Origin: Apteryx mantelli
Lineage: Eukaryota; Chordata; Aves; Apterygiformes; Apterygidae
DNA length: 64,000 bases
Assembly (NCBI RefSeq): GCF_036417845.1
Contig: NC_090016.1
Location: 583,451 to 647,450, forward strand
Direction: 5' to 3'
Positions within the stretch are counted from its first letter, which is position 1. Each line of letters opens with the position of its first letter. The notes under the pieces are model-generated. The model was not told the origin of the DNA. It saw only the letters and a program-made list of their open reading frames with translations, and did no database searches. Below, piece after piece: positions 1 to 64,000 of this stretch. Both the position numbers and the translations under genes were made by a program.

Positions 1-267
1 GGGGGGGGGAAGAACCGGAACCGGGGGGGAACCGGAACTGGGGAGGGGGGGGAACCGGGTTCGGCGGAGAAGAACCGGGACCGGGGGGGAAACCGGGACC
101 GGGAGGAAACCAGGACCAGGGGGGGAAGAAACCGGGACCGGGAGAGAGGGGAAGAACCAGGACCCGGGGGGGGGGGGGGGACCGAGACCAGGAGGGGGAA
201 GAACCGGGACCGGGGGGGGGGGGGGAACCGGGACCGGTTGTTGACGCCGCTGCCGTTGCCGCCGCAG
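1..267. repeat. G-rich tandem repeat, 3' end of the NOP10 intron
   Basis: Irregular repeats of GGGGGGAACCGGGACC-like units with G runs up to 12, strongly G-rich on the plus strand. It ends in a purine-poor stretch and CAG at 265-267, the acceptor of the NOP10 terminal exon. NOP10 exon 1 is not visible and must lie to the left of the window. Confidence 0.7.
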
Positions 268-408
268 AAGGCAGCCCCGGACGGGCGGCAGACGGTGTCG
301 GCGCACCCGGCTCGCTTCTCCCCCGACGACAAGTTCTCGCGTCACCGCTTGGCCTTGAAGCGCCGCTTCGGCGTCCTGCTCACGCAGCGCCCGCGCCCGC
401 TCCTCTGA
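268..408 (+). CDS. NOP10: NOP10 ribonucleoprotein, terminal coding exon (partial gene)
   Basis: NOP10 is the smallest protein of H/ACA snoRNPs and the telomerase RNP; it binds dyskerin and helps pseudouridylate rRNA in nucleolus and Cajal bodies. After the acceptor CAG at 265-267 the exon encodes 46 residues and a TGA at 406-408. These align without gaps to residues 19-64 of the 64-residue vertebrate protein, including [12 protein letters not shown] and the C-terminal TQRPRP. The family's QQTC is read here as RQTV, and several basic positions are changed to Arg or Leu, in line with GC pressure. Exon 1 is outside the window. An AATAAA follows 243 bases after the stop. Its position just upstream of SLC12A6 in the same orientation matches human 15q14. 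Confidence 0.9.
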
Positions 409-650
409 CCGGCGACAGCGGCGACAGCGGCGGCGACAACGGCGGCGACAACCGGCGGTTCCTCCTTCCCTCCCCCCCCCCCCCCCGATCGCGGAACCTT
501 CGCGCCGCCGCTGCGCGTTGCCGCCCGGAGCCGTTTGCAGGAGGCACCGAGGCGCCCGGAGAGAGACGGGGGGGCGGGGCGACGATTTGGGGGCGGGGCT
601 TGGCGCGCGGTGCCCCCGCCCAGCGCGCGGTGCTGATGTGGGTGGGGGGG

Positions 651-656
651 AATAAA
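651..656 (+). terminator. NOP10: NOP10 polyadenylation signal
   Basis: Canonical AATAAA about 240 bases after the NOP10 stop codon, followed by a GT-rich stretch (TCTGTGTGTGTCT near 675-687) typical of a downstream element. The 3' UTR (409-650) is GC-rich with CGG-type triplet runs. Confidence 0.75.
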
Positions 657-688
657 CGGTGATGGCGGCACCGAGTCTCTGTGTGTGT

Positions 689-1335
689 CTATTGGGGCCC
701 AGGTGTCCGGGTAAAGGGCCCAGGTGTCCGGGGAAGGGGCCCAGGCGTCCGGGAAGGGGCCCAGGTGTCTGGGAAAAGGGCCCAGGCGTCCGGGAAGGGA
801 CCCAGGAGTCCAGGGAAGGGGCCCAGGAGTCCGGGAAAAGGGCCCAGGCGTCCGGGAAGGGATCCAGGAGTCCAGGGAAGGGGCCCAGGTGTCCAGGTGA
901 AGGGACCCAGGCGTCCGGGTAAAGGGCCCAGGCTTCCAGGAAGGGGCCCAGGCATCCGGGAAGGGGCCCAGGTGTCCGGGAAGGGGCCCAGGTGTCCTGG
1001 AAGGGGCCCAGACATCCAGGGAAGGGACCCAGGTGTCCGGGAAAAGGGGCCCAGGCGTCCGGGGAAGGGGCCCAGGTGTCCGGGAAGTGGCCTAGGCATC
1101 TGGGAAAAGGGGCCCAGGTGTCTGGGAAAAGGGCCCAGGTGTCCGGGGAAGGGACCCAGGCGTCCGGGAAGGGGCCCAGGCGTCTGGGAAAAGGGCCCAG
1201 GCGTCCAGGGAAGGGGCCCAGGTGTCCGGGAGGGACCCAGGTGTCCGGGGCAGGTTCCCAGTCGCCCGGGAAAAGGGGCCCAGGCGTCCGGGAAAAGGAC
1301 CCAGGCATCCGGGAAGGGGCGCAGGCATCCTGGTG
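689..1335 (+). repeat. 20-bp minisatellite, family M1 (GGGGCCCAGGCGTCCGGGAA), intergenic
   Basis: About 32 head-to-tail units of 18-21 bases with CpG/TpG variation (GCGTCC, GTGTCC, GCATCC), between the NOP10 poly(A) site and the SLC12A6 promoter. The same family recurs at more than ten other places in the window. Unit lengths not divisible by three keep several frames open, giving meaningless GPGVREGAQ-type peptides. Confidence 0.9.
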
Positions 1336-1369
1336 CCCCCCCCCCCACCCCAGGAGGATGAACCCAGGT

Positions 1370-1653
1370 GGTCCCCAGTGGGCGGTGCCCCTCCCAGAGC
1401 CCCGCCCCCTCTCCCAGGCCCCGCCCCCTGCGGCACCCTCCTGCTGCAGCGTGGGCGTGGCCTCCACCCCCCCCACATACACGTCACGCTGCGAGGGGGA
1501 GGGGGGAGGACGGAGGGGCGTGGCCTCCCCTCGCGGCTCCGCTATAAGGGGCGGGGCCCCGGCGGCGCGCGGTGACGTCAGCGCGGGGCTGAGGCAGCGG
1601 CGGCCGCGGGGGGCAGCGCGCGCCCCCGCCCCTCCCCCCCCCCCCGCCGTGAG
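1370..1653 (+). promoter_or_regulatory. SLC12A6: SLC12A6 CpG-island promoter and untranslated first exon
   Basis: Repeat-free GC-rich stretch with several GGGCGTGGCC and GGGGCGGGG (Sp1/KLF-like) boxes, a TATA-like CTATAAGG at 1542-1549, and a perfect palindromic CRE, TGACGTCA, at 1573-1580. A consensus splice donor, GAG|GTAACG, lies at 1653/1654. I infer an untranslated first exon of roughly 1565-1653 spliced to the ATG exon, whose acceptor is at 3942-3944. The start site is inferred, not observed. Confidence 0.6.
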
Positions 1654-1699
1654 GTAACGGGCGGCGACGGCAGCGGCGGCTCCCGGGGCGGGGGGGGGG

Positions 1700-2865
1700 C
1701 CGAATTTGGGGGGGTTTTGGGGGGTTCAAAGGGGGGTTGGGACCCCCCCGAAATGGGGTCGGGGGGGCCCGAAATGGGGGGGGTTTGGGGGGTTCAAAAG
1801 GGGGGTTGGGACCCCCCCGAAATGGGGTCGGGGGGGGCGTCGAAATGGGGGGGGGGTTGGAGCCTCTGTATGGGGCGTTGGGGCACCCGGAGTGGGGGGG
1901 GTCGGGGCCCCTAAAATGGGGTTTTTTGGCCCCAAAATGGGGGAGTTGAGCCCCCAAAATGGGGAGTTGTGTCCTGAAATGGGGGTTTGGGGCCCCGAAA
2001 ATGGGATTTTGGGCCCCAAAATGGGGGGCTGGGTCCTGAAATGCGTTTTTTTGGCCCCAAAATGGAGGTTTCAGTCCTGAAATGGGGGTTTTCGGCCCCA
2101 AAATGGGCGGTTGGGTCCTGAAATGGGAGGTTTGGGCCCCGAAAATGGGATTTTCGGCCCCAAAATGGGGAGTTGAGCCCCTAAAATGGGGGGTTGGGTC
2201 CTGAAATGGGGGTTTCGGGCCCCTGAAATGGGATTTTCGGCCCCAAAACCTGGGGTTTGGGTTCCAAAATGAGGGTTTTGGGCCCCGAAAATGGGATTTT
2301 TGGCCCCAAAATGGGGAGTTGTGTCCTGAAATGGGGGGTTGGGGCCTCTAAAATGGGATTTTGGGCCCCAAAATGGGGTTTTTGGGCTCCAAAATGGGGG
2401 TTTGGGGCCCCGAAAATGGGATTTTCGGCCCCAAAATGGGAGGTTGGGTCCTGAAATGGGGAGTTTGGGGCCCTAAATTGGGATTTTCGGCCCCAAAATG
2501 GGAGGTTGGGTCCTGAAATGGGGGTTTGGGACCCCAAAATGGGGATTTAGGACCCCAAAATGGGGGGTTTTGACCCCAAAACGGGGGGTTGGAAGCCCCG
2601 AGCAGGAGGTGGAACCCCAAAACGTGGGGTTTTGCCCCCAAAACGGGTGCCAGCCCTCGCCGGGGTGTGTCTGGGGGGGGGAGCCCTAAAAATAGGTGTT
2701 TTCTCCCCAAAACGGGTGCGTTGCTTCTCGCTGGGTGTTGGCGGTCCCCAAAAAGGGGTTCAGGGCCCCAAAATGTGGCGTTTTTTGCCCAAAACGGGGT
2801 CAGAACTTGGTAGCACCCAAAATGGAGGTTTCAGACCCCAAAATGGAGGTTGAGACCCCGGAGGA
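1700..2865. repeat. Tandem repeat of CCCCAAAATGGGGGTTTGGG type in the SLC12A6 5'UTR intron
   Basis: About 50 imperfect units of 20-24 bases alternating CCCCAAAATGGGG with TTTGGG or TTGGGTCCTGAAA segments. The first 200 bases carry larger units containing ACCCCCCCGAAATGGGGTCG. Related CCCCAAAA/TTTTGGGG arrays occur at 15.4-16.3, 38.8-40.3 and 53-63 kb. Confidence 0.85.
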
Positions 2866-2873
2866 GAATCAAC

Positions 2874-3905
2874 CGCCATGTTGGTGCGGCAGCCATGTTG
2901 GCGTGGCAGCCATGTTGGTGTTGGTGCAGCAGCCGTGTTGGCGCGGCGGCCATTTTGGTGAGGCGGCCATGTTGGTGAGGCGGCCATGTTGGCGTGGCAG
3001 CCATGTTGGTGTGGCAGCCATGTTGGTGTGGCGGCCATGTTGGTGTGGCCGCCATGTTGGTGTGGCGGCCATGTTGGTGCGGTGGCCATGTTGGGGCGGC
3101 AGCCATGTTGGTGCAGCGGCCATGTTTTTGCAGCAGCCATGTTGGTGCTGCAGCCATGTTGGTGTGGCGGCCATGTTGGTGTGGCGGCCATGTTGGTGTG
3201 GTGGCCATGTTGGTGTGGCGGCCATGTTGGCATGGCAGCCATGTTGGCATGGCAGCCATGTTGGTGCGGCAGCCATGTTGGTGCGGTGGCCATGTTCGCA
3301 TGGCGGCCATGTTGGTTCGGCGGCCATGTTGGTTCGGCGGCCATGTTGGTGTGGCGGCCATGTTGGTGTGGCGGCCATGTTGGTGTGGCGGCCATGTTGG
3401 TGCAGTGGCCATGTTGGTGCGGCAGCCATGTTGGTGTGGCGGCCATGTTGGCATGGCAGCCATGTTGGTGTTGGTGCAGCAGCCGTGTTGGCGCGGTGGC
3501 CATTTTGGTGAGGCGGCCATTTTGGTGAGGCAGCCATGTTGGTGTGGCGGCCATGTTGGTGCGGCAGCCATGTTGGTGCGGCAGCCATGTTGGTGTGGCG
3601 GCCATGTTGGTGTGGCGGCCATGTTGGTGTGGCAACCATGTTGGTGTGGCAGCCATGTTGGTGTGGCGGCCATGTTGGCATGGCGGCCATGTTGGTGCTG
3701 CAGCCATGTTGGTATGGCAGCCATGTTGGTGTGGCGGCCATGTTGGCATGGCGGCCATGTTGGTGCTGCAGCCATGTTGGTATGGCAGCCATGTTGGTGT
3801 GGCGGCCATGTTGGTGTGGCGGCCATGTTGGTGCTGCAGCCATGTTGGTGCTGCAGCCATGTTGGTGTGGCGGCCATGTTGGTGTGGCGGCCATGTTGGC
3901 ATGAC
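2874..3905. repeat. 17-bp minisatellite GCCATGTTGGTGTGGCG (YY1-like sites)
   Basis: About 60 tandem copies of a 17-base unit, ending 39 bases before the ATG exon of SLC12A6. Each unit carries (G/A)GCCATGTTGG, a match to the YY1 core CCATNTT. Because 17 is not a multiple of three, all frames stay open and yield spurious HVGVAAMLV-type reading frames on both strands. Confidence 0.9.
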
Positions 3906-3944
3906 CGTTTCCTTCTCCCCCTGACGCTTCTCTCTGCTTCGCAG

Positions 3945-4160
3945 GAGCCTTCGTCGCCCCCCCGTCATCATCCTCATCCTCATCCCCAGCGGCGGCCACC
4001 ATGGCGGCGGTGCGCTTTGTGGTGACGCCGGCCAAGATGGCGCCCGCCTCCGCCTCGTCCAGCCCCGAGCCCAGCTCCCGCTCCAGCTCCCGCCCTGCTG
4101 GCAGCTCCCGCGACAGCGGCCCCGACAGCACCCGCAGCGACGACGCCTCCGAGGGGCCCG
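3945..4160 (+). CDS. SLC12A6: SLC12A6 coding exon 1 (ATG at 4001)
   Basis: Acceptor CAG at 3942-3944, 56 bases of 5' UTR, ATG at 4001-4003, donor G|GTGGGT after 4160 (phase 1). Encodes residues 1-53. RFVV at residues 5-8 matches the RFxV docking motif that binds the SPAK/OSR1 kinases in KCC3. A Ser-rich tract ([13 protein letters not shown]) follows, as in the mammalian protein. Confidence 0.88.
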
Positions 4161-7100
4161 GTGGGTGCTCTGCCCCCCCTCCCCCCTCCCCATCTCCTGG
4201 ACACCTGGGCCCCCTTCCGCGTCCCCCCCCCCACCCTCTTGTCACGCGTGCGTCACCCGCAGACACGCCCCGGCCCGACATGGCCGCCGACGGCGACAGC
4301 GACACGGCGTCGTGCGACAAGAACCTGGCGCTTTTCGAGGTACCGTTTCCTCCTCCCCCCACCCCCCCTGTCGGGTCACGCGTGTGCTTGGCGTGTGGCT
4401 CCACCCCCTCCGGGCGTCTGGCTCCGCCCCCCCATACGTGTGTTCTTGCCACCGCCACCAAAGGAGGAGCTGGCGACTCGGCCCAAGGTGTCGGCGCTGC
4501 TGCGGCGCGTCGCTGCCTACAGCACCCTGCCTCCGCCCGACGCCGAGGGCCAGGTGAGAAGGGGGCCCAGGCGTCCAGGAAAAGGGGCCCAGGCGTCCGG
4601 GAAGGGGCCCAGGTGTCCGGGCAAAGGGGCCCAGGCGTCCGGGAAGGGGCCCAGGCATCCGGGAAGGGGCCCAGGAGTCCGGGAAAGGGCCCAGGCGTCC
4701 GGGGAAGGGACCCAGGTGTCCGGGCGAGGGACCCAGGTGTCCAGGGAAGGGGCCCAGGCGTCCAGGAAAAGGGGCCCAGGTGTCCGGGTGAAGGGGCCCA
4801 GGCATCTGGGAAGGGGCCCAGGCGTCCGGGAAGGGGCCCAGGCGTCCGGGAAAAGGGACCCAGCTGTCCGGGCAAAGGGACCCAGGTGTCCGGGAAGGGG
4901 CCCAGGCGTCCGGGGAAGGGGCCCAGGTGTCCGGGAAAAGGGGCCCAGGTGTCCGGGAAGGGACCCAGGTGTCCAGGGAAGGGACCCAGGTGTCCGGGGA
5001 GGGGCCCAGGCGTCCGGGAAAAGGGACCCAGGAGTCCGGGGAAGGGGCCCAGGTGTCTGGGGAAAAGGGGCCCAGGCGTCTGGGGAAGGGGCCCAGGCAT
5101 CCGGGAAGGGGCCCAGGTGTCCAGGGAAGGGGCCCAGGCGTCTGGGAAAGGGGCCCAGGCGTCCGGGTGAGGGGCCCAGGCGTCCGGGAAAAGGGACCCA
5201 GGCGTCCGGGCGTCCCCCCCCCCCCCTTGCAGCCCGGGGGGCGGGGCACCGTGCGGGGGGTGCTGCTGCCCTGCCTGCAGGACGTCTTCGGCCTCCTCCT
5301 CTTCCTCCGCCTGGGCTGGGTCGTCGGCGCCGCCGGGTTGCTGCAGGCCCTGGGCGCCGGGCTGCTGTGCTGCGCCTGCGTGAGCCACGCGTGTGCGGGG
5401 GGACACGCGTGTGCGGGGTGGGGGACACGCGTGTGCGGGGCGGGGGGACCCGTGTGGGCAGGGAGGGCGATGGTGGGTCACGTGTGTGGGTGGGGAGGGG
5501 GTGGGAGTCGCGTGTGGGTGGCGTGTTGCGTGTAGGTCACATGTGCTTCACGTGTCGGTCGCATGTAGGTCACATGTGCATCCCGTGTGGGTCACACGTG
5601 GGTTGGTGGGTTGCGTGTAGGCCACGTGTATGTCATGTGTGGGTCATAGGTCATGTGTAGATCATGTGTGGGTCATATGTGGGTCACGTGTGGGTTGGTG
5701 TGTTGCATGTAGGTCACATGTGCATCACGTGTGGGTTGGGTTGCATGTAGGTTACGTGTGGGTCATGTGTGGGTCACATGTGGGTTCATGGGTTGCATGT
5801 AGACCACATGCACATCATGTGTGGGTCATATGTGGGTTGCATGTTGGTCACGTGCATCATGTGTGGGTCACACATGGGTTGGGTTGCATGTAGGTCATCT
5901 GTGGGTCACGTGTGGGTCACGTGTGGGTCACGTGTGGGTTCATGGGTTGCATGTAGATCACATGTGCATCATGTGTGGGTCACTTGTGGGTTGGTGGGTT
6001 GCGTGTGGGTCACGTGCATCATGTGTGGGTCACACATGGGTTGGTGGGTTGCATGTAGGTCATGTGTGGGTCACGTGTGGGTTATGTGTGGGTCACATGT
6101 GGGTTGGTGGGTTGCATGTAGGTCACGTGTGGGTCACGTGTGGGTCACGTATGGGTTGGTGGGCTGCATGTAGGTCGCGTGTGCATCGTGTGGGTCACAC
6201 GTGGGTTGGTGGGTTGCATGTAGGTCACGTGTAGGTCACGTGTGGGTCATGTCTGGGTCACATGTGGGTTTATGGGTTGCATGTAGGTCACATGTGCATC
6301 ATGTGTGGGTCACATGTGGATCACGTGTGGGGTGGGTTGCATGTAGATCACATGTGGTTTACATGTGGGTCACGTGTGGGTCACATGTGGGTTCATGGGT
6401 TGCATGTAGGTCACATGTGCATCACATGTGGGTCACATGTGGGTCACGTGTGGGGTGGGTTGCATGTAGATCACATGTGGTTTACGTGTGGGTCACGTGT
6501 GGGTCACATGTGGGTTCATGGGTTGCATGTAGATCATGTGTCCATCACGTGTGGGTCACGTGTGGGCTGGTGGGTCACATATAGGCCACACGTATATCAC
6601 ATGTGGGTTACATAGGGGCTGGTGGGTTGCGTGTGGGTCACGTGTGGGGTCCGGGTCACGTGTGGGTCACGTGTAGTTGGCATGTGGCTGATACGTGGGT
6701 CATAGGGAGCATGTGGGTGGCGTGTTGGTCACGTGTGGGTCACGTGTGGGGTGGGGGGGGTCGCGTGTGGGTCCCGTGTAGTTAGCGTGTGGCTGGTTTG
6801 TGGGCCGTAGGGAGCGTGTGGGTGGCGTGTGGGTGGCGTGTGGGTCGCGTGTGGGTCGCGTGTGGGTGGCGTGTGCCGGCGCCGGGGGGGGACCCAGGCG
6901 TCCGGCTCCTCCCCCTTCCCCTCCCCCCGCAGACGCTGCTCACGGCCGTTTCCCTCAGCGCCATCGTCACCAACGGCGGCGTCATGGCCGAGGACCCAGG
7001 CGTCCGGGAGGAGCCCAGGCATCCGGGTGAGGGGCCCAGGCGTCCGGGGCAGGAAGGGGCCCAGGCATCTGGGGGAGGGGCCCAGGCGTCCGGGTGAAGG

Positions 7101-10100
7101 GCCCAGGCATCTGGGAAGGGGCCCAGGCGTCCGGGAAGGGGCCCAGGCATCCGGGAAAGGGCCCAGGCATCCGGGAAAGGGCCCAGGCATCTGGGGGAGG
7201 GGCCCAGGCGTCTGGGGCAGGAAGGGGCCCAGGTGTTCGGGAAGGGGCCCAGGCGTCCGGGAAAAGGGCCCAGGCGTCCGGGGAAGGGATCCAGGCGTCC
7301 GGGAAAGGGGCCCAGGCGTCCGGGTGAGGGGCCCAGGCGTCCGGGAAGGGGCCCAGGCGTCCAGGAAGGGGCCCAGGTGTCCGGGTGAAGGGGCCCAGGC
7401 GTCCGGGAAGGGGCCCAGGCGTCCAGGAAAAGGGGCCCAGGTGTCCGGGTGAAGGGGCCCAGGCGTCCGGGAAGGGGCCCAGGCGTCCGGAAAAGGGGCC
7501 CAGGTGTCCAGGGAAGGGGGCCCAGGCGTCCGGGGAAGGGGCCCAGGCATCCGGGGTTGGTTCCCAGTCACCCAGGGAAGGGGCCCAGGTGTCCGGGTGA
7601 GGGGCCCAGGTGTCCAGGAAGGGGCCCAGGCATCCGGGAAAGGGGCCCAGGCGTTCGGGAAAGGGGCCCAGGCATCCAGGGAAAGGGCCCAGGTGTCCGG
7701 GGAAGGGGCCCAGGCGTCCGGGAAGGGACCCAAGTGTCCGGGAAAAGGGGCCCAGGCGTCCGGGTGAGGGGCCCAGGCGTCCGGGAAAAGGGGCCCAGGC
7801 GTCCGGGTGTGGACCCAGGCGTCCGGGCGCAGAGGGCGGGGCTCTGGCGCTGCTCGCCCGGGCCCTGGGCCCCGAGGTGGGAGGAGCCGCCGGGCTCTGC
7901 TGCTACCTGGGCACCGCCTTCGCCGCCGCCATGGCCGCCCTGGGCGCCGCCGAGACCCTGCTGGTGAGCGCCGCCCCTTTAAGGGCCCCCTCATCCCCCC
8001 CCCCTTCACGTGTCATCCCGTGTTCCTCCTCCCGCCATCTTGGGGGGGCGTCCCGGGGGTCCTTGTGGGGTTTTGGGGGTGTCCCATGTCCACCCGTGTC
8101 CACCCGTGTCCACCCATGTTCACCCATGTTGCTCTACGTGGGGTTGGGGGTGTCCCGTGTCCACCCATGTTCACCTATGTTCACCCGTGTTCACCCATGT
8201 TGCTCTACGTGGGGTTGGGGGTGTCCCGTGTCCACCCGTGTCCACCTATGTTCACCCGTGTTCACCCGTGTTGCTCTACATGGGGTTGGGGGTGTCCCAT
8301 GTCCACCCGTGTCCACCCGTGTCCACCCATGTTCACCCGTGTTGCTCTACGTGGGGTTGGGGGGCGTCCTGTGTCCACCCATGTTCACCTATGTTCACCC
8401 GTGTTCACCCGTGTTGCTCTACGTGGGGTTGGGGGTGTCCCGTGTCCACCCATGTTCACCTATGTTCACCCGTGTTCACCCGTGCTGCTCTACGTGGGGT
8501 CTTGTGGGGTGTCCCATGTCCACCTGTGTCCACCCGTGTTGTCCTACATGGTGTTGGGGTTGTCCTGTGTCCATCCGTGTCCATCCGTGTTCACCCGTGT
8601 TGTCCTACGTGGTGTCGCGGGGTGTCCCGTGTCCTCCCGCGTCCACCCGTGTCCATCCGTGTTCCTCTGCGTGGGGGTTGGGGTCCACCCGTGTTCACCT
8701 GTGTCGCCCTACACGGTGTTGGGGGCATCCCGTGTCCATCTGTGTCCACCCGTGTTGTTCTGTGTGGCCTTGGGGGTGTCCCATGTCCACCCGTGTCCAC
8801 TCATGCCCACCCGTGTTGGCTTCTGTGGTGTTGCGGGGCGTCCCGTGTCCACCCGTGTCCACCCATGTCCTCCCATGTCACCCTATGTGGTCCTGGGGGT
8901 GTCCTATGTCCACCCGTGTCCACTCGTGTCCACCCATGTCACCTTCTGTGGTGTTGTAGAGCATCCCGTGTCCACCCGTGTCCACCCGTGTTACCTTATG
9001 TGGGGCTGGGGGCGTCCTGTGTCCACCCGTGTCCATCCGTGTCGCTCTAGGCGGTGCTGGGGGTGTCCCGTGTCCATCCATGTCCACCCGTGTCACCCTA
9101 GGTGGTGCTGTGGGGCGTCCTGTGTCCACCCGTGTCCATCCATGTCCATCCGTGTCACCCTAGGTGGTGCTGGGGGTGTCCCGTGTCCATCAATGTCCAC
9201 CCGTGTCACCCTACGTGGTGTCGTGGGGCGTCCCGTGTCCACCCGTGTCCACCCGTGTCCACCCGTGTCCACCCGTGTCACCCTACGTGGTGTCATGGGG
9301 CGTCCCGTGTCCCCCTGTGTCCCCCCATGTCCACCCGTGTTGTCCTCCATGAGGTTGTGGGGCGTCCCGTGTCCCCCCCACCCGCACCATCCCACGCACA
9401 CGCCACCGCCCCGTGTCGGAGCACACGCCAAGGTGGCGTGTCCCCGCCGCGGCGCGGCGCCCGCCAGGTGTACGTGGCGCCGCAGGCAGCCGTGTTCGCG
9501 GGGCCGGGGGCACCGGCCCGCCTCAACAACGGGCGCCTCTACGGCTCGGCCTTCCTCGCCCTCCTCGTCCTCGCCGCCGCCCTGGCGCCCCGGCCCGCCC
9601 GCCGCCTGGCGCCCCTCGGCCTCGCCGCCCTCCTCCTCGGCCTCCTCGCCCTGCTCGCCGGCGCCGCCAAGTCCGCCGTCGCCCCGCCGGGCCTGCGGTG
9701 AGTCTCCCCCGCGCCGCCACACGCTAACACACGCCAGCACACGCCAGCACACGCCATCACACGCAAGGGTTTCCTCTCTCTTAGCGTGTTCTTGCTGCTT
9801 GAGTGGGTGTTGGTGGGCGTGGAGGCTCGTTGGGGACCAAAATATGCTGAAACACGCAATAACACGCAATAACACGCAAGCACATGCAAGGGTTTCCTCT
9901 CTCTTAGCGTGTTCTTGCTGCTTGAGTGGGTGTTATTGAGCACGGAGGCTCGTTGGGGACCAAAATATGCTAAAACACACAATAACACGCAATAACATGC
10001 AATAACACGCAAGCACACGCAAGGGTTTCCTCTCTCTTAGCGTGTTCTTGCTGCTTGAGTGGGTGTTGGTGGGCGTGGAGGCTCGTTGGGGACCAAAATA

Positions 10101-13100
10101 TGCTGAAACACGCAATAACACACAATGACACGCCAGCACACGCAAGGGTTTCCTCTCTCTTAGCGTGTTCTTGCTGCTCGAGTGGGTGTTGGTGGGCGTG
10201 GAGGCTCGTTGGGGACCAAAATACACTGAAACATGCAATAACATGCAATAACACGCCAGCACACGCAAGGGTTTCCTCTCTCTTAGCGTGTTCTTGCTGC
10301 TTGAGTGGGTGTTGGTGGGTGTGGAGGCTCGTTGGGGACCAAAATATGCTGAAACATGCAATAACACGCAATAACATGCAATAACACGCCAGCACACGCA
10401 AGGGTTTCCTCTCTCTTAGCGTGTTCTTGCTTCTTGAGTGGGTGTTATTGAGCACGGAGGCTCGTTGGGGACAAAAATACGCTGAAACACGCAATATCAC
10501 GCAATAACACGCCAGCACACGCAAGGGTTTCCTCTCTCTTAGCGTGTTCTTGCTGCTTGAGTGGGTGTTATTGAGCACGGAGGCTCGTTGGGGACAAAAA
10601 TACGCTGAAACACGCAATATCACGCAATAACACGCAAGCACACGCAAGGGTTTCCTCTCTCTTAGCGTGTTCTTGCTGCTTGAGTGGGTGTTATTGAGCA
10701 CGGAGGCTCGTTGGGGACAAAAATACGCTGAAACATGCAGTAACACGCAATGGCACGCAATAACACGCAAGCACACGCAAGGGTTTCCTCTCTCTTAGCG
10801 TGTTCTTGCTGCTTGAGTGGGTGTTGGTGGGTGTGGAGGCTCCTTTGGAACCAAAATATGCTGAAACATGCAATAACACGCAAGAACACGCAAGCACACG
10901 AGGGTTTTCTCTCTCTTAGCGTGTTTTTGCTGCTCGAGTGGGTGTTATTGAGCACGGAGGCTCGTTGGGGACCAAAATACGCTGAAACACGCAATATCAC
11001 GCAATAACACGCAAGCACATGCAAGGGTTTCCTCTCTCTTAGCGTGTTCTTGCTACTTGAGTGGGTGTTATTGAGCACGGAGACTCATTGGGGACCAAAA
11101 TATGCTGAAACACGCAATAACACGCAATGACATGCAATAACACGCAAGCACACGCAAGGGTTTCCTCTCTCTTAGCGTGTTCTTGCTGCTTGAGTGAGTG
11201 TTGGTGGGCGTGGAGGCTCGTTGGGGACCAAAATATGCTGAAACACGCAATAACACGCAATAACACGCAAGAACATGCAAGCACACGCAAGGGTTTCCTC
11301 TCTCTTAGCGTGTTCTTGCTGCTTGAGTGGGTGTTATTGAGCACGGAGACTCATTGGGGACCAAAATATGCTGAAACATGCAATAACACGCAATAACACG
11401 CAAGCACACGTATGCATTTTTTTCTCTTAGCATGTTTTTCCTGGGTAATTGGATGTTGGCGGCAGCGGAGCCTGATCGGGGCCCAAAACCCAGCCAAGAA
11501 ACACCCCAAAACACCCCAAATCCTGGAAGAACATGCTTTAACATGCAACAACATGCTCTAACATGCGTGTTGTTTTTTCCTCTCTCTTCCTTAGCGTGTT
11601 TTTCTGTGTTAACTGGATGTTGGCGGCAGCGGAGCCCAATCGGGGCCCAAAACCAGGCTGAAAAACACCCCAAAACACCCCGAATCCTAGAAGAACATGT
11701 TCTAACATGCAACAACACGCTCTAACACGCGTGTTGGTTTTTCTTCTCTCTTCCTTAGCGTGTTTTTCCATGTTAATTGGATGTTGGCGGCAGCGGAGCC
11801 CAATCGGGGCCCAAAACCAGGCTGAAAAACACCCGAAAACACCCCAAATCCCGGAAGAACCCGCTCTAACATGCAACAACATGCTCTAACACGCATGTTG
11901 GTTTTTCCTCTCTCTTCCTTAGCATGTTTTTCCAGGGAAATTGGATGTTGGCGGCAGCGGAGCCTGATCGGGGCCCAAAACCAGGCTGAAAAACACCCGA
12001 AAACACCCCAAATCCCAGAAGAACCCGCTCTAACACGCAACAACATGCTCTAACACGCGTGTTGGTTTTTCCTCTCTCTTCCTTAGCATGTTTTTCCAGG
12101 GAAATTGGATGTTGGCGGCAGCGGAGCCTGATCGGGGCCCAAAATCAGGCCGAAAAACACCCGAAAACACCCCAAATCCCAGAAGAACATGCTCTGACAC
12201 GCAACAACATGCTCTAACACGCGTGTTGGTTTTTCTTCTCTCTTCTTTAGCGTGTTTTTCCATGTTAATTGGATGTTGGCGGCAGCGGAGCCCAATCGGG
12301 GCCCAAAACCAGGCTGAAAAACACCCGAAAACACCCCAAATCCCGGAAGAACCCGCTCTAACATGCAACAACATGCTCTAACACGCGTGTTGGTTTTCCT
12401 TCTCTCTTCCTTAGCGTGTTTTTCCTGGTTAATTGGATGTTGGCGGCAGCGGAGCCCAATCGGGGCCCAAAACCAGGCTGAAAAACACCCCAAAACACCC
12501 CAAATCCCGGAAGAACCCGCTCTAACACGCAACAACATGCTCTAACACGCGTGTTGGTTTTTCCTCTCTCTTCCTTAGCATGTTTTTCCGTGTTAATTGG
12601 ATGTTGGCGGCAGCAGAGCCTGATCGGGGCCCAAAACCAGGCTGAAAAACACCCCAAAACACCCCAAATCCCGGAAGAACCTGCTCTAACACGCTCCGAC
12701 ACGCTCTAACACGCGTGTCCTTTTCCCCCCCCCGCCCTTAGCGTGTGCCTGCTGGGCAACCGGACGCTGGCGGCGGTGGAGGCCTGCGCCAAGACGGAGG
12801 GAGGCCCGGGCCTCCTGCGGGGCCTCTTCTGCCGGGGCCCCCGCTGCGACCCCTACTACAGCCGCAACAACGCCACGGCCCTGCCCGCCGTGCCCGGCCT
12901 GGCCAGCGGCGTCCTCGCCGGTGAGCACGCGTGTCCGTGGGGGGGGGGGCGGGGGGGGCAAGATGGCCGCCGGGGCGGGGCAAGATGGCTGCTGGGGCAG
13001 GGCAAGATGGCTACCAGGGTGGGGCAAGATGGCTGCCGGAGGCGGGTTGTTTCCGCCCCGCCTGTTATATGGGTTGGCGTATGTCAAGATGGCCGCCGGA

Positions 13101-16100
13101 GCGGGGCAAGATGGCTGCCGGGGGCGGGTTGTTTCCGCCCTGCCCGTTACGTGGGTTGGCGTGTGCCAAGATGGCCGCCGTGACGGGACGGTGACCCGCC
13201 TTGACGTACGCCAAGATGGCCGCCGCGGTGGGGGGGTTGACGGTGGCGCGCCAAGATGGCCGCCGCCCTCCCGCCCCCGCGTTGTGGCACGGCCCAAAAT
13301 GGCCGCCACGGGGGGGGGGTGGGCAGGGCAAGGGGACAGTGGGCAGGGCGGTGGGCGGGGCAGAGGGGCAGGTGGGCGGGGCCTCCCAGGCACGAGCAAG
13401 ATGGCCGACGCCCTCCCACATTGCATTGCGGTGCGGTGCAAAATGGCCGCCACAGGGGGGCGGTGGGTGGGGCGAGGGGAGCAGTGGGCAGGGCAAGGGG
13501 CATTGGGCGGGGCAAGGGGGCAGTGGGCAGGGTGATGGGCAGGGCAAGGGGGCAGTGGGCGGAGTGAGGGGCAGTGGGTGGGGCAAGGGGCAGTGGGCAG
13601 GGCAAAGGGGGTGGTGGGCAGGCCAAGGGGCAGTGGGCAGAACAAGGGGAGCAGTGGGCAGGGCAGTGGGCAGGGCAAGGGGCAGTGGGTGGAGCAAGGT
13701 GGAAGTGGGCAGGACAAGGGGGGCAGTGGGCAGGGCGGTGGGCAGGGCAAGGGGGTGGTGGGCGGAGCAAGGGGAGCAGCGAGCAGGGCAAGGGGGGCAG
13801 TAGGCAGGGCGGTGGGCAGGACAAGGGGGCGGTGGGCAGGGCCAGGGGAGCAGTGGGCGGAACAAGGGGAACAGTGGGCAGGGCAGTGGACAGGGCAAGG
13901 CGCAGTGGGCAGGGCAAGGGGATGGTGGGCGGGGCAAGGGGGGCAGTGGGCAGGGCGGTGGGCAGGGCAAGGGGGTGGTGGGCGGAGCAAGGGGAGCAGC
14001 GAGCAGGGCAAGGGGGGCAGTAGGCAGGGTGGTGGGCGGGGCAAGGAGCAAGGGGCGGGGCAAGGGGGCAGTGGGCAGGGTGGTGGGCGGGGCAAGGAGC
14101 AAGGGGCGGGGCAAGGGGCAGTGGGCAGGGCAAGGGGGCAGTGGGCAGGGTGGCAGGCAGCACAAGGGGCAGTGGGCAGGGCGGTGGGCGGGGCCAGGGG
14201 GGAGGGCGAGGTGGGCGGGGCCTCCCGGGGCGCCAACAAGATGGCCGCCGCAGAGAACCTGTGGCCGCGCTACGGGGCGCCGGGCGAGCGGCTGGAGAAG
14301 GCGGCGGCTCCCTCGGTCCCCGCCCCCGGCGGCCTCGGCTCCGCCTACGTCCGGGGCCAGGGCGGCTCCTTCGGCCTCGTCCTCGGCCTCGTCTTCCCCC
14401 TGGCGCCCGGTGAGTCGCGGCCCCGCCCTCGCGGGAAGGGGCCCAGGCGTCCGGGGAAAGGGCCCAGGTGTCCGGGAAAAGGGGCCCAGGCGTCCGGGAA
14501 AGGGGCCCAGGTGTCCGGGAAAAGGGGCCCAGGAATCCAGGAAAAGGGGCCCAGGCGTCCGGGAAGGGGCCCAGGTGTCCGGGAAAGGGCCCAGGCATCC
14601 GGGAAAAGGGGCCCAGGCATCCGGGAAGGGGCCCAGGCATCCGGGAAAAGGGGCCCAGGCATCCGGGGAAGGGGCCCAGGCATCCGGGAAGGGGCCCAGG
14701 CGTCCGGGAAAAGGGGCCCAGGCATCCGGGGAAGGGGCCCAGGTGTCCGGGAAAGGGCCCAGGCATCCGGGAAAAGGGGCCCAGGCATCCGGGGAAGGGG
14801 CCCAGGTGTCCGGGAAAGGGCCCAGGCATCCGGGAAAAGGGGCCCAGGCATCCGGGGAAGGGGCCCAGGCGTCCGGGAAGGTGCCCAGGCATCCAGGAAA
14901 GGGGCCCAGGCATCTGGGGAAGGGGCCCAGGTGTCCGGGTGAAGGGGCCCAGGCATCCGGGAAAGGGGCCCAGGCGTCCGGGAAAAGGGGCCCAGGTGTC
15001 CGGGTGAAGGGGCCCAGGCGTCCGGGAAAAGGGGACCAGGAGTCCCAGAAGGGACCCAGGTGTCCGGGGAAAGGGCCCAGGCGTCCGGGGAAGGGGCCCA
15101 GGCGTCCGGGAAGGGGCCCAGGCCTCCGGGAAAAGGGGCCCAGGCGTCCGGGAAGGGGCCCAGGCGTCCGGGAAGGGGCCCAGGCATCCGGGAAGGGATC
15201 CAGGCGTCCGGGAAAAGGGGCCCAGGTGTCCGGGAGAAGGGATCCAGGCGTCCGGGGAAGGGGCCCAGGCGTCCGGGAGCTGAGGGGCCCCGGCGTCCGG
15301 GCAGGGCTCATGGCCGCCGTCGCTCCGGCTCCTCTCGCCAACCCTCCTCGCTCCGTCCCGGCCGGAACCTTCGGCGCCGTCGCCGTCGCCGCCCTCATCT
15401 GCATCCGGCCCTAAAATTGGCCAGTTTCACCCCAAAATGGGGGCAGGGTGGGGGGAGGGGCGGCAGCCCAGAAACGGGGCAGGAACCTTCCAAAGGGGGG
15501 AACGGGGGGGCCCCAAAAACGGCACTTTTGAGCCCAAAAATCAGGGTCGGAGTCCTAAAAAATGGAAATTTCATCCCCAAAATCGCCAGATGCCCCCAAA
15601 ATGGGCGTTTTTGCCCCAAAAATGCAGGGAGGGACCCCAAAAATGGGAGAATGGGACCCCCAAAAATGTGGGGTGTCGTTTTGGGTGGGTTTGGGGTGTT
15701 TTGGGCATTCTCGTTTTTGGGGGGATTCGTGGGTCCCTGTTTTGGGGGGGTGGGTCCGTTTTGGGGCTATTTCAGGGGATTTTGGGGTCTTCATTCTGGG
15801 GGGGGGTGAGGGAGTTTTGGGGCCCCGTTTTGGGGCAGTTTAGAGGGTTTTGGGGAGGTCTCATTTTGGGGTGGTTTGTGGGGTTTTGGGGGGTCCCGTT
15901 TTGGGTCGATTTGGGGGGTTTTTGGTTGTCCCAGGTGGGAGTCTCATTTTGGGGCGATTTCAGGGGATTTTGGGACTCTCATTTCAGTCCAGTTTGGGAG
16001 GTTTTGGATGTCCGTTTTGGGGCTATTTCGGGGGATTTTGGGGCTCCCATTTTGGGTCGATTTGGGGGGTTTTGGGTGTCCATTTTGGGTCATTTCCAGG

Positions 16101-19100
16101 GTTTTTGGGTGCCTGTTTTGAGGCTATTTCCATGGATTTGGGGCTGTTTGGGGGGGAGGTCCCATTTTGGGTCATTTCCCGGGGTTTTCGGCGCCCATTT
16201 TGGGGCTATTTCGGGGGGATTTGGGTCTCCTCGGGGTGGTGCCCGTTTTGGGGCGGTTCAGGGGGGTTTTGGGGGCGTTTTTGGGGCCGTTTCCGGGCGT
16301 TTTGGGTCTCCTTGACGGGGGCAGACGGAGGCAGCGCCGCCCTGCTGGGCGCCTGCGTCGAGGGCGTCGTCCTGCGCGACAAGTGAGTGTCCCCGACGCG
16401 TCCCCAGCGTGTCCCCAATGTGTCCCCGACATGTCACCGTGTCCCCAATGTCCCCAACGTGTCCCCAATGTGTCACCGTGTCCCGAGTGTCCCCAATGGG
16501 TCCCTGGTGTCCCCGTGTCCCCAACATGTCACCGTGTCCCCAATGTCCCCGATGGGTCCCCCATGTCCCCAACATGTCCCCAGTGTCCCCAACGGGTCCC
16601 TGGTGTCTCCCGACGTCCCCAACGGGTCCCCGACGTCCCTATGTCCCCGATGGGTCACTGCGTCCCCAAGGTCCCCAACAGGACCCCGATGTCCCCAAGA
16701 TGTCACCATGTTCCCCAGTGTCCCCAACAGGTCCCCGATGGGTCCTCGTGTCCCCAATGTGTCACCGTGTCCCCAATGTCCCCAACGGATCCCCAATGTC
16801 CCCATGTCCCCAATGTGTCACTGTCTCCCCAGTGTCCCCAATGGGTCCCTGTTGTCCCCTGACGTCCCTGGTGTCCCCGATGGGTCCCCAAAGTCCCCAG
16901 TGGGTCCCTGTGTCCCCAACGTGTCACCGTGTCCCCAGTGTCCCCAACAGGTCCTCAATGTCCCCCGATGTCCTGATGTCCCCAATGTGTCACTGTCTCC
17001 CCAGTGTCCCCAACGGGTCCCTGTTGTCCCCTGACATCCCCAGTGTCCCCGATGGGTCCCCAATGTGTTACCATGTCCCCAACGGGTCCCCAGTGTGTCG
17101 CTGTGCCCCCAGTGTCCCCAACAGAACCCTGATGTCCCCAATGTGTCACCATGTCCCCAATGGGTCCCCAGTGTCACTGTGTCCCCAACGTGTCACTGTG
17201 TCCCCAAGGTCCCCAATGGGTCCCTGATGTCCCCCAATGTCCCCAATGGGTCCCTGTGTCCCCAACATGTCACCGTGTCCCCAACGGGTCCCTGTGTCAC
17301 CATGTCCCCAATGCATCCCCTACATGTCCCCAATGTGTCACTGTGTCCCCAAGGTCCCCAACGGGTCCCTGATGTCCCTCAATGGGTCCCTGTGTCCCCA
17401 ACGTGTCACCATGTCCCCAACGGGTTCCCCGTGTCACCATGTCCCCAATGTCCCCAACGTGTCCCCTACATGTTCCCAATGTGTCACTGTGTCCCCAAGG
17501 TCCCCAACGGGTCCCTGTGTCCCCAACGTGTCACCGTGTCCCCACCGGGTCCGCAGTGTCCCCCCCAGAGCGTCACCAATGGGTCCCCAAGGTGTCCACC
17601 GTGTCCGTGTCACATCCCCGCGCGCGTCCCCGTCTCGCCGTGTCCCCCCCCTGTCCCAACGTCCCCACACGTCCCCTGCGTGTCCCCTCCCCCCCCCGGC
17701 AGGTTCGGGGCGGCGCTGCGGGGGACGCCGGCCGTGGGGACCCTCGCCTGGCCCTCGCCGGCGGTGGCAGTGCTCGGCGCCGCCGTGGCCTCCCTGGGCG
17801 CCGGCCTCCGCTGCCTGGTCACCGGCCCGGGGCTGCTGCGGGCCCTGGCGCGACTCCGCGCCCTGCCGGGCCTCCACGTGAGCCGCGCGCGTGTCACCTC
17901 CCCGCCGCGCGTCACCTCCCCTCCGCGTGTCACCTCCCCCTCGCGGCATTCGGGGCCTTTCGGGGCATTTCGGGACAATTTAGAGTGTTTTAGGCAGCGT
18001 CGTTGCATGGGGAACGTCTCCCTGCCTTCTCCTGCCACTTTCGGTCTTAGCGTGTTATCACGTGTTGTCGTGTGTTATCGCGTGTTGGGGGTCTTTGGGG
18101 GCCTTTGGGGTGTTTTAGGCAGCGTCGTTGCATGGGCAGCGTCTCCCTGCCTTCTCCTGCCACTTTCGACCTTAGCATGTTATTGCATGTTGGGGCCTTT
18201 GGGGCACTTTAGGGTGTTTTAGGCAGCGTCGTTGCATGGGCAGCGTCTCCCTGCCTTCTCCTGCCACTTTCGGTCTTAGCGTGTTGTCACGTGTTGTCAC
18301 GTGTTGGGGCCTTTGGGGCACTTTAGGGTGTTTTAGGCAGCGTCGTTGCATGGGGAATGTCTCCCTGCCTTCTCCTGCCACTTTCGGTCTTAGCGTGTTG
18401 TCACGTGTTGTCACGTGTTGGGGCCTTTGGGGGCACTTTAGGGTGTTTTAGGCAGCGTCGGTGCATCGGCAACATCTCCCTGCCTTCTCCTGCCACCTTG
18501 GGTCTTAGCGTGTTGTCACGTGTTATCACGTGTTGGGGTTTTGGGGGCACTTTAGGGTGTTTTAGGCAGCGTCGGTGCATCGGCAACATCTCCCTGCCTT
18601 CTCCTGCCACCTTGGGTCTTAGTGTGTTATTGCATGTTGGGGCCTTTGGGGCACTTTAGGGTGTTTTAGGCAGCATCATTGCATGGGCAGCGTCTCCCTG
18701 CCTTCTCCTGCCACTTTCGACCTTAGCGTGTTGTTGCGTGTTGTCACGTGTTATCGCGTGTTGGGGTCTTTCATGGGTTTTTGGGGCTTTTTAGGGCGTT
18801 TTAGGGCTTTTTGGGGCTTTTTAGGGCCTTTCAGGCCACGTCGTTGCGTGGAAAACGTGTCACCGCCCTCCCCCGCCCCTGCCGCTCTTAGCGTGTTATT
18901 GCGTGTTATCGCGTGTTATCGCGTGTTGGGGCCTTCCATGGGTTTTTTGGGCTTTTTAGGGCTTTTTGGGGTGTTTCAGGCCACGCCGTTGCGCGGGGAC
19001 ATCGCGCCGCCCTCCCTCCCCCCCCTCGTGGCCATCGCGTGTCGTCACGTGTTGTCGCGTGTCGTCGCGTGTCATCGCGTGTCGTCACGTGTCGTCGCGT

Positions 19101-22100
19101 GTTGTCACGTTTTATTGCATGTTGTGGCCTTTTGGGGGGCAGGGGGTGGCACAGGGCCACCCACCCCCGTCCTTAGCGTGTCGTGGCGTGTCCTTGTCCC
19201 ACCCCGCAGGTGCTGGCGCCCGGCGAGGACGGCAGGGAACCCGTGTGGGCCCTGGGGCTGACGGCCGCCATCGCCGAGCTGGGCGTCCTCGTGGCCTCCC
19301 TTGACCTCGTGGCGCCCATCTTCTCCGTGTGCGTGGCCGGGGGGGGTGGACACGCGTGGCCGGGGGGGCGGGACGGGCACGTGGGGAGGGCGGGCGTGAA
19401 GGTAGCGTGGGGCAACACGGGTCAACACGCATCGACGGGAGGCCACATGGGTCAACACGGGTCAATACTGGTCCGTGTGGGTCAAGGTGGGTCGTCACAG
19501 GTCAAAGCAGGTCTATATGGGTCAACATGGGCCAACATGGGTCAACGTTGGTCAACACGGGTCAACATGGGCCAACACGGGTCAACGTTGGTCAACACGG
19601 GTCAACACGGGTCAACATGGGTCCACACAGGCCAACCTGGGTCAACATGAGTCAGTTGGGTCAACATGAGTCAACATGGGTCCAGGCAGGTCAACACGGG
19701 TCAACACAGGTCAACGTGAGCCAACATGGGTCAAGGTGGCCCAACATGGGTCAACACAAGTCAACATGGAACAACATGGGTCGAAACAGGTCTATATGGG
19801 TCAACATTGGTCAACATGGGTCAACTTGAGTCCGCATGGGTCAACACAAGTCAACAGGTGTCAACATGGGTCAACATGAGCCAACATGGGTCAACATGGA
19901 TCAACACAGGCCAAAATGAGTCAACACGGGTTGATGTGGGTCAACACAAGTCAACATGGGCCAAGACGGGTCAACTTGGGTCCATGTGGCCCAACACAGG
20001 TCAACACGAGTCAACACGGGACAACATAGGTCCGTATGGGTCAACACGGGTCAAAACAGGTCTATATGGGTCAACTTTGGTCAACAAGGGTCAACGTGAG
20101 TCAACACAAGCCAACACGGGTCAACGTGGACCAACATGGGCCTATAGGGCTCAACACGGGCCAAAACAAGTCAACACAGGTTGATGTGGGTCAACATGGG
20201 GCAACACGGGCCAACATGGGTCAGCACAAGTCAACATGGGTCAACCCAGGTTAATGCTTCTCAACACGGGCCGAAACAAGTCCACACGGGTCAACATGGG
20301 TCCGTACGGGTCAACAGGGCTCAACATGAGTCGACATGGGTCAACATGAGTCAACGGACACCAGCAGAGGTCAATATGGGCCAATATGAGGGAACAGGGG
20401 TCCATACAGGGCAGCAGGAGTCAACATGAGTCAACACAGCTCAGCATAGGTCAATACGGGCCAACATGGGTCAACACGGGTCAACGTGGGTCAACGTGGG
20501 TCAATACAGGCTAACACAGGCCAACATGAGCCAACATGGGTCAATACGGGCCAACACGGGTCAACATGAGTTCACACAAGTCAACATGGGTCAATATGGG
20601 CCAACACGACTCAACATGAGTCAACATGATCCAACATGGGTCAACACGGGTCAACATGGGTCAACATGAGTTCACACAAGTCAACACGAGTCAACATGGG
20701 TCAATATGGGCCAACACAGGTTCACACAAGTCAACATGGGCCAACATGACTCAACATGAGTCAACACGGGTCAACATGGGCCAACACAAGTCAACATGGG
20801 TTCACACAAGTCAACACGGGTCAACATGGGTGAAGATGAGTCAACATGGGTCAACATGGGTCAATACGGGCCAACACGGGTCAACATGAGTTCACACAAG
20901 TCAACACGGGTCAACACATGTCAACATGGGTCAATATGGGCCAACACGACTCGACGTGAGTCAACATGAGTCAACACGGGTCAACACAGGTCAACATGGG
21001 TTCACACAAGTCAACATGAGTCAACGTGGGTCAACATGAGTTCACACAAGTCAACACGAGTCAACATGGGTCAATATGGGCCAACACAGGTTCACACAAG
21101 TCAACATGGGCCAACACGACTCAACATGGGTCAACACGGGTCAACATGGGTTCACACAAGTCAACACATGTCAACATGAGTCAACACGGGTCCACATGGG
21201 TGAAGATGAGTCAACATGGGTCAACACGGGCCAACACAGGTCAATATGGATCAATACGGGTCAACATGGGTCAACATGAGTCAACAGAGGTCAGTATGGG
21301 CCAGCATGGGTCAATATGGGCCAACATTAGTCAACATGGGTCAACATTGGTCAATATGGACCAACATGAATCAACATGGGTCAACACAAGTCAACATAAG
21401 TCAACATTAGTCAACACGGGCCAACATTGGTCAACATGGGTCAATACGGGCCAACACAAGTCAACACGGGTCAAGATGGGTAAACACGACTCAACACGGG
21501 TCAACACAAGTCAACATGAGTCAACACAAGTCAATGGGTCAATACGGGCCAACACGAGTCAACATGGTTCAACATGAGTCAACACGGGCCAACATGAGTC
21601 AACCTGGGTCAACATTAGTCAACACAAGTCAACATGGGTCAATATGGGCCAGCACAAGTCAACACGTGTCAAGATGGGTCAACACGGGTCAACACGAGTC
21701 AACATGGTTCAACACGAGTCAACACGGGCCAACATTGGTCAACATGAGTCAATATGGGCCAACACAAGTCAACATGGGTCAACACTGGTCAACACGGGTC
21801 AACATGAGTCAATACGGGCCAGCATGAGTCAACACAGGTCAACATGGGTCAATGTGGGACAACACAGGTCAATGTCAATTGACCCTGGTGGAGCAGGGGG
21901 GTTGGACTAGATGATCTCCAGAGGTCCCTTCCAACCTCAGTGATTCTGTGATTCTGTGGGTCAACATGGGTCAACACGGGTCAACACGAGCCAACACGGG
22001 ACCATCCGTCCCCCCCCGGCAGGTTCCTGCTCACGTGTTACCTGGCCGTGAACTTGGCGTGTGCCCTGCAGAGCCTCCTGCGCACCCCGACCTGGCGCCC

Positions 22101-25100
22101 TCGGCTGCCCTACTACCACTGGTGAGCGAGCCCGGACGCCTGGGCCCCTTCTGCCACCCGGGCCCGGACGCCTGGGCCCCTTCCCGGACGCCTGGGCCCC
22201 TTCCCGGACGCCTGGGTCCCCTGCAGGGGCCTTTCGCTGGCGGGGGCAGGGCTCTGCCTGGTGCTGATGTTCGCGGCGTCGTGGTCGTGCGCCGCCATCG
22301 CCTTGGGCATCGCGGGGACCGTCTACAAGTACATGGAGTATCAGGGGTGAGCCGGACGCCTGGGCCCCTCGCCCGGACGCCTGGGCCCCTGCCCCGGACG
22401 CCTGGGCCCCTTTCCGGACGCCTGGGCCCCTTCCCCGGACACCTGGGCCCCTTCCCCAGACACCTGGGTCCCTTCCCCGGACGCCTGGGCCCCTTCCCCG
22501 GACGCCTGGGCCCTTTCCCGGACACCTGGGTCCCTTCCCCGGATGCCTGGGCCCCTCGCCCGGACACCTGGGCCCCTGCCCCGGACGCCTGGGCCCCTTC
22601 CCTGGACTCCTGGGCCCCTTCCCTGGATGCCGGGGCCCCTCCCCGGACGCCTGGGCCCCTTTCCCGGATGCCTGGGCCCTTTCCCGGACGCCTGGGCCCC
22701 TTCCCCGGATGCCTGGGCCCCTTTTCCCGGATGCCTGGGCCCCTGCCCCGGACGCCTGGGCCCCTTCCCTGGACTCCTGGGCCCCTTCCCTGGATGCCGG
22801 GGCCCCTCCCCGGACGCCTGGGCCCCTTCCCCGGACGCCTGGGCCCTTTCCCGGACTACTGGGCCCCTTCCCGGACGCCTGGGCCCCTTCCCCGGATGCC
22901 TGGGCCCCTTTTCCCGGACGCCTGGGCCCCTTTTCCCGGACACCTGGGCCCCTTCCTGGACGCCTGGGCCCCTTCCCCAGACGCCTGGGCCCCTTCCCGG
23001 ACGCCTGGGCCCCTCCCGGACGCCTGGGCCCCTTCCCTGGACGCCTAGGCCCTTTCCCGGACTCCTGGGCCCCTTCCCGGACGCCTGGGCCCCTCCCAGA
23101 CTCCTGGGCCCCTTCCCGGACGCCTGGGCCCCTTGCAGGGCGGAGAAGGAGTGGGGGGACGGGCTGCGGGGGCTGTCGCTGAGCGCCGCCCACTTCGCCC
23201 TGCTGCGGCTGGAGGAGACGCCGCAGTACAGCAAGAACTGGAGGTGAGCGCGCCCGGACGCCTGGGCCCCCTTTCCCCGGACGCCTGGGCCCCTTCCCGG
23301 ACGCCTGGGCCCCTCCCAGACACCTGGGTCCCTCACTAAAACTTGGGTCCTTCTTGGACATCTTGGTTCTTCTGGACATCTGGGTCCCTTCCCGGACGCC
23401 TGGGCCCCTTTTCCCGGACGCCTGGGCCCCTCTCCCGGACGCCTGGGCCCCGCAGGCCGCAGCTGCTGGTGCTGCTGAAGCTGGACGAGGAGCTGCGGGT
23501 GAAGCAGCCCTGGCTGCTCTCTGTGGCCGCCCAGCTCAAGGCCGGCGGTGGCCTCACGGTCGTCGCCTCCGTCATCCCCGGGGACTTTCTGGAGGCTCAC
23601 GAGCAGGCGCGGACGGCCGAGCAGGTGGGCCCGGACGCCTGGGCCCCTTCCCGGACTCCTGGGCCCCTTTCCCGGACGCCTGGGCCCCTTTCCTGGATGC
23701 CTGGGCCCCTTTCCCGGACGCCTGGGCCCCTTCCCGGACGCCTGGGCCCCTTCCCCGGACGCCTGGGCCCCTTTCCCGGACGCCTGGGCCCCTTCCCGGA
23801 CTCCTGGGCCCCTTCCCTGGACGCCTGGGCCCCTTTCCCGGATGCCTGGGCCCTTTCCTGGACGCCTGGGCCCTTCCCCGGACGCCTGGGTCCCTTTCCC
23901 GGACACCTGGGCCCCTTCCCGGACGCCTGGGTCCCTTCCCTGGACGCCTGGGCCCCTTTTCCCGGACACCTGGGCCCCTTCCCCAGATGCCTGGGCCCTT
24001 TCCCCGGACGCCTGGGCCCTTTTCCCGGACGCCTGGGCCCCTTCCCCGGACGTCTGGGTCCCTTTTCCCGGACGCCTGGGTCCCTTCCCCGGACACCTGG
24101 GCCCTTTCCCCGGACGCCTGGGCCCCTTCACCCGGACGCCTGGGTCCCTTTTCCCGGACGCCTGGGTCCCTTCCCCGGACACCTGGGCCCTTTCCCCGGA
24201 CGCCTGGGCCCCTCACCCGGACTCCTGGGCCCCTTTTCCCGGACGCCTGGGCCCCTTCACCCGGACACCTGGGCCCTTTTCCCGGACACCTGGGCCCCTC
24301 GCCCAGACGCCTGGGCCCCTCCCCGGGCAGGCCGCAGTGGGGAGCAGCCCCGCGCTGACCCCCCCGTGTCCCCCCCGTGTCCCCCCCGTCCCCGCGGCGC
24401 AGGAGCTGCGGCGGCGCATGGCGGCCGCGGGGCTGCGGGGCTTCGCGCAGGCGCTGGTGGCGCCGCGGGCGGCCGAGGGGCTGGCGCAGCTGGTGCAGGG
24501 CTGCGGCCTGGGCGCCCTGCGGCCCAACGCCCTGCTGCTGGGGTGGCCGCGGGGCTGGCGGCGGCGCGGCGGCGACCCCCGGCCCGCCCGCACCTTCGTC
24601 GGTGAGTCCCCGCGGCGGCGGCGGCGCGTGGGGGGGCTGAGGCCGGGCGCGTTCGGTGCACGGATGAGCCTCGGAAGCTGAGGCCGGGCGCATTCGGTGC
24701 ACGCATGAGCTGTCGGGGCTGAGCACGGAGCCGCTCGTTGCACGGATGAGCCGCGAGAGCTGAGGCCGGGCGCATTCGGTGCACGTGTGAGACCCTGGAG
24801 CTGAGCACGGGGCCGCTCAGTGCACGTGGGAGCTGCGGGAGCTGAGACCGGGCACATTCGGTGCACGGATGAGCCTCGGAAGCTGAGGCCGGGCGCATTC
24901 GGTGCACGTGTGAGCTGTCAGGGCTGAGGCCGGGCGCATTCGGTGCATGTGCGAGGTGTAGGAGCTGAGACCTGCTGCGCTCGGTGCATGGACAAGGCAT
25001 GGGAGCTGAGGCCGGGCGCGTTCGGTGCACGGATGAGCTGCTGGAGCTGAGCACGGAGCCGCTCGGTGCACGGATGAGCTGTCAGGGCTGAGACCTGCTG

Positions 25101-28100
25101 CGCTCAGTGCACGTGTGAGACGCCGGAGCTGAGACCGGGCGCACTCGGTGCACGGATGAGCCTCGGAAGCTGAGGCCGGGCGCATTCGGTGCACGCGGGA
25201 GCTGCCGGGGCTGAGCACGGGGCCGCTCGGTGCACGCGTGAGACGCCGGAGCTGAGGCCGGGCGCATTCGGTGCATGTGGGAGCTGTCAGGGCTGAGCAC
25301 GGAGCCGCTCGGTGCACGGATGAGCCTCGGAAGCTGAGGCCGGGCGCATTCGGTGCACGCATGAGCTGTCGGGGCTGAGCACGGAGCCGCTCGTTGCATG
25401 GATGAGCTGCGAGAGCTGAGGCCGGGCGCATTCGGTGCACGTGTGAGACCCTGGAGCTGAGCACGGGGCCGCTCGGTGCACGTGGGAGCTGCGGGAGCTG
25501 AGACCGGGCACATTTGGTGCATGTGGGAGCTGTAGGAGCTGAGACCGGGCGCATTCGGTGCACGTGTGAGACCCTGGAGCTGAGCACGGGGCCGCTCGGT
25601 GCACGTGGGAGCTGTAGGAGCTGAGACCGGGCACATTCGGTGCACGGATGAGCCTCGGAAGCTGAGGCCGGGCGCATTCGGTGCACGTGTGAGCTGTCAG
25701 GGCTGAGGCCGGGCGCATTCGGTGCATGTGCGAGGTGTAGGAGCTGAGACCTGCTGCGCTCGGTGCATGGACAAGGCATGGGAGCTGAGGCCGGGCGCGT
25801 TCGGTGCACGGATGAGCTGCTGGAGCTGAGCACGGAGCCGCTCGGTGCACAGATGAGCTGTCAGGGCTGAGAATGGAGCCGTTCGGTGCATGAATGAGCT
25901 GTGGGGGCTGAGGCCGGTCGCATTCGGTGCACGGATGAGCCGTGGGAGCTGAGGCCGGGCGCGTTCGGTGCACGTGGGAGCTGCCGGGGCTGAGGCCGGG
26001 CGCGTTCGGTGCACGGATGAGCCATGGGAGCTGAGACCTGCTGCGCTCGGTGCATGGATGAGCCGTGGGGGCTGAGGCTGGGCGCATTCAGTGCATGTGT
26101 GAGACCCTGGAGCTGAGGACGGACACACTCAGTGCATGGACGAGCTGTGGGGGCTGAGGCCGGGCGCGTTCGGTGCACGTGTGAGACCCTGGGGCTGAGC
26201 ATGGTGCCGCTCGGTGCATGTGGGAGCTGAGGCCGGGCGGATTCGGTGCACGGATGAGCTGCGGGGGGCTGAGACCTGCTGCGCTCGGTGCACGGATGAG
26301 CCTCGGAAGCTGAGGCCGGGCGCATTCGGTGCACGCGTGAGCTGTCGGGGCTGAGCACGGAGCCGCTCGTTGCACGGATGAGCCGCGAGAGCTGAGGCCG
26401 GGCGCATTCGGTGCATGTGGGAGCTGTCAGGGCTGAGCACGGAGCCGCTCGGTGCACGCGTGAGACGCCGGAGCTGAGGCCGGGCGGATTCGGTGCATGG
26501 ATGGGGCCGGGGTGGGGGGGGGGGCTGAGGCCCAACGCCCTCGTGATGCCCCCACGTCCCCCCCGACGCCCCCCTAGCTGAGCCCTGACGCTCTCGTGAC
26601 ACCCCATAGCTGAGCCCCGACGCCCTCGTGACACCCCAGGTCCCCCCTGACACCCCATAGCTGAGACCTGACACACTCGTGACACCCCAGGTCCCCCCCA
26701 ACTGAGCCCCGACACGCTCGTGACACCCCACATCCCCCCCGACACCCCTTAGCTGAGCCCCGACGCCCTCAAGACGCCCCAGAGCCGAGCCCTGACGCAC
26801 TCGTGACACCCCATAGCCGAGACCTGACACGCTCGTGACACCCCACGTCCCCCCCTGAGACCCCATAGCTGAGGCCTGATGCCCTCGTGACGCCCCTTAG
26901 CTGAGCCCTGACACGCTCGTGACACCCCACGTCCCCCCCGACACCCCATAGCTGAGGCCTGACGCCCTCGTGACACCCCAGGTCCCCCCGTGACACCCCA
27001 TAGCTGAGCCCTGACGCCCTCGTGACACCCCACATCCCCCCCAACTGAGTCCTGACGCTCTCGTGACACCCCCGAGCTGAGCCCCGACGCACTCGTGACA
27101 CCCCACATCCCCCCTAGCTGAGCCCTGACGCCCTCGTGACGCCCCAGAGCCGAGACCTGACGCCCTCGTGACGCCCCACATCCCCCCCTGACACCCCTTA
27201 GCTGAGGCCCGACGCGCTCGTGACACCCCACGTCCCCCCTAGCTGAGGCCCGACGCACTCGTGACGCCCCACAGCCCTCGTGACACCCCATAGCCGAGAC
27301 CTGACGCACTCATGACACCCCATAGCTGAGCCCCGACGCACTCGTGACACCTCACGTCCCCCCCTGACACCCCCCATAGCCGAGGCCCGACGCAACTCGT
27401 GACACCCCCCGTCTCTCCCCCCCCCCCCCCCCCCGGGCAGGGCTGGTGCGGGCGGCGGCGGCGGCGGGCCGGGCGCTGCTGGTGGCCAAGGGCTGCGGGG
27501 CGTGGCCGGGCGAGGGGGGCCTGGAAACCGCCGCCGCCGGCCCCGCCCCCCCCGAGCCCGCCGCCGCCGCAACCGCGGGGGGCCTCGAAACCGCCGCTGC
27601 CGCCGCGCGCCGCCGCGCTGAGGGCGACGGCGATGATGGCGGCCATGATGGCGGCGGCAGCCTGGACGTGTGGTGGGTGGTGCACGACGGCGGCGTCCTC
27701 ACGCTGCTGCCCTGCCTGCTGCGGCAGCACAAGGTGCGGGGGGGGGTCGCTGTGGGTCGCTATGGGGCGGCTGGGGGTTGTTATGGGGCGGCTGTAGGGC
27801 TGGGGGTCGCTATGAGGCTGGGGGTCGCTATGGGGCTGCGTATCTCTATGGGGTCGCTGTGGGGTGGGGGTCACTATGGGGGTCGCTATGGGGCCGGGGG
27901 TCGCTGTGGGGCAGCCGTGGGGCTGGGGGTCGCTATGGGGGTCGCTGTGGGGCTGGGGGTCGCTGTGGGGCCGCTATGGGGCTGGGGGTCGCTATGGGGC
28001 TGGGGATCTCTACGGGGTCGCTGTGGGGCTGGGGGTCTCTGTGGGGCTGCTATGGGGTTGGGGGTCACTATGGGGGTCGCTATGGGGTCGCTGTGGGGCT

Positions 28101-31100
28101 GGGGGACACTATGGGAGTCGCTATGGGGCTGGGGGTTTCTATGGGGCGCTATGGGGCTGGGGGTCTCTATAGGGTCGCTGTGGGGCTGGGGGTCGCTATG
28201 GGGCTGGGGGTCTGTGTGGGGCTGCTGTGGGGTTGGGGGTCTCTATAGGGTCGCTGTGGGCTCTATAGGGTCGCTATGGGGCTGGGGGGCGCTATGGGGG
28301 TCGCTATGGGGCGAGGGGGTCGCTATGGGGCTGGGGGTCGCTATGGGGCAGCCGTGGGGCTGGGGGTCGCTATGGGGCTGGGGCCACTATGGGAGTCGCT
28401 ATGGGGCAGCTATGGGGCTGGGGGTCGCTATGGGGTCGCAATGGGGCTGGGGGTCGCTATGGGGCAGCCGTGGGGCTGGGGGTCGCTGTGGGGCCGCTAT
28501 GGGGCTGGGGGTCTGTGTGGGGCTGCTATGGGGTTGGGGGTCACTATGGGGGTCATTATGGGGCTGGGGGTCGCTGTGGGGCAGCTGTGGGGCCGGGGGT
28601 CGCTATGGGGCCGCTATGGGGCTGGGGGTCTCTATAGGGTCGCTATGGGGCAGCTGTGGGGCTGGGGGTCTCTATGGGGCGCTATGGGGCTGGGGGTCGC
28701 TGTGGGGCAGCCGTGGGGCTGGGGGTCTCTATAGGGTCGCTGTGGGGCAGGGGGTCGCTATGGGGCAGCTGTGGGGCTGGGGGTCGCTGTGGGGCTGGGG
28801 GTCGCTATAGGGTCGCTGTGGGGCAGGGGGTCGCTATGGGGCAGCTGTGGGGCTGGGGGTCGCTGTGGGGCTGGGGGTCTCTATAGGGTCACTATGGGAC
28901 TGGGGGTCGCTATAGGGTCGCTGTGGGGCAGGGGGTCGCTATGGGGCAGCTGTGGGGCTGGGGGTCGCTGTGGGGCTGGGGGTCTCTATAGGGTCGCTGT
29001 GGGGCTGGGGGTCGCTATGGGGCAGCTGTGGGGCTGGGGGTCTCTATAGGGTCACTATGGGACTGGGGGTCGCTATAGGGTCGCTGTGGGGCAGGGGGTC
29101 GCTATGGGGCAGCTGTGGGGCTGGGGGTCGCTGTGGGGCTGGGGGTCGCTATGGGGCAGCTGTGGGGCGGCTGGGGGTCGCTGTGGGGCGGCTGGGGGTC
29201 GCTGTGGGGCTGGGGATCTCTATAGGGTCGCTGTGGGGCTGGGGGACACTATGGGGGTCGCTATGGGGTCGCTGTGGGGCAGGGGGTCGCTATGGGGCAG
29301 CTGTGGGGCTGGGGGTCGCTGTGGGGCTGGGGGTCGCTATAGGGTCGCTGTGGGGCAGGGGGTCGCTATGGGGCAGCTGTGGGGCTGGGGGCAGCTGTGG
29401 GGCTGGGGGTCGCTATGGGGCAGCTGTGGGGCTGGGGGTCTCTATGGGGCGCTATGGGGCTGGGGGTCGCTGTGGGGCAGCCGTGGGGCTGGGGGTCTCT
29501 ATAGGGTCGCTGTGGGGCAGGGGGTCGCTATGGGGCAGCTGTGGGGCTGGGGGCAGCTGTGGGGCTGGGGGTCGCTATGGGGCAGCTGTGGGGCTGGGGG
29601 TCTCTATAGGGTCACTATGGGGCTGGGGGTCGCTATAGGGTCGCTGTGGGGCAGGGGGTCGCTATGGGGCAGCTGTGGGGCTGGGGGCAGCTGTGGGGCT
29701 GGGGGTCGCTATGGGGCAGCTGTGGGGCTGGGGGTCTCTATGGGGCGCTATGGGGCTGGGGGTCGCTGTGGGGCAGCCGTGGGGCTGGGGGTCTCTATAG
29801 GGTCGCTGTGGGGCAGGGGGTCGCTATGGGGCAGCTGTGGGGCTGGGGGCAGCTGTGGGGCTGGGGGTCGCTATGGGGCAGCTGTGGGGCTGGGGGTCTC
29901 TATAGGGTCACTATGGGGCTGGGGGTCGCTATAGGGTCGCTGTGGGGCAGGGGGTCGCTATGGGGCAGCTGTGGGGCTGGGGGCAGCTGTGGGGCTGGGG
30001 GTCGCTATAGGGTCGCTGTGGGGCTGGGGGTCGCTATGGGGCAGCTGTGGGGCTGGGGGTCGCTGTGGGACTGGGGGTCGCTATAGGGTCGCTGTGGGGC
30101 TGGGGGTCGCTATGGGGCAGCTGTGGGGCTGGGGGTCTCTATAGGGTCACTATGGGACTGGGGGTCGCTATAGGGTCGCTGTGGGGCAGGGGGTCGCTAT
30201 GGGGCAGCTGTGGGGCTGGGGGTCTCTATAGGGTCACTATGGGACTGGGGGTCGCTATAGGGTCGCTGTGGGGCTGGGGGTCGCTATGGGGCAGCTGTGG
30301 GGCTGGGGGTCGCTGTGGGACTGGGGGTCGCTATAGGGTCGCTGTGGGGCTGGGGGTCGCTATGGGGCAGCTGTGGGGCTGGGGGTCTCTATAGGGTCAC
30401 TATGGGACTGGGGGTCGCTATAGGGTCACTGTGGGGCAGGGGGTCGCTATGGGGCAGCTGTGGGGCTGGGGGTCTCTATAGGGTCACTATGGGACTGGGG
30501 GTCGCTATAGGGTCGCTGTGGGGCAGGGGGTCGCTATGGGGCAGCTGTGGGGCTGGGGGCAGCTGTGGGGCTGGGGGTCGCTATAGGGTCGCTGTGGGGC
30601 TGGGGGTCGCTATGGGGCAGCTGTGGGGCTGGGGGTCTCTATAGGGTCACTATGGGACTGGGGGTCGCTATAGGGTCGCTGTGGGGCAGGGGGTCGCTAT
30701 GGGGCAGCTGTGGGGCTGGGGGTCTCTATAGGGTCACTATGGGACTGGGGGTCGCTATAGGGTCGCTGTGGGGCAGGGGGTCGCTATGGGGCAGCTGTGG
30801 GGCTGGGGGTCTCATAGGGTCTCTATGGGGCGGCTGTGGGGCTGGGTGTCGCTATGGGGTCGCTGTGGGGCTGGGGGTCTCTGTGGGGCTGCTATGGGGT
30901 TGGGGGTCACTATGGGGGTCGCTATGGGGTCGCTGTGGGGCTGGGGGACACTATGGGAGTCGCTATGGGGCTGGGGGTTTCTATGGGGCTGCTATGGGGC
31001 TGGGGGTCTCTATAGGGTCGCTGTGGGGCTGGGGGTCGCTATGGGGCTGGGGGTCGCTATGGGGTCGCTGTGGGGCTGGGGGTCTGTGTGGGGCTGCTGT

Positions 31101-34100
31101 GGGGTTGGGGGTCTCTATAGGGTCGCTATGGGGCTGGGGGGCGCTATGGGGGTCGCTATGGGGCAGAGGGGGGTCGCTATGGGGCCGCCGCGGCGCCGGC
31201 AGCGAGCGCGCACGCGCGCGCGCTGCCGTTTGGGCGGGAATCACCACAGCGGCGTTGCCACGGCAACCGGTCGCCGCGGCAACGGGCCGCGGATTGGGCG
31301 GCGGCGGTCACGTGGCCGGCGGCGGGCGGGTGGCGCTGACGCGCTGCCGGTGGGGGGGGCGGGGCTGGGGGCGGGGCCCGCAGGCGTGGCGCGGCTGCCG
31401 CGTGCGGATCTTCACGGTGGCGCAGCTGGAGGACAACAGCATCGAGATGCGGCGGCACCTGCGGGCCTTCGTGCGGCTGCTGCGGCTGCCGGCGGCCGTG
31501 GAGGTGGTGGAGATGGTGAGGGCCCCTCGCCCCGGACGCCTGGGCCCCTTCCCCCGGGTGACTGGGTTCCTCCCCCGGACGCCTGGGCCCCTATCCCCGC
31601 AGCACGACAGCGACATCTCGGCCTACACCTACGAGCGGACGCTGATGATGGAGCAGCGGTCGGCCATGCTGCGGCAGATGCGGCTGTCGGAGGCCGAGCG
31701 GCAGCGAGAGGTAACACCCCACCCCCCCCAACACACACACGCACACCTGCACGCGCCTGTTGCGGCAGCGCGGGCGCCTCCCGGGCTTACCGCCGCTGTG
31801 CGGGGACACGGGGTTGACGCGTGTCACGGCGGTGGTGTCGCGCCTGACGCCCTCCCTCACGCGGGACGGCGCCATAGCGCTGAGGAGGCTTTTGGCGGGA
31901 ATCACCATGGCGACGGCGTCGCTCTGGGGCGACTGTTGCACGGGGGGGGGGGGCGGCTGCAATTTTTGGCGGGAGTCGCCATGGCAACGGCATCGCTCTG
32001 TGGCGGCTTGCGCACGCGCGCGGCCCCTGGCGGGAATCACCATGGCAACGGCGTCACTGTGGCGGCCGTTGCGCGCGTGCGCGGCCCTTGGCGGGAATCA
32101 CTATGGCAACGGCGTCATTCTGGCGGTTTGCGCACGCGCACGGCCCTTGGCGGGAATCACCATGGCGACCGCGGCGCTCGCCGCGCGCTGCCTCACCCGC
32201 TCCCCGTTACCCCGGCAACCGCGCGGCGGCGCTGATTGGGCGGCGGACCACGTGGGGGGGTGGGACAAGAAAGCGGCGCGCGACGCGATTGGACGGCGGC
32301 CCCACGTGGGGGTGGGGGGGGAGCGGTGGCGTGAGGCGATTGGGCGGCGGCCGCGCAGGCGCAGCTGGTGAAGGAGCGCAGCTGGCGGCCGCGCCTCAGT
32401 AGCGCCGGCTCGGAGGACGAGGAGGACACGGAGGCGACGCGCGTCCACCTCACCTGGAGCCGCCCGCGACGCGGCCAGCCCGGCCCCGACCTGCTCGGCC
32501 CGCGCCCGTGAGTGTCGCCCGGGGGCACTGGGATATACTGGGATATACTGGGAGAGCTCTGGGGGGGTACTGGGAGGCTCTAAGGGGAACTGGGATATAC
32601 TGGGGGGGCTCTGGGAGGCTCTAAAGGGGACTGGGATATACTGGGAGAGCTCTGGGGGGTACTGGGAGGCTCTAAGGGGAACTGGGATATACTGGGAGGG
32701 CTTTGGGGGGTGCTGGGAGGCTCTAAGGGGGACTGGGATATACTGGGGGGGCTCTGGGGGCAACTGGGATATACTGGGAGAGCTCTGGGGGGGCGCTGGG
32801 AGGCTCTAAAGGGGACTGGGATATACTGGGAGGGCTCTGGGAGGGCGTTGGGAGGCTCTAAGGGGGACTGGGATATACTGGGAGGGCTCTGAGGGGGACT
32901 GGGAGGCTCTAAGGGGGACTGGGATATACTGGGAGGGCTCTGGGGGGCAACTGGGATATACTGGGAGAGCTCTGGGGGGCATTTGGGATATACTGGGGGA
33001 GTTTTGGGGGGTGCTGGGAGGCTCTAAGGGGGACTGGGATATACTGGGAGAACTTGGGGGACTGGGGGGGGGGGTGGACTGGGATATACTGGGAGGGTTC
33101 TGGGAGGGCGTTGGGAGGCTCTAAGGGGGCCCTGGGGGCAACTGGGATATACTGGGAAGCACTGAAGGGGCACTAGGAGGGACTGGGAGGCGCTGAGGGT
33201 GTAACTGGGATATACTGGGAGGCACTGGGGGCAACTGGGATCTGGTGGGAGGGACTGGGAGGCGCTGAGGGGGCACTGGGGGGAACTGGGATATACTGGG
33301 AGGGACTGAGGGGGGTACTGAGAGGCTCTAGGTGGAACTGGGATGTACTGGGGGGAACTGGGATGTACTGGGAGGCGCTGGGGGTGCTGCCACATGCCCT
33401 GACGTGTCCGTCCGTCCGTCCCCCGCCCGTGTCCCTGCTGTGGTCGCTGTCGCCGTGGGCTCCGCACACGTGTGTCCTGTGTCCCGTGGCCGTGGGCCGC
33501 CTCCGTGGGCCGCCTCCGTGTCCCCGCGTCCCACTTCCGTGTCCCCATCCTATGTCCTGTGTCCCTGTCCCGTGTCCCACCTCCGTGTCCACGTTCCGTG
33601 TCCCTGCTCCGTGTCCACATCCTATGTTCCATGTTCTTGTCCCATGTCCCACCTCTGTGTCCACATTTTATGTCCCATGTCCCACCTCCATGTCCCTGTC
33701 CCGTGTCCCACTTCCATGTTCCACCTCCGTGTCTACATCCTATATCCCGTGTCCCACCTCCATGATGTCCCACATCCCGTGTCCCACCTCCATGATGTCC
33801 CACATTCCGTGTTCCATCTCCATGTCTGTGTTCCTCCTCTGTGTCCCACCTCCATGTCCCATGTCCATCTGCCATCTCCATACCTATGTCCCATCTCCAT
33901 GATGTCCCACATCCCGTGTCCCACCTCCATGCCTACGTCCCTCCTCTGTGTCCCACCTCCATGTCCCATGTCCCATCTCCATCTGCCATCTCCATACCTA
34001 TGTCCCGTCTCCATGATGTCCCACGTCCTCTGTTCCACCTCCATGCCTACGTCCCATCTCCGTGTCCCATCTCTGTACCTATGTCTCACGTCCGCCTCCA

Positions 34101-37100
34101 TGTTGTGTGTCCCACTTCCATGTTGTGTCCCATGTTTACGTCCCATTTCCGTGTCCCGTGTCCCACCTTCGCATCTACATCTTGTGTCCCGTCTCCACAT
34201 CCATGTTCTACCTCCACGTCCCGCGTCCCACCTCCATGTCCCGTGTCCCATGTTCCACCTCCACGTCTACATCCCATGTCCTATGTCCTGCTTCCACATC
34301 TATGTCCAACCTCCACCTCCATGTCCTGTGTCCCATATCCCACCTCCCCCTCCCATGTCTCCTCTCCCTATGTCCTACGTTCCACCTCCATGTCTATGTC
34401 CTATTTCCATGTCCCACATCCCACCTCCATGTCCCACCTCCATGTTTATCTCCCACCTCCATGTCCCACCTCCGTGTCCCGTGTCCCACCTCCATACTTA
34501 CGTCCCCCTCTGTGTCCCATGTCCATGTTCTACCTCCATACTTATGTTCCATCTCCATGTCCCACCTCCATACTTACGTTCCCTCCATGTCCCATGTTCA
34601 TGTTCCGCCTCCATGTGCATGTCCCACCTCCATACTTACGTCCCACCTCTGTGTCCCACCTCCATGTCCATGTCCCGTGTCCCATCTCTGTGTCCCACCT
34701 CCATACTTATGTCCCCCTCCATGTCCCATGTTGTGTCCCACCTCCCTGTCCCACCTCCATACTTACATCCCACCTCCATGTTCCACCTCCATGTGCATGT
34801 CCTGTGTCCCATCTCCATACTTATGTCCCCCTCCGTGTCCCACGTCCGTGTCCCACCTCCATGCTTATGTCCCATGTTGTGTCCCACCTCCATACTCGTG
34901 TCCCCCTCCGTGTCCCACCTCCATGTTCTATCTCCATACTTATGTCCCACCTCCATGTCCCACCTCCATGTCCCACCTCCATGTCCATGTCCCATGTCCC
35001 ACCTCCACACTTATGTCCATCTCCGTGTCCCACCTCCATCTCCGTGTCCCACCTCCATCTCCGTGTCCCACCTCCATCTCCGTGTCCCATGTCCCACCTC
35101 CATGTCCATGCCCCACCTCCATACTTATGCCCCACCTCCATGTCCCACCTCCATACTTATGTCCCCCTCCGTGTCCCATGTTGTGTCCCATTTCCATGTC
35201 CCACCTCCATACTTGTGTCCCACCTCCATGTCCATGTCCCGTGTCACACCTCCATACTTACATCCCCCTCCGTGTCCATGTCCCGTGTCCCACCTCCGTG
35301 TCCATGTCCCACCTCCGTGTCCATGTCCCACCTCCGTGTCCATGTCCCACCTCCATACTTATGTCCCACCTCCGTGTCCCATGTCCGTGTCCCACTTCCA
35401 TGTCCCACATCCCACCTCCATGCTTATGTTCCACCTCCATGTTCCACCTCCATATTTACGTCCCCCTCCGTGTCCCACGTCCCCCCTCCATACTTATGTC
35501 CCACCTCCATGCCCACGTCCCACCTCCACGTCCCACCTCCGTCCCCCCGTGTCCCCCCCGTGGCGGCGGCGGCGGTGGCAGGGGCGCGCGCAACGTGCGG
35601 CGCATGCACACGGCCGTGCGCCTCAACGAGGCCATGGTGGCGCGTTCGCAGGGCGCCCGCCTGGTGCTGCTCAACCTGCCGCCGCCCCCCCGGCGCCCCC
35701 GCGCCCACGACAACTGCATCCCCCCCCCCCCCGGGGAGGGGCAGAGGGGTCCCGGGGCCTGCGTCCTGCCTCCCTGCCTCCGTCCTGCCTCCATAGCTGC
35801 GTCCCAGCTCCATGTTCTGCGTCCTGCTTCCCTGCCTCCGTCCTGCCTCCATAGCTGCGTCCTGCCTGCATCCTGCCTCCCTGCCTGCGTCCTGCCTCCA
35901 TAGTTATGTCCTACCTCCCTGCCTGCGTCCTGCCTCCATAGCTGCGTCCCACCTTCATGTCCTGCCTCCTGCCTCCCTGCCTGCGTCCTGCCTCTATAGC
36001 TACATCCCATGTCTACGTCCTGCGTCCTGCCTCCATAGCTATGTCCCACCTCCACGTCCTGCGTCCTGCCTCCCTGCCTCCATCCTGCCTCCATAGCTAC
36101 GTCCCATGTCCACATCCTGCCTCCCTGCCTGCATCCTGCCTCCATAGCTGCGTCCCACCTTCATGTTCTGCGTCTTGCCTCCCTGCCTCCATCCTGCCTC
36201 CATAGCTGTGTTCCACCTTCATGTTCTGCGTCCTGCCTCCCTGCCTGTATCTTGCTTCCATAGGTATGTCCCATCTCCCTGTTCTGTGTCCTGCCTCCAT
36301 AGCTGTGTCCTGCCTCCCTGCCTCCGTCCTGCCTCCATAGCTGCATCCTGCCTCCATGTCTTGCGTCCTGCCTCCCTGCCTGCGTCCTGCCTTTATAGCT
36401 ACATCCTGCCTCCCTGCCTGCATCCTGCCTCCATAGCTACGTCTTGCCTCCACGTCCTGCGTCCTGCCTCCCTGCCTGCGTCCTGCCTCCATAGGTATGT
36501 TCCACCTCCCTGCCTGCATCCTGCCTCCATAGCTACATCCCACCTCCACGTCCTGCCTCCCTGCCTGCGTCCTGCCTCCATAGCTATGTCCCATGTCTAC
36601 ATCCTGCGTCCTGCCTGCATCCTGCCTCCCTGCCTGCGTCTTGTCTCCATAGCTGCGTTCCATTTCCATGTCCTGCCTCCCTGCCTGCATCCTGCCTCCA
36701 TAGGTATGTCCCACCTCCCTGCCTGCGTCCCACCTCCATGTCCTGCCTCCCTGCTTGTGTCCTGCCTCCATAGCTACGTCCCCTGTCCCATGTCCCACCT
36801 CTACACCCATGTCCCACCTCCACGTCCCGCATCCTGCCTCCCTGCCTGCATCCTGCCTCCATAGCTATGTGCCACCTCCATACTTGTGTCCCGCCTCCCC
36901 GTGTCCCGCCTCCATATTTAGGTCCTGCCTCCATGTCCTGCCTCCCTGCCTGCGTCCTGCCTCCATACTTGTGTCCCACCTCCATCTCCATGCCCTACAT
37001 CCCACCGCGTCCCACCTCCACGTCCCATCTCCACCTCCATGTCCCGTGTTCCACCTCCACATTCCACCTCCATGTCCTGTGTCCCACGTCCCCCCTCCAC

Positions 37101-38431
37101 GTCCCCCCCTCCACGTCCATGTCCTGTGTCCCACGTCCCCCCTCCGTGTCCCATGTCCTGCATCCTACATCCCACCTCCACGTCCCGTGTCCCACCTCCA
37201 CGTCCCCTCTCCACCTCCGTGTCTCCATGTCCCATGTCCCACCTCCACATCCCACCTCCATGTCCCACTTCCACATCCTATCTCCACCTCCATGTTCTAC
37301 CTCCCACCTCCATGTGTGTCCCGCATCCCACTTCCACGTCCATGTTGTGTCCCGCGTCCCACCTCCATGTCCCACCTCCACGTCCCGTGTCCCACTTCCA
37401 CGTCCATGTTGTATCCTGCGTTCCACCTCCATGTCCCACCTCCACGTCTGTGTCCTACGTCCCACCTCTGTGTCCCACCTCCACGTCCCATCTCCACCTC
37501 CACGTTCCACCTCCGTGTCTGTGTCCTATGTCCCATCTCCATGTCCCGTGTCCCACCTCCGTGTCCCACCTCCACGTCCTGTGTCCCCCCTCCACATCCC
37601 ACCTCCACCTCCCACCCCCATGTCCATGTCCCACCTCCATGTCCTGTGTCCCACGTCCCCCCTCCGTGTCCCACGTCCCCCGTTCCACCTCCATGTTCCA
37701 CCCGTGTCCCACGTTCCACATCCTACGTCCCACCTCCATGTCCCGTGTCCCATCTCCACCTCCATGTCCTGTGTCCCCCCTCCACGTCCCCCGTCCCCCC
37801 TCCACCTCCACGTTCTACATCCCCCCTCCACATCCCACCTCCGTGTCCTGTGTCCCCCCTCCACGTCCCATCTCCATGTCCCACTTCCATGTCCATGTCC
37901 CGTGTTCCACCTCCACATCCATGTCCCACGTCCCGTGTCCCACGTCCCCCCCTCCACATCCCACCTCCGTGTCCCACGTCCTCCATCCCACCCCCTGGGG
38001 GGGGGGGGGCAACTAACACCGGCAGGAGGGGGGCAAATAACCCAGAGAGGGGGCAAATAACCCGGGGGGGGGCAATTAGCCATGGGGAGGGGGGCAATTA
38101 ACCCCCGAGGGGGCAATTAATTGGGAAGGGGGAGGAGCCAACCACCGAGGGAGGAGGGGGGGCATCTCTGGGGCAGGCGCTAACACCCCCGGGGGGGGGG
38201 TTAATTAGCCTGGAGGGGGCTTAATTAGCATGTGGGGGGGTTAATTAACATGTGGGGGGGTTAATTAGCACCCGGGGGGGTTAATTACCCCCGGGGGGGG
38301 CAATTAAGGGGGGTCGTTTCCTTAACGAGCCCCCCCCAGACCTGGAGTTCGTGGAGGTGCTGACGGAAGGGCTGGAGCGGGTGCTGCTGGTGCGCGGCGC
38401 CGGCACCGAGGTCATCACCCTTTACCCCTGA
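4001..38431 (+). CDS. SLC12A6: Solute carrier family 12 member 6 (K-Cl cotransporter KCC3), complete gene
   Basis: Electroneutral K-Cl symporter of the plasma membrane (cell volume and neuronal chloride control). Coding exons: 4001-4160, 4263-4339, 4464-4553, 5233-5379, 6933-7026, 7833-7963, 9468-9697, 12742-12920, 14254-14409, 15305-15400, 16325-16382, 17703-17877, 19210-19328, 22023-22121, 22227-22346, 23139-23243, 23456-23624, 24403-24601, 27441-27733, 31384-31515, 31603-31710, 32359-32507, 35582-35715, 38340-38431. All junction phases agree; the sum is 3312 nt (1103 residues; human KCC3 is about 1100-1150). It is KCC3 rather than KCC1/2/4 because of the N-terminus (VRFVVTP), the GSEDEEDTE acidic stretch, and its place between NOP10 and EMC4. 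The ATG has a perfect Kozak context (GCCACCATGG). The protein is unusually rich in Ala, Gly, Arg and Pro. A functional gene is likely but not proven, given altered ion-site residues and two GC donors. Confidence 0.88.
4263..4339 (+). CDS. SLC12A6: SLC12A6 coding exon 2
   Basis: Residues 54-79 of the cytosolic N-terminus, ending DKNLALFE, a KCC signature. Acceptor CCGCAG, donor GAG|GTACCG, phase 0 at the end. The family's acidic linker before this motif is shortened. Confidence 0.85.
4464..4553 (+). CDS. SLC12A6: SLC12A6 coding exon 3
   Basis: Residues 80-109, [19 protein letters not shown], matching the TRPKVSSLL segment just before TM1 in KCCs. Acceptor ACCAAAG, donor CAG|GTGAGA. An M1 minisatellite begins within about ten bases of the donor. 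Confidence 0.88.
4554..5232 (+). repeat. Family M1 minisatellite, SLC12A6 intron 3
   Basis: About 32 units of GGGGCCCAGGCGTCCGGGAA filling almost the whole intron; only the terminal C-rich tract and TTGCAG (5208-5232) are unique. Confidence 0.9.
5233..5379 (+). CDS. SLC12A6: SLC12A6 coding exon 4 (TM1, start of TM2)
   Basis: Residues 110-158: [11 protein letters not shown], then TM1 ([20 protein letters not shown]) and the start of TM2 (GLLCCAC). In other KCCs this reads LQNIFG. Here Asp126 and Val127 replace the Asn and Ile that contribute to the potassium site in KCC structures. Donor TGC|GTGAGC. Confidence 0.9.
5385..6885. repeat. E-box-rich minisatellite, GGGTCACGTGT 11-bp unit
   Basis: About 1.5 kb of imperfect GTGTGGGTCAC units, grouped into larger blocks by GGTTGGTGGGTTGCATGTAG. 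CACGTG and its CpG-decayed forms CATGTG/CACATG dominate. It fills SLC12A6 intron 4. Confidence 0.88.
6933..7026 (+). CDS. SLC12A6: SLC12A6 coding exon 5 (TM2) with repeat-derived 3' extension
   Basis: Residues 159-189. [19 protein letters not shown] aligns to TM2 of KCCs. Homology ends at 6989, but no GT follows there; an M1 array starts immediately. The first usable donor is CCGG|GTGAGG after 7026, inside the minisatellite, and its phase fits the next acceptor (CAG at 7830-7832). That splice adds about 13 repeat-encoded residues ([11 protein letters not shown]) before the conserved GG of TM3. The 3' end is uncertain. Confidence 0.6.
6990..7830 (+). repeat. Family M1 minisatellite, SLC12A6 intron 5
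   Basis: About 40 units of GGGGCCCAGGCGTCCGGGAA running from inside exon 5 to the acceptor of exon 6, so both junctions of this intron are built from the repeat. Several units have the variant CCGGGTGAGG, which resembles a U2 donor. Confidence 0.9.
7833..7963 (+). CDS. SLC12A6: SLC12A6 coding exon 6 (TM3)
   Basis: Residues 190-233, [20 protein letters not shown] then TM3 ([20 protein letters not shown]). Tyr214 corresponds to the conserved potassium-site tyrosine. The acceptor GCGCAG is formed at the end of an M1 unit and has no pyrimidine tract. If AGAG is read as the acceptor, the exon starts at 7835. Donor CTG|GTGAGC. Confidence 0.85.
8070..9400. repeat. GTGTCCACCC minisatellite with 60-90 bp higher-order units
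   Basis: SLC12A6 intron 6 is filled by GTGTCCACCCGTGTCCACC-type decamers punctuated by CTACGTGGGGTTGGGGGTGTCCC. The spacing of that punctuation defines higher-order units that drift towards CTAGGTGGTGCTGGG near the right end. Confidence 0.88.
9468..9697 (+). CDS. SLC12A6: SLC12A6 coding exon 7 (TM4-TM5)
   Basis: Residues 234-309. [12 protein letters not shown], then [20 protein letters not shown] (TM4), [20 protein letters not shown] (TM5) and SAVAPP at the start of the large extracellular loop. Each segment aligns to KCC3 (LNNMRVYGTAFLVLM; AGAIKSSFAPP). The hydrophobic segments are built almost only of Leu and Ala. Donor CG|GTGAGT, phase 2. Confidence 0.9.
9720..11415 (+). repeat. About 125-bp tandem repeat A: 13 decayed copies of the SLC12A6 exon 8 acceptor edge
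   Basis: Thirteen units, each with a pyrimidine tract, CTTAG and CGTGTTCTTGCTG. The CTTAG motifs begin near 9780, 9904, 10036, 10159, 10284, 10418, 10539, 10662, 10793, 10916, 11038, 11173 and 11306. The 43 bases after CTTAG match the start of exon 8 at 28 positions without gaps, ending in GTGGAGGC in both. A CACGCAATAACACGC linker separates units. Confidence 0.85.
11416..12741 (+). repeat. About 164-bp tandem repeat B: 8 decayed copies of the exon 8 acceptor edge
   Basis: Eight units with CTTAGCGTGTTTTTCC followed by a segment matching exon 8 at 30 of the first 43 positions (ending GGCGGCAGCGGAG against exon GGCGGCGGTGGAG). CTTAG motifs lie near 11426, 11591, 11754, 11917, 12082, 12246, 12410 and 12575. 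The true acceptor, CCCTTAG at 12735-12741, is the next in register, and the preceding linker (TCTAACACGCGTGT) is shared, so exon 8 is the last unit of the array. Confidence 0.88.
12742..12920 (+). CDS. SLC12A6: SLC12A6 coding exon 8 (extracellular loop)
   Basis: Residues 310-369: VCLLGNRTL, then four spaced cysteines (VCLL, ACAK, LFCR, RCDP) as in other KCCs, N-glycosylation sequons NRT and NAT, and PGLASGV. Shorter than the mammalian loop by about ten residues. Donor CCG|GTGAGC, phase 1. Its 5' edge is the parent of the two arrays to its left. Confidence 0.92.
12955..13300. repeat. GGCAAGATGGCCGCCGG repeat with YY1 consensus sites
   Basis: About ten copies of AAGATGG(C)CGCCG, a strong YY1 consensus (AANATGGCGGC-like), in imperfect units of about 25-80 bases that include a duplicated GGCGGGTTGTTTCCGCCC segment. 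More copies lie at 13398 and 13439. Confidence 0.75.
13310..14215. repeat. GGGCAGTGGGCAGGGCAAGG minisatellite, SLC12A6 intron 8
   Basis: About 45 imperfect units of 20 bases, G-rich on the plus strand. A block of about 200 bases (around 13740-13830) is repeated nearly exactly at 13970-14035, indicating unequal exchange. Confidence 0.85.
14254..14409 (+). CDS. SLC12A6: SLC12A6 coding exon 9 (end of loop, TM6)
   Basis: Residues 370-421: ENLWPRY, a loop segment, then TM6 ([12 protein letters not shown]). Pro418 matches the conserved potassium-site proline, but Pro421 replaces the threonine found in FPSVTG of other KCCs. The acceptor follows CAAGATGGCCGCCGCAG: a YY1-type motif stands where a pyrimidine tract is expected. 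Donor CCCG|GTGAGT. Confidence 0.88.
14430..15304 (+). repeat. Family M1 minisatellite, SLC12A6 intron 9
   Basis: About 43 units of GGGGCCCAGGCGTCCGGGAA filling the intron. The acceptor of exon 10 (GGCGTCCGGGCAG) is the end of the last unit. Confidence 0.9.
15305..15400 (+). CDS. SLC12A6: SLC12A6 coding exon 10 (TM6-TM7), GC donor
   Basis: Residues 422-453: GLMA, a diverged stretch, then [16 protein letters not shown] aligned to SIPIGTILAILTTSFV. Homology and phase place the exon end at 15400, where the intron begins GCATCCGG rather than GT. In-frame reading into the intron hits TAA at 15412. Other KCCs have AGSNRSGDLKDAQ between GIMA and SIP. Here that is lost in frame, but the shifted frame reads [10 protein letters not shown], suggesting two compensating indels (net minus 3). 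Confidence 0.75.
15401..15408 (+). other. SLC12A6: Putative U12-type 5' splice site with GC dinucleotide (intron 10)
   Basis: GCATCCGG matches the minor-intron donor RTATCCTT at positions 1, 3, 4, 5 and 6, with C for T at position 2. It is paired with a branch-site match at 16308-16316. Confidence 0.65.
15417..16307. repeat. TTTTGGGG-type tandem repeat, SLC12A6 intron 10
   Basis: CCCCAAAA units (15417-15690) that switch strand composition to TTTTGGGG units with TTTTGGGTCGATTTGGGG and TTTCAGGGGATTTTGGGG variants of about 45-55 bases. G-runs spaced by T-runs suit quadruplex formation. Confidence 0.8.
16308..16324 (+). other. SLC12A6: U12-type branch site and acceptor (intron 10)
   Basis: CTCCTTGAC at 16308-16316 matches the U12 branch consensus TTCCTTRAC at 8 of 9 positions. 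It lies nine bases before the CAG at 16322-16324 that precedes exon 11, within the usual 10-16 base spacing of minor introns, and there is no polypyrimidine tract. Confidence 0.7.
16325..16382 (+). CDS. SLC12A6: SLC12A6 coding exon 11 (TM7)
   Basis: Residues 454-472. The split codon T+AC gives Tyr454, then [19 protein letters not shown], aligned to [20 protein letters not shown]. Donor AA|GTGAGT, phase 2. Confidence 0.88.
16386..17640. repeat. GTCCCCAAYGTGTCACC minisatellite, SLC12A6 intron 11
   Basis: More than 60 imperfect units built from TGTCCCCAA, GTGTCACCGTG and GGGTCCCTGATG. The repeat starts within three bases of the exon 11 donor. Strong C/T bias on the plus strand gives CPQCPQRVP-like spurious reading frames. 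Confidence 0.88.
17703..17877 (+). CDS. SLC12A6: SLC12A6 coding exon 12 (TM8)
   Basis: Residues 473-531: [20 protein letters not shown] aligns to [20 protein letters not shown], followed by TM8 ([20 protein letters not shown]) and [15 protein letters not shown]. Acceptor CCCCGGCAG, donor CAC|GTGAGC, phase 0. Confidence 0.92.
17940..19190. repeat. About 118-bp tandem repeat, SLC12A6 intron 12
   Basis: About ten units with GTGTTTTAGGCAGCGTCG, CTGCCTTCTCCTGCCAC, CTTAGCGTGTT and a variable run of TTGTCACGTG steps. Units near 18780-19130 are longer and more GC-rich. Each contains two acceptor-like TTTTAGG/CTTAGC sites. I could not derive the unit from a neighbouring exon. Confidence 0.8.
19210..19328 (+). 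CDS. SLC12A6: SLC12A6 coding exon 13 (TM9)
   Basis: Residues 532-570: [37 protein letters not shown]. The segment [16 protein letters not shown] is diagnostic for KCCs and the Asp-Leu pair favours KCC3. Donor TCCGT|GTGCGT, phase 2. Confidence 0.92.
19415..22015. repeat. Decamer minisatellite GTCAACATGG (GGGTCA direct repeats, 4-bp spacing)
   Basis: About 250 units of a 10-base repeat, (G/A)GGTCAACAY and variants with GCCAACACGG and TCACACAAG. Two adjacent units read GGGTCA-N4-GGGTCA. Larger blocks, for example around 20570-20760 and 21010-21130, recur almost unchanged. A CR1 fragment interrupts it near the right end. Confidence 0.92.
21881..21959 (+). mobile_element. CR1 LINE 3'-end fragment
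   Basis: GGTTGGACTAGATGATCT at 21900-21917, then GAGGTCCCTTCCAACCTCAG, ending with the octamer pair TGATTCTGTGATTCTGTG. This is the 3' terminus of chicken-repeat-1 retroposons, including their short terminal microsatellite. About 75 bases remain, 5'-truncated, inserted in the decamer array. Confidence 0.9.
22023..22121 (+). CDS. SLC12A6: SLC12A6 coding exon 14 (TM10)
   Basis: Residues 571-603: [19 protein letters not shown], then [14 protein letters not shown], nearly identical to KCC3. Acceptor CCCCGGCAG, donor TG|GTGAGC. Confidence 0.93.
22227..22346 (+). CDS. SLC12A6: SLC12A6 coding exon 15 (TM11-TM12)
   Basis: Residues 604-643: [38 protein letters not shown]. Aligns without gaps to KCC3 up to YKYIEYQG. 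Donor GG|GTGAGC. Confidence 0.92.
23139..23243 (+). CDS. SLC12A6: SLC12A6 coding exon 16 (start of the cytosolic C-terminal domain)
   Basis: Residues 644-678: [35 protein letters not shown]. One of the most conserved KCC segments; only conservative changes here. Donor AG|GTGAGC. Confidence 0.94.
23456..23624 (+). CDS. SLC12A6: SLC12A6 coding exon 17
   Basis: Residues 679-735: [56 protein letters not shown]. Matches the first alpha/beta repeat of the SLC12 C-terminal domain. Donor CAG|GTGGGC, phase 0. Confidence 0.93.
24403..24601 (+). CDS. SLC12A6: SLC12A6 coding exon 18
   Basis: Residues 736-801: [20 protein letters not shown], then [20 protein letters not shown] aligned to [20 protein letters not shown], ending ARTFV before the split glycine. 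Donor GTCG|GTGAGT. Confidence 0.9.
24640..26510. repeat. About 41-bp tandem repeat, GCTGAGGCCGGGCGCATTCG unit
   Basis: About 46 units in SLC12A6 intron 18, each with CTGAG(G/A)CCGGGCGCATTCGGTGCA plus a variable GCACGGATGAGCTG segment. Multi-unit blocks recur (24660-24890 resembles 25330-25490; 24880-25080 is repeated almost exactly at 25660-25860). Confidence 0.88.
26515..27430. repeat. CTCGTGACACCCCATAGCTG tandem repeat
   Basis: Right half of SLC12A6 intron 18: about 24 units of TGAGCCCTGACGCNCTCGTG followed by ACACCCCACGTCCCCCC or ACACCCCATAGC. It is separated from the 41-bp array by a G run at 26512-26524 and ends in the C-run polypyrimidine tract of exon 19. Confidence 0.85.
27441..27733 (+). 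CDS. SLC12A6: SLC12A6 coding exon 19 with Ala/Gly-rich insertion
   Basis: Residues 802-899. [20 protein letters not shown] aligns to GTVRVTTAAHLALLVAKN, and [20 protein letters not shown] plus RQHK to the end of the exon. Between VAK (818) and DVWW (877) there are about 58 residues where human KCC3 has about 17. The extra stretch includes the repeated GGLETAAA and [12 protein letters not shown] hidden short intron ending at GGCGGCAG before CTGGACGTGTGG is possible, but I see no good donor for it. Donor AAG|GTGCGG, phase 0. Confidence 0.85.
27734..31190. repeat. Extreme G-rich minisatellite GTGGGGCTGGGGGTCGCTAT
   Basis: About 3.4 kb in SLC12A6 intron 19 of (GCTGTGGGGCTGGGGGTCGCTATGG-like) units of 22-25 bases, starting at the exon 19 donor. 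From about 28740 to 30800 a higher-order block with GGTCTCTATAGGGTCACTAT repeats about every 150-250 bases with few differences, suggesting recent expansion. Runs of four to five G every 6-9 bases continue over kilobases on one strand. Confidence 0.92.
31195..31370. promoter_or_regulatory. CpG-rich non-repeat stretch before exon 20
   Basis: Contains GCGCGCACGCGCGCGCGC alternating purine-pyrimidine sequence (Z-DNA prone), GGCGGGAATCACC, GTTGCCACGGCAAC (RFX X-box-like) and GGATTGGGCGG (inverted CCAAT). The same motifs recur at 31.9-32.35 kb. Promoter activity is inferred only. Confidence 0.35.
31384..31515 (+). CDS. SLC12A6: SLC12A6 coding exon 20
   Basis: Residues 900-943: [57 protein letters not shown] is invariant in KCCs. 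Acceptor CCGCAG follows a G-rich tract with no pyrimidine run. Donor ATG|GTGAGG. Confidence 0.93.
31603..31710 (+). CDS. SLC12A6: SLC12A6 coding exon 21
   Basis: Residues 944-979: [36 protein letters not shown], almost identical to KCC3. The preceding intron (31516-31602) is a short piece of reverse-oriented M1. Donor GAG|GTAACA. Confidence 0.94.
31880..32350. promoter_or_regulatory. Repeated E2F/RFX-like and CCAAT-box cluster in SLC12A6 intron 21
   Basis: Five units of about 62-75 bases with TTGGCGGGAATCACCATGG and CATGGCAACGGC (near 31890, 31962, 32027, 32089, 32149). TTGGCGGGAA is an E2F consensus and CCATGGCAAC an RFX half-site. Then three inverted CCAAT boxes GATTGG(G/A)CGGCGG (32234, 32288, 32338), two followed by CCACGTGG. 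The clustering resembles a CpG-island promoter; function is not shown. Confidence 0.45.
32359..32507 (+). CDS. SLC12A6: SLC12A6 coding exon 22 (regulatory phosphosite region)
   Basis: Residues 980-1028: [37 protein letters not shown]. Aligns to [20 protein letters not shown] of KCC3. The first WNK-pathway threonine (Thr991 in human KCC3) is Ser993 here. The segment after HLTW is shortened relative to mammals. Donor CC|GTGAGT. Confidence 0.9.
32520..33385. repeat. ACTGGGATATACTGGGAGGG minisatellite
   Basis: SLC12A6 intron 22, left part: about 30 units of GACTGGGATATACTGGGAGG plus GCTCTGGGGGG and GGAGGCTCTAAGGGG, in combinations of 50-70 bases. Confidence 0.88.
33470..35560. repeat. CCCACCTCCATGTCCCGTGT minisatellite
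   Basis: SLC12A6 intron 22, right part: about 2.1 kb of decamer/dodecamer steps CCACCTCCATGT, CCGTGTCC and CATACTTATGTCC. The pyrimidine-rich plus strand supports spurious proteins rich in His-Leu-His-Val. Confidence 0.88.
35582..35715 (+). CDS. SLC12A6: SLC12A6 coding exon 23, GC donor
   Basis: Residues 1029-1073: [41 protein letters not shown]. The second WNK-pathway phosphothreonine (Thr1048 in human KCC3) is conserved as Thr1039. Homology and phase put the exon end at AAC T|GCATCCCC (35715), so this intron also starts with GC. Confidence 0.85.
35716..35723 (+). other. SLC12A6: Putative U12-type 5' splice site with GC dinucleotide (intron 23)
   Basis: GCATCCCC, the same first six bases as the intron 10 donor, differing from the minor-intron consensus RTATCC only by C at position 2. 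Paired with a perfect U12 branch site at 38318-38326. Confidence 0.72.
35755..37990. repeat. TGCCTCCATAGCTGCGTCC and CCCACCTCCACGTCC minisatellites
   Basis: SLC12A6 intron 23. The left half (to about 36960) alternates CCTGCCTCCCTGCCTGCGT with CCTGCCTCCATAGCT. The right half reverts to CCCACCTCCACGTCCCGTGT steps like those in intron 22, suggesting the two introns exchanged repeats. Confidence 0.86.
38005..38317. repeat. GGGGGGGCAATTAAC repeat block
   Basis: GGGGGCAATTAACCC and GGGGGGTTAATTAGCA units of 22-30 bases. Its reverse complement (TTAATTGCCCCC) is the unit of the 3.4-kb array in CIDEB intron 2, and related units occur at 38630-38760 and 63.3-64 kb. Confidence 0.8.
38318..38339 (+). 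other. SLC12A6: Perfect U12 branch site and acceptor (intron 23)
   Basis: TTCCTTAAC at 38318-38326 is an exact match to the U12 branch consensus. The branch adenosines are 14-15 bases before the AG at 38338-38339. This is the strongest single sign of a minor-class intron in the window. Confidence 0.85.
38340..38431 (+). CDS. SLC12A6: SLC12A6 coding exon 24 (C-terminus)
   Basis: Residues 1074-1103 and TGA at 38429-38431. Split codon T+AC gives Tyr, then [32 protein letters not shown]3 ends [29 protein letters not shown]. Length and end point match the family. Confidence 0.94.
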
Positions 38432-38799
38432 CCCCCCCCCCCATATCCACCCCCAGGGGCAATTAACTGCCCCCCCCCGGGGCAAAAACCCCCCCCGGCG
38501 ACAGCAGAAGAAAAAAAAAACCGGAAAAAAACGGAGAAAAAACCCGGAAACGGCGGGCGAAAATCTCCCCCCCCCCCCCCCCCCCCCGGCCGGGGGGCAG
38601 GTGAGAACTGCGCCTCCGGGAAGGGGGGGGGGCAAATCCCGCCTGGCCCCGGGGGGGTAATTAAGCCCCTGGGGGGGTAATTAGCCTGCAAGGGGGTTGT
38701 TAGCCCCCCCCCCCCGGCTAATTGCCCCCCCCCCGGGGTAATTGCCCCCCCCTGCCCCCAAGCTGAGGGGGGGTTTTTTTGCCCCCAGCTGGGGGGGCA
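38432..38799 (+). other. SLC12A6: SLC12A6 3' UTR with homopolymer runs
   Basis: Contains an A run, a 21-base C run near 38568-38587, and GGGGGGTAATTA units on both sides. No other coding sign. Confidence 0.6.
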
Positions 38800-38805
38800 A
38801 ATAAA
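38800..38805 (+). terminator. SLC12A6: SLC12A6 polyadenylation signal
   Basis: AATAAAAG about 370 bases after the stop, followed by TGTTGTGTGGTTTTGGGG (GT-rich downstream element). Confidence 0.8.
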
Positions 38806-38864
38806 AGAGTTTGGGAGCAGCCGGGGCTGTTGTGTGGTTTTGGGGGGGGGGGGGAATGGGTGGG

Positions 38865-40295
38865 AATTGCCCCCCCAAAACGGCCCAAATTGCCCCCAAA
38901 ACGGGTCCCAGTTGCCCCAAAACGGCCCGAATTGCCCCAAAACGGGTCCTGGTTGCCCCAAAACGGCCCAATTTGCCCCCAGAATGGGTCCTGGTTACCC
39001 TGAAATGGCCCAAATTGCCCCAAAACGGGTCCTGGTTGCCCTGAAATGGCCCAATTTGCCCCAAAATGGGTCCAGGTTGCCCCAAAATGGCCCAAATTGC
39101 CCCAAAACTGCTCCAAATTCCCTTAGAAAAGCCCCAAATTGCCCCGAAAAGCCCCAAATTGCCCCAACCTGGACCTTGGCTGCCCCAAAATGACCCAAAA
39201 CAGCCCCAAGTTGCCCCAAAATGGCCCCGAATCACCCGATTTGCCCCCGAACAGCCTCCGCAGCTGCCCCAAAATGGCCCCAACTGCCCCAAAACAGCCC
39301 AGATTGTCCTGAAATGCCCCAGATTGCCCCAAAACGGCCCCAGATTGCCCCAAAACAGCCCCAATTTGCCCCCAAATGACCCTAAACCGCCCCAAAAATG
39401 CCCCTGAATTGCCCCAAAATGATCCAAAACGGCCCCAAATCCCCCCAAAACGGCCCTGAATTGCCCCCCAAACAGCCCTAAAACCTCCCCAAAATGGCCC
39501 CCAATTACCCCCAAACACCCAATTTCCCAAAACAGCCTTGAATTGCCCCAAAATGGACACAAATTGCCCCAAAATGACCCTAAAGCTCCCAAAACTGCCC
39601 CGAATTGCCCCAAAACACTGATTTCCCCCCAAACAGCCTTGAAGTGCCCCAAAATGGCCCCAAATCGCCCCAAAACGGCCCCAAATCACCCCAAAAACCT
39701 GAGATTGCCCCAAAAGGACCCCAAATTGCCCCGAAACGACCCCAAATTGTACCAAAATACCCCCAAATCGCCCCAAAAAGGCCCCAAATTGCCCCAAAAC
39801 ACTCAATTTCCCCCCAAACAGCCTTGAATTGCCCCAAAACGGCCCAAATCGCCCCGAAAACCTGAAATTGCCCCAAAACGACCCCGAATTGCCCCGAAAC
39901 GCCCCCAAATTGTACCAAAATACCCCCGAATTGCCCCAAAACGGCCCCGAATTGTCCGCAAACACTCGATTCCCCCCAAACACCCTTGAATTGCCCCCAA
40001 ACGGCCCCGAATCACCGCAAAATACTGAGATTGCCCCAAACGACCCCGAATTGCCCCAAAACGACCCCGAATTGCCCCAAAACGACCCCGAATTGCGCCG
40101 AAATACCCCAAAACACCCGATTTGCCCCAAAACGCCCATGAATCGCCCCCAAACCACCCCAATTTGCCCCAAAACAGCCCCAAACCTGCCCAGCAATTGC
40201 CCCAAATTCCCAATTGCCCCGAAATGACCCCAAACCGCCCCGAAACGCCCCCAAATCCCCCCAAAACGCCCCAAAAAACGCCCCCGGAGCCGGCT
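38865..40295. repeat. CCCCAAAACGGCCCAAATTG tandem repeat, SLC12A6/EMC4 intergenic
   Basis: About 70 units of 19-21 bases. Left units carry GGGTCCTGGTTG; right units CCGAATTGCC and CAAACACCC. It fills the space between the two convergent poly(A) signals. Confidence 0.88.
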
Positions 40296-40307
40296 GCATC
40301 CGTCGCC

Positions 40308-40313
40308 TTTATT
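40308..40313 (-). terminator. EMC4: EMC4 polyadenylation signal
   Basis: TTTATT on the plus strand reads AATAAA on the minus strand, 35 bases after the EMC4 stop. A very short 3' UTR. Confidence 0.8.
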
Positions 40314-40347
40314 GGGGTCACCCGGAGCGGGGGGGGGGGGAGAGGGG

Positions 40348-42757
<2,410 letters not shown>

Positions 42758-43292
42758 CTTAGCGCCGCCTCCTTCTCCTTCCCGGCACCGCCCGCGCGCC
42801 CGCGAACCGCCCCCGCGGCGGACGGCGCTCGGCCAATGGCGAGAGCGGGCAGCGGCGCAGCGGGCCAATGAGCGCCAGGCAGCGCGGCGCTCGGTCCCGC
42901 CCACCGCGCCCCGCTCGGCGCGCATGCGCTCAGCGCCGCTTCCCCCTCTTGCGCGGGCGTATTTGCATACGCGCTTCTGATTGGTCCCTGAGCGCCGCGA
43001 CCCCCACGTGGCGGGGCGGGGGTTGGGAGGGGAGGGAGGGTGCGGCGCCGGACGCCTGGGCCCCTTAAAGGGCCAGTGCCCCCGCCCCTCGGTCGGGACT
43101 CCTGGGCCCCTCCCCGCGACCCTTGGAGTTTGTCCCGGACTCCTGGGAACCGCGTTCAGAGCTCGACCCGGACGCCTGGGCCCTTCTCTCCGGACGCCAG
43201 GGGCCCCTTCCCCGGACACCTGGTCCCTTCCCGGACATCTGGGTCCCTTTGCCGGACGCCTGGGCCCCTTCCCGGACGCCTGGGCCCGCGGC
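42758..43292. promoter_or_regulatory. Bidirectional CpG-island promoter of EMC4 (-) and CIDEB (+)
   Basis: Head-to-head interval of about 535 bases. Contains CCAAT boxes at about 42834 (GGCCAATGGC) and 42864 (GGGCCAATGAG), an inverted one at 42979 (GATTGGTCC), GC boxes, and CCACGTGGCG near 43005. The right third (43045-43290) is a reverse-oriented M1 minisatellite. Confidence 0.65.
43045..43290 (-). repeat. Family M1 minisatellite upstream of the CIDEB start
   Basis: About nine degenerate reverse-oriented units (CGGACGCCTGGGCCCCTT and GGACTCCTGGG variants), ending at the putative CIDEB start codon. The repeat may be part of the promoter or 5' UTR. Confidence 0.85.
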
Positions 43293-46200
43293 ATGGACAT
43301 GCTGCGGTGAGCTGGGGGCGGCCATGTTGGTCGCGGAGGTTGGGGGGGGGGGAGGAGACGGGGCCGCCATTTTGCTGTTGGCGGTGGTCGTTCCTTCCCC
43401 CCCCCCGCCATGGGCGCGGCCATCTTGATGGCGGACCCCCAGTGCGGGCGGCCATGTTGGGAGGGGGGAGTGCGCCCGCCTCCGGGCGGCGTGACGTCAC
43501 ATCCGCCCTCCCCCCGGGTCCCGTCCAATAGGTCCGTAGCCCGCCGCGCCTGGGCCCCGCCGGCCCCGCCCCCGCGGCATTTTGGGTCTGCGACCACCGG
43601 CGCGGGCGGCTGCGGGGCTGATGGCCGCCAGCCTGGAGGAGCTGCGGGAGCAGGTGAGGGGCAATTGCCCCCCCCGGGGCCCTTAATTGCCCCCCCGAGA
43701 CCCCTAATTGCCCCCTGAGACCCTTAATTACCCCCCGAGACTTTTAATTACCCCCCGGGGCCTCAATTACCCCCCGGACCCTTCAATTACCCCTAAGGTC
43801 CCGCTAATTGCCCCGGGATGCCTCAGTTGCTCCTTCCCCCCCCCGGGCCTCTAATTGCCCCCCCGGGTCTCTGTAGGCTGCTAATTGCCCCCGGGACCCC
43901 TCAATTGCCCCTGAGACCCTTCAATTGCCCCCCCCGGGCCTCTAATTGCCCGTAGGACCCATTAATTGCCCTCCCTGGGCCTCTAATTACCCCTGAGATC
44001 CCTCAACTGCCCCCCCCCGGACCTCTAATTGCCCCCCTGGGCCTCCTAATTGCCCCTGGGAGCCATTAATTGCCCCCAGGAGCCCTCACTTGCCCCCCAG
44101 GGCCTCTAATTGCCCCTCTGACCCATTAATTTCCCCCCCAACCTGTAATTGCCCCTTGGATCCCTCACTTGTGCTCTGTAGGCTGCTAATTGCCCCCCTG
44201 GGAGCCCTTAATTGCCCCCCTGGGCCTCTAATTGCCCTTGGGACCCATTAATTGCCCCCGAGAGCCCTCAATTGCCCCTGGGACCCCTTAACTGCCCCCT
44301 CTGGATCTCTAGTTGCCCCCCTGGGCCTCTAATTGTCCCTAGGAGCCATTAATTGCCCCCCCATGGCCTCTAATTGCCCCCCTGGACCTCTAATTGCCCC
44401 TGGGACCCCTCAGTTGCCCCCAGGACCCCTCAATTGCTCCTGAGATCCCTCAACTGCCCCCCCCAGGCCTCTAATTGCCCTCGGGACCCATTAATTGCCC
44501 CCTGGAGCCCTTAATTGCGCCCCTGGGCCTCTAATTGCTCCTGGGATCCCTCAATTGCCCCCCCGGAGCCATTAATTGCCCCCCTGGGTCTCTAATTGCC
44601 CCTGGGACCCTTCAATTGCCCCCAGGACCCCTCAGTTGCCCCCCTCTGGACCTCTAATTGCCCCCCGGGCCTCTAATTGCCCCCAGGAGCCATTAATTGC
44701 CCCCCCCGGGCTTCTAATTGCCCCTGGGAGCCCTCACTTGCCCCCCTGGGCCTCTAATTGCCCTCGGGACCCATTAATTGCCCCCCAAGCCTCTACTTGC
44801 CCCCGGGAGCCCTCAGTTGCCCCCTCTGGACCCCTCAATTGCCCTCAGGACCCCTCAATTGCCCCCGGGAGCCCTCACTTGCCCCCACGGGGCTACTAAT
44901 TGCCCCCTGGACCTCTAATTGCCCCTGAGACCCCCCCCCAGACCTCTACTTGCCCCCTGGGAGCCCTCAATTGCCCCGGGAGCCATTAATTGCCCCCCAT
45001 GACCTCTACTTGCCCCTGCGGGAGGCATTAATTGCCCGCGGGAGGCATTAATTGCCCTCTCTGGGCCTCTAATTGCCCCTGGGAGCCCTCAATTGCCCCC
45101 CTAGACCTCTAATTGCCCCTGGAACCTATTAATTGCTCTCCCTGGGCCTCTAATTGCCTGTGGGAGCCCTCAATTGCCCCTGGGACCCTTCAATTGCCCC
45201 CCCAGGGCCTCTAATTGCCCCCGAGAGCTATTAATTGCCCTCCCCAGGCCTCTAATTGCCCCTGAGACCCCTCAACTGCCCCCCGGGACCTCTAATTGCC
45301 CCCCTGGATGTCTAATTGCCCCTGGGAGCCTTCACTTGCCTCCCTGGGAGGCATTAATTGCCCCCCCTAGACCTCTACTTGTCCCTGGGACCCCTTAGTT
45401 GCCCCTGGGATCCATTAATTGCCCCCCCCATGGCCTCTAATTGCCCGCGGGAGCCCTCACTTGCCCCCCTAGGAGCCATTAATTGTCCCCCTGGGCCTCT
45501 AATTACCCCCGGGACCCATTAATTGCCCCCTGGAGCCCTCAACTGCCCCCCCTGGGCCTCTAATTGCCCTTGGGAACCATTAATTGCCCCCCCATGGCCT
45601 CTAATTGCCCCTGGGAGCCCTCAATTGCCCCCCTGGACCTCTAATTGCCCCTGGAACCTATTAATTGCCCTCCCTGGGCCTCTAATTGCCTGTGGGAGCC
45701 CTGAATTGCCCCTGGGACCCTTCACTTGCCCCCCCATGGCCTTCACTTGCCCCCCCATGGCCTTCACTTGCCCCCCTGGGATCCCTCAATTGCCCCTGGG
45801 ACCCCTCAATTGCCCCCCCGGGCCTCTACTTGCCCCCACGGGAGGCACTAATTGCCCCTGGGAACCATTAATTGCCCCCCTGGACCTCTAATTGCCCCTG
45901 GGACCCCTCAATTGCCCCACCAGACCTCTAATTGCCCCCGGGAAGCATTAATTACCCCCCCCATGGCCTGTAATTGCCCCTGGGAGCCCTCAATTGCCCC
46001 TGAGAGCCCTCAACTGCCCCCCCTGGGCCTCTAATTGCCCCCGGGAGCCCTCACTTGCCCCCCCGGGAGGCATTAATTGCCCCGGGACCCCTCAATTGCC
46101 CCTGGGAGCCATTAATTGCCCCCCATGGCCTCTAATTGCCCCCGGGAGCCCTCAATTGACCCCCTGGGCCTCTAATTGCCCCCCTGGATGTCTAATTGCC

Positions 46201-49200
46201 CCTGAGACCTCTCAATTGCCCCCAGGAGCCATTAATTGCCCCCGGGAGCCCTCACATGCCCACGGGAGGCATTAATTGCCCCCCCTGGACCTCTAATTGC
46301 CCCTGGGAGCCATTAATTGCCCCCCCCGGGCCTCTAATTGCCCCTGGGACCTATTAATTGCCCCCCCGGACATCTACTTATCTCCCCGGGACCCCTCAAT
46401 TGCCCCCCCGGGACCCCTCAATTGCCCCCCCAGGACCCCTCAATTGCCCCCCCGGGAGCCATTAATTGCCCCCCCGGGACCCTTCAATTGCCCCTGAGAC
46501 CCTTCAGTTGTCCCCCTGGGCCTCTACTTGCCCCTGGGAGCCATTAATTGCCCCTGGGACCCCTCAATTGCCCCCGGGAGCCATTAATTGCCCCCAGAAC
46601 CCCTCAATTGCCCCTGAGAGCCCTCAATTGCCCCCCCCGGGCCTCTAATTGCCCCTGGGACCCCTCAATTGCCCCCCCTGGGCCTCTAATTGACCTTGGG
46701 AGCCATTAATTGCTCTCCCTGGGCCTCTAATTGCCCCTGGGACCTTTCAGTTGCCCCTGGGAGCCATTAATTGCCTCCGGGAGCCCTCAATTGCCCCCCC
46801 CCCAGGGCCTCTAATTGCCCCGGGACCCTTCAATTGCCCCCCCAGGCCTCTAATTGCCCCCGGGAACCATTAATTGCCCCCCCCGGGGCCTCTAATTGCC
46901 CCCGGGACCCCTCAATTGCCCCTGGGAGCCATTAATTGCCCCCCATGGCCTCTACTTGCCCCCGCGGGAGGCATTAATTGCCCCCAGGACTCCTCAGTTG
47001 CCCCCCTGGGAGCCATTAATTGCCCCCGGGAGCCCTGGCTTGCCCCCGCGGGCGGCATTAATTGCCCCCCGGGGGGGCGGCAGGCGGGGGAGGCGCTGGG
47101 GCTGGGGGCGCCGGTGAGGCTGGTGCTGGCGGAGGACGGGGCGGCGCTGGAGGGCGACGGAGCCCTGGGCGCCCTGGAGCCGCACGCGACCCTCGTGGCG
47201 CTGGCGCCGGGGCAGCGCTGGGAGCCCCCCCGGGTGAGCGACGCCCCCAATACCCCCCCCAATACCCCCAAATACTCCCCGAATACCCCCAAATACCCCT
47301 TGAGCGCCCCAAAATACCCCCAAATAGCCCCTGGGAGTCCCCAAATACCCCCCGGGAGCCCCTAAATACCCCCAAATACCCCCTGAGACCCCCCAATACC
47401 CCCTGGGCGCCCTGGAGCCGCACGCGACCCTCGTGGCGCTGGCGCCGGGGCAGCGCTGGGAGCCCCCCCGGGTGAGCGACGCCCCCAATCCCCCCCGAAT
47501 ACTCCCTAAATACCCCCAAATACCCCTTGAGCGCCCCAAAATACCCCCAAATACCCCCTGAGACTCCCCAAATACCCCCCGGGAGCCCCAAAATACCCCC
47601 AAATACCCCCTGAGAGCCCCTAAATACCCCCAAATACTCCTTGAGAGCCCCAAAATACCCCCAAATACTCCTTGAGACTCCCCAAATACCCCCCGGGAGC
47701 CCCAAAATACCCCCAAATACCCCTTGAGAGCCCCTAAATACCCCCAAATACCCCCCAGGAGTCCCTAAATACCCCCAAATACTCCCTGGGAGCCCCTAAA
47801 TACCCCCAAATACTCCTTGAGACTCCCCAAATACCCCCCGGGAGCCCCAAAATACCCCCAAATACCCCTTGAGAGCCCCTAAATACCCCCAAATACCCCC
47901 TGAGACCCCCCAAATACCCCCTGGGCGCCCTGGAGCCGCACGCGACCCTCGTGGCGCTGGCGCCGGGGCAGCGCTGGGAGCCCCCCCGGGTGAGCGACGC
48001 CCCCAATACCCCCCCGAATACCCCCGAATACTCCCCGAATACCCCCAAATACCCCTTGAGAGCCCCTAAATACCCCCAAATACCCCCCAGGAGTCCCTAA
48101 ATACCCCCAAATACTCCTTGAGAGCCCCCAAATACCCCCCGGGAGCCCCTAAATACCCCCAAATACCCCCTGAGAGCCCCTAAATACCCCCAAATACCCC
48201 CCGGGAGCCCCTAAATACCCCCAAATACCCCCTGAGAGCCCCCAAATACCCCCAAATACCCCCCAGGAGTCCCTAAATACCCCCAAATACTCCTTGAGAG
48301 CCCCCAAATACCCCCCGGGAGCCCCTAAATACCCCCAAATACCCCCTGAGACTCCCCAAATACCCCCTGGGCGCCCTGGAGCCGCACGCGACCCTCGTGG
48401 CGCTGGCGCCGGGGCAGCGCTGGGAGCCCCCCCGGGTGAGCGACGCCCCCAATACCCCCCCGAATACCCCCGAATACTCCCCGAATACCCCCAAATACCC
48501 CTTGAGCGCCCCAAATACTCCCCGGGAGCCCCTAAATACCCCCAAACACCCCCTGAGACCCCCCAAATACCCCCCGGGAGCCCCCAAATACCCTCTGGGA
48601 GCCCCCCTGGGTGAGCCCCAATACCCCCCCCAAAAAATACCCCCTAAATACTCCCTCCCAAATACCCTCTGGGAGCCCCAAAATACCCCCAAATACCCCC
48701 GAGACTCCCCAAATACCCCCTGGGCGCCCTGGAGCCGCACGCGACCCTCGTGGCGCTGGCACCGGGGCAGCGCTGGGAGCCCCCCCGGGTGAGCGACGCC
48801 CCCAATACCCCCCCGAATACCCCCGAATACTCCCCCAATACCCCCGAATACCCCTTGAGCGCCCCCAAATACCCCCAAATACTCCTTGAGACTCCCCAAA
48901 TACCCCCCGGGAGCCCCTAAATACCCCCAAATACCCCTTGAGAGCCCCTAAATACCCCCAAATACCCCCTGAGAGCCCCTAAATACCCCCAAATACCCCC
49001 CGGGAGCCCCTAAATACCCCCAAATACCCCCTGAGACCCCCCAAATACCCCCTGGGCGCCCTGGAGCCGCACGCGACCCTCGTGGCGCTGGCGCCGGGGC
49101 AGCGCTGGGAGCCCCCCCGGGTGAGCGACGCCCCAATACCCCCCCGAATACCCCCGAATACTCCCCGAATACCCCCAAATACCCCTTGAGCGCCCCCAAA

Positions 49201-51697
49201 TACCCCCAAATACTCCTTGAGAGCCCCCAAATACCCCCCGGGAGCCCCAAAATACCCCCAAATACCCCTGAGAGCCCCTAAATACCCCCAAATACCCCCT
49301 GAGAGCCCCTAAATACCCCCAAATACTCATTGAGAGCCCCCAAATACCCCCCGGGAGCCCCAAAATACCCCAAAATACCCCTTGAGAGCCCCTAAATACC
49401 CCCAAATATTATCCCCCAGGAGCCCCTAAATACCCCCAAATACCCCTTGAGAGCCCCAAATACCCCCCAGAAGTCCCCAAATACCTCCCGGGAGCCCCAA
49501 AATACCCCTTGAGAGCCCCTAAATTCCCCCAAATACCCCCCAGGAGCCCCTAAATACCCCCAAATACCCCCCAGGAACCCCTAAAGACCCCCTGGGAGCC
49601 CCTAAATACCCCCAAATACTCCCTGAGACTCCCCAAATACCCTTGGGAGCCCCCCGGGTGAGTGAGCCCCCCCAAATACTCCCCCAAAAGTACCTCCTAA
49701 CCCCCCCCCCAAATACCCCCAAATACTCCCCGGGAGCCCCCAAATACCCCCTGGGAGCCCCCCTGGGTGAGAGTGACCCCCCCCCAAAAAATACCCCCCC
49801 CCCAAAAATACACCTCCTGAAATACCCCCCCCCCCAAATCCTCCCAAAATACCCCCCGGGAGCCCCAAAATACCCATAAATACCCCCTAGGAGCCCCTAA
49901 ATACCCCTAAATACCCCCTAGGAGCCCCTAAATACCTCCTGAGACTCCCCAACTACCCCCGTGGAGCCCCTAAATACCCCCAAATACTCCCTGGGAGCAC
50001 CCAAATACCCTTGAGAGCCCCCAAATACTCCCTGGGAGCCCCCAAATACCCCCTGGGAGCCCCCCCGGGTGAGCCCCCCCCAAATACCCCCCCCCAAATA
50101 CCCCCCGGAAGCCCCTAAATACCCCCAACTACCCCCGTGGAGCCCCTAAATACCCCCAAATACTCCTTGAGAGCCCCAAAATACCCCCAAATACTCCCTG
50201 AGACCCCCCCAAATACTCCTGGGAGTCCCAAATACCCACCAGGAGCCCCCCAAATGTCCCCTGGGGCCCCCAAATGCCCCCTAAGAGCCTCCAAATGCCC
50301 CCTGGGGTCCCCAAATGCTCCCTGGGGCCTGCAAATGCCCCCTAAGAGCCCCCAAATGCCCCCTGGGGCCCCCAAATGCCCCCTAAGAGCCCCCAAATAC
50401 CCCCTGGGACCCCCAAATACCCCCTAAGAGCCCCCCAAATTCGTTCCGGGACCCTTCAGATACCCCAGGAACCCCCCAAAACCCCTATTGCCCCCTCTAA
50501 GCCCCCCAGTTGCCCCCCCAGGACCTTCTAATGCCCCCCCCAAACCCCTTTTTTTGCCCCCTCTCCTCCCCCCCCCACCCCCCAGGCGGGGCTATTCGGG
50601 TCCCGTTGGGATCCGGAGCTGCCCCGGACGCCGGGGTCCCGCCGCGGCGAGGAGGTGGCCCGGGTGACGGTGGCCCTGTCCAAGACGAGCCCCCGCGACC
50701 TGGTGGGGCAAGTGCGGGTGACGGCGGCCGTGCGGGGCCTCCGCTGCGACCTGGGGGGCCTGGGCCCCGACCGGGTGCTGCGGTAGGTGGGGGCACCCAC
50801 GGGTGGGGGGGGGGTCCCGCCCCACGGGGAGCCCCGTTGGGGGCGGCGTTGGCCCCGTTGGGTCTTCTGCCCATGGGGGGCGAGGGTGGGGTGGAGAAAG
50901 GTCTTGCCCCATAGAGGGTTCTCCTGCCCCATAGGGTCGGTTTCTGCCCCATAGGGTGGGTTTCTGCCCCATAGGGAGCCCCGTTGGGGGCGGCGTTGGC
51001 CCCGTTGGGTCTTCTGCCCATGGGGGGCGAGGTGGGGTGGAGAAAGGTCTTGCCCCATAGAAGGTTCTCCTACCCCATAGGGTTGGTTTCTGCCCCATAG
51101 GGCCGGTTTCTGCCCCACAGGGAGCCCTGTTGGCGGTAGTGTTGGCCCCGTTGGGTCTTCTGCCCATGGGGGTTGAGGTGGGGTGGAGAAAGGTCTTGCC
51201 CCATAGAGGGTTCTCCTGCCCCATAGGGTCGGTTTCTGCCCCATAGGGTGGGTTTCTGCCCCATAGGGAGCCCCGTTGGGTCTTCTGCCCATGGGGGGCG
51301 AGGTGGGGTGGAGAAAGGTCTTGCCCCATAGAAAGTTCTCCTGCCCCATAGGGTCAGTTTCTGCCCTATAGGGTCAATTTCTGCCCCATAGGGCCAGTTT
51401 CTGCCCCATAGGGTGGGTTTCTGCCCCGTGAGGCCCCTTCTGGGGGTAGAAGCATGACCCGGGCAGCTCTTGCCCCACGGGGGTCTCCTCCTGCCCCACG
51501 CCGAGGGCAGTTGAGGGTCCCGTGGGGCAGCTCTGAGCCCCTCCTGCCCCCCCTGCCCCCCCCCCCCCTCCAGGAAGCTGCTGCGGGTCCTGGCGGCCCT
51601 GACGCGCGCCGTGGGGCAGAGCCTGCTGAGCCTCTCCGCCGCCCTCCGCCACCTCCTCGAGGGGCCCCCGGCCCCCAGGGTGGCCTGCGGCCACTGA
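43293..51697 (+). CDS. CIDEB: Cell death-inducing DFFA-like effector b
   Basis: CIDE proteins act at the lipid droplet and ER surface; CIDEB promotes VLDL lipidation in liver. Coding exons: 43293-43306, 43532-43653, 47084-47233, 50586-50782, 51574-51697. N-terminus MDMLRSVARRAW (human DLLRSV...GRRVW). CIDE-N domain: WVCDHRRGRLRG, LMAASLEELREQ, APVRLVLAEDGAALEG, LVALAPGQRWEP. CIDE-C domain: EEVARVTVALSKTSPRDLVG, LRCDLGGLGPDRVLRKLLRV and LSAALRHLLEG. CIDEB rather than CIDEA/C because of SRDLxG-type spacing, the terminal ALRHLLEG and linkage to NOP9. Exon 2 contains two single-base losses (about 43583 and 43614-43617). The predicted protein is about 200 residues; human CIDEB is about 219. Confidence 0.87.
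43532..43653 (+). CDS. CIDEB: CIDEB coding exon 2 with two frameshifts
   Basis: Acceptor CCAATAG at 43525-43531. Three consecutive frames are needed: RSVARRAWAPPAPPPRHF, then WVCDHRRGRLRG, then LMAASLEELREQ. Each change equals one missing base, the second in a GGGG run. The N-terminal arginine is split across intron 1 (CG+G), in agreement with the 14-base first exon. Donor CAG|GTGAGG. Confidence 0.75.
43654..47083. repeat. TTAATTGCCCCCGGGACCC-type array, CIDEB intron 2
   Basis: About 150 units of 20-24 bases combining CTCTAATTGCCCC, CATTAATTGCCCC, CTCAATTGCCCC and CTCACTTGCCCC with TGGGACC or GGGAGCC. The AATT core is the only AT-rich element in a GC-rich matrix. The exon 3 acceptor (GGCGGCAG) has almost no pyrimidine tract. 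Confidence 0.92.
47084..47233 (+). CDS. CIDEB: CIDEB coding exon 3 (CIDE-N), parent of intronic copies
   Basis: AGEALGLGAPVRLVLAEDGA, ALEGDGALGALEPHATLVAL, APGQRWEPPR. Donor CGG|GTGAGC. The last 70 bases of the exon and about 15 bases of intron recur five times downstream. Confidence 0.9.
47234..50570 (+). repeat. CIDEB intron 3 array with five partial copies of exon 3
   Basis: AAATACCCCCTGGGAGCCCC units of about 31 bases interrupted by near-perfect copies of the exon 3 end plus donor at 47402-47471, 47931-47989 (begins a few bases earlier), 48366-48435, 48719-48788 and 49051-49120, each followed by GTGAGCGACGCCCC. Short relics GGGAGCCCCCC(C/T)GGGTGAG lie near 48598, 49645, 49755 and 50056. 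After 50220 the array changes to CCCAAATGCCCCCTGGGGCC. Confidence 0.92.
50586..50782 (+). CDS. CIDEB: CIDEB coding exon 4 (CIDE-C)
   Basis: AGLFGSRWDPELPRTPGSRR, GEEVARVTVALSKTSPRDLV, GQVRVTAAVRGLRCDLGGLG, PDRVLR. Corresponds to FTFDVYKQNPRDLFGSLNVK and the following CDFQGLGPKKVLR in human CIDEB. Donor CG|GTAGGT. Confidence 0.88.
50815..51460. repeat. About 180-bp tandem repeat, CIDEB intron 4
   Basis: Four units with GGGGAGCCCCGTTGGG, TTCTGCCCATGGGGG, GGTGGGGTGGAGAAAGGTCT and several TTTCTGCCCCATAGGG steps; the third unit is shortened. The intron is 50783-51573. Confidence 0.85.
51574..51697 (+). CDS. CIDEB: CIDEB coding exon 5 (C-terminus)
   Basis: KLLRVLAALTRAVGQSLLSL, SAALRHLLEGPPAPRVACGH and TGA at 51695-51697. 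Matches the amphipathic CIDE-C helix (ELLRWTSTLLQGLGHMLLGI, SSTLRHAVEG). Acceptor CCCCTCCAG. Confidence 0.9.
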
Positions 51698-51778
51698 GCC
51701 CCGCCCCCTGGCTCCGCCCCCTGCCCCCTGGCTCCACCCCTTGCCCCCCAGCTCCGCCCCCTGTTTCTCAGTTTCTCT

Positions 51779-51784
51779 AATAAA
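51779..51784 (+). terminator. CIDEB: CIDEB polyadenylation signal
   Basis: AATAAAAG about 82 bases after the stop. Confidence 0.8.
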
Positions 51785-51789
51785 AGCCT

Positions 51790-52706
51790 GAAGAGCCATT
51801 GAACGCTAGTCCGGTGGCTTGGAGGACTCATTGCTGGGCCAAAATGGTGGTGGGGAGGGGGCTAAGTGTATTATGGGAAAGGGGAGGAGCCAAGGAAGAC
51901 AGGCTCCTCCCCCCAGGGGTGAAAACGGGACAAACGTAAAGAAACAGAGCAATTTATACAAAAATATCTATGGGGGCGGGTGGGAGCAGACAAGACTTGG
52001 GGAAGAGGAACCAGAGTGTCGCCTATCACCACCCCCCCCACTGAGTTTACCCAACAACTCTATGGTTCTTACATTAAGAAGGGCTTTGAGGGCTATCCTC
52101 TCTGGCGTTCGGTCCTCCAGCAGCTCTAAGGCACAGGTTCTTCTGGCCAGCAGTCCTCCAAGGTCTCTGTGGTAGTCCTCCAGAGCATAGGAGAGCCACA
52201 CAGCCAGGGTGACTTTCTACTCCACAGTCCTCCAGCAGCTCCGTGGTGCTTCCCCAACAGCCACTAAGATTAGCTGCTCTGGGTGACTCTCTGCTCCTCC
52301 ATCCCCAGTCTCTATGGTTCTCTGAGTCAGTCGTCTAAACAGGCCCCCAGTGACATTCTGTTGTCCTGTGGCAAGTCTCTATGGTGCCCTGGGGGGTCAG
52401 TCCTCCAACATGGGAGCAGAGATGACTTTCCAGCGCTCAATCTTTGGGCTCTATGGTTTCCCAGAGGGTTGGTCCTCCAGCAGGTGGTTGAAGCGTATGG
52501 GCCACTCTATCGTTTCATTCGCCATCTCTATGGTGGTGGCATCAGTGCTCCAACAGGCGACCATGAAGCCTCCGGCACTGCTCCAGCGCTCGCTCGCTCG
52601 TTCTCTATGGCCCGTGGTCCTCCAGGAGGGCGCCAAGGTGGGCCGGGGTGCCTCTCCGCCCCCCGCGCCGGCTGTCTCCGCTGCTCCGGGGTGGGGGTGG
52701 GAGGAG
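51790..52706 (-). other. NOP9: NOP9 3' UTR region with imperfect repeats
   Basis: The least GC-rich kilobase of the window. On the plus strand it carries repeated TCCTCCAGCAG and CTCTATGGTT(C/T) motifs every 60-80 bases between 52050 and 52640. A minus-strand TATAAA (plus TTTATA at 51953-51958) is a possible variant poly(A) signal. I see no convincing coding exon; the open frames here have no family resemblance. Confidence 0.5.
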
Positions 52707-52864
52707 TCAGTCCTCCAAGATGTCCGCCAGCAGGGCCCGGCGGCGGGCAGGGGCGGCCTGGAGCCGCTGCCAGTCGCGGGGGCGGCGGGCGAAGAGGTCG
52801 AGGGCCAAGGCCCAGGCGACGCCGCGGCCGTGGGGGTCGCGCCGCAGCGCTTCCCGCTGGGCGG
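52707..52864 (-). CDS. NOP9: NOP9 terminal coding exon
   Basis: AQREALRRDPHGRGVAWALA, LDLFARRPRDWQRLQAAPAR, RRALLADILED, TGA at 52709-52707. The first codon is split (G+CC). The intron to the previous exon (52865-52951) contains two reverse-oriented M1 units. Confidence 0.9.
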
Positions 52865-55800
52865 CTGCGGGAGGCAACGCGGTGTCAGTCGCTCCCGGAC
52901 GCCTGGGCCCCTCCCGGACGCCTGGGCCCCTCCCCCGTCCCCGCGACTCACCCAGCTCGGCGGCGATGGCGGCGCGGGCCGGGCCGGAAGAAACCGCCCA
53001 GACGGCGTCCAGCACCCGGCTGCCGTTGCGGTGACAGGCCAGCGACAGGAAGTGACCCTGTAAAGGGGGGTGGGGGGGCGGGGTTAATGCAGGAAGTGAT
53101 GTCACATGCTGGAAGGCGGGGCCGAGGCGAGCAGTGACATCACCCAGGTGGGGGCAGGCGCCAAAATCGCACTGTTCCACCAGTCTTCAGGGTGGGGGTG
53201 GGGGGGTCTCGAAACCGCCCCAAACAGGGGGATTTGGCCCCAAAACTGCCCCCGACGGGGGGAATTCAGCCCCAAAACCATCCGAAATGGAGAATTTGGC
53301 CCCAAAACCGCCCCAAACAGGGGGATTTGGCCCCAAAACCATCCAAAATGGAGGATTCGGCCCCGAAACCTCCCCAGAGGGATTCAGCCCTGAAACCATC
53401 CGAAACGGAGGAATTGGCCCCAAAACCGCCCCAAACAGAGGAATTCAGCCCCCAAAACCATCCAAAATGGAGGCTTTGACCCCAAAACCGCCCCAAACGG
53501 GGGGGGGGGGGGGGATCTGGCTCTGCAACCGCCCCCCGACGGGGGGATTCGGCCCCGAAACCGTCTGAAATGGAGAATTCAGTCCTGAAACTGCCGCAAA
53601 CTGAGAAATTCAGCCCCAAAACCATCCAAAGTGGAGGAACTTGGCCCTGAAACTGTCCAAAATGGGGGGATCCGGCCCCGAAACTGCCCCAAATAGAGGA
53701 ATTCAGCCCCAAAACCATCCGAAATGGAGGATTTGGCCCCGAAACCGCCCCAAATGAAGGGATTCAGCCCCAAAAACCATCCGAAATGGAGGATTTGGCC
53801 CCAAAAATGCCCTAAATGGGGATTCGGCCCTGAAACCGCCCCAAATGGAGAATTTGGCTCCAAAACTGCCCCAGACGGGGGAATCTGGCCCTGAAAATGC
53901 CCGAAACGGAGGGATTCAGCCCCAAAACCATCCGAAACGCAGGATTCGGCCCCAAAACTGCCCCAAATGGAAGAATTCAGCCCCAAAACCATCTGAAACG
54001 GAGGATTTGGCCCCAAAACCGCCCCAAACTGCGGGGATCCCGCCCCGAAACCGCCCCAAAATGGAGAAATTCAGCCCTGAAACCATCCGAAACGGGGGGG
54101 GGGGGGATCCGGCCCGGAAACCACCCCAAATAGAGGAATTCGGCCCTGAAACCATCCAAAATGGGGGGATCCGGCCCCGAAACCGCCCCAAACGGAGGAA
54201 TTCAGCCCCAAAACTGTCCAAAATGGAGGAAATCGGCCCCGAAACCGTCCAAAATGGAGGATTCGGCCCCCAAACCACCCCAAACGGAGGAATTCAGCCC
54301 CAAAACCATCCGAAATGGAGGAAACCAGCCCCGAAAACATCCAAAACGGAGGATTCGGCACCGAAACCGTCCAAAATGGAGGAAATCAGCACCAAAACCC
54401 TCCAAAATGGAGAAATTCATCCCGAAACTGCCCCGGACGGGGGGGATTCAGCCCCAAACCCGTCCAAAACGGAGGAATTCGGCCCCAAACCCGTCCAAAA
54501 TGGGGGGATCCAGCTCCAAAACCATCTGAAACGGAAGATTCAGCCCCAAAACTGCCCCAAATAGAGGAATTCAGACCCCAAACCGTCTGAAATGGAGGAA
54601 ATCGGCCCCGAAACTGCCCCAAATGGAGAAAATCAGCCCCGAAACCATCCAAAATGGAGGAAATCGGCCCTGAAACCATCCAAAATGGGGGGATCTGGCT
54701 CCAAAACCATCTGAAACGAAGGAATTCAGCCCCAAAACCGCCCCAAACGGAGGAATTCAGCCCCGAAACCATCCAAAACGGAGGAATTCGGCCCCGAAAC
54801 CGCCCTAAATGGAGGAATTCAGCCCCAAAACCGCCCAAAATGGAGGAATTCAGCCCCGAAACCGCCCAAAATGGAGGAAATTGGCCCCGAAACCATCCAA
54901 AACGGAGGAAATCGGCCCCGAAACCGCCCCAAAACGGAGGAAATCGGCCCCGAAACCGCCCCAAACGGAAAAATTTGTCCCCGAAACTGCCCCAAACGGA
55001 GGGATTTGGCCCCGAAACCGCCCCAAACGGAGGAATCCGGCCCCGAAACCGCCCCAAACGGAGGGATTTGTCCCCGAAACCGCCCCAACCCGGGGGGATC
55101 CCGGCCCCGGAAGCGGCCCTCACCCGGAGCTTGCGCAGCAGGCGCCGGCGGCGCCGGGGGGCCACGGCGGGCGAGGCGAGCACGGCGTCCCACACGCGGC
55201 TGCCGGGGCCGCTGCGCGCCAGGGCGGCCGTCCGAAACGGGGGCGATTCAGCCCCCAAACCGTCCAAAATGGAGGATTCGGCCCCGAAACCGCCCCAAAT
55301 GGGGGGAATTCGGCCCCGAAACCGTCCACAACGGAGGAATTCAGCTCCCAAACCATCCAAAATGGAGGTTTTGGCCCCCGAAACCGCGCCAAAAGGAGAA
55401 ATTCAGCCACAAAACCGTCCAAAATGGAGGAATCCGCCCTGAAACCGCCCCAAATGGAGGGATTCGACCCCGAAACCATCCGAAATGGAGGAAATCGGCC
55501 CCGAAACTGTCCAAAATGGAGGAAATCGGCCCCGAAACCGCCCAAAATGGAGGAAATCGGCCCCGAAACCGCCCAAAATGGAGGATTTGGCACCGAAACC
55601 GTCCAAAATGGAGGAAATCGGCCCCGAAACCGTCCAAAATGGAGGATTCAGCCCTGAAACCATCCAAAACGGAGGAAATCGGCCCCGAAACCGTCCAAAA
55701 CGGAGGAAATTGGCCCCGAAACCGTCCAAAACGGAGGAAATTGGCCCCGAAACCGCCCAAAATGGAGGAAATCAGCCCCGAAACCGTCCGAAATGGAGGA

Positions 55801-58800
55801 ATTCAAACCCCAAACTGTCCAAAAGGGAGGAATCCGGCCCCGAAACCGCCCCAAACGGAGGGATTTGTCCCCGAAACCGCCCCAACCCGGGGGGATCCCG
55901 GCCCCGGAAGCGGCCCTCACCCGGAGCTTGCGCAGCAGGCGCCGGCGGCGCCGGGGGGCCACGGCGGGCGAGGCGAGCACGGCGTCCCACACGCGGCTGC
56001 CGGGGCCGCTGCGCGCCAGGGCGGCCGTCCGAAACGGGGGCGATTCAGCCCCCAAACCGTCCCAAATGGAGGATTCGGCCCCGAAACCGCCCCAAATGGG
56101 GGGAATTCGGCCCCGAAACCGTCCAAAACGGAGGAATTCAGCTCCCAAACCATCCAAAATGGAGGTTTTGGCCCCCGAAACCGCGCCAAAAGGAGAAATT
56201 CAGCCACAAAACCGTCCAAAATGGAGGAATTCAGCCCCGAAACCGTCCAAAATGGAGGAATCCGGCCCTGAAACCGTCCAAAATGGAGGAATCCGGCCCT
56301 GAAACCGTCCAAAATAGAGGAATCCGGCCCCGAAACCGTCCAAAATGGAGGAATCCGGCCCCGAAACCGTCCAAAATGGAGGATTTGTTCCCGAAACCGC
56401 CCAAAATGGAGGGATTCGGCCCCGAAATCGCCCGAAACGGAGGGATTCGGCCCCGAAATCGCCCGAAACGGAGGATTTGTTCCCGAAACCGCCCAAAATG
56501 GAGGGATTCGGCCCCGAAATCGCCCGAAACGGAGGGATTCGGCCCCGAAATCGCCCGAAACGGAGGGATTCGGCCCCGAAATCGCCCGAAACGGAGGGAT
56601 TCGGCCCCGAAACCGCCCAAAACGGAGGGATTCGGCCCCGAAACCGCCCAAAACGGAGGGATTCGGCCCCGAAACCGTCCAAAACGGAGGGATTCAGCCC
56701 CGAAACCGTCCAAAATGGAGGAAATCGGCACCGAAAACCGCCCCAAATGGAGGAAATCGGCACCGAAACCATCCAAAATGGAGGAAATCGGCACCGAAAC
56801 CATCCAAAATGGAGGAATTCAGCCCCGAAACCGTCCAAAATGGAGGAAATCGGCCCTAAAAACGTCCAAAGTGTAGGAAATAGGCCCCAAAACCGTCCGA
56901 AATGGAGGATTTGTCCCCGAAAACCGTCCAAAATGGAGGGATCCGGCCCCGAAACCATCCAAAACGGAGGGATTTGTCCCCGAAACCGCCCCAAACGGAG
57001 GGATTTGTCCCCGAAACCGCCCCGAACGGAGGGATTTGTCCCCGAAACCGCCCCAAACGGAGGAATTCGGCCCCCAAACCGTCCAAAATGGAGGAATCCA
57101 GCCCCGAAACCGTCCAAAACGGAGGAAATCGGCCCCGAAACCGCCCCAAACGGAGGAATCCGGCCCCAAAACCGCCCCAAGCCGGGGGGATCCCGGCCCC
57201 GGAAGCGGCCCTCACCCGGAGCTTGCGCAGCAGGCGCCGGCGGCGCCGGGGGGCCACGGCGGGCGAGGCGAGCACGGCGTCCCACACGCGGCTGCCGGGG
57301 CCGCTGCGCGCCAGGGCGGCCGTCCGAAACGGGGGCGATTCAGCCCCCAAACCGTCCAAAATGGAGGATTCGGCCCCGAAACCGCCCCAAATGGGGGGAG
57401 TTCGGCCCCGAAACCGTCCACAACGGAGGAATTCAGCTCCCAAACCATCCAAAATGGAGGTTTTGGCCCCCGGAACCGCGCCAAAAGGAGAAATTCAGCC
57501 ACAAAACCGTCCAAAATGGAGGAATCCGGCCCCGAAACCGTCCAAAATGGAGGAAATCAGCCCCGAAACCGTCCAAAATGGAGGAAATCAGCCCGAAACC
57601 GTCCAAAATGGAGGAAATCAGCCCCGAAACCGTCCAAAATGGAGGAATTTGGCCCCGAAACTGTCCAAAATGGAGGAATTCAGCCCCGAAACCATCCAAA
57701 ACAGAGGAATTCGGCCCCAAAAGTGTCCAAAATGGAGGAATTCAGCCCCGAAACCGTCCAAAATGGAGGAATCCGGCCCCGAAACCGTCCAAAACGGAGG
57801 AAATCGGCACCAAAACCCTCCAAAATGGAGAAATTCAGCCCCGAAACTGCCCCGAACGGGGGGGATTCAGCCCCAAAACCGTCCAAAATGGAGGAAATCG
57901 GCCCTAAAACCATCCAAAACGGAGGAAATCGGCCCCGAAACCGCCCCAAACGGAGAGATTTGTCCCGAAACCGCCCCAACCCGGGGGGATCCCGGCCCCG
58001 GAAGCGGCCCTCACCCGGAGCTTGCGCAGCAGGCGCCGGCGGCGCCGGGGGGCCACGGCGGGCGAGGCGAGCACGGCGTCCCACACGCGGCTGCCGGGGC
58101 CGCTGCGCGCCAGGGCGGCCGTCCGAAACGGGGGCGATTCAGCCCCCAAACCGTCCAAAATGGAGGATTTCGGCCCCGAAACCGCCCCAAATGGGGGGAA
58201 TTCGGCCCCGAAACCGTCCACAACGGAGGAATTCAGCTCCCAAACCATCCAAAATGGAGGTTTTGGCCCCCGGAACCGCGCCAAAAGGAGAAATTCAGCC
58301 ACAAAACCGCCCAAAATGGAGGAATCCGGCCCTGAAACCGCCCCAAACGGAGGAATTCGGCCCCCAAACCGTCCAAAATGGAGGAATCCGGCCCTGAAAC
58401 CATCCAAAATGGAGGAAATCGGCACCGAAACCATCCAAAATGGAGGAATTCAGCCCCGAAACCGTCCAAAATGGAGGAAATCGGCCCTAAAAACGTCCAA
58501 AGTGTAGGAAATAGGCCCCAAAACCGTCCGAAATGGAGGATTTGTCCCCGAAACCGCCCAAAATGGAGGGATTCGGCCCTGAAACCGTCCAAAATGGAGG
58601 AAATCAGCCCCGAAACCGTCCAAAACGGAGGAATTCGGCCCCCAAACCGTCCAAAACGGAGGAATTCGGCCCCCAAACCGCCCCAAACGGAGGGATTTGT
58701 CCCCGAAACCGCCCCAACCCGGGGGGATCCCGGCCCCGGAAGCGGCCCTCACCCGGAGCTTGCGCAGCAGGCGCCGGCGGCGCCGGGGGGCCACGGCGGG

Positions 58801-61800
58801 CGAGGCGAGCACGGCGTCCCACACGCGGCTGCCGGGGCCGCTGCGCGCCAGGGCGGCCGTCCGAAACGGGGGCGATTCAGCCCCCAAACCGTCCAAAACG
58901 GAGGATTCGGCCCCGAAACCGCCCCAAATGGGGGGAATTCGGCCCCGAAACCGTCCACAACGGAGGAATTCAGCTCCCAAACCATCCAAAATGGAGGTTT
59001 TGGCCCCCGAAACCGCGCCAAAAGGAGAAATTCAGCCACAAAACCGTCCAAAATGGAGGAATCCGCCCCGAAACCGCCCCAAATGGAGGGATTCGGCCCC
59101 GAAACCGTCCAAAACGGAGGAAACCGGCCCCGAAACTGCCCCGGACGGGGGGGATTCGGCCCCGAAACCGTCCGAAACGGAGGGATTCGGCCCCGAAACC
59201 GTCCAAAACGGAGGAAATCGGCACCAAAACCCTCCAAAATGGAGAAATTCAGCCCCGAAACTGCCCCGAACGGGGGGGATTCAGCCCCAAAACCATCCAA
59301 AATGGAGGAAATTGGCCCTAAAACCATCCAAAATGGAGGAATTTGGCCCTAAAACCATCCAAAATGGAGGAATTCGGCCCCGAAACCGCCCCAAACGGAG
59401 GAATCCGGCCCTGAAACCGCCCCAAACGGAGGAATCCGGCCCCCAAACCGTCCAAAATGGAGGAATCCGGCCCCGAAACCGTCCAAAATGGAGGAATCCG
59501 GCCCCGAAACCGTCCAAAACGGAGGAATCCGGCCCGAAACCGTCCAAAACGGAGGAATCCGGCCCCGAAACCGTCCAAAACGGAGGAATCCGGCCCCGAA
59601 ACCGTCCAAAACGGAGGAATCCGGCCCCGAAACCGTCCAAAATGGAGGATTTAGCACCGAAACCGTCCAAAACGGAGGGATTCGGCCCCGAAACCGTCCC
59701 AAAATGGAGGAATTCGGCCCCAAAACCGTCCAAAATGGAGGAATTCGGCCCCCAAACCGCCCAAAACGGAGGAAACCGGCCCCGAAACCGCCCCAAACGG
59801 AGGGATTTGTCCCCGAAACCGCCCCAACCCGGGGGGATCCCGGCCCCGGAAGCGGCCCTCACCCGGAGCTTGCGCAGCAGGCGCCGGCGGCGCCGGGGGG
59901 CCACGGCGGGCGAGGCGAGCACGGCGTCCCACACGCGGCTGCCGGGGCCGCTGCGCGCCAGGGCGGGCCGTCCGAAACGGGGGCGATTCAGCCCCCAAAC
60001 CGTCCAAAATGGAGGATTCGGCCCCGAAACCGCCCCAAATGGGGGGAGTTCGGCCCCGAAACCGTCCACAACGGAGGAATTCAGCTCCCAAACCATCCAA
60101 AATGGAGGTTTTGGCCCCCGGAACCGCGCCAAAAGGAGAAATTCAGCCACAAAACCGGCCAAAATGGAGGAATCCGGCCCTGAAACCGCCCAAAATGGAG
60201 GAAATCGGCCCCGAAACCGCCCCAAACGGAGGAATTTGGCCCCGAAACCGCCCCAAACGGAGGAAATCGGCCCCCAAACCGTCCAAAATGGAGGAATCCG
60301 GCCCTGAAACCGCCCAAAATGGAGGAAATCGGCCCCGAAACCGCCCAAACTGGAGGAAATCGGCCCCGAAACCGCCCCAAATGGGGGGAATTCGGCCCCG
60401 AAACCGTCCACAACGGAGGAATTCAGCTCCCAAACCATCCAAAATGGAGGTTTTGGCCCCCGAAACCGCGCCAAAAGGAGAAATTCAGCCACAAAACCGT
60501 CCAAAATGGAGGAATCCGGCCCTGAAACCGCCCCAAACGGAGGGATTCGGCCCCGAAACCGCCCCAAATGGAGGAAACCGACCCCGAAACCATCCGAAAT
60601 GGAGGAATTCGGCCCCCAAACTGTCCAAAATGGAGGATTTGTCCCCGAAAACCGTCCAAAATGGAGGAATCTGGCCCCGAAACTATCCAAAATGGAGGAA
60701 ATCGGCCCCGAAACCGCCCAAAATGGAGGAATCCGGCCCTGAAACCGCCCCAAATGGAGGGATTCGGCCCCGAAACCGCCCCAAATGGAGGAAATCGGCC
60801 CCAAACCGTCCAAAATGGAGGAAATGTCCCCGAAACCGTCCAAAATGGAGGAATTTGGCCCCGAAACCGTCCAAAATGGAGGAAATCGGCCCCGAAAGTG
60901 TCCAAAATGGAGGAATTCGGCCCCGAAACCATCCAAAACAGAGGAATTCGGCCCCAAAAGTGTCCAAAATGGAGGAATTCAGCCCCGAAACCGTCCAAAA
61001 TGGAGGAATCTGGCCCCAAAACCGTCCAAAATTGAGGAATCTGGCCCCAAAACCGTCCAAAATTGAGGAATCTGGCCCCAAAACCGTCCAAAACGGAGGA
61101 ACGGCCCCGAAACTGCCCCGGACGGGGGGGATTCAGCCCCAAAACCATCCAAAATAGAGGAAATCGGCCCCGAAACCATCCAAAATGGAGGAAATCGGCC
61201 CCGAAACCATCCAAAATGGAGGGATTCGGCCCTGAAACCATCCAAAATGGAGGAAATCAGCCCCGAAACCCTCCAAAACGGAGGAAATCGGCCCCGAAAC
61301 CGCCCCAAACGGAGGGATTTGGCCCCGAAACCGCCCCAACCCGGGGGGATCCCGGCCCCGGAAGCGGCCCTCACCCGGAGCTTGCGCAGCAGGCGCCGGC
61401 GGCGCCGGGGGGCCACGGCGGGCGAGGCGAGCACGGCGTCCCACACGCGGCTGCCGGGGCCGCTGCGCGCCAGGGCGGCCGTCCGAAACGGGGGCGATTC
61501 AGCCCCCAAACCGTCCAAAATGGAGGATTCGGCCCCGAAACCGCCCCAAATGGGGGGAATTCGGCCCCGAAACCGTCCACAACGGAGGAATTCAGCTCCC
61601 AAACCGCCCAAAATGGAGGTTTTGGCCCCCGGAACCGCGCCAAAAGGAGAAATTCAGCCACAAAACCGGCCAAAATGGAGGAATCCGGCCCCCAAACCGT
61701 CCAAAATGGAGGAATCCGGCCCCCAAACCGTCCAAAATGAGGAATCCGGCCCCAAACCGTCCAAAAATGGAGGAATCCGGCCCCGAACCGTCCAAAATGA

Positions 61801-63281
61801 GGAATCCGGCCCCGAAACCGTCCAAAATGGAGGAATCCGGCCCCGAAACCGTCCAAAATGGAGGAATCCGGCCCCGAAACCGTCCAAAATGGAGGAATCC
61901 GGCCCCGAAACCGTCTAAAATGGAGGAAATCGGCCCCGAAACCCTCCAAAATGGAGGAAATCGGCCCCGAAACCCTCCAAAATGGAGGAAATCGGCCCGA
62001 AACCCTCCAAAATGGAGGAATTCGGCCCCGAAACCGCCCCAAATGGGGGGAGTTCGGCCCCGAAACCGTCCACAACGGAGGAATTCAGCTCCCAAACCAT
62101 CCAAAATGGAGGTTTTGGCCCCCGAAACCGCGCCAAAAGGAGAAATTCAGCCCCAAAACCGTCCAAAATGGAGGAAATCGGCCCCAAAACTGCCCCGGAC
62201 AGGGGGATTCAGCCCCGAAACCGTCCAAAATGGAGGAATCCGGCCCCGAAACCGTCCAAAATGGAGGAATTCAGCCCCGAAACCGTCCAAAATGGAGGAA
62301 ATCGGCCCTAAAAACGTCCAAAGTGTAGGAAATAGGCCCCAAAACCGTCCGAAATGGAGGATTTGTCCCCGAAACCGCCCAAAATGGAGGGATTCGGCCC
62401 CGAAACCGTCCAAAATGGAGGAAATCAGCCCCGAAACCGTCCAAAACGGAGGAATTCGGCCCTGAAACCGCCCCAAACGGAGGGATTCGGCCCCGAAACC
62501 GCCCCAACCCGGGGGGATCCCGGCCCCGGAAGCGGCCCTCACCCGGAGCTTGCGCAGCAGGCGCCGGCGGCGCCGGGGGGCCACGGCGGGCGAGGCGAGC
62601 ACGGCGTCCCACACGCGGCTGCCGGGGCCGCTGCGCGCCAGGGCGGCCGTCCGAAACGGGGGCGATTCAGCCCCCAAACCGTCCAAAATGGAGGATCCGG
62701 CCCCGAAACCGCCCCAAATGGGGGGAATTCGGCCCCGAAACCGTCCACAACGGAGGAATTCAGCTCCCAAACCATCCAAAATGGAGGTTTTGGCCCCCGA
62801 AACCGCGCCAAAAGGAGAAATTCAGCCACAAAACCGTCCAAAATGGAGGAATCCGGCCCTGAAACCGCCCCAAAGGGAGGAATCCGGCCCGAAACCGTCC
62901 AAAATGGAGGAAATCAGCCCCGAAACCGTCCGAAATGGAGGAATTCAAACCCCAAACTGTCCAAAACGGAGGAATCCGGCCCCGAAACCGCCCCAAACGG
63001 AGGGATTCGGCCCCGAAACCGCCCCAACCCGGGGGGATCCCGGCCCCGGAAGCGGCCCTCACCCGGAGCTTGCGCAGCAGGCGCCGGCGGCGCCGGGGGG
63101 CCACGGCGGGCGAGGCGAGCACGGCGTCCCACACGCGGCTGCCGGGGCCGCTGCGCGCCAGGGCGGCCAGGGCCGGGGGGGGCAACGCTTGCAGCCCCCC
63201 CAAAACGGCCGCCGGCGCCTCGAAGTGCAGCAGGTGCTGCAGCAGCAGGGAGCCCTGCAGGGTCACCGCGTCCAGCGAGGC
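52707..63281 (-). CDS. NOP9: NOP9 nucleolar protein (Pumilio-like), 3' part
   Basis: NOP9 is a Pumilio-repeat RNA-binding protein needed for early 40S (ITS1/18S) processing in the nucleolus. Exons in transcript order (minus strand): 63063-63281, 52952-53057, 52707-52864; upstream exons lie beyond 64000. Encoded segments: ASLDAVTLQGSLLLQHLLHF, then LARSGPGSRVWDAVLASPAV and RRRRRLLRKLR; GHFLSLACHRNGSRVLDAVW and ARAAIAAELG; AQREALRRDPHGRGVAWALA, LDLFARRPRDWQRLQ and RRALLADILED before TGA. They align with the last Pumilio repeats of human NOP9 ([51 protein letters not shown]). All junction phases agree. The 10-kb intron between the first two exons holds eight partial copies of the upstream exon. 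Confidence 0.87.
52952..53057 (-). CDS. NOP9: NOP9 penultimate coding exon
   Basis: GHFLSLACHRNGSRVLDAVW, AVSSGPARAAIAAEL and a split glycine. NGSRVLDAV is the RNA-contact helix of a Pumilio repeat. Acceptor CTTTACAG, donor CTGG|GTGAGT (minus strand). Confidence 0.9.
55124..55229 (-). pseudogene. NOP9 exon fragment copy 1
   Basis: 106 bases identical or almost so to the 3' end of the exon at 63063-63281 (AALARSGPGSRVWDAVLASP onwards), with donor CGG|GTGAGG and flanking intron. No acceptor on its 5' side; sequence passes directly into repeat. Confidence 0.9.
55921..56026 (-). pseudogene. NOP9 exon fragment copy 2
   Basis: Same 106-base fragment and donor, 797 bases from copy 1. Confidence 0.9.
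57216..57321 (-). pseudogene. NOP9 exon fragment copy 3
   Basis: Same fragment and donor, 1295 bases from copy 2; the upstream flank reads CCCCAAGCCGGGGGG (one change). Confidence 0.9.
58015..58120 (-). pseudogene. NOP9 exon fragment copy 4
   Basis: Same fragment and donor, 799 bases from copy 3, nearly the same spacing as copies 1-2. Confidence 0.9.
58753..58858 (-). pseudogene. NOP9 exon fragment copy 5
   Basis: Same fragment and donor, 738 bases from copy 4. Confidence 0.9.
59873..59979 (-). pseudogene. NOP9 exon fragment copy 6
   Basis: Same fragment with one extra G at its truncated end (GGGCGGGCC), 1120 bases from copy 5. Confidence 0.9.
61375..61480 (-). pseudogene. NOP9 exon fragment copy 7
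   Basis: Same fragment and donor, 1502 bases from copy 6; an extra leader without exon fragment lies between them. Confidence 0.9.
62543..62648 (-). pseudogene. NOP9 exon fragment copy 8
   Basis: Same fragment and donor, 1168 bases from copy 7 and 520 bases from the intact exon. Confidence 0.9.
63063..63281 (-). CDS. NOP9: NOP9 antepenultimate coding exon (intact parent)
   Basis: 73 codons: ASLDAVTLQGSLLLQHLLHF, EAPAAVLGGLQALPPPALAA, LARSGPGSRVWDAVLASPAV, APRRRRRLLRKLR. Acceptor CGCCAG and donor CGG|GTGAGG on the minus strand, phase 0 at both ends. It is the only member of the series with the 5' half and an acceptor. Confidence 0.9.
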
Positions 63282-63289
63282 CTGGCGGG

Positions 63290-64000
63290 GGGCAAAAAGG
63301 GGGGTGGGGGGGGGTAAAAAGGGGGTTGGGGGGGCAGTTGAGGGGGTCGGGGGGCAGTTGGCGCCCCCAAAACCCCCTCTCGGGGCAGCTTGAAGCGGGT
63401 GGGGGGGCGCGAAGAGGGCGAATGGGGGGCAGTTGAGGGGATCAGGGGGGCAGCTGAGGGGGTTGGGGGGGCAATAGAGGGGATAAGGGGGCAGTTGAGG
63501 GGGTTGGGGGGGCAACTGAGCAGGTTGGGGGGCAGTTGAGGGGGTTGGGGGGCAGTTGAGGGGGTTGGGGGGCAGTTGGCGCCCCCAAAACCCCCCTCGG
63601 GGCAGCTTGAAGCGGGTGGGGGGGCGTGAAGAGGGCGAATGGGGGGCAGTTGAGGAGATCGGGGGCAATTGAGCGGGTCAGGGGGGCAGTTGAGGGGGTC
63701 GGGGGGCAATTAGCACCACTAAAACCCCCCCTTGGGGCAGCTTGAAGCGGGTGGGGGGGTGCGAAGAGGGCGAATGGGGGGCAGTTGAGGGGATCGGGGG
63801 GGCAGCTGAGGGGGTTGGGGGGGCAATAGAGGGGATAAGGGGGCAGTTGAGGGGGTTGGGGGGGCAACTGAGCAGGTTGGGGGGCAGTTGAGGGGATTGG
63901 GGGGGCAATTGGCGCCCCCAAAACCCCCCTCGGGGCAGCTTGAAGCAGGTGGGGGGGCGCAAAGAGGGCGAATGGGGGGCAGTTGAGGGGATCGGGGGGA
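63290..64000. repeat. GGGGGGCAGTTGAGGGGGTT array, NOP9 intron
   Basis: Units of 20-26 bases in higher-order blocks of about 200-350 bases marked by GCCCCCAAAACCCCCCTCGG, GCAGCTTGAAGCGGGTGG and GAAGAGGGCGAATGG (near 63362, 63571, 63708, 63913). The array continues past the window end. I see no coding exon in it. Confidence 0.85.

Follow-up and report, generated by a model that had tools for sequence, protein, structure and literature searches.

Exon-edge copies in intronic tandem arrays of three genes on a repeat-dense avian contig: probable cases of exon stuttering

Exon stuttering and related tandem repeats

Minisatellites, VNTRs and higher-order repeats are made of tandem units, tens to hundreds of bases long, which are homogenised by non-allelic exchange. 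The tandem units described in this study seem to be homogenised in the same way. They differ in that the unit includes single-copy coding sequence captured from a neighbouring exon.

A closer counterpart is 'exon stuttering', or sequence stuttering, named by Hron et al. (2026, Genome Biol Evol; PMC12954441). As described there, a lateral part of a coding exon and its splice donor or acceptor site are copied as an imperfect tandem in the adjacent intron, while the exon stays intact. In chicken, 236 such introns are reported; 190 of them lie on dot chromosomes, where 3.4% of the introns are affected. Copy numbers range from 1 to 44, and the screen used BLASTn-short matches of at least 20 bp with a bit score of at least 42.1.

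The window studied here, a stretch of 64,000 bp of Apteryx mantelli DNA, is the end of a 647-kb contig. Tandem repeats make up 80% of it, and its GC content per 2 kb varies between 0.49 and 0.74. Partial copies of a coding exon lie in direct tandem orientation in the adjacent intron of three genes, namely NOP9, CIDEB and a K-Cl cotransporter gene. These cases are probably exon stuttering on a repeat-dense avian chromosome, with a capture followed by non-allelic exchange (probability about 0.72). They share with the published introns the repeated exon edge with its splice site, the intact exon and the GC-rich, repeat-dense avian chromosome. The copy numbers (8, 5 and 21, respectively) are inside the published range, and matches above the BLASTn-short threshold were found for NOP9 and CIDEB.

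The kind of event is already known. The initial annotation had stated that no named description was known, which the work on chicken dot chromosomes contradicts (PMC12954441). Apparently new are the genes, as NOP9, CIDEB and SLC12A are absent from the main text of PMC12954441, and two analyses added to those presented there, an identity gradient and a check for partner sites of the decoys. The present cases extend this recently named form of genome instability by three genes and suggest a way to time the captures.

Genes and source exons

The plus-strand gene ending near 38,428 encodes a K-Cl cotransporter. Its best PDB match is SLC12A6 (603 bits), with SLC12A4 as a close second (587 bits), so the name SLC12A6 proposed initially is likely, not settled. 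The other two names were borne out by Pfam, with a CIDE-N domain for CIDEB (9e-13, two exons joined) and PUF_NOP9 for NOP9 (2.4e-27, three exons joined). All three source exons have an open frame and resemble known proteins; the coding exon is intact in each gene:

12742..12920, + strand: K-Cl cotransporter exon, source of the acceptor edge (protein match)
47084..47233, + strand: CIDEB exon, part of CIDE-N; the source is its last 71 bases (Pfam)
63063..63281, - strand: NOP9 exon; the source is its last 106 bases (Pfam)

Exon-edge copies in the adjoining introns

The NOP9 intron is filled by a 31-bp minisatellite, which hosts eight copies of the donor edge. Each copy comprises 106 exon bases and at least 43 intron bases:

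53212..63027, - strand: 31-bp minisatellite filling the intron
62500..62648, - strand: NOP9 donor-edge copy 1
61332..61480, - strand: copy 2
59820..59966, - strand: copy 3, with an additional C at the junction
58710..58858, - strand: copy 4
57972..58120, - strand: copy 5
57173..57321, - strand: copy 6, one mismatch, in the intron part
55878..56026, - strand: copy 7
55081..55229, - strand: copy 8

Seven of the eight alignments are at 100% and the eighth has one mismatch; compared with their own exon, the copies show 1 difference in 848 bases. BLASTn-short of the exon against the adjoining intron gave 8 matches (best 210 bits), covering exon bases 114 or 116 to 219 of 219. Among the best candidates scored in a genome search, the nine strong matches were the exon and its eight copies, and all 51 matches listed for the query fall on the contig of the window (C40), at 638,532-646,618, within the exon's own locus and intron.

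Five copies of the CIDEB donor edge, composed of 71 exon bases plus intron, show 97-99% identity over 96-128 bases:

47401..47496, + strand: CIDEB donor-edge copy 1
47919..48046, + strand: copy 2
48365..48492, + strand: copy 3
48718..48845, + strand: copy 4
49050..49176, + strand: copy 5

These copies differ from their own exon at 1 of 355 bases, and BLASTn-short yielded 5 matches (best 141 bits) to exon bases 80-150 of 150. The six strong matches among the best candidates of the genome search were the exon and its five copies. A single 45-base match on another contig (C117) covers only the intron side of the query (83-127). Among the best genome-search candidates, the multiplied exon pieces of NOP9 and CIDEB are confined to the adjoining intron and the expansion is strictly local, as had been proposed. 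The array at 50819-51430 was considered as the CIDEB case and rejected, as the preceding exon has no match there.

The cotransporter acceptor edge occurs in 21 copies, in two arrays of the adjoining intron with the intact exon at one end:

9749..11410, + strand: 123/133-bp array with 13 diverged acceptor-edge copies, starts 9785-11309, spacing 121-133 bp
11426..12718, + strand: 164-bp array with 8 diverged acceptor-edge copies, starts 11431-12579, spacing 164 bp, running into the exon

From the last copy to the start of the real exon at 12742 there are 163 bp, and the copies begin at exon base 1, so that the source is within 1 base of the exon border. These copies are diverged and presumably old. 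Eighteen of the 21 match 24-30 of the first 48 exon bases, 30 being the best value. Thirteen, with 28-30 matches, exceed the best site outside the intron (27; mean 14.0; total scan of 5,885 AG sites, both strands). The copies with 24-25 (n=5) or fewer than 24 matches (n=3) are individually not beyond chance. The upstream match is 57-61 of 76 bases in roughly the last three of the copies tested. With an exon match of at most 30 of 48, the case depends in part on the register and this upstream match. The exon itself, used as query in place of its copies, gave one match in the genome search. It gave no match at the published BLASTn threshold; the copies are too diverged, and the published screen would therefore miss this case.

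The observation made initially holds for all three genes, each with the intact exon at one end. Both strands are involved (plus for the cotransporter and CIDEB, minus for NOP9), as are both splice-site types (acceptor in the cotransporter, donor in the other two), and the 34 exon-edge copies agree with the predicted tens of decoy splice sites.

Probable capture and spread of the exon pieces

Part of an exon edge, along with its splice site, is fused at one point within the exon to repeat DNA of the intron, and this piece is multiplied in the intron alongside. One junction is common to the eight NOP9 copies (one with the extra C), 113 bp into the exon, and another to all five CIDEB copies, 79 bp into the exon. 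The shared junctions point to one capture each. Either a template switch or end-joining, using little homology (2 bp in NOP9 and about 5 bp in CIDEB), may have made the first join. A chimeric block of a few hundred bases would then have been multiplied by non-allelic exchange that kept the register of the surrounding repeat. All eight NOP9 spacings, counting the one between the exon and copy 1, leave a remainder of 21-25 modulo 31.

The copies resemble one another most on the exon piece, and their identity drops to the array background within about 50-200 bases. In NOP9, the mean is 0.991 for the exon part, 0.965-0.968 for the 200 bases upstream and 0.945 at 106-200 bases downstream. Farther out it is 0.81-0.83 (0.69 at -500 to -400), compared with 0.79 for random array pairs in best register. 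In CIDEB, values of 0.995 for the exon part are followed by 0.925-0.931 and then 0.56-0.76. This gradient is consistent with a single capture and subsequent non-allelic exchange at a rate far above that of point mutation. Exchange would scramble the flanking repeats, for which many slightly different partners are available, whereas the exon piece can pair only with identical copies and would stay as it is. The NOP9 array is a reshuffled pool of repeats, since 70 of its 129 31-mers have an identical partner versus a mean of 11.4 and a maximum of 23 in 200 column shuffles (copy-adjacent monomers included). Outside the copies, 72% of its positions lie within exact repeats of at least 31 bases.

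Simple replication slippage or unequal crossing-over from the repeat/exon boundary, duplicating whole intervals in tandem, is unlikely. The direct tandem arrangement speaks for it, as does the regular 164-bp cotransporter array that runs straight into the exon. However, in NOP9 and CIDEB the junction falls well within the exon, and the NOP9 spacings are uneven, from 520 to 1512 bp. Moreover, after recent plain exchange whole inter-copy intervals would match the exon pieces in likeness, but beyond about 200 bases the NOP9 copies fall to the values given above, against about 0.99 for the exon pieces. Slippage still fits if fast scrambling came after; whole-interval duplication followed by such scrambling would yield the same gradient as short-tract copying. 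The initial interpretation is thus partly supported. Its observation and the local nature of the process hold, and its novelty does not. The breakpoints of NOP9 and CIDEB place the origin within the exon instead of at the boundary, and slippage or unequal exchange would fit with later scrambling but not in its recent plain form.

Ongoing gene conversion from the intact exon could keep possibly old copies identical, and the identity peak does coincide with the exon-derived part. This explanation is quite unlikely, as the 200 bases upstream of the NOP9 junction are absent from the true exon and nearly as well conserved, and the cotransporter copies are not kept like their exon. Identity resulting from exchange among the exon pieces cannot be told apart from youth. 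An assembly artefact, by expansion or over-polishing of a collapsed repeat, is very unlikely. The analysis covers one assembly, the window ends the contig and consensus errors could produce near-perfect copies within a divergent repeat, but the irregular spacings, the copy-specific flanks and three unlike cases speak against it. For a similar chicken gene, PHF8, the general repeat structure had also been checked against raw nanopore data (PMC12954441).

If capture was followed by exchange, the exon pieces could act as single-copy tracers. They hold 2 differences in 1,203 exon-derived bases (one being the junction indel), compared with about 17-19% in the neighbouring NOP9 repeats. It is suggested tentatively, at slightly less than even odds, that exchange is about 100 times or more faster than point mutation and that the block spread as a unit of a few hundred bases in the 31-bp register, not as whole intervals. 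The exon pieces should mutate like single-copy DNA and could date each capture, with the surrounding repeats recording the exchange.

Frequency in the window and rejected leads

The 46 exon edges of 23 modelled introns were tested, each against 60 dinucleotide shuffles, on a partial exon model with several guessed edges. Four edges stood out, the three captured ones (z 22.6, 22.2 and 4.7) and a NOP9 acceptor-edge match (score 19, z 6.2), which was rejected as a capture because it reflects homology between two Pumilio repeats. Three of the 23 introns are affected, or two by the published threshold. The share published for introns of dot chromosomes, 3.4%, is not greatly exceeded (binomial P ~0.18 for at least two, 0.04 for at least three).

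A rule that array periods are multiples of ~10.3 bp first looked very strong, as none of 2,000 jitters reached the value in the window (19 families). When each family contributed only its top lag, 326 of 5,000 did. In arrays from elsewhere sharing less than 10% of their 10-mers with the window (4, 7 and 10 families), 995, 990 and 956 of 1,000 jitters reached it, and the rule was dropped.

Decoy splice sites

Each copy carries a single splice site and half an exon, and exon definition should therefore find it easier to disregard. The site scores, obtained with matrices that are not calibrated for birds, agree only for NOP9. There, by the uncalibrated matrix, the decoy donors equal the true donor (9.2) in 8/8 copies and the best acceptor upstream of them scores 0.8 versus 11.0 for the real acceptor, so that shielding by a missing partner is supported. 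The evidence is mixed for the cotransporter. Its decoy acceptors outscore the true acceptor in 21/21 copies under the uncalibrated matrix, and donors of up to 6.4 on the same scale occur within 300 bases downstream, lower than the 9.1 of the source exon's own donor but higher than the 6.1 and 6.2 of two further modelled donors in this gene. For CIDEB, shielding is not supported. Upstream of each of the five decoy donors there are sites with scores of -0.8 to 4.7, higher than the -1.5 of the real acceptor as modelled; either the modelled edge is misplaced or the matrix is unsuited.

Functional copies, such as parts of a selected system of decoys or of regulated alternative splicing, are extremely improbable. 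Strong splice sites persist in 21/21 cotransporter copies despite their divergence, and acceptor-like sites precede the CIDEB decoys. On the other hand, array homogenisation would reduce the 21 cotransporter copies to about two lineages, and such introns are highly variable in length among chickens (PMC12954441). The cotransporter intron, with 21 acceptor copies scoring above the real one in a simple matrix, is a natural test of splicing fidelity to the true exon.

Gene content

Tandem repeat makes up about 80% of the window. Exons of three genes were located by tblastn with human protein queries. The exon model is partial, with exons absent from it and several edges guessed.

Exons located by tblastn
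about 4.0-38.4 kb (4001-38428), + strand, K-Cl cotransporter exons
about 43.5-51.7 kb, + strand, CIDEB exons
52.7-63.3 kb or beyond, - strand, NOP9 exons

These assignments are consistent with PDB and Pfam matches; the two cotransporter exons searched gave no significant Pfam family, though NCBIfam and PDB matched. The cotransporter was most similar to SLC12A6 (603 bits), followed by SLC12A4 (587). The gene, which adjoins CIDEB and NOP9, is almost as close to one as to the other and may be a further paralogue.

Multiplied exon edges

The initial annotation had described exon edges multiplied in introns of all three genes. A comparison of 46 exon edges across 23 introns bears this out beyond chance: CIDEB (z 22.6) and NOP9 (22.2) lie far out, and the cotransporter edge reaches 4.7. 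A fourth outlier edge (z 6.2) was rejected as a capture, being explained by Pumilio-repeat homology.

Eight same-strand copies of the NOP9 donor edge lie in the following 10-kb intron, each comprising the exon's last 106 bases and at least 43 intron bases. Seven of the eight align at 100% identity, and in the eighth one intron base is mismatched. Over 848 bases of exon part, the only difference is an extra C at one copy's junction. The copies share a common junction point between exon piece and 31-bp repeat DNA, and their spacings (520-1512 bp) are all 21-25 modulo 31. CIDEB has five copies of the exon's last 71 bases plus intron (97-99% identity over 96-128 bases), with one difference in 355 exon bases.

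Both queries were searched against the 1.5-Gb assembly, with scoring limited to the best candidates and very common words skipped. All 51 matches listed for NOP9 fall in its exon and intron. Of the eight listed for CIDEB, seven lie at its own locus, namely the exon, the five copies and a further partial match within that intron; the eighth, on another contig (C117), covers 45 bases and is confined to the query's intron side.

Identity gradient and proposed mechanism

NOP9 copies share a mean identity of 0.991 over the exon part, 0.965-0.968 over the 200 bases upstream and 0.945 at 106-200 downstream. Farther out it falls to 0.81-0.83 (0.69 at -500 to -400), close to the 0.79 of random pairs from the array at the best of 31 registers. 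The NOP9 array has the appearance of reshuffling. The same pattern is seen in CIDEB (0.995 in the exon part, 0.925-0.931 adjoining, 0.56-0.76 farther out). Duplication of whole intervals followed by fast scrambling may account for such a gradient. We favour a single capture per case, with the breakpoint inside the exon, and then successive rounds of non-allelic exchange in the repeat. Neighbouring repeats would scramble in this process, since each finds numerous partners that differ slightly from it; the exon piece, lacking such partners, would keep its identity. A start at the repeat/exon boundary, as previously proposed, is not retained; the favoured join lies inside the exon instead, where the joined sequences share 2 bases in NOP9 and about 5 in CIDEB, as judged by eye.

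The cotransporter intron holds 21 acceptor-edge copies. Thirteen form an array spaced at 121-133 bp, and the other eight form a 164-bp array that runs up to the genuine exon, its last copy starting 163 bp ahead of it. Matches to the exon's first 48 bases number 28-30 in 13 copies, 24-25 in five and fewer in three; AG sites outside this intron reach at best 27 (mean 14.0). In 20,000 shuffles of the exon, the consensus match of the 164-bp array (27) was never reached, and that of the other array (24) was reached 12 times. Consensus differences are mostly transitions, both in the first 40 bases (10/14 in the 164-bp array, 12/19 in the other) and in the first 48 (13/21 and 15/24). In the sequence preceding the acceptor, each of three tested copies agrees with the real site at 57-61 of 76 positions. 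Since the likeness between the two arrays extends past the exon part, as judged by eye, a single old capture is likely. These copies fall short of the published BLASTn threshold for such copies.

Decoy splice sites

Splice sites carried by the copies were scored with simple matrices not calibrated for birds, on which all site scores depend. All 21 cotransporter decoy acceptors score 7.6-14.0, versus 7.3 for the real acceptor, and the decoy donors equal the real ones in NOP9 (8/8) and CIDEB (5/5). Within these introns, equally good sites number 23 versus 4 on the opposite strand for cotransporter acceptors, 8 versus 1 for NOP9 donors and 7 versus 0 for CIDEB donors.

Exon definition of a decoy would require a partner splice site. 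NOP9 decoys have no good partner acceptor by matrix scoring (best 0.8, versus 11.0 for the real one). For the cotransporter decoys, the best downstream donor scores 6.4, below the exon's own (9.1) and above two other modelled donors (6.1 and 6.2). In CIDEB, sites upstream of all five decoys score -0.8 to 4.7, whereas the modelled real acceptor scores -1.5. A general lack of good partner sites among the decoys is not upheld, and shielding through absent partner sites is supported, as a matrix prediction, for NOP9 only. The odds of the capture-and-exchange account are unchanged, since it is independent of the partner-site claim.

Relation to exon stuttering

The phenomenon had been thought to lack a named description. 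It was in fact described in chicken and named exon stuttering (Hron et al. 2026; PMC12954441). According to the accessible part of that paper, it affects 236 introns of 115 chicken genes, and dot chromosomes carry 190 of these introns. The source lies at most 1 base from the exon border in more than 90% of cases, and copy number is 1-44. Replication stress or non-crossover conversion were proposed as mechanisms, and local repeat expansions were reported in other birds too. The identity gradient, the tracer argument (captured exon pieces as single-copy markers of exchange) and the decoy partner check were not found in that part.

Other repeats

A 20-21 bp minisatellite with the core CCCGGACGCCTGGGCCC has 103 exact copies in the window and none in 100 shuffles.

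Stretches of the CCCGGACGCCTGGGCCC minisatellite, in both orientations across the family
694-1330, 4562-5210, 6995-7827, 14432-15306, 22131-24320
31520-31592, 40467-41139, 42352-42500, 43167-43287, 52894-52929

It also occurs in four other stretches of the same contig (L007, L008, L009, L011), and the core has 1 and 2 exact copies in L016 and L017, stretches from two further contigs. This distribution makes the family a dispersed one, with an origin that is not purely local. The core letters had no match in the open-licence papers searched.

A clustering of array periods near multiples of 10.3 bp was seen in the window and was not replicated in unrelated arrays elsewhere; the signal was weak when each family was limited to one lag. 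Two of the 10-kb control stretches, chosen arbitrarily on larger contigs, were almost entirely tandem array.

Control arrays
C3, 10.0 Mb (L013), lags in multiples of 36
C20, 3.0 Mb (L015), lags in multiples of 31
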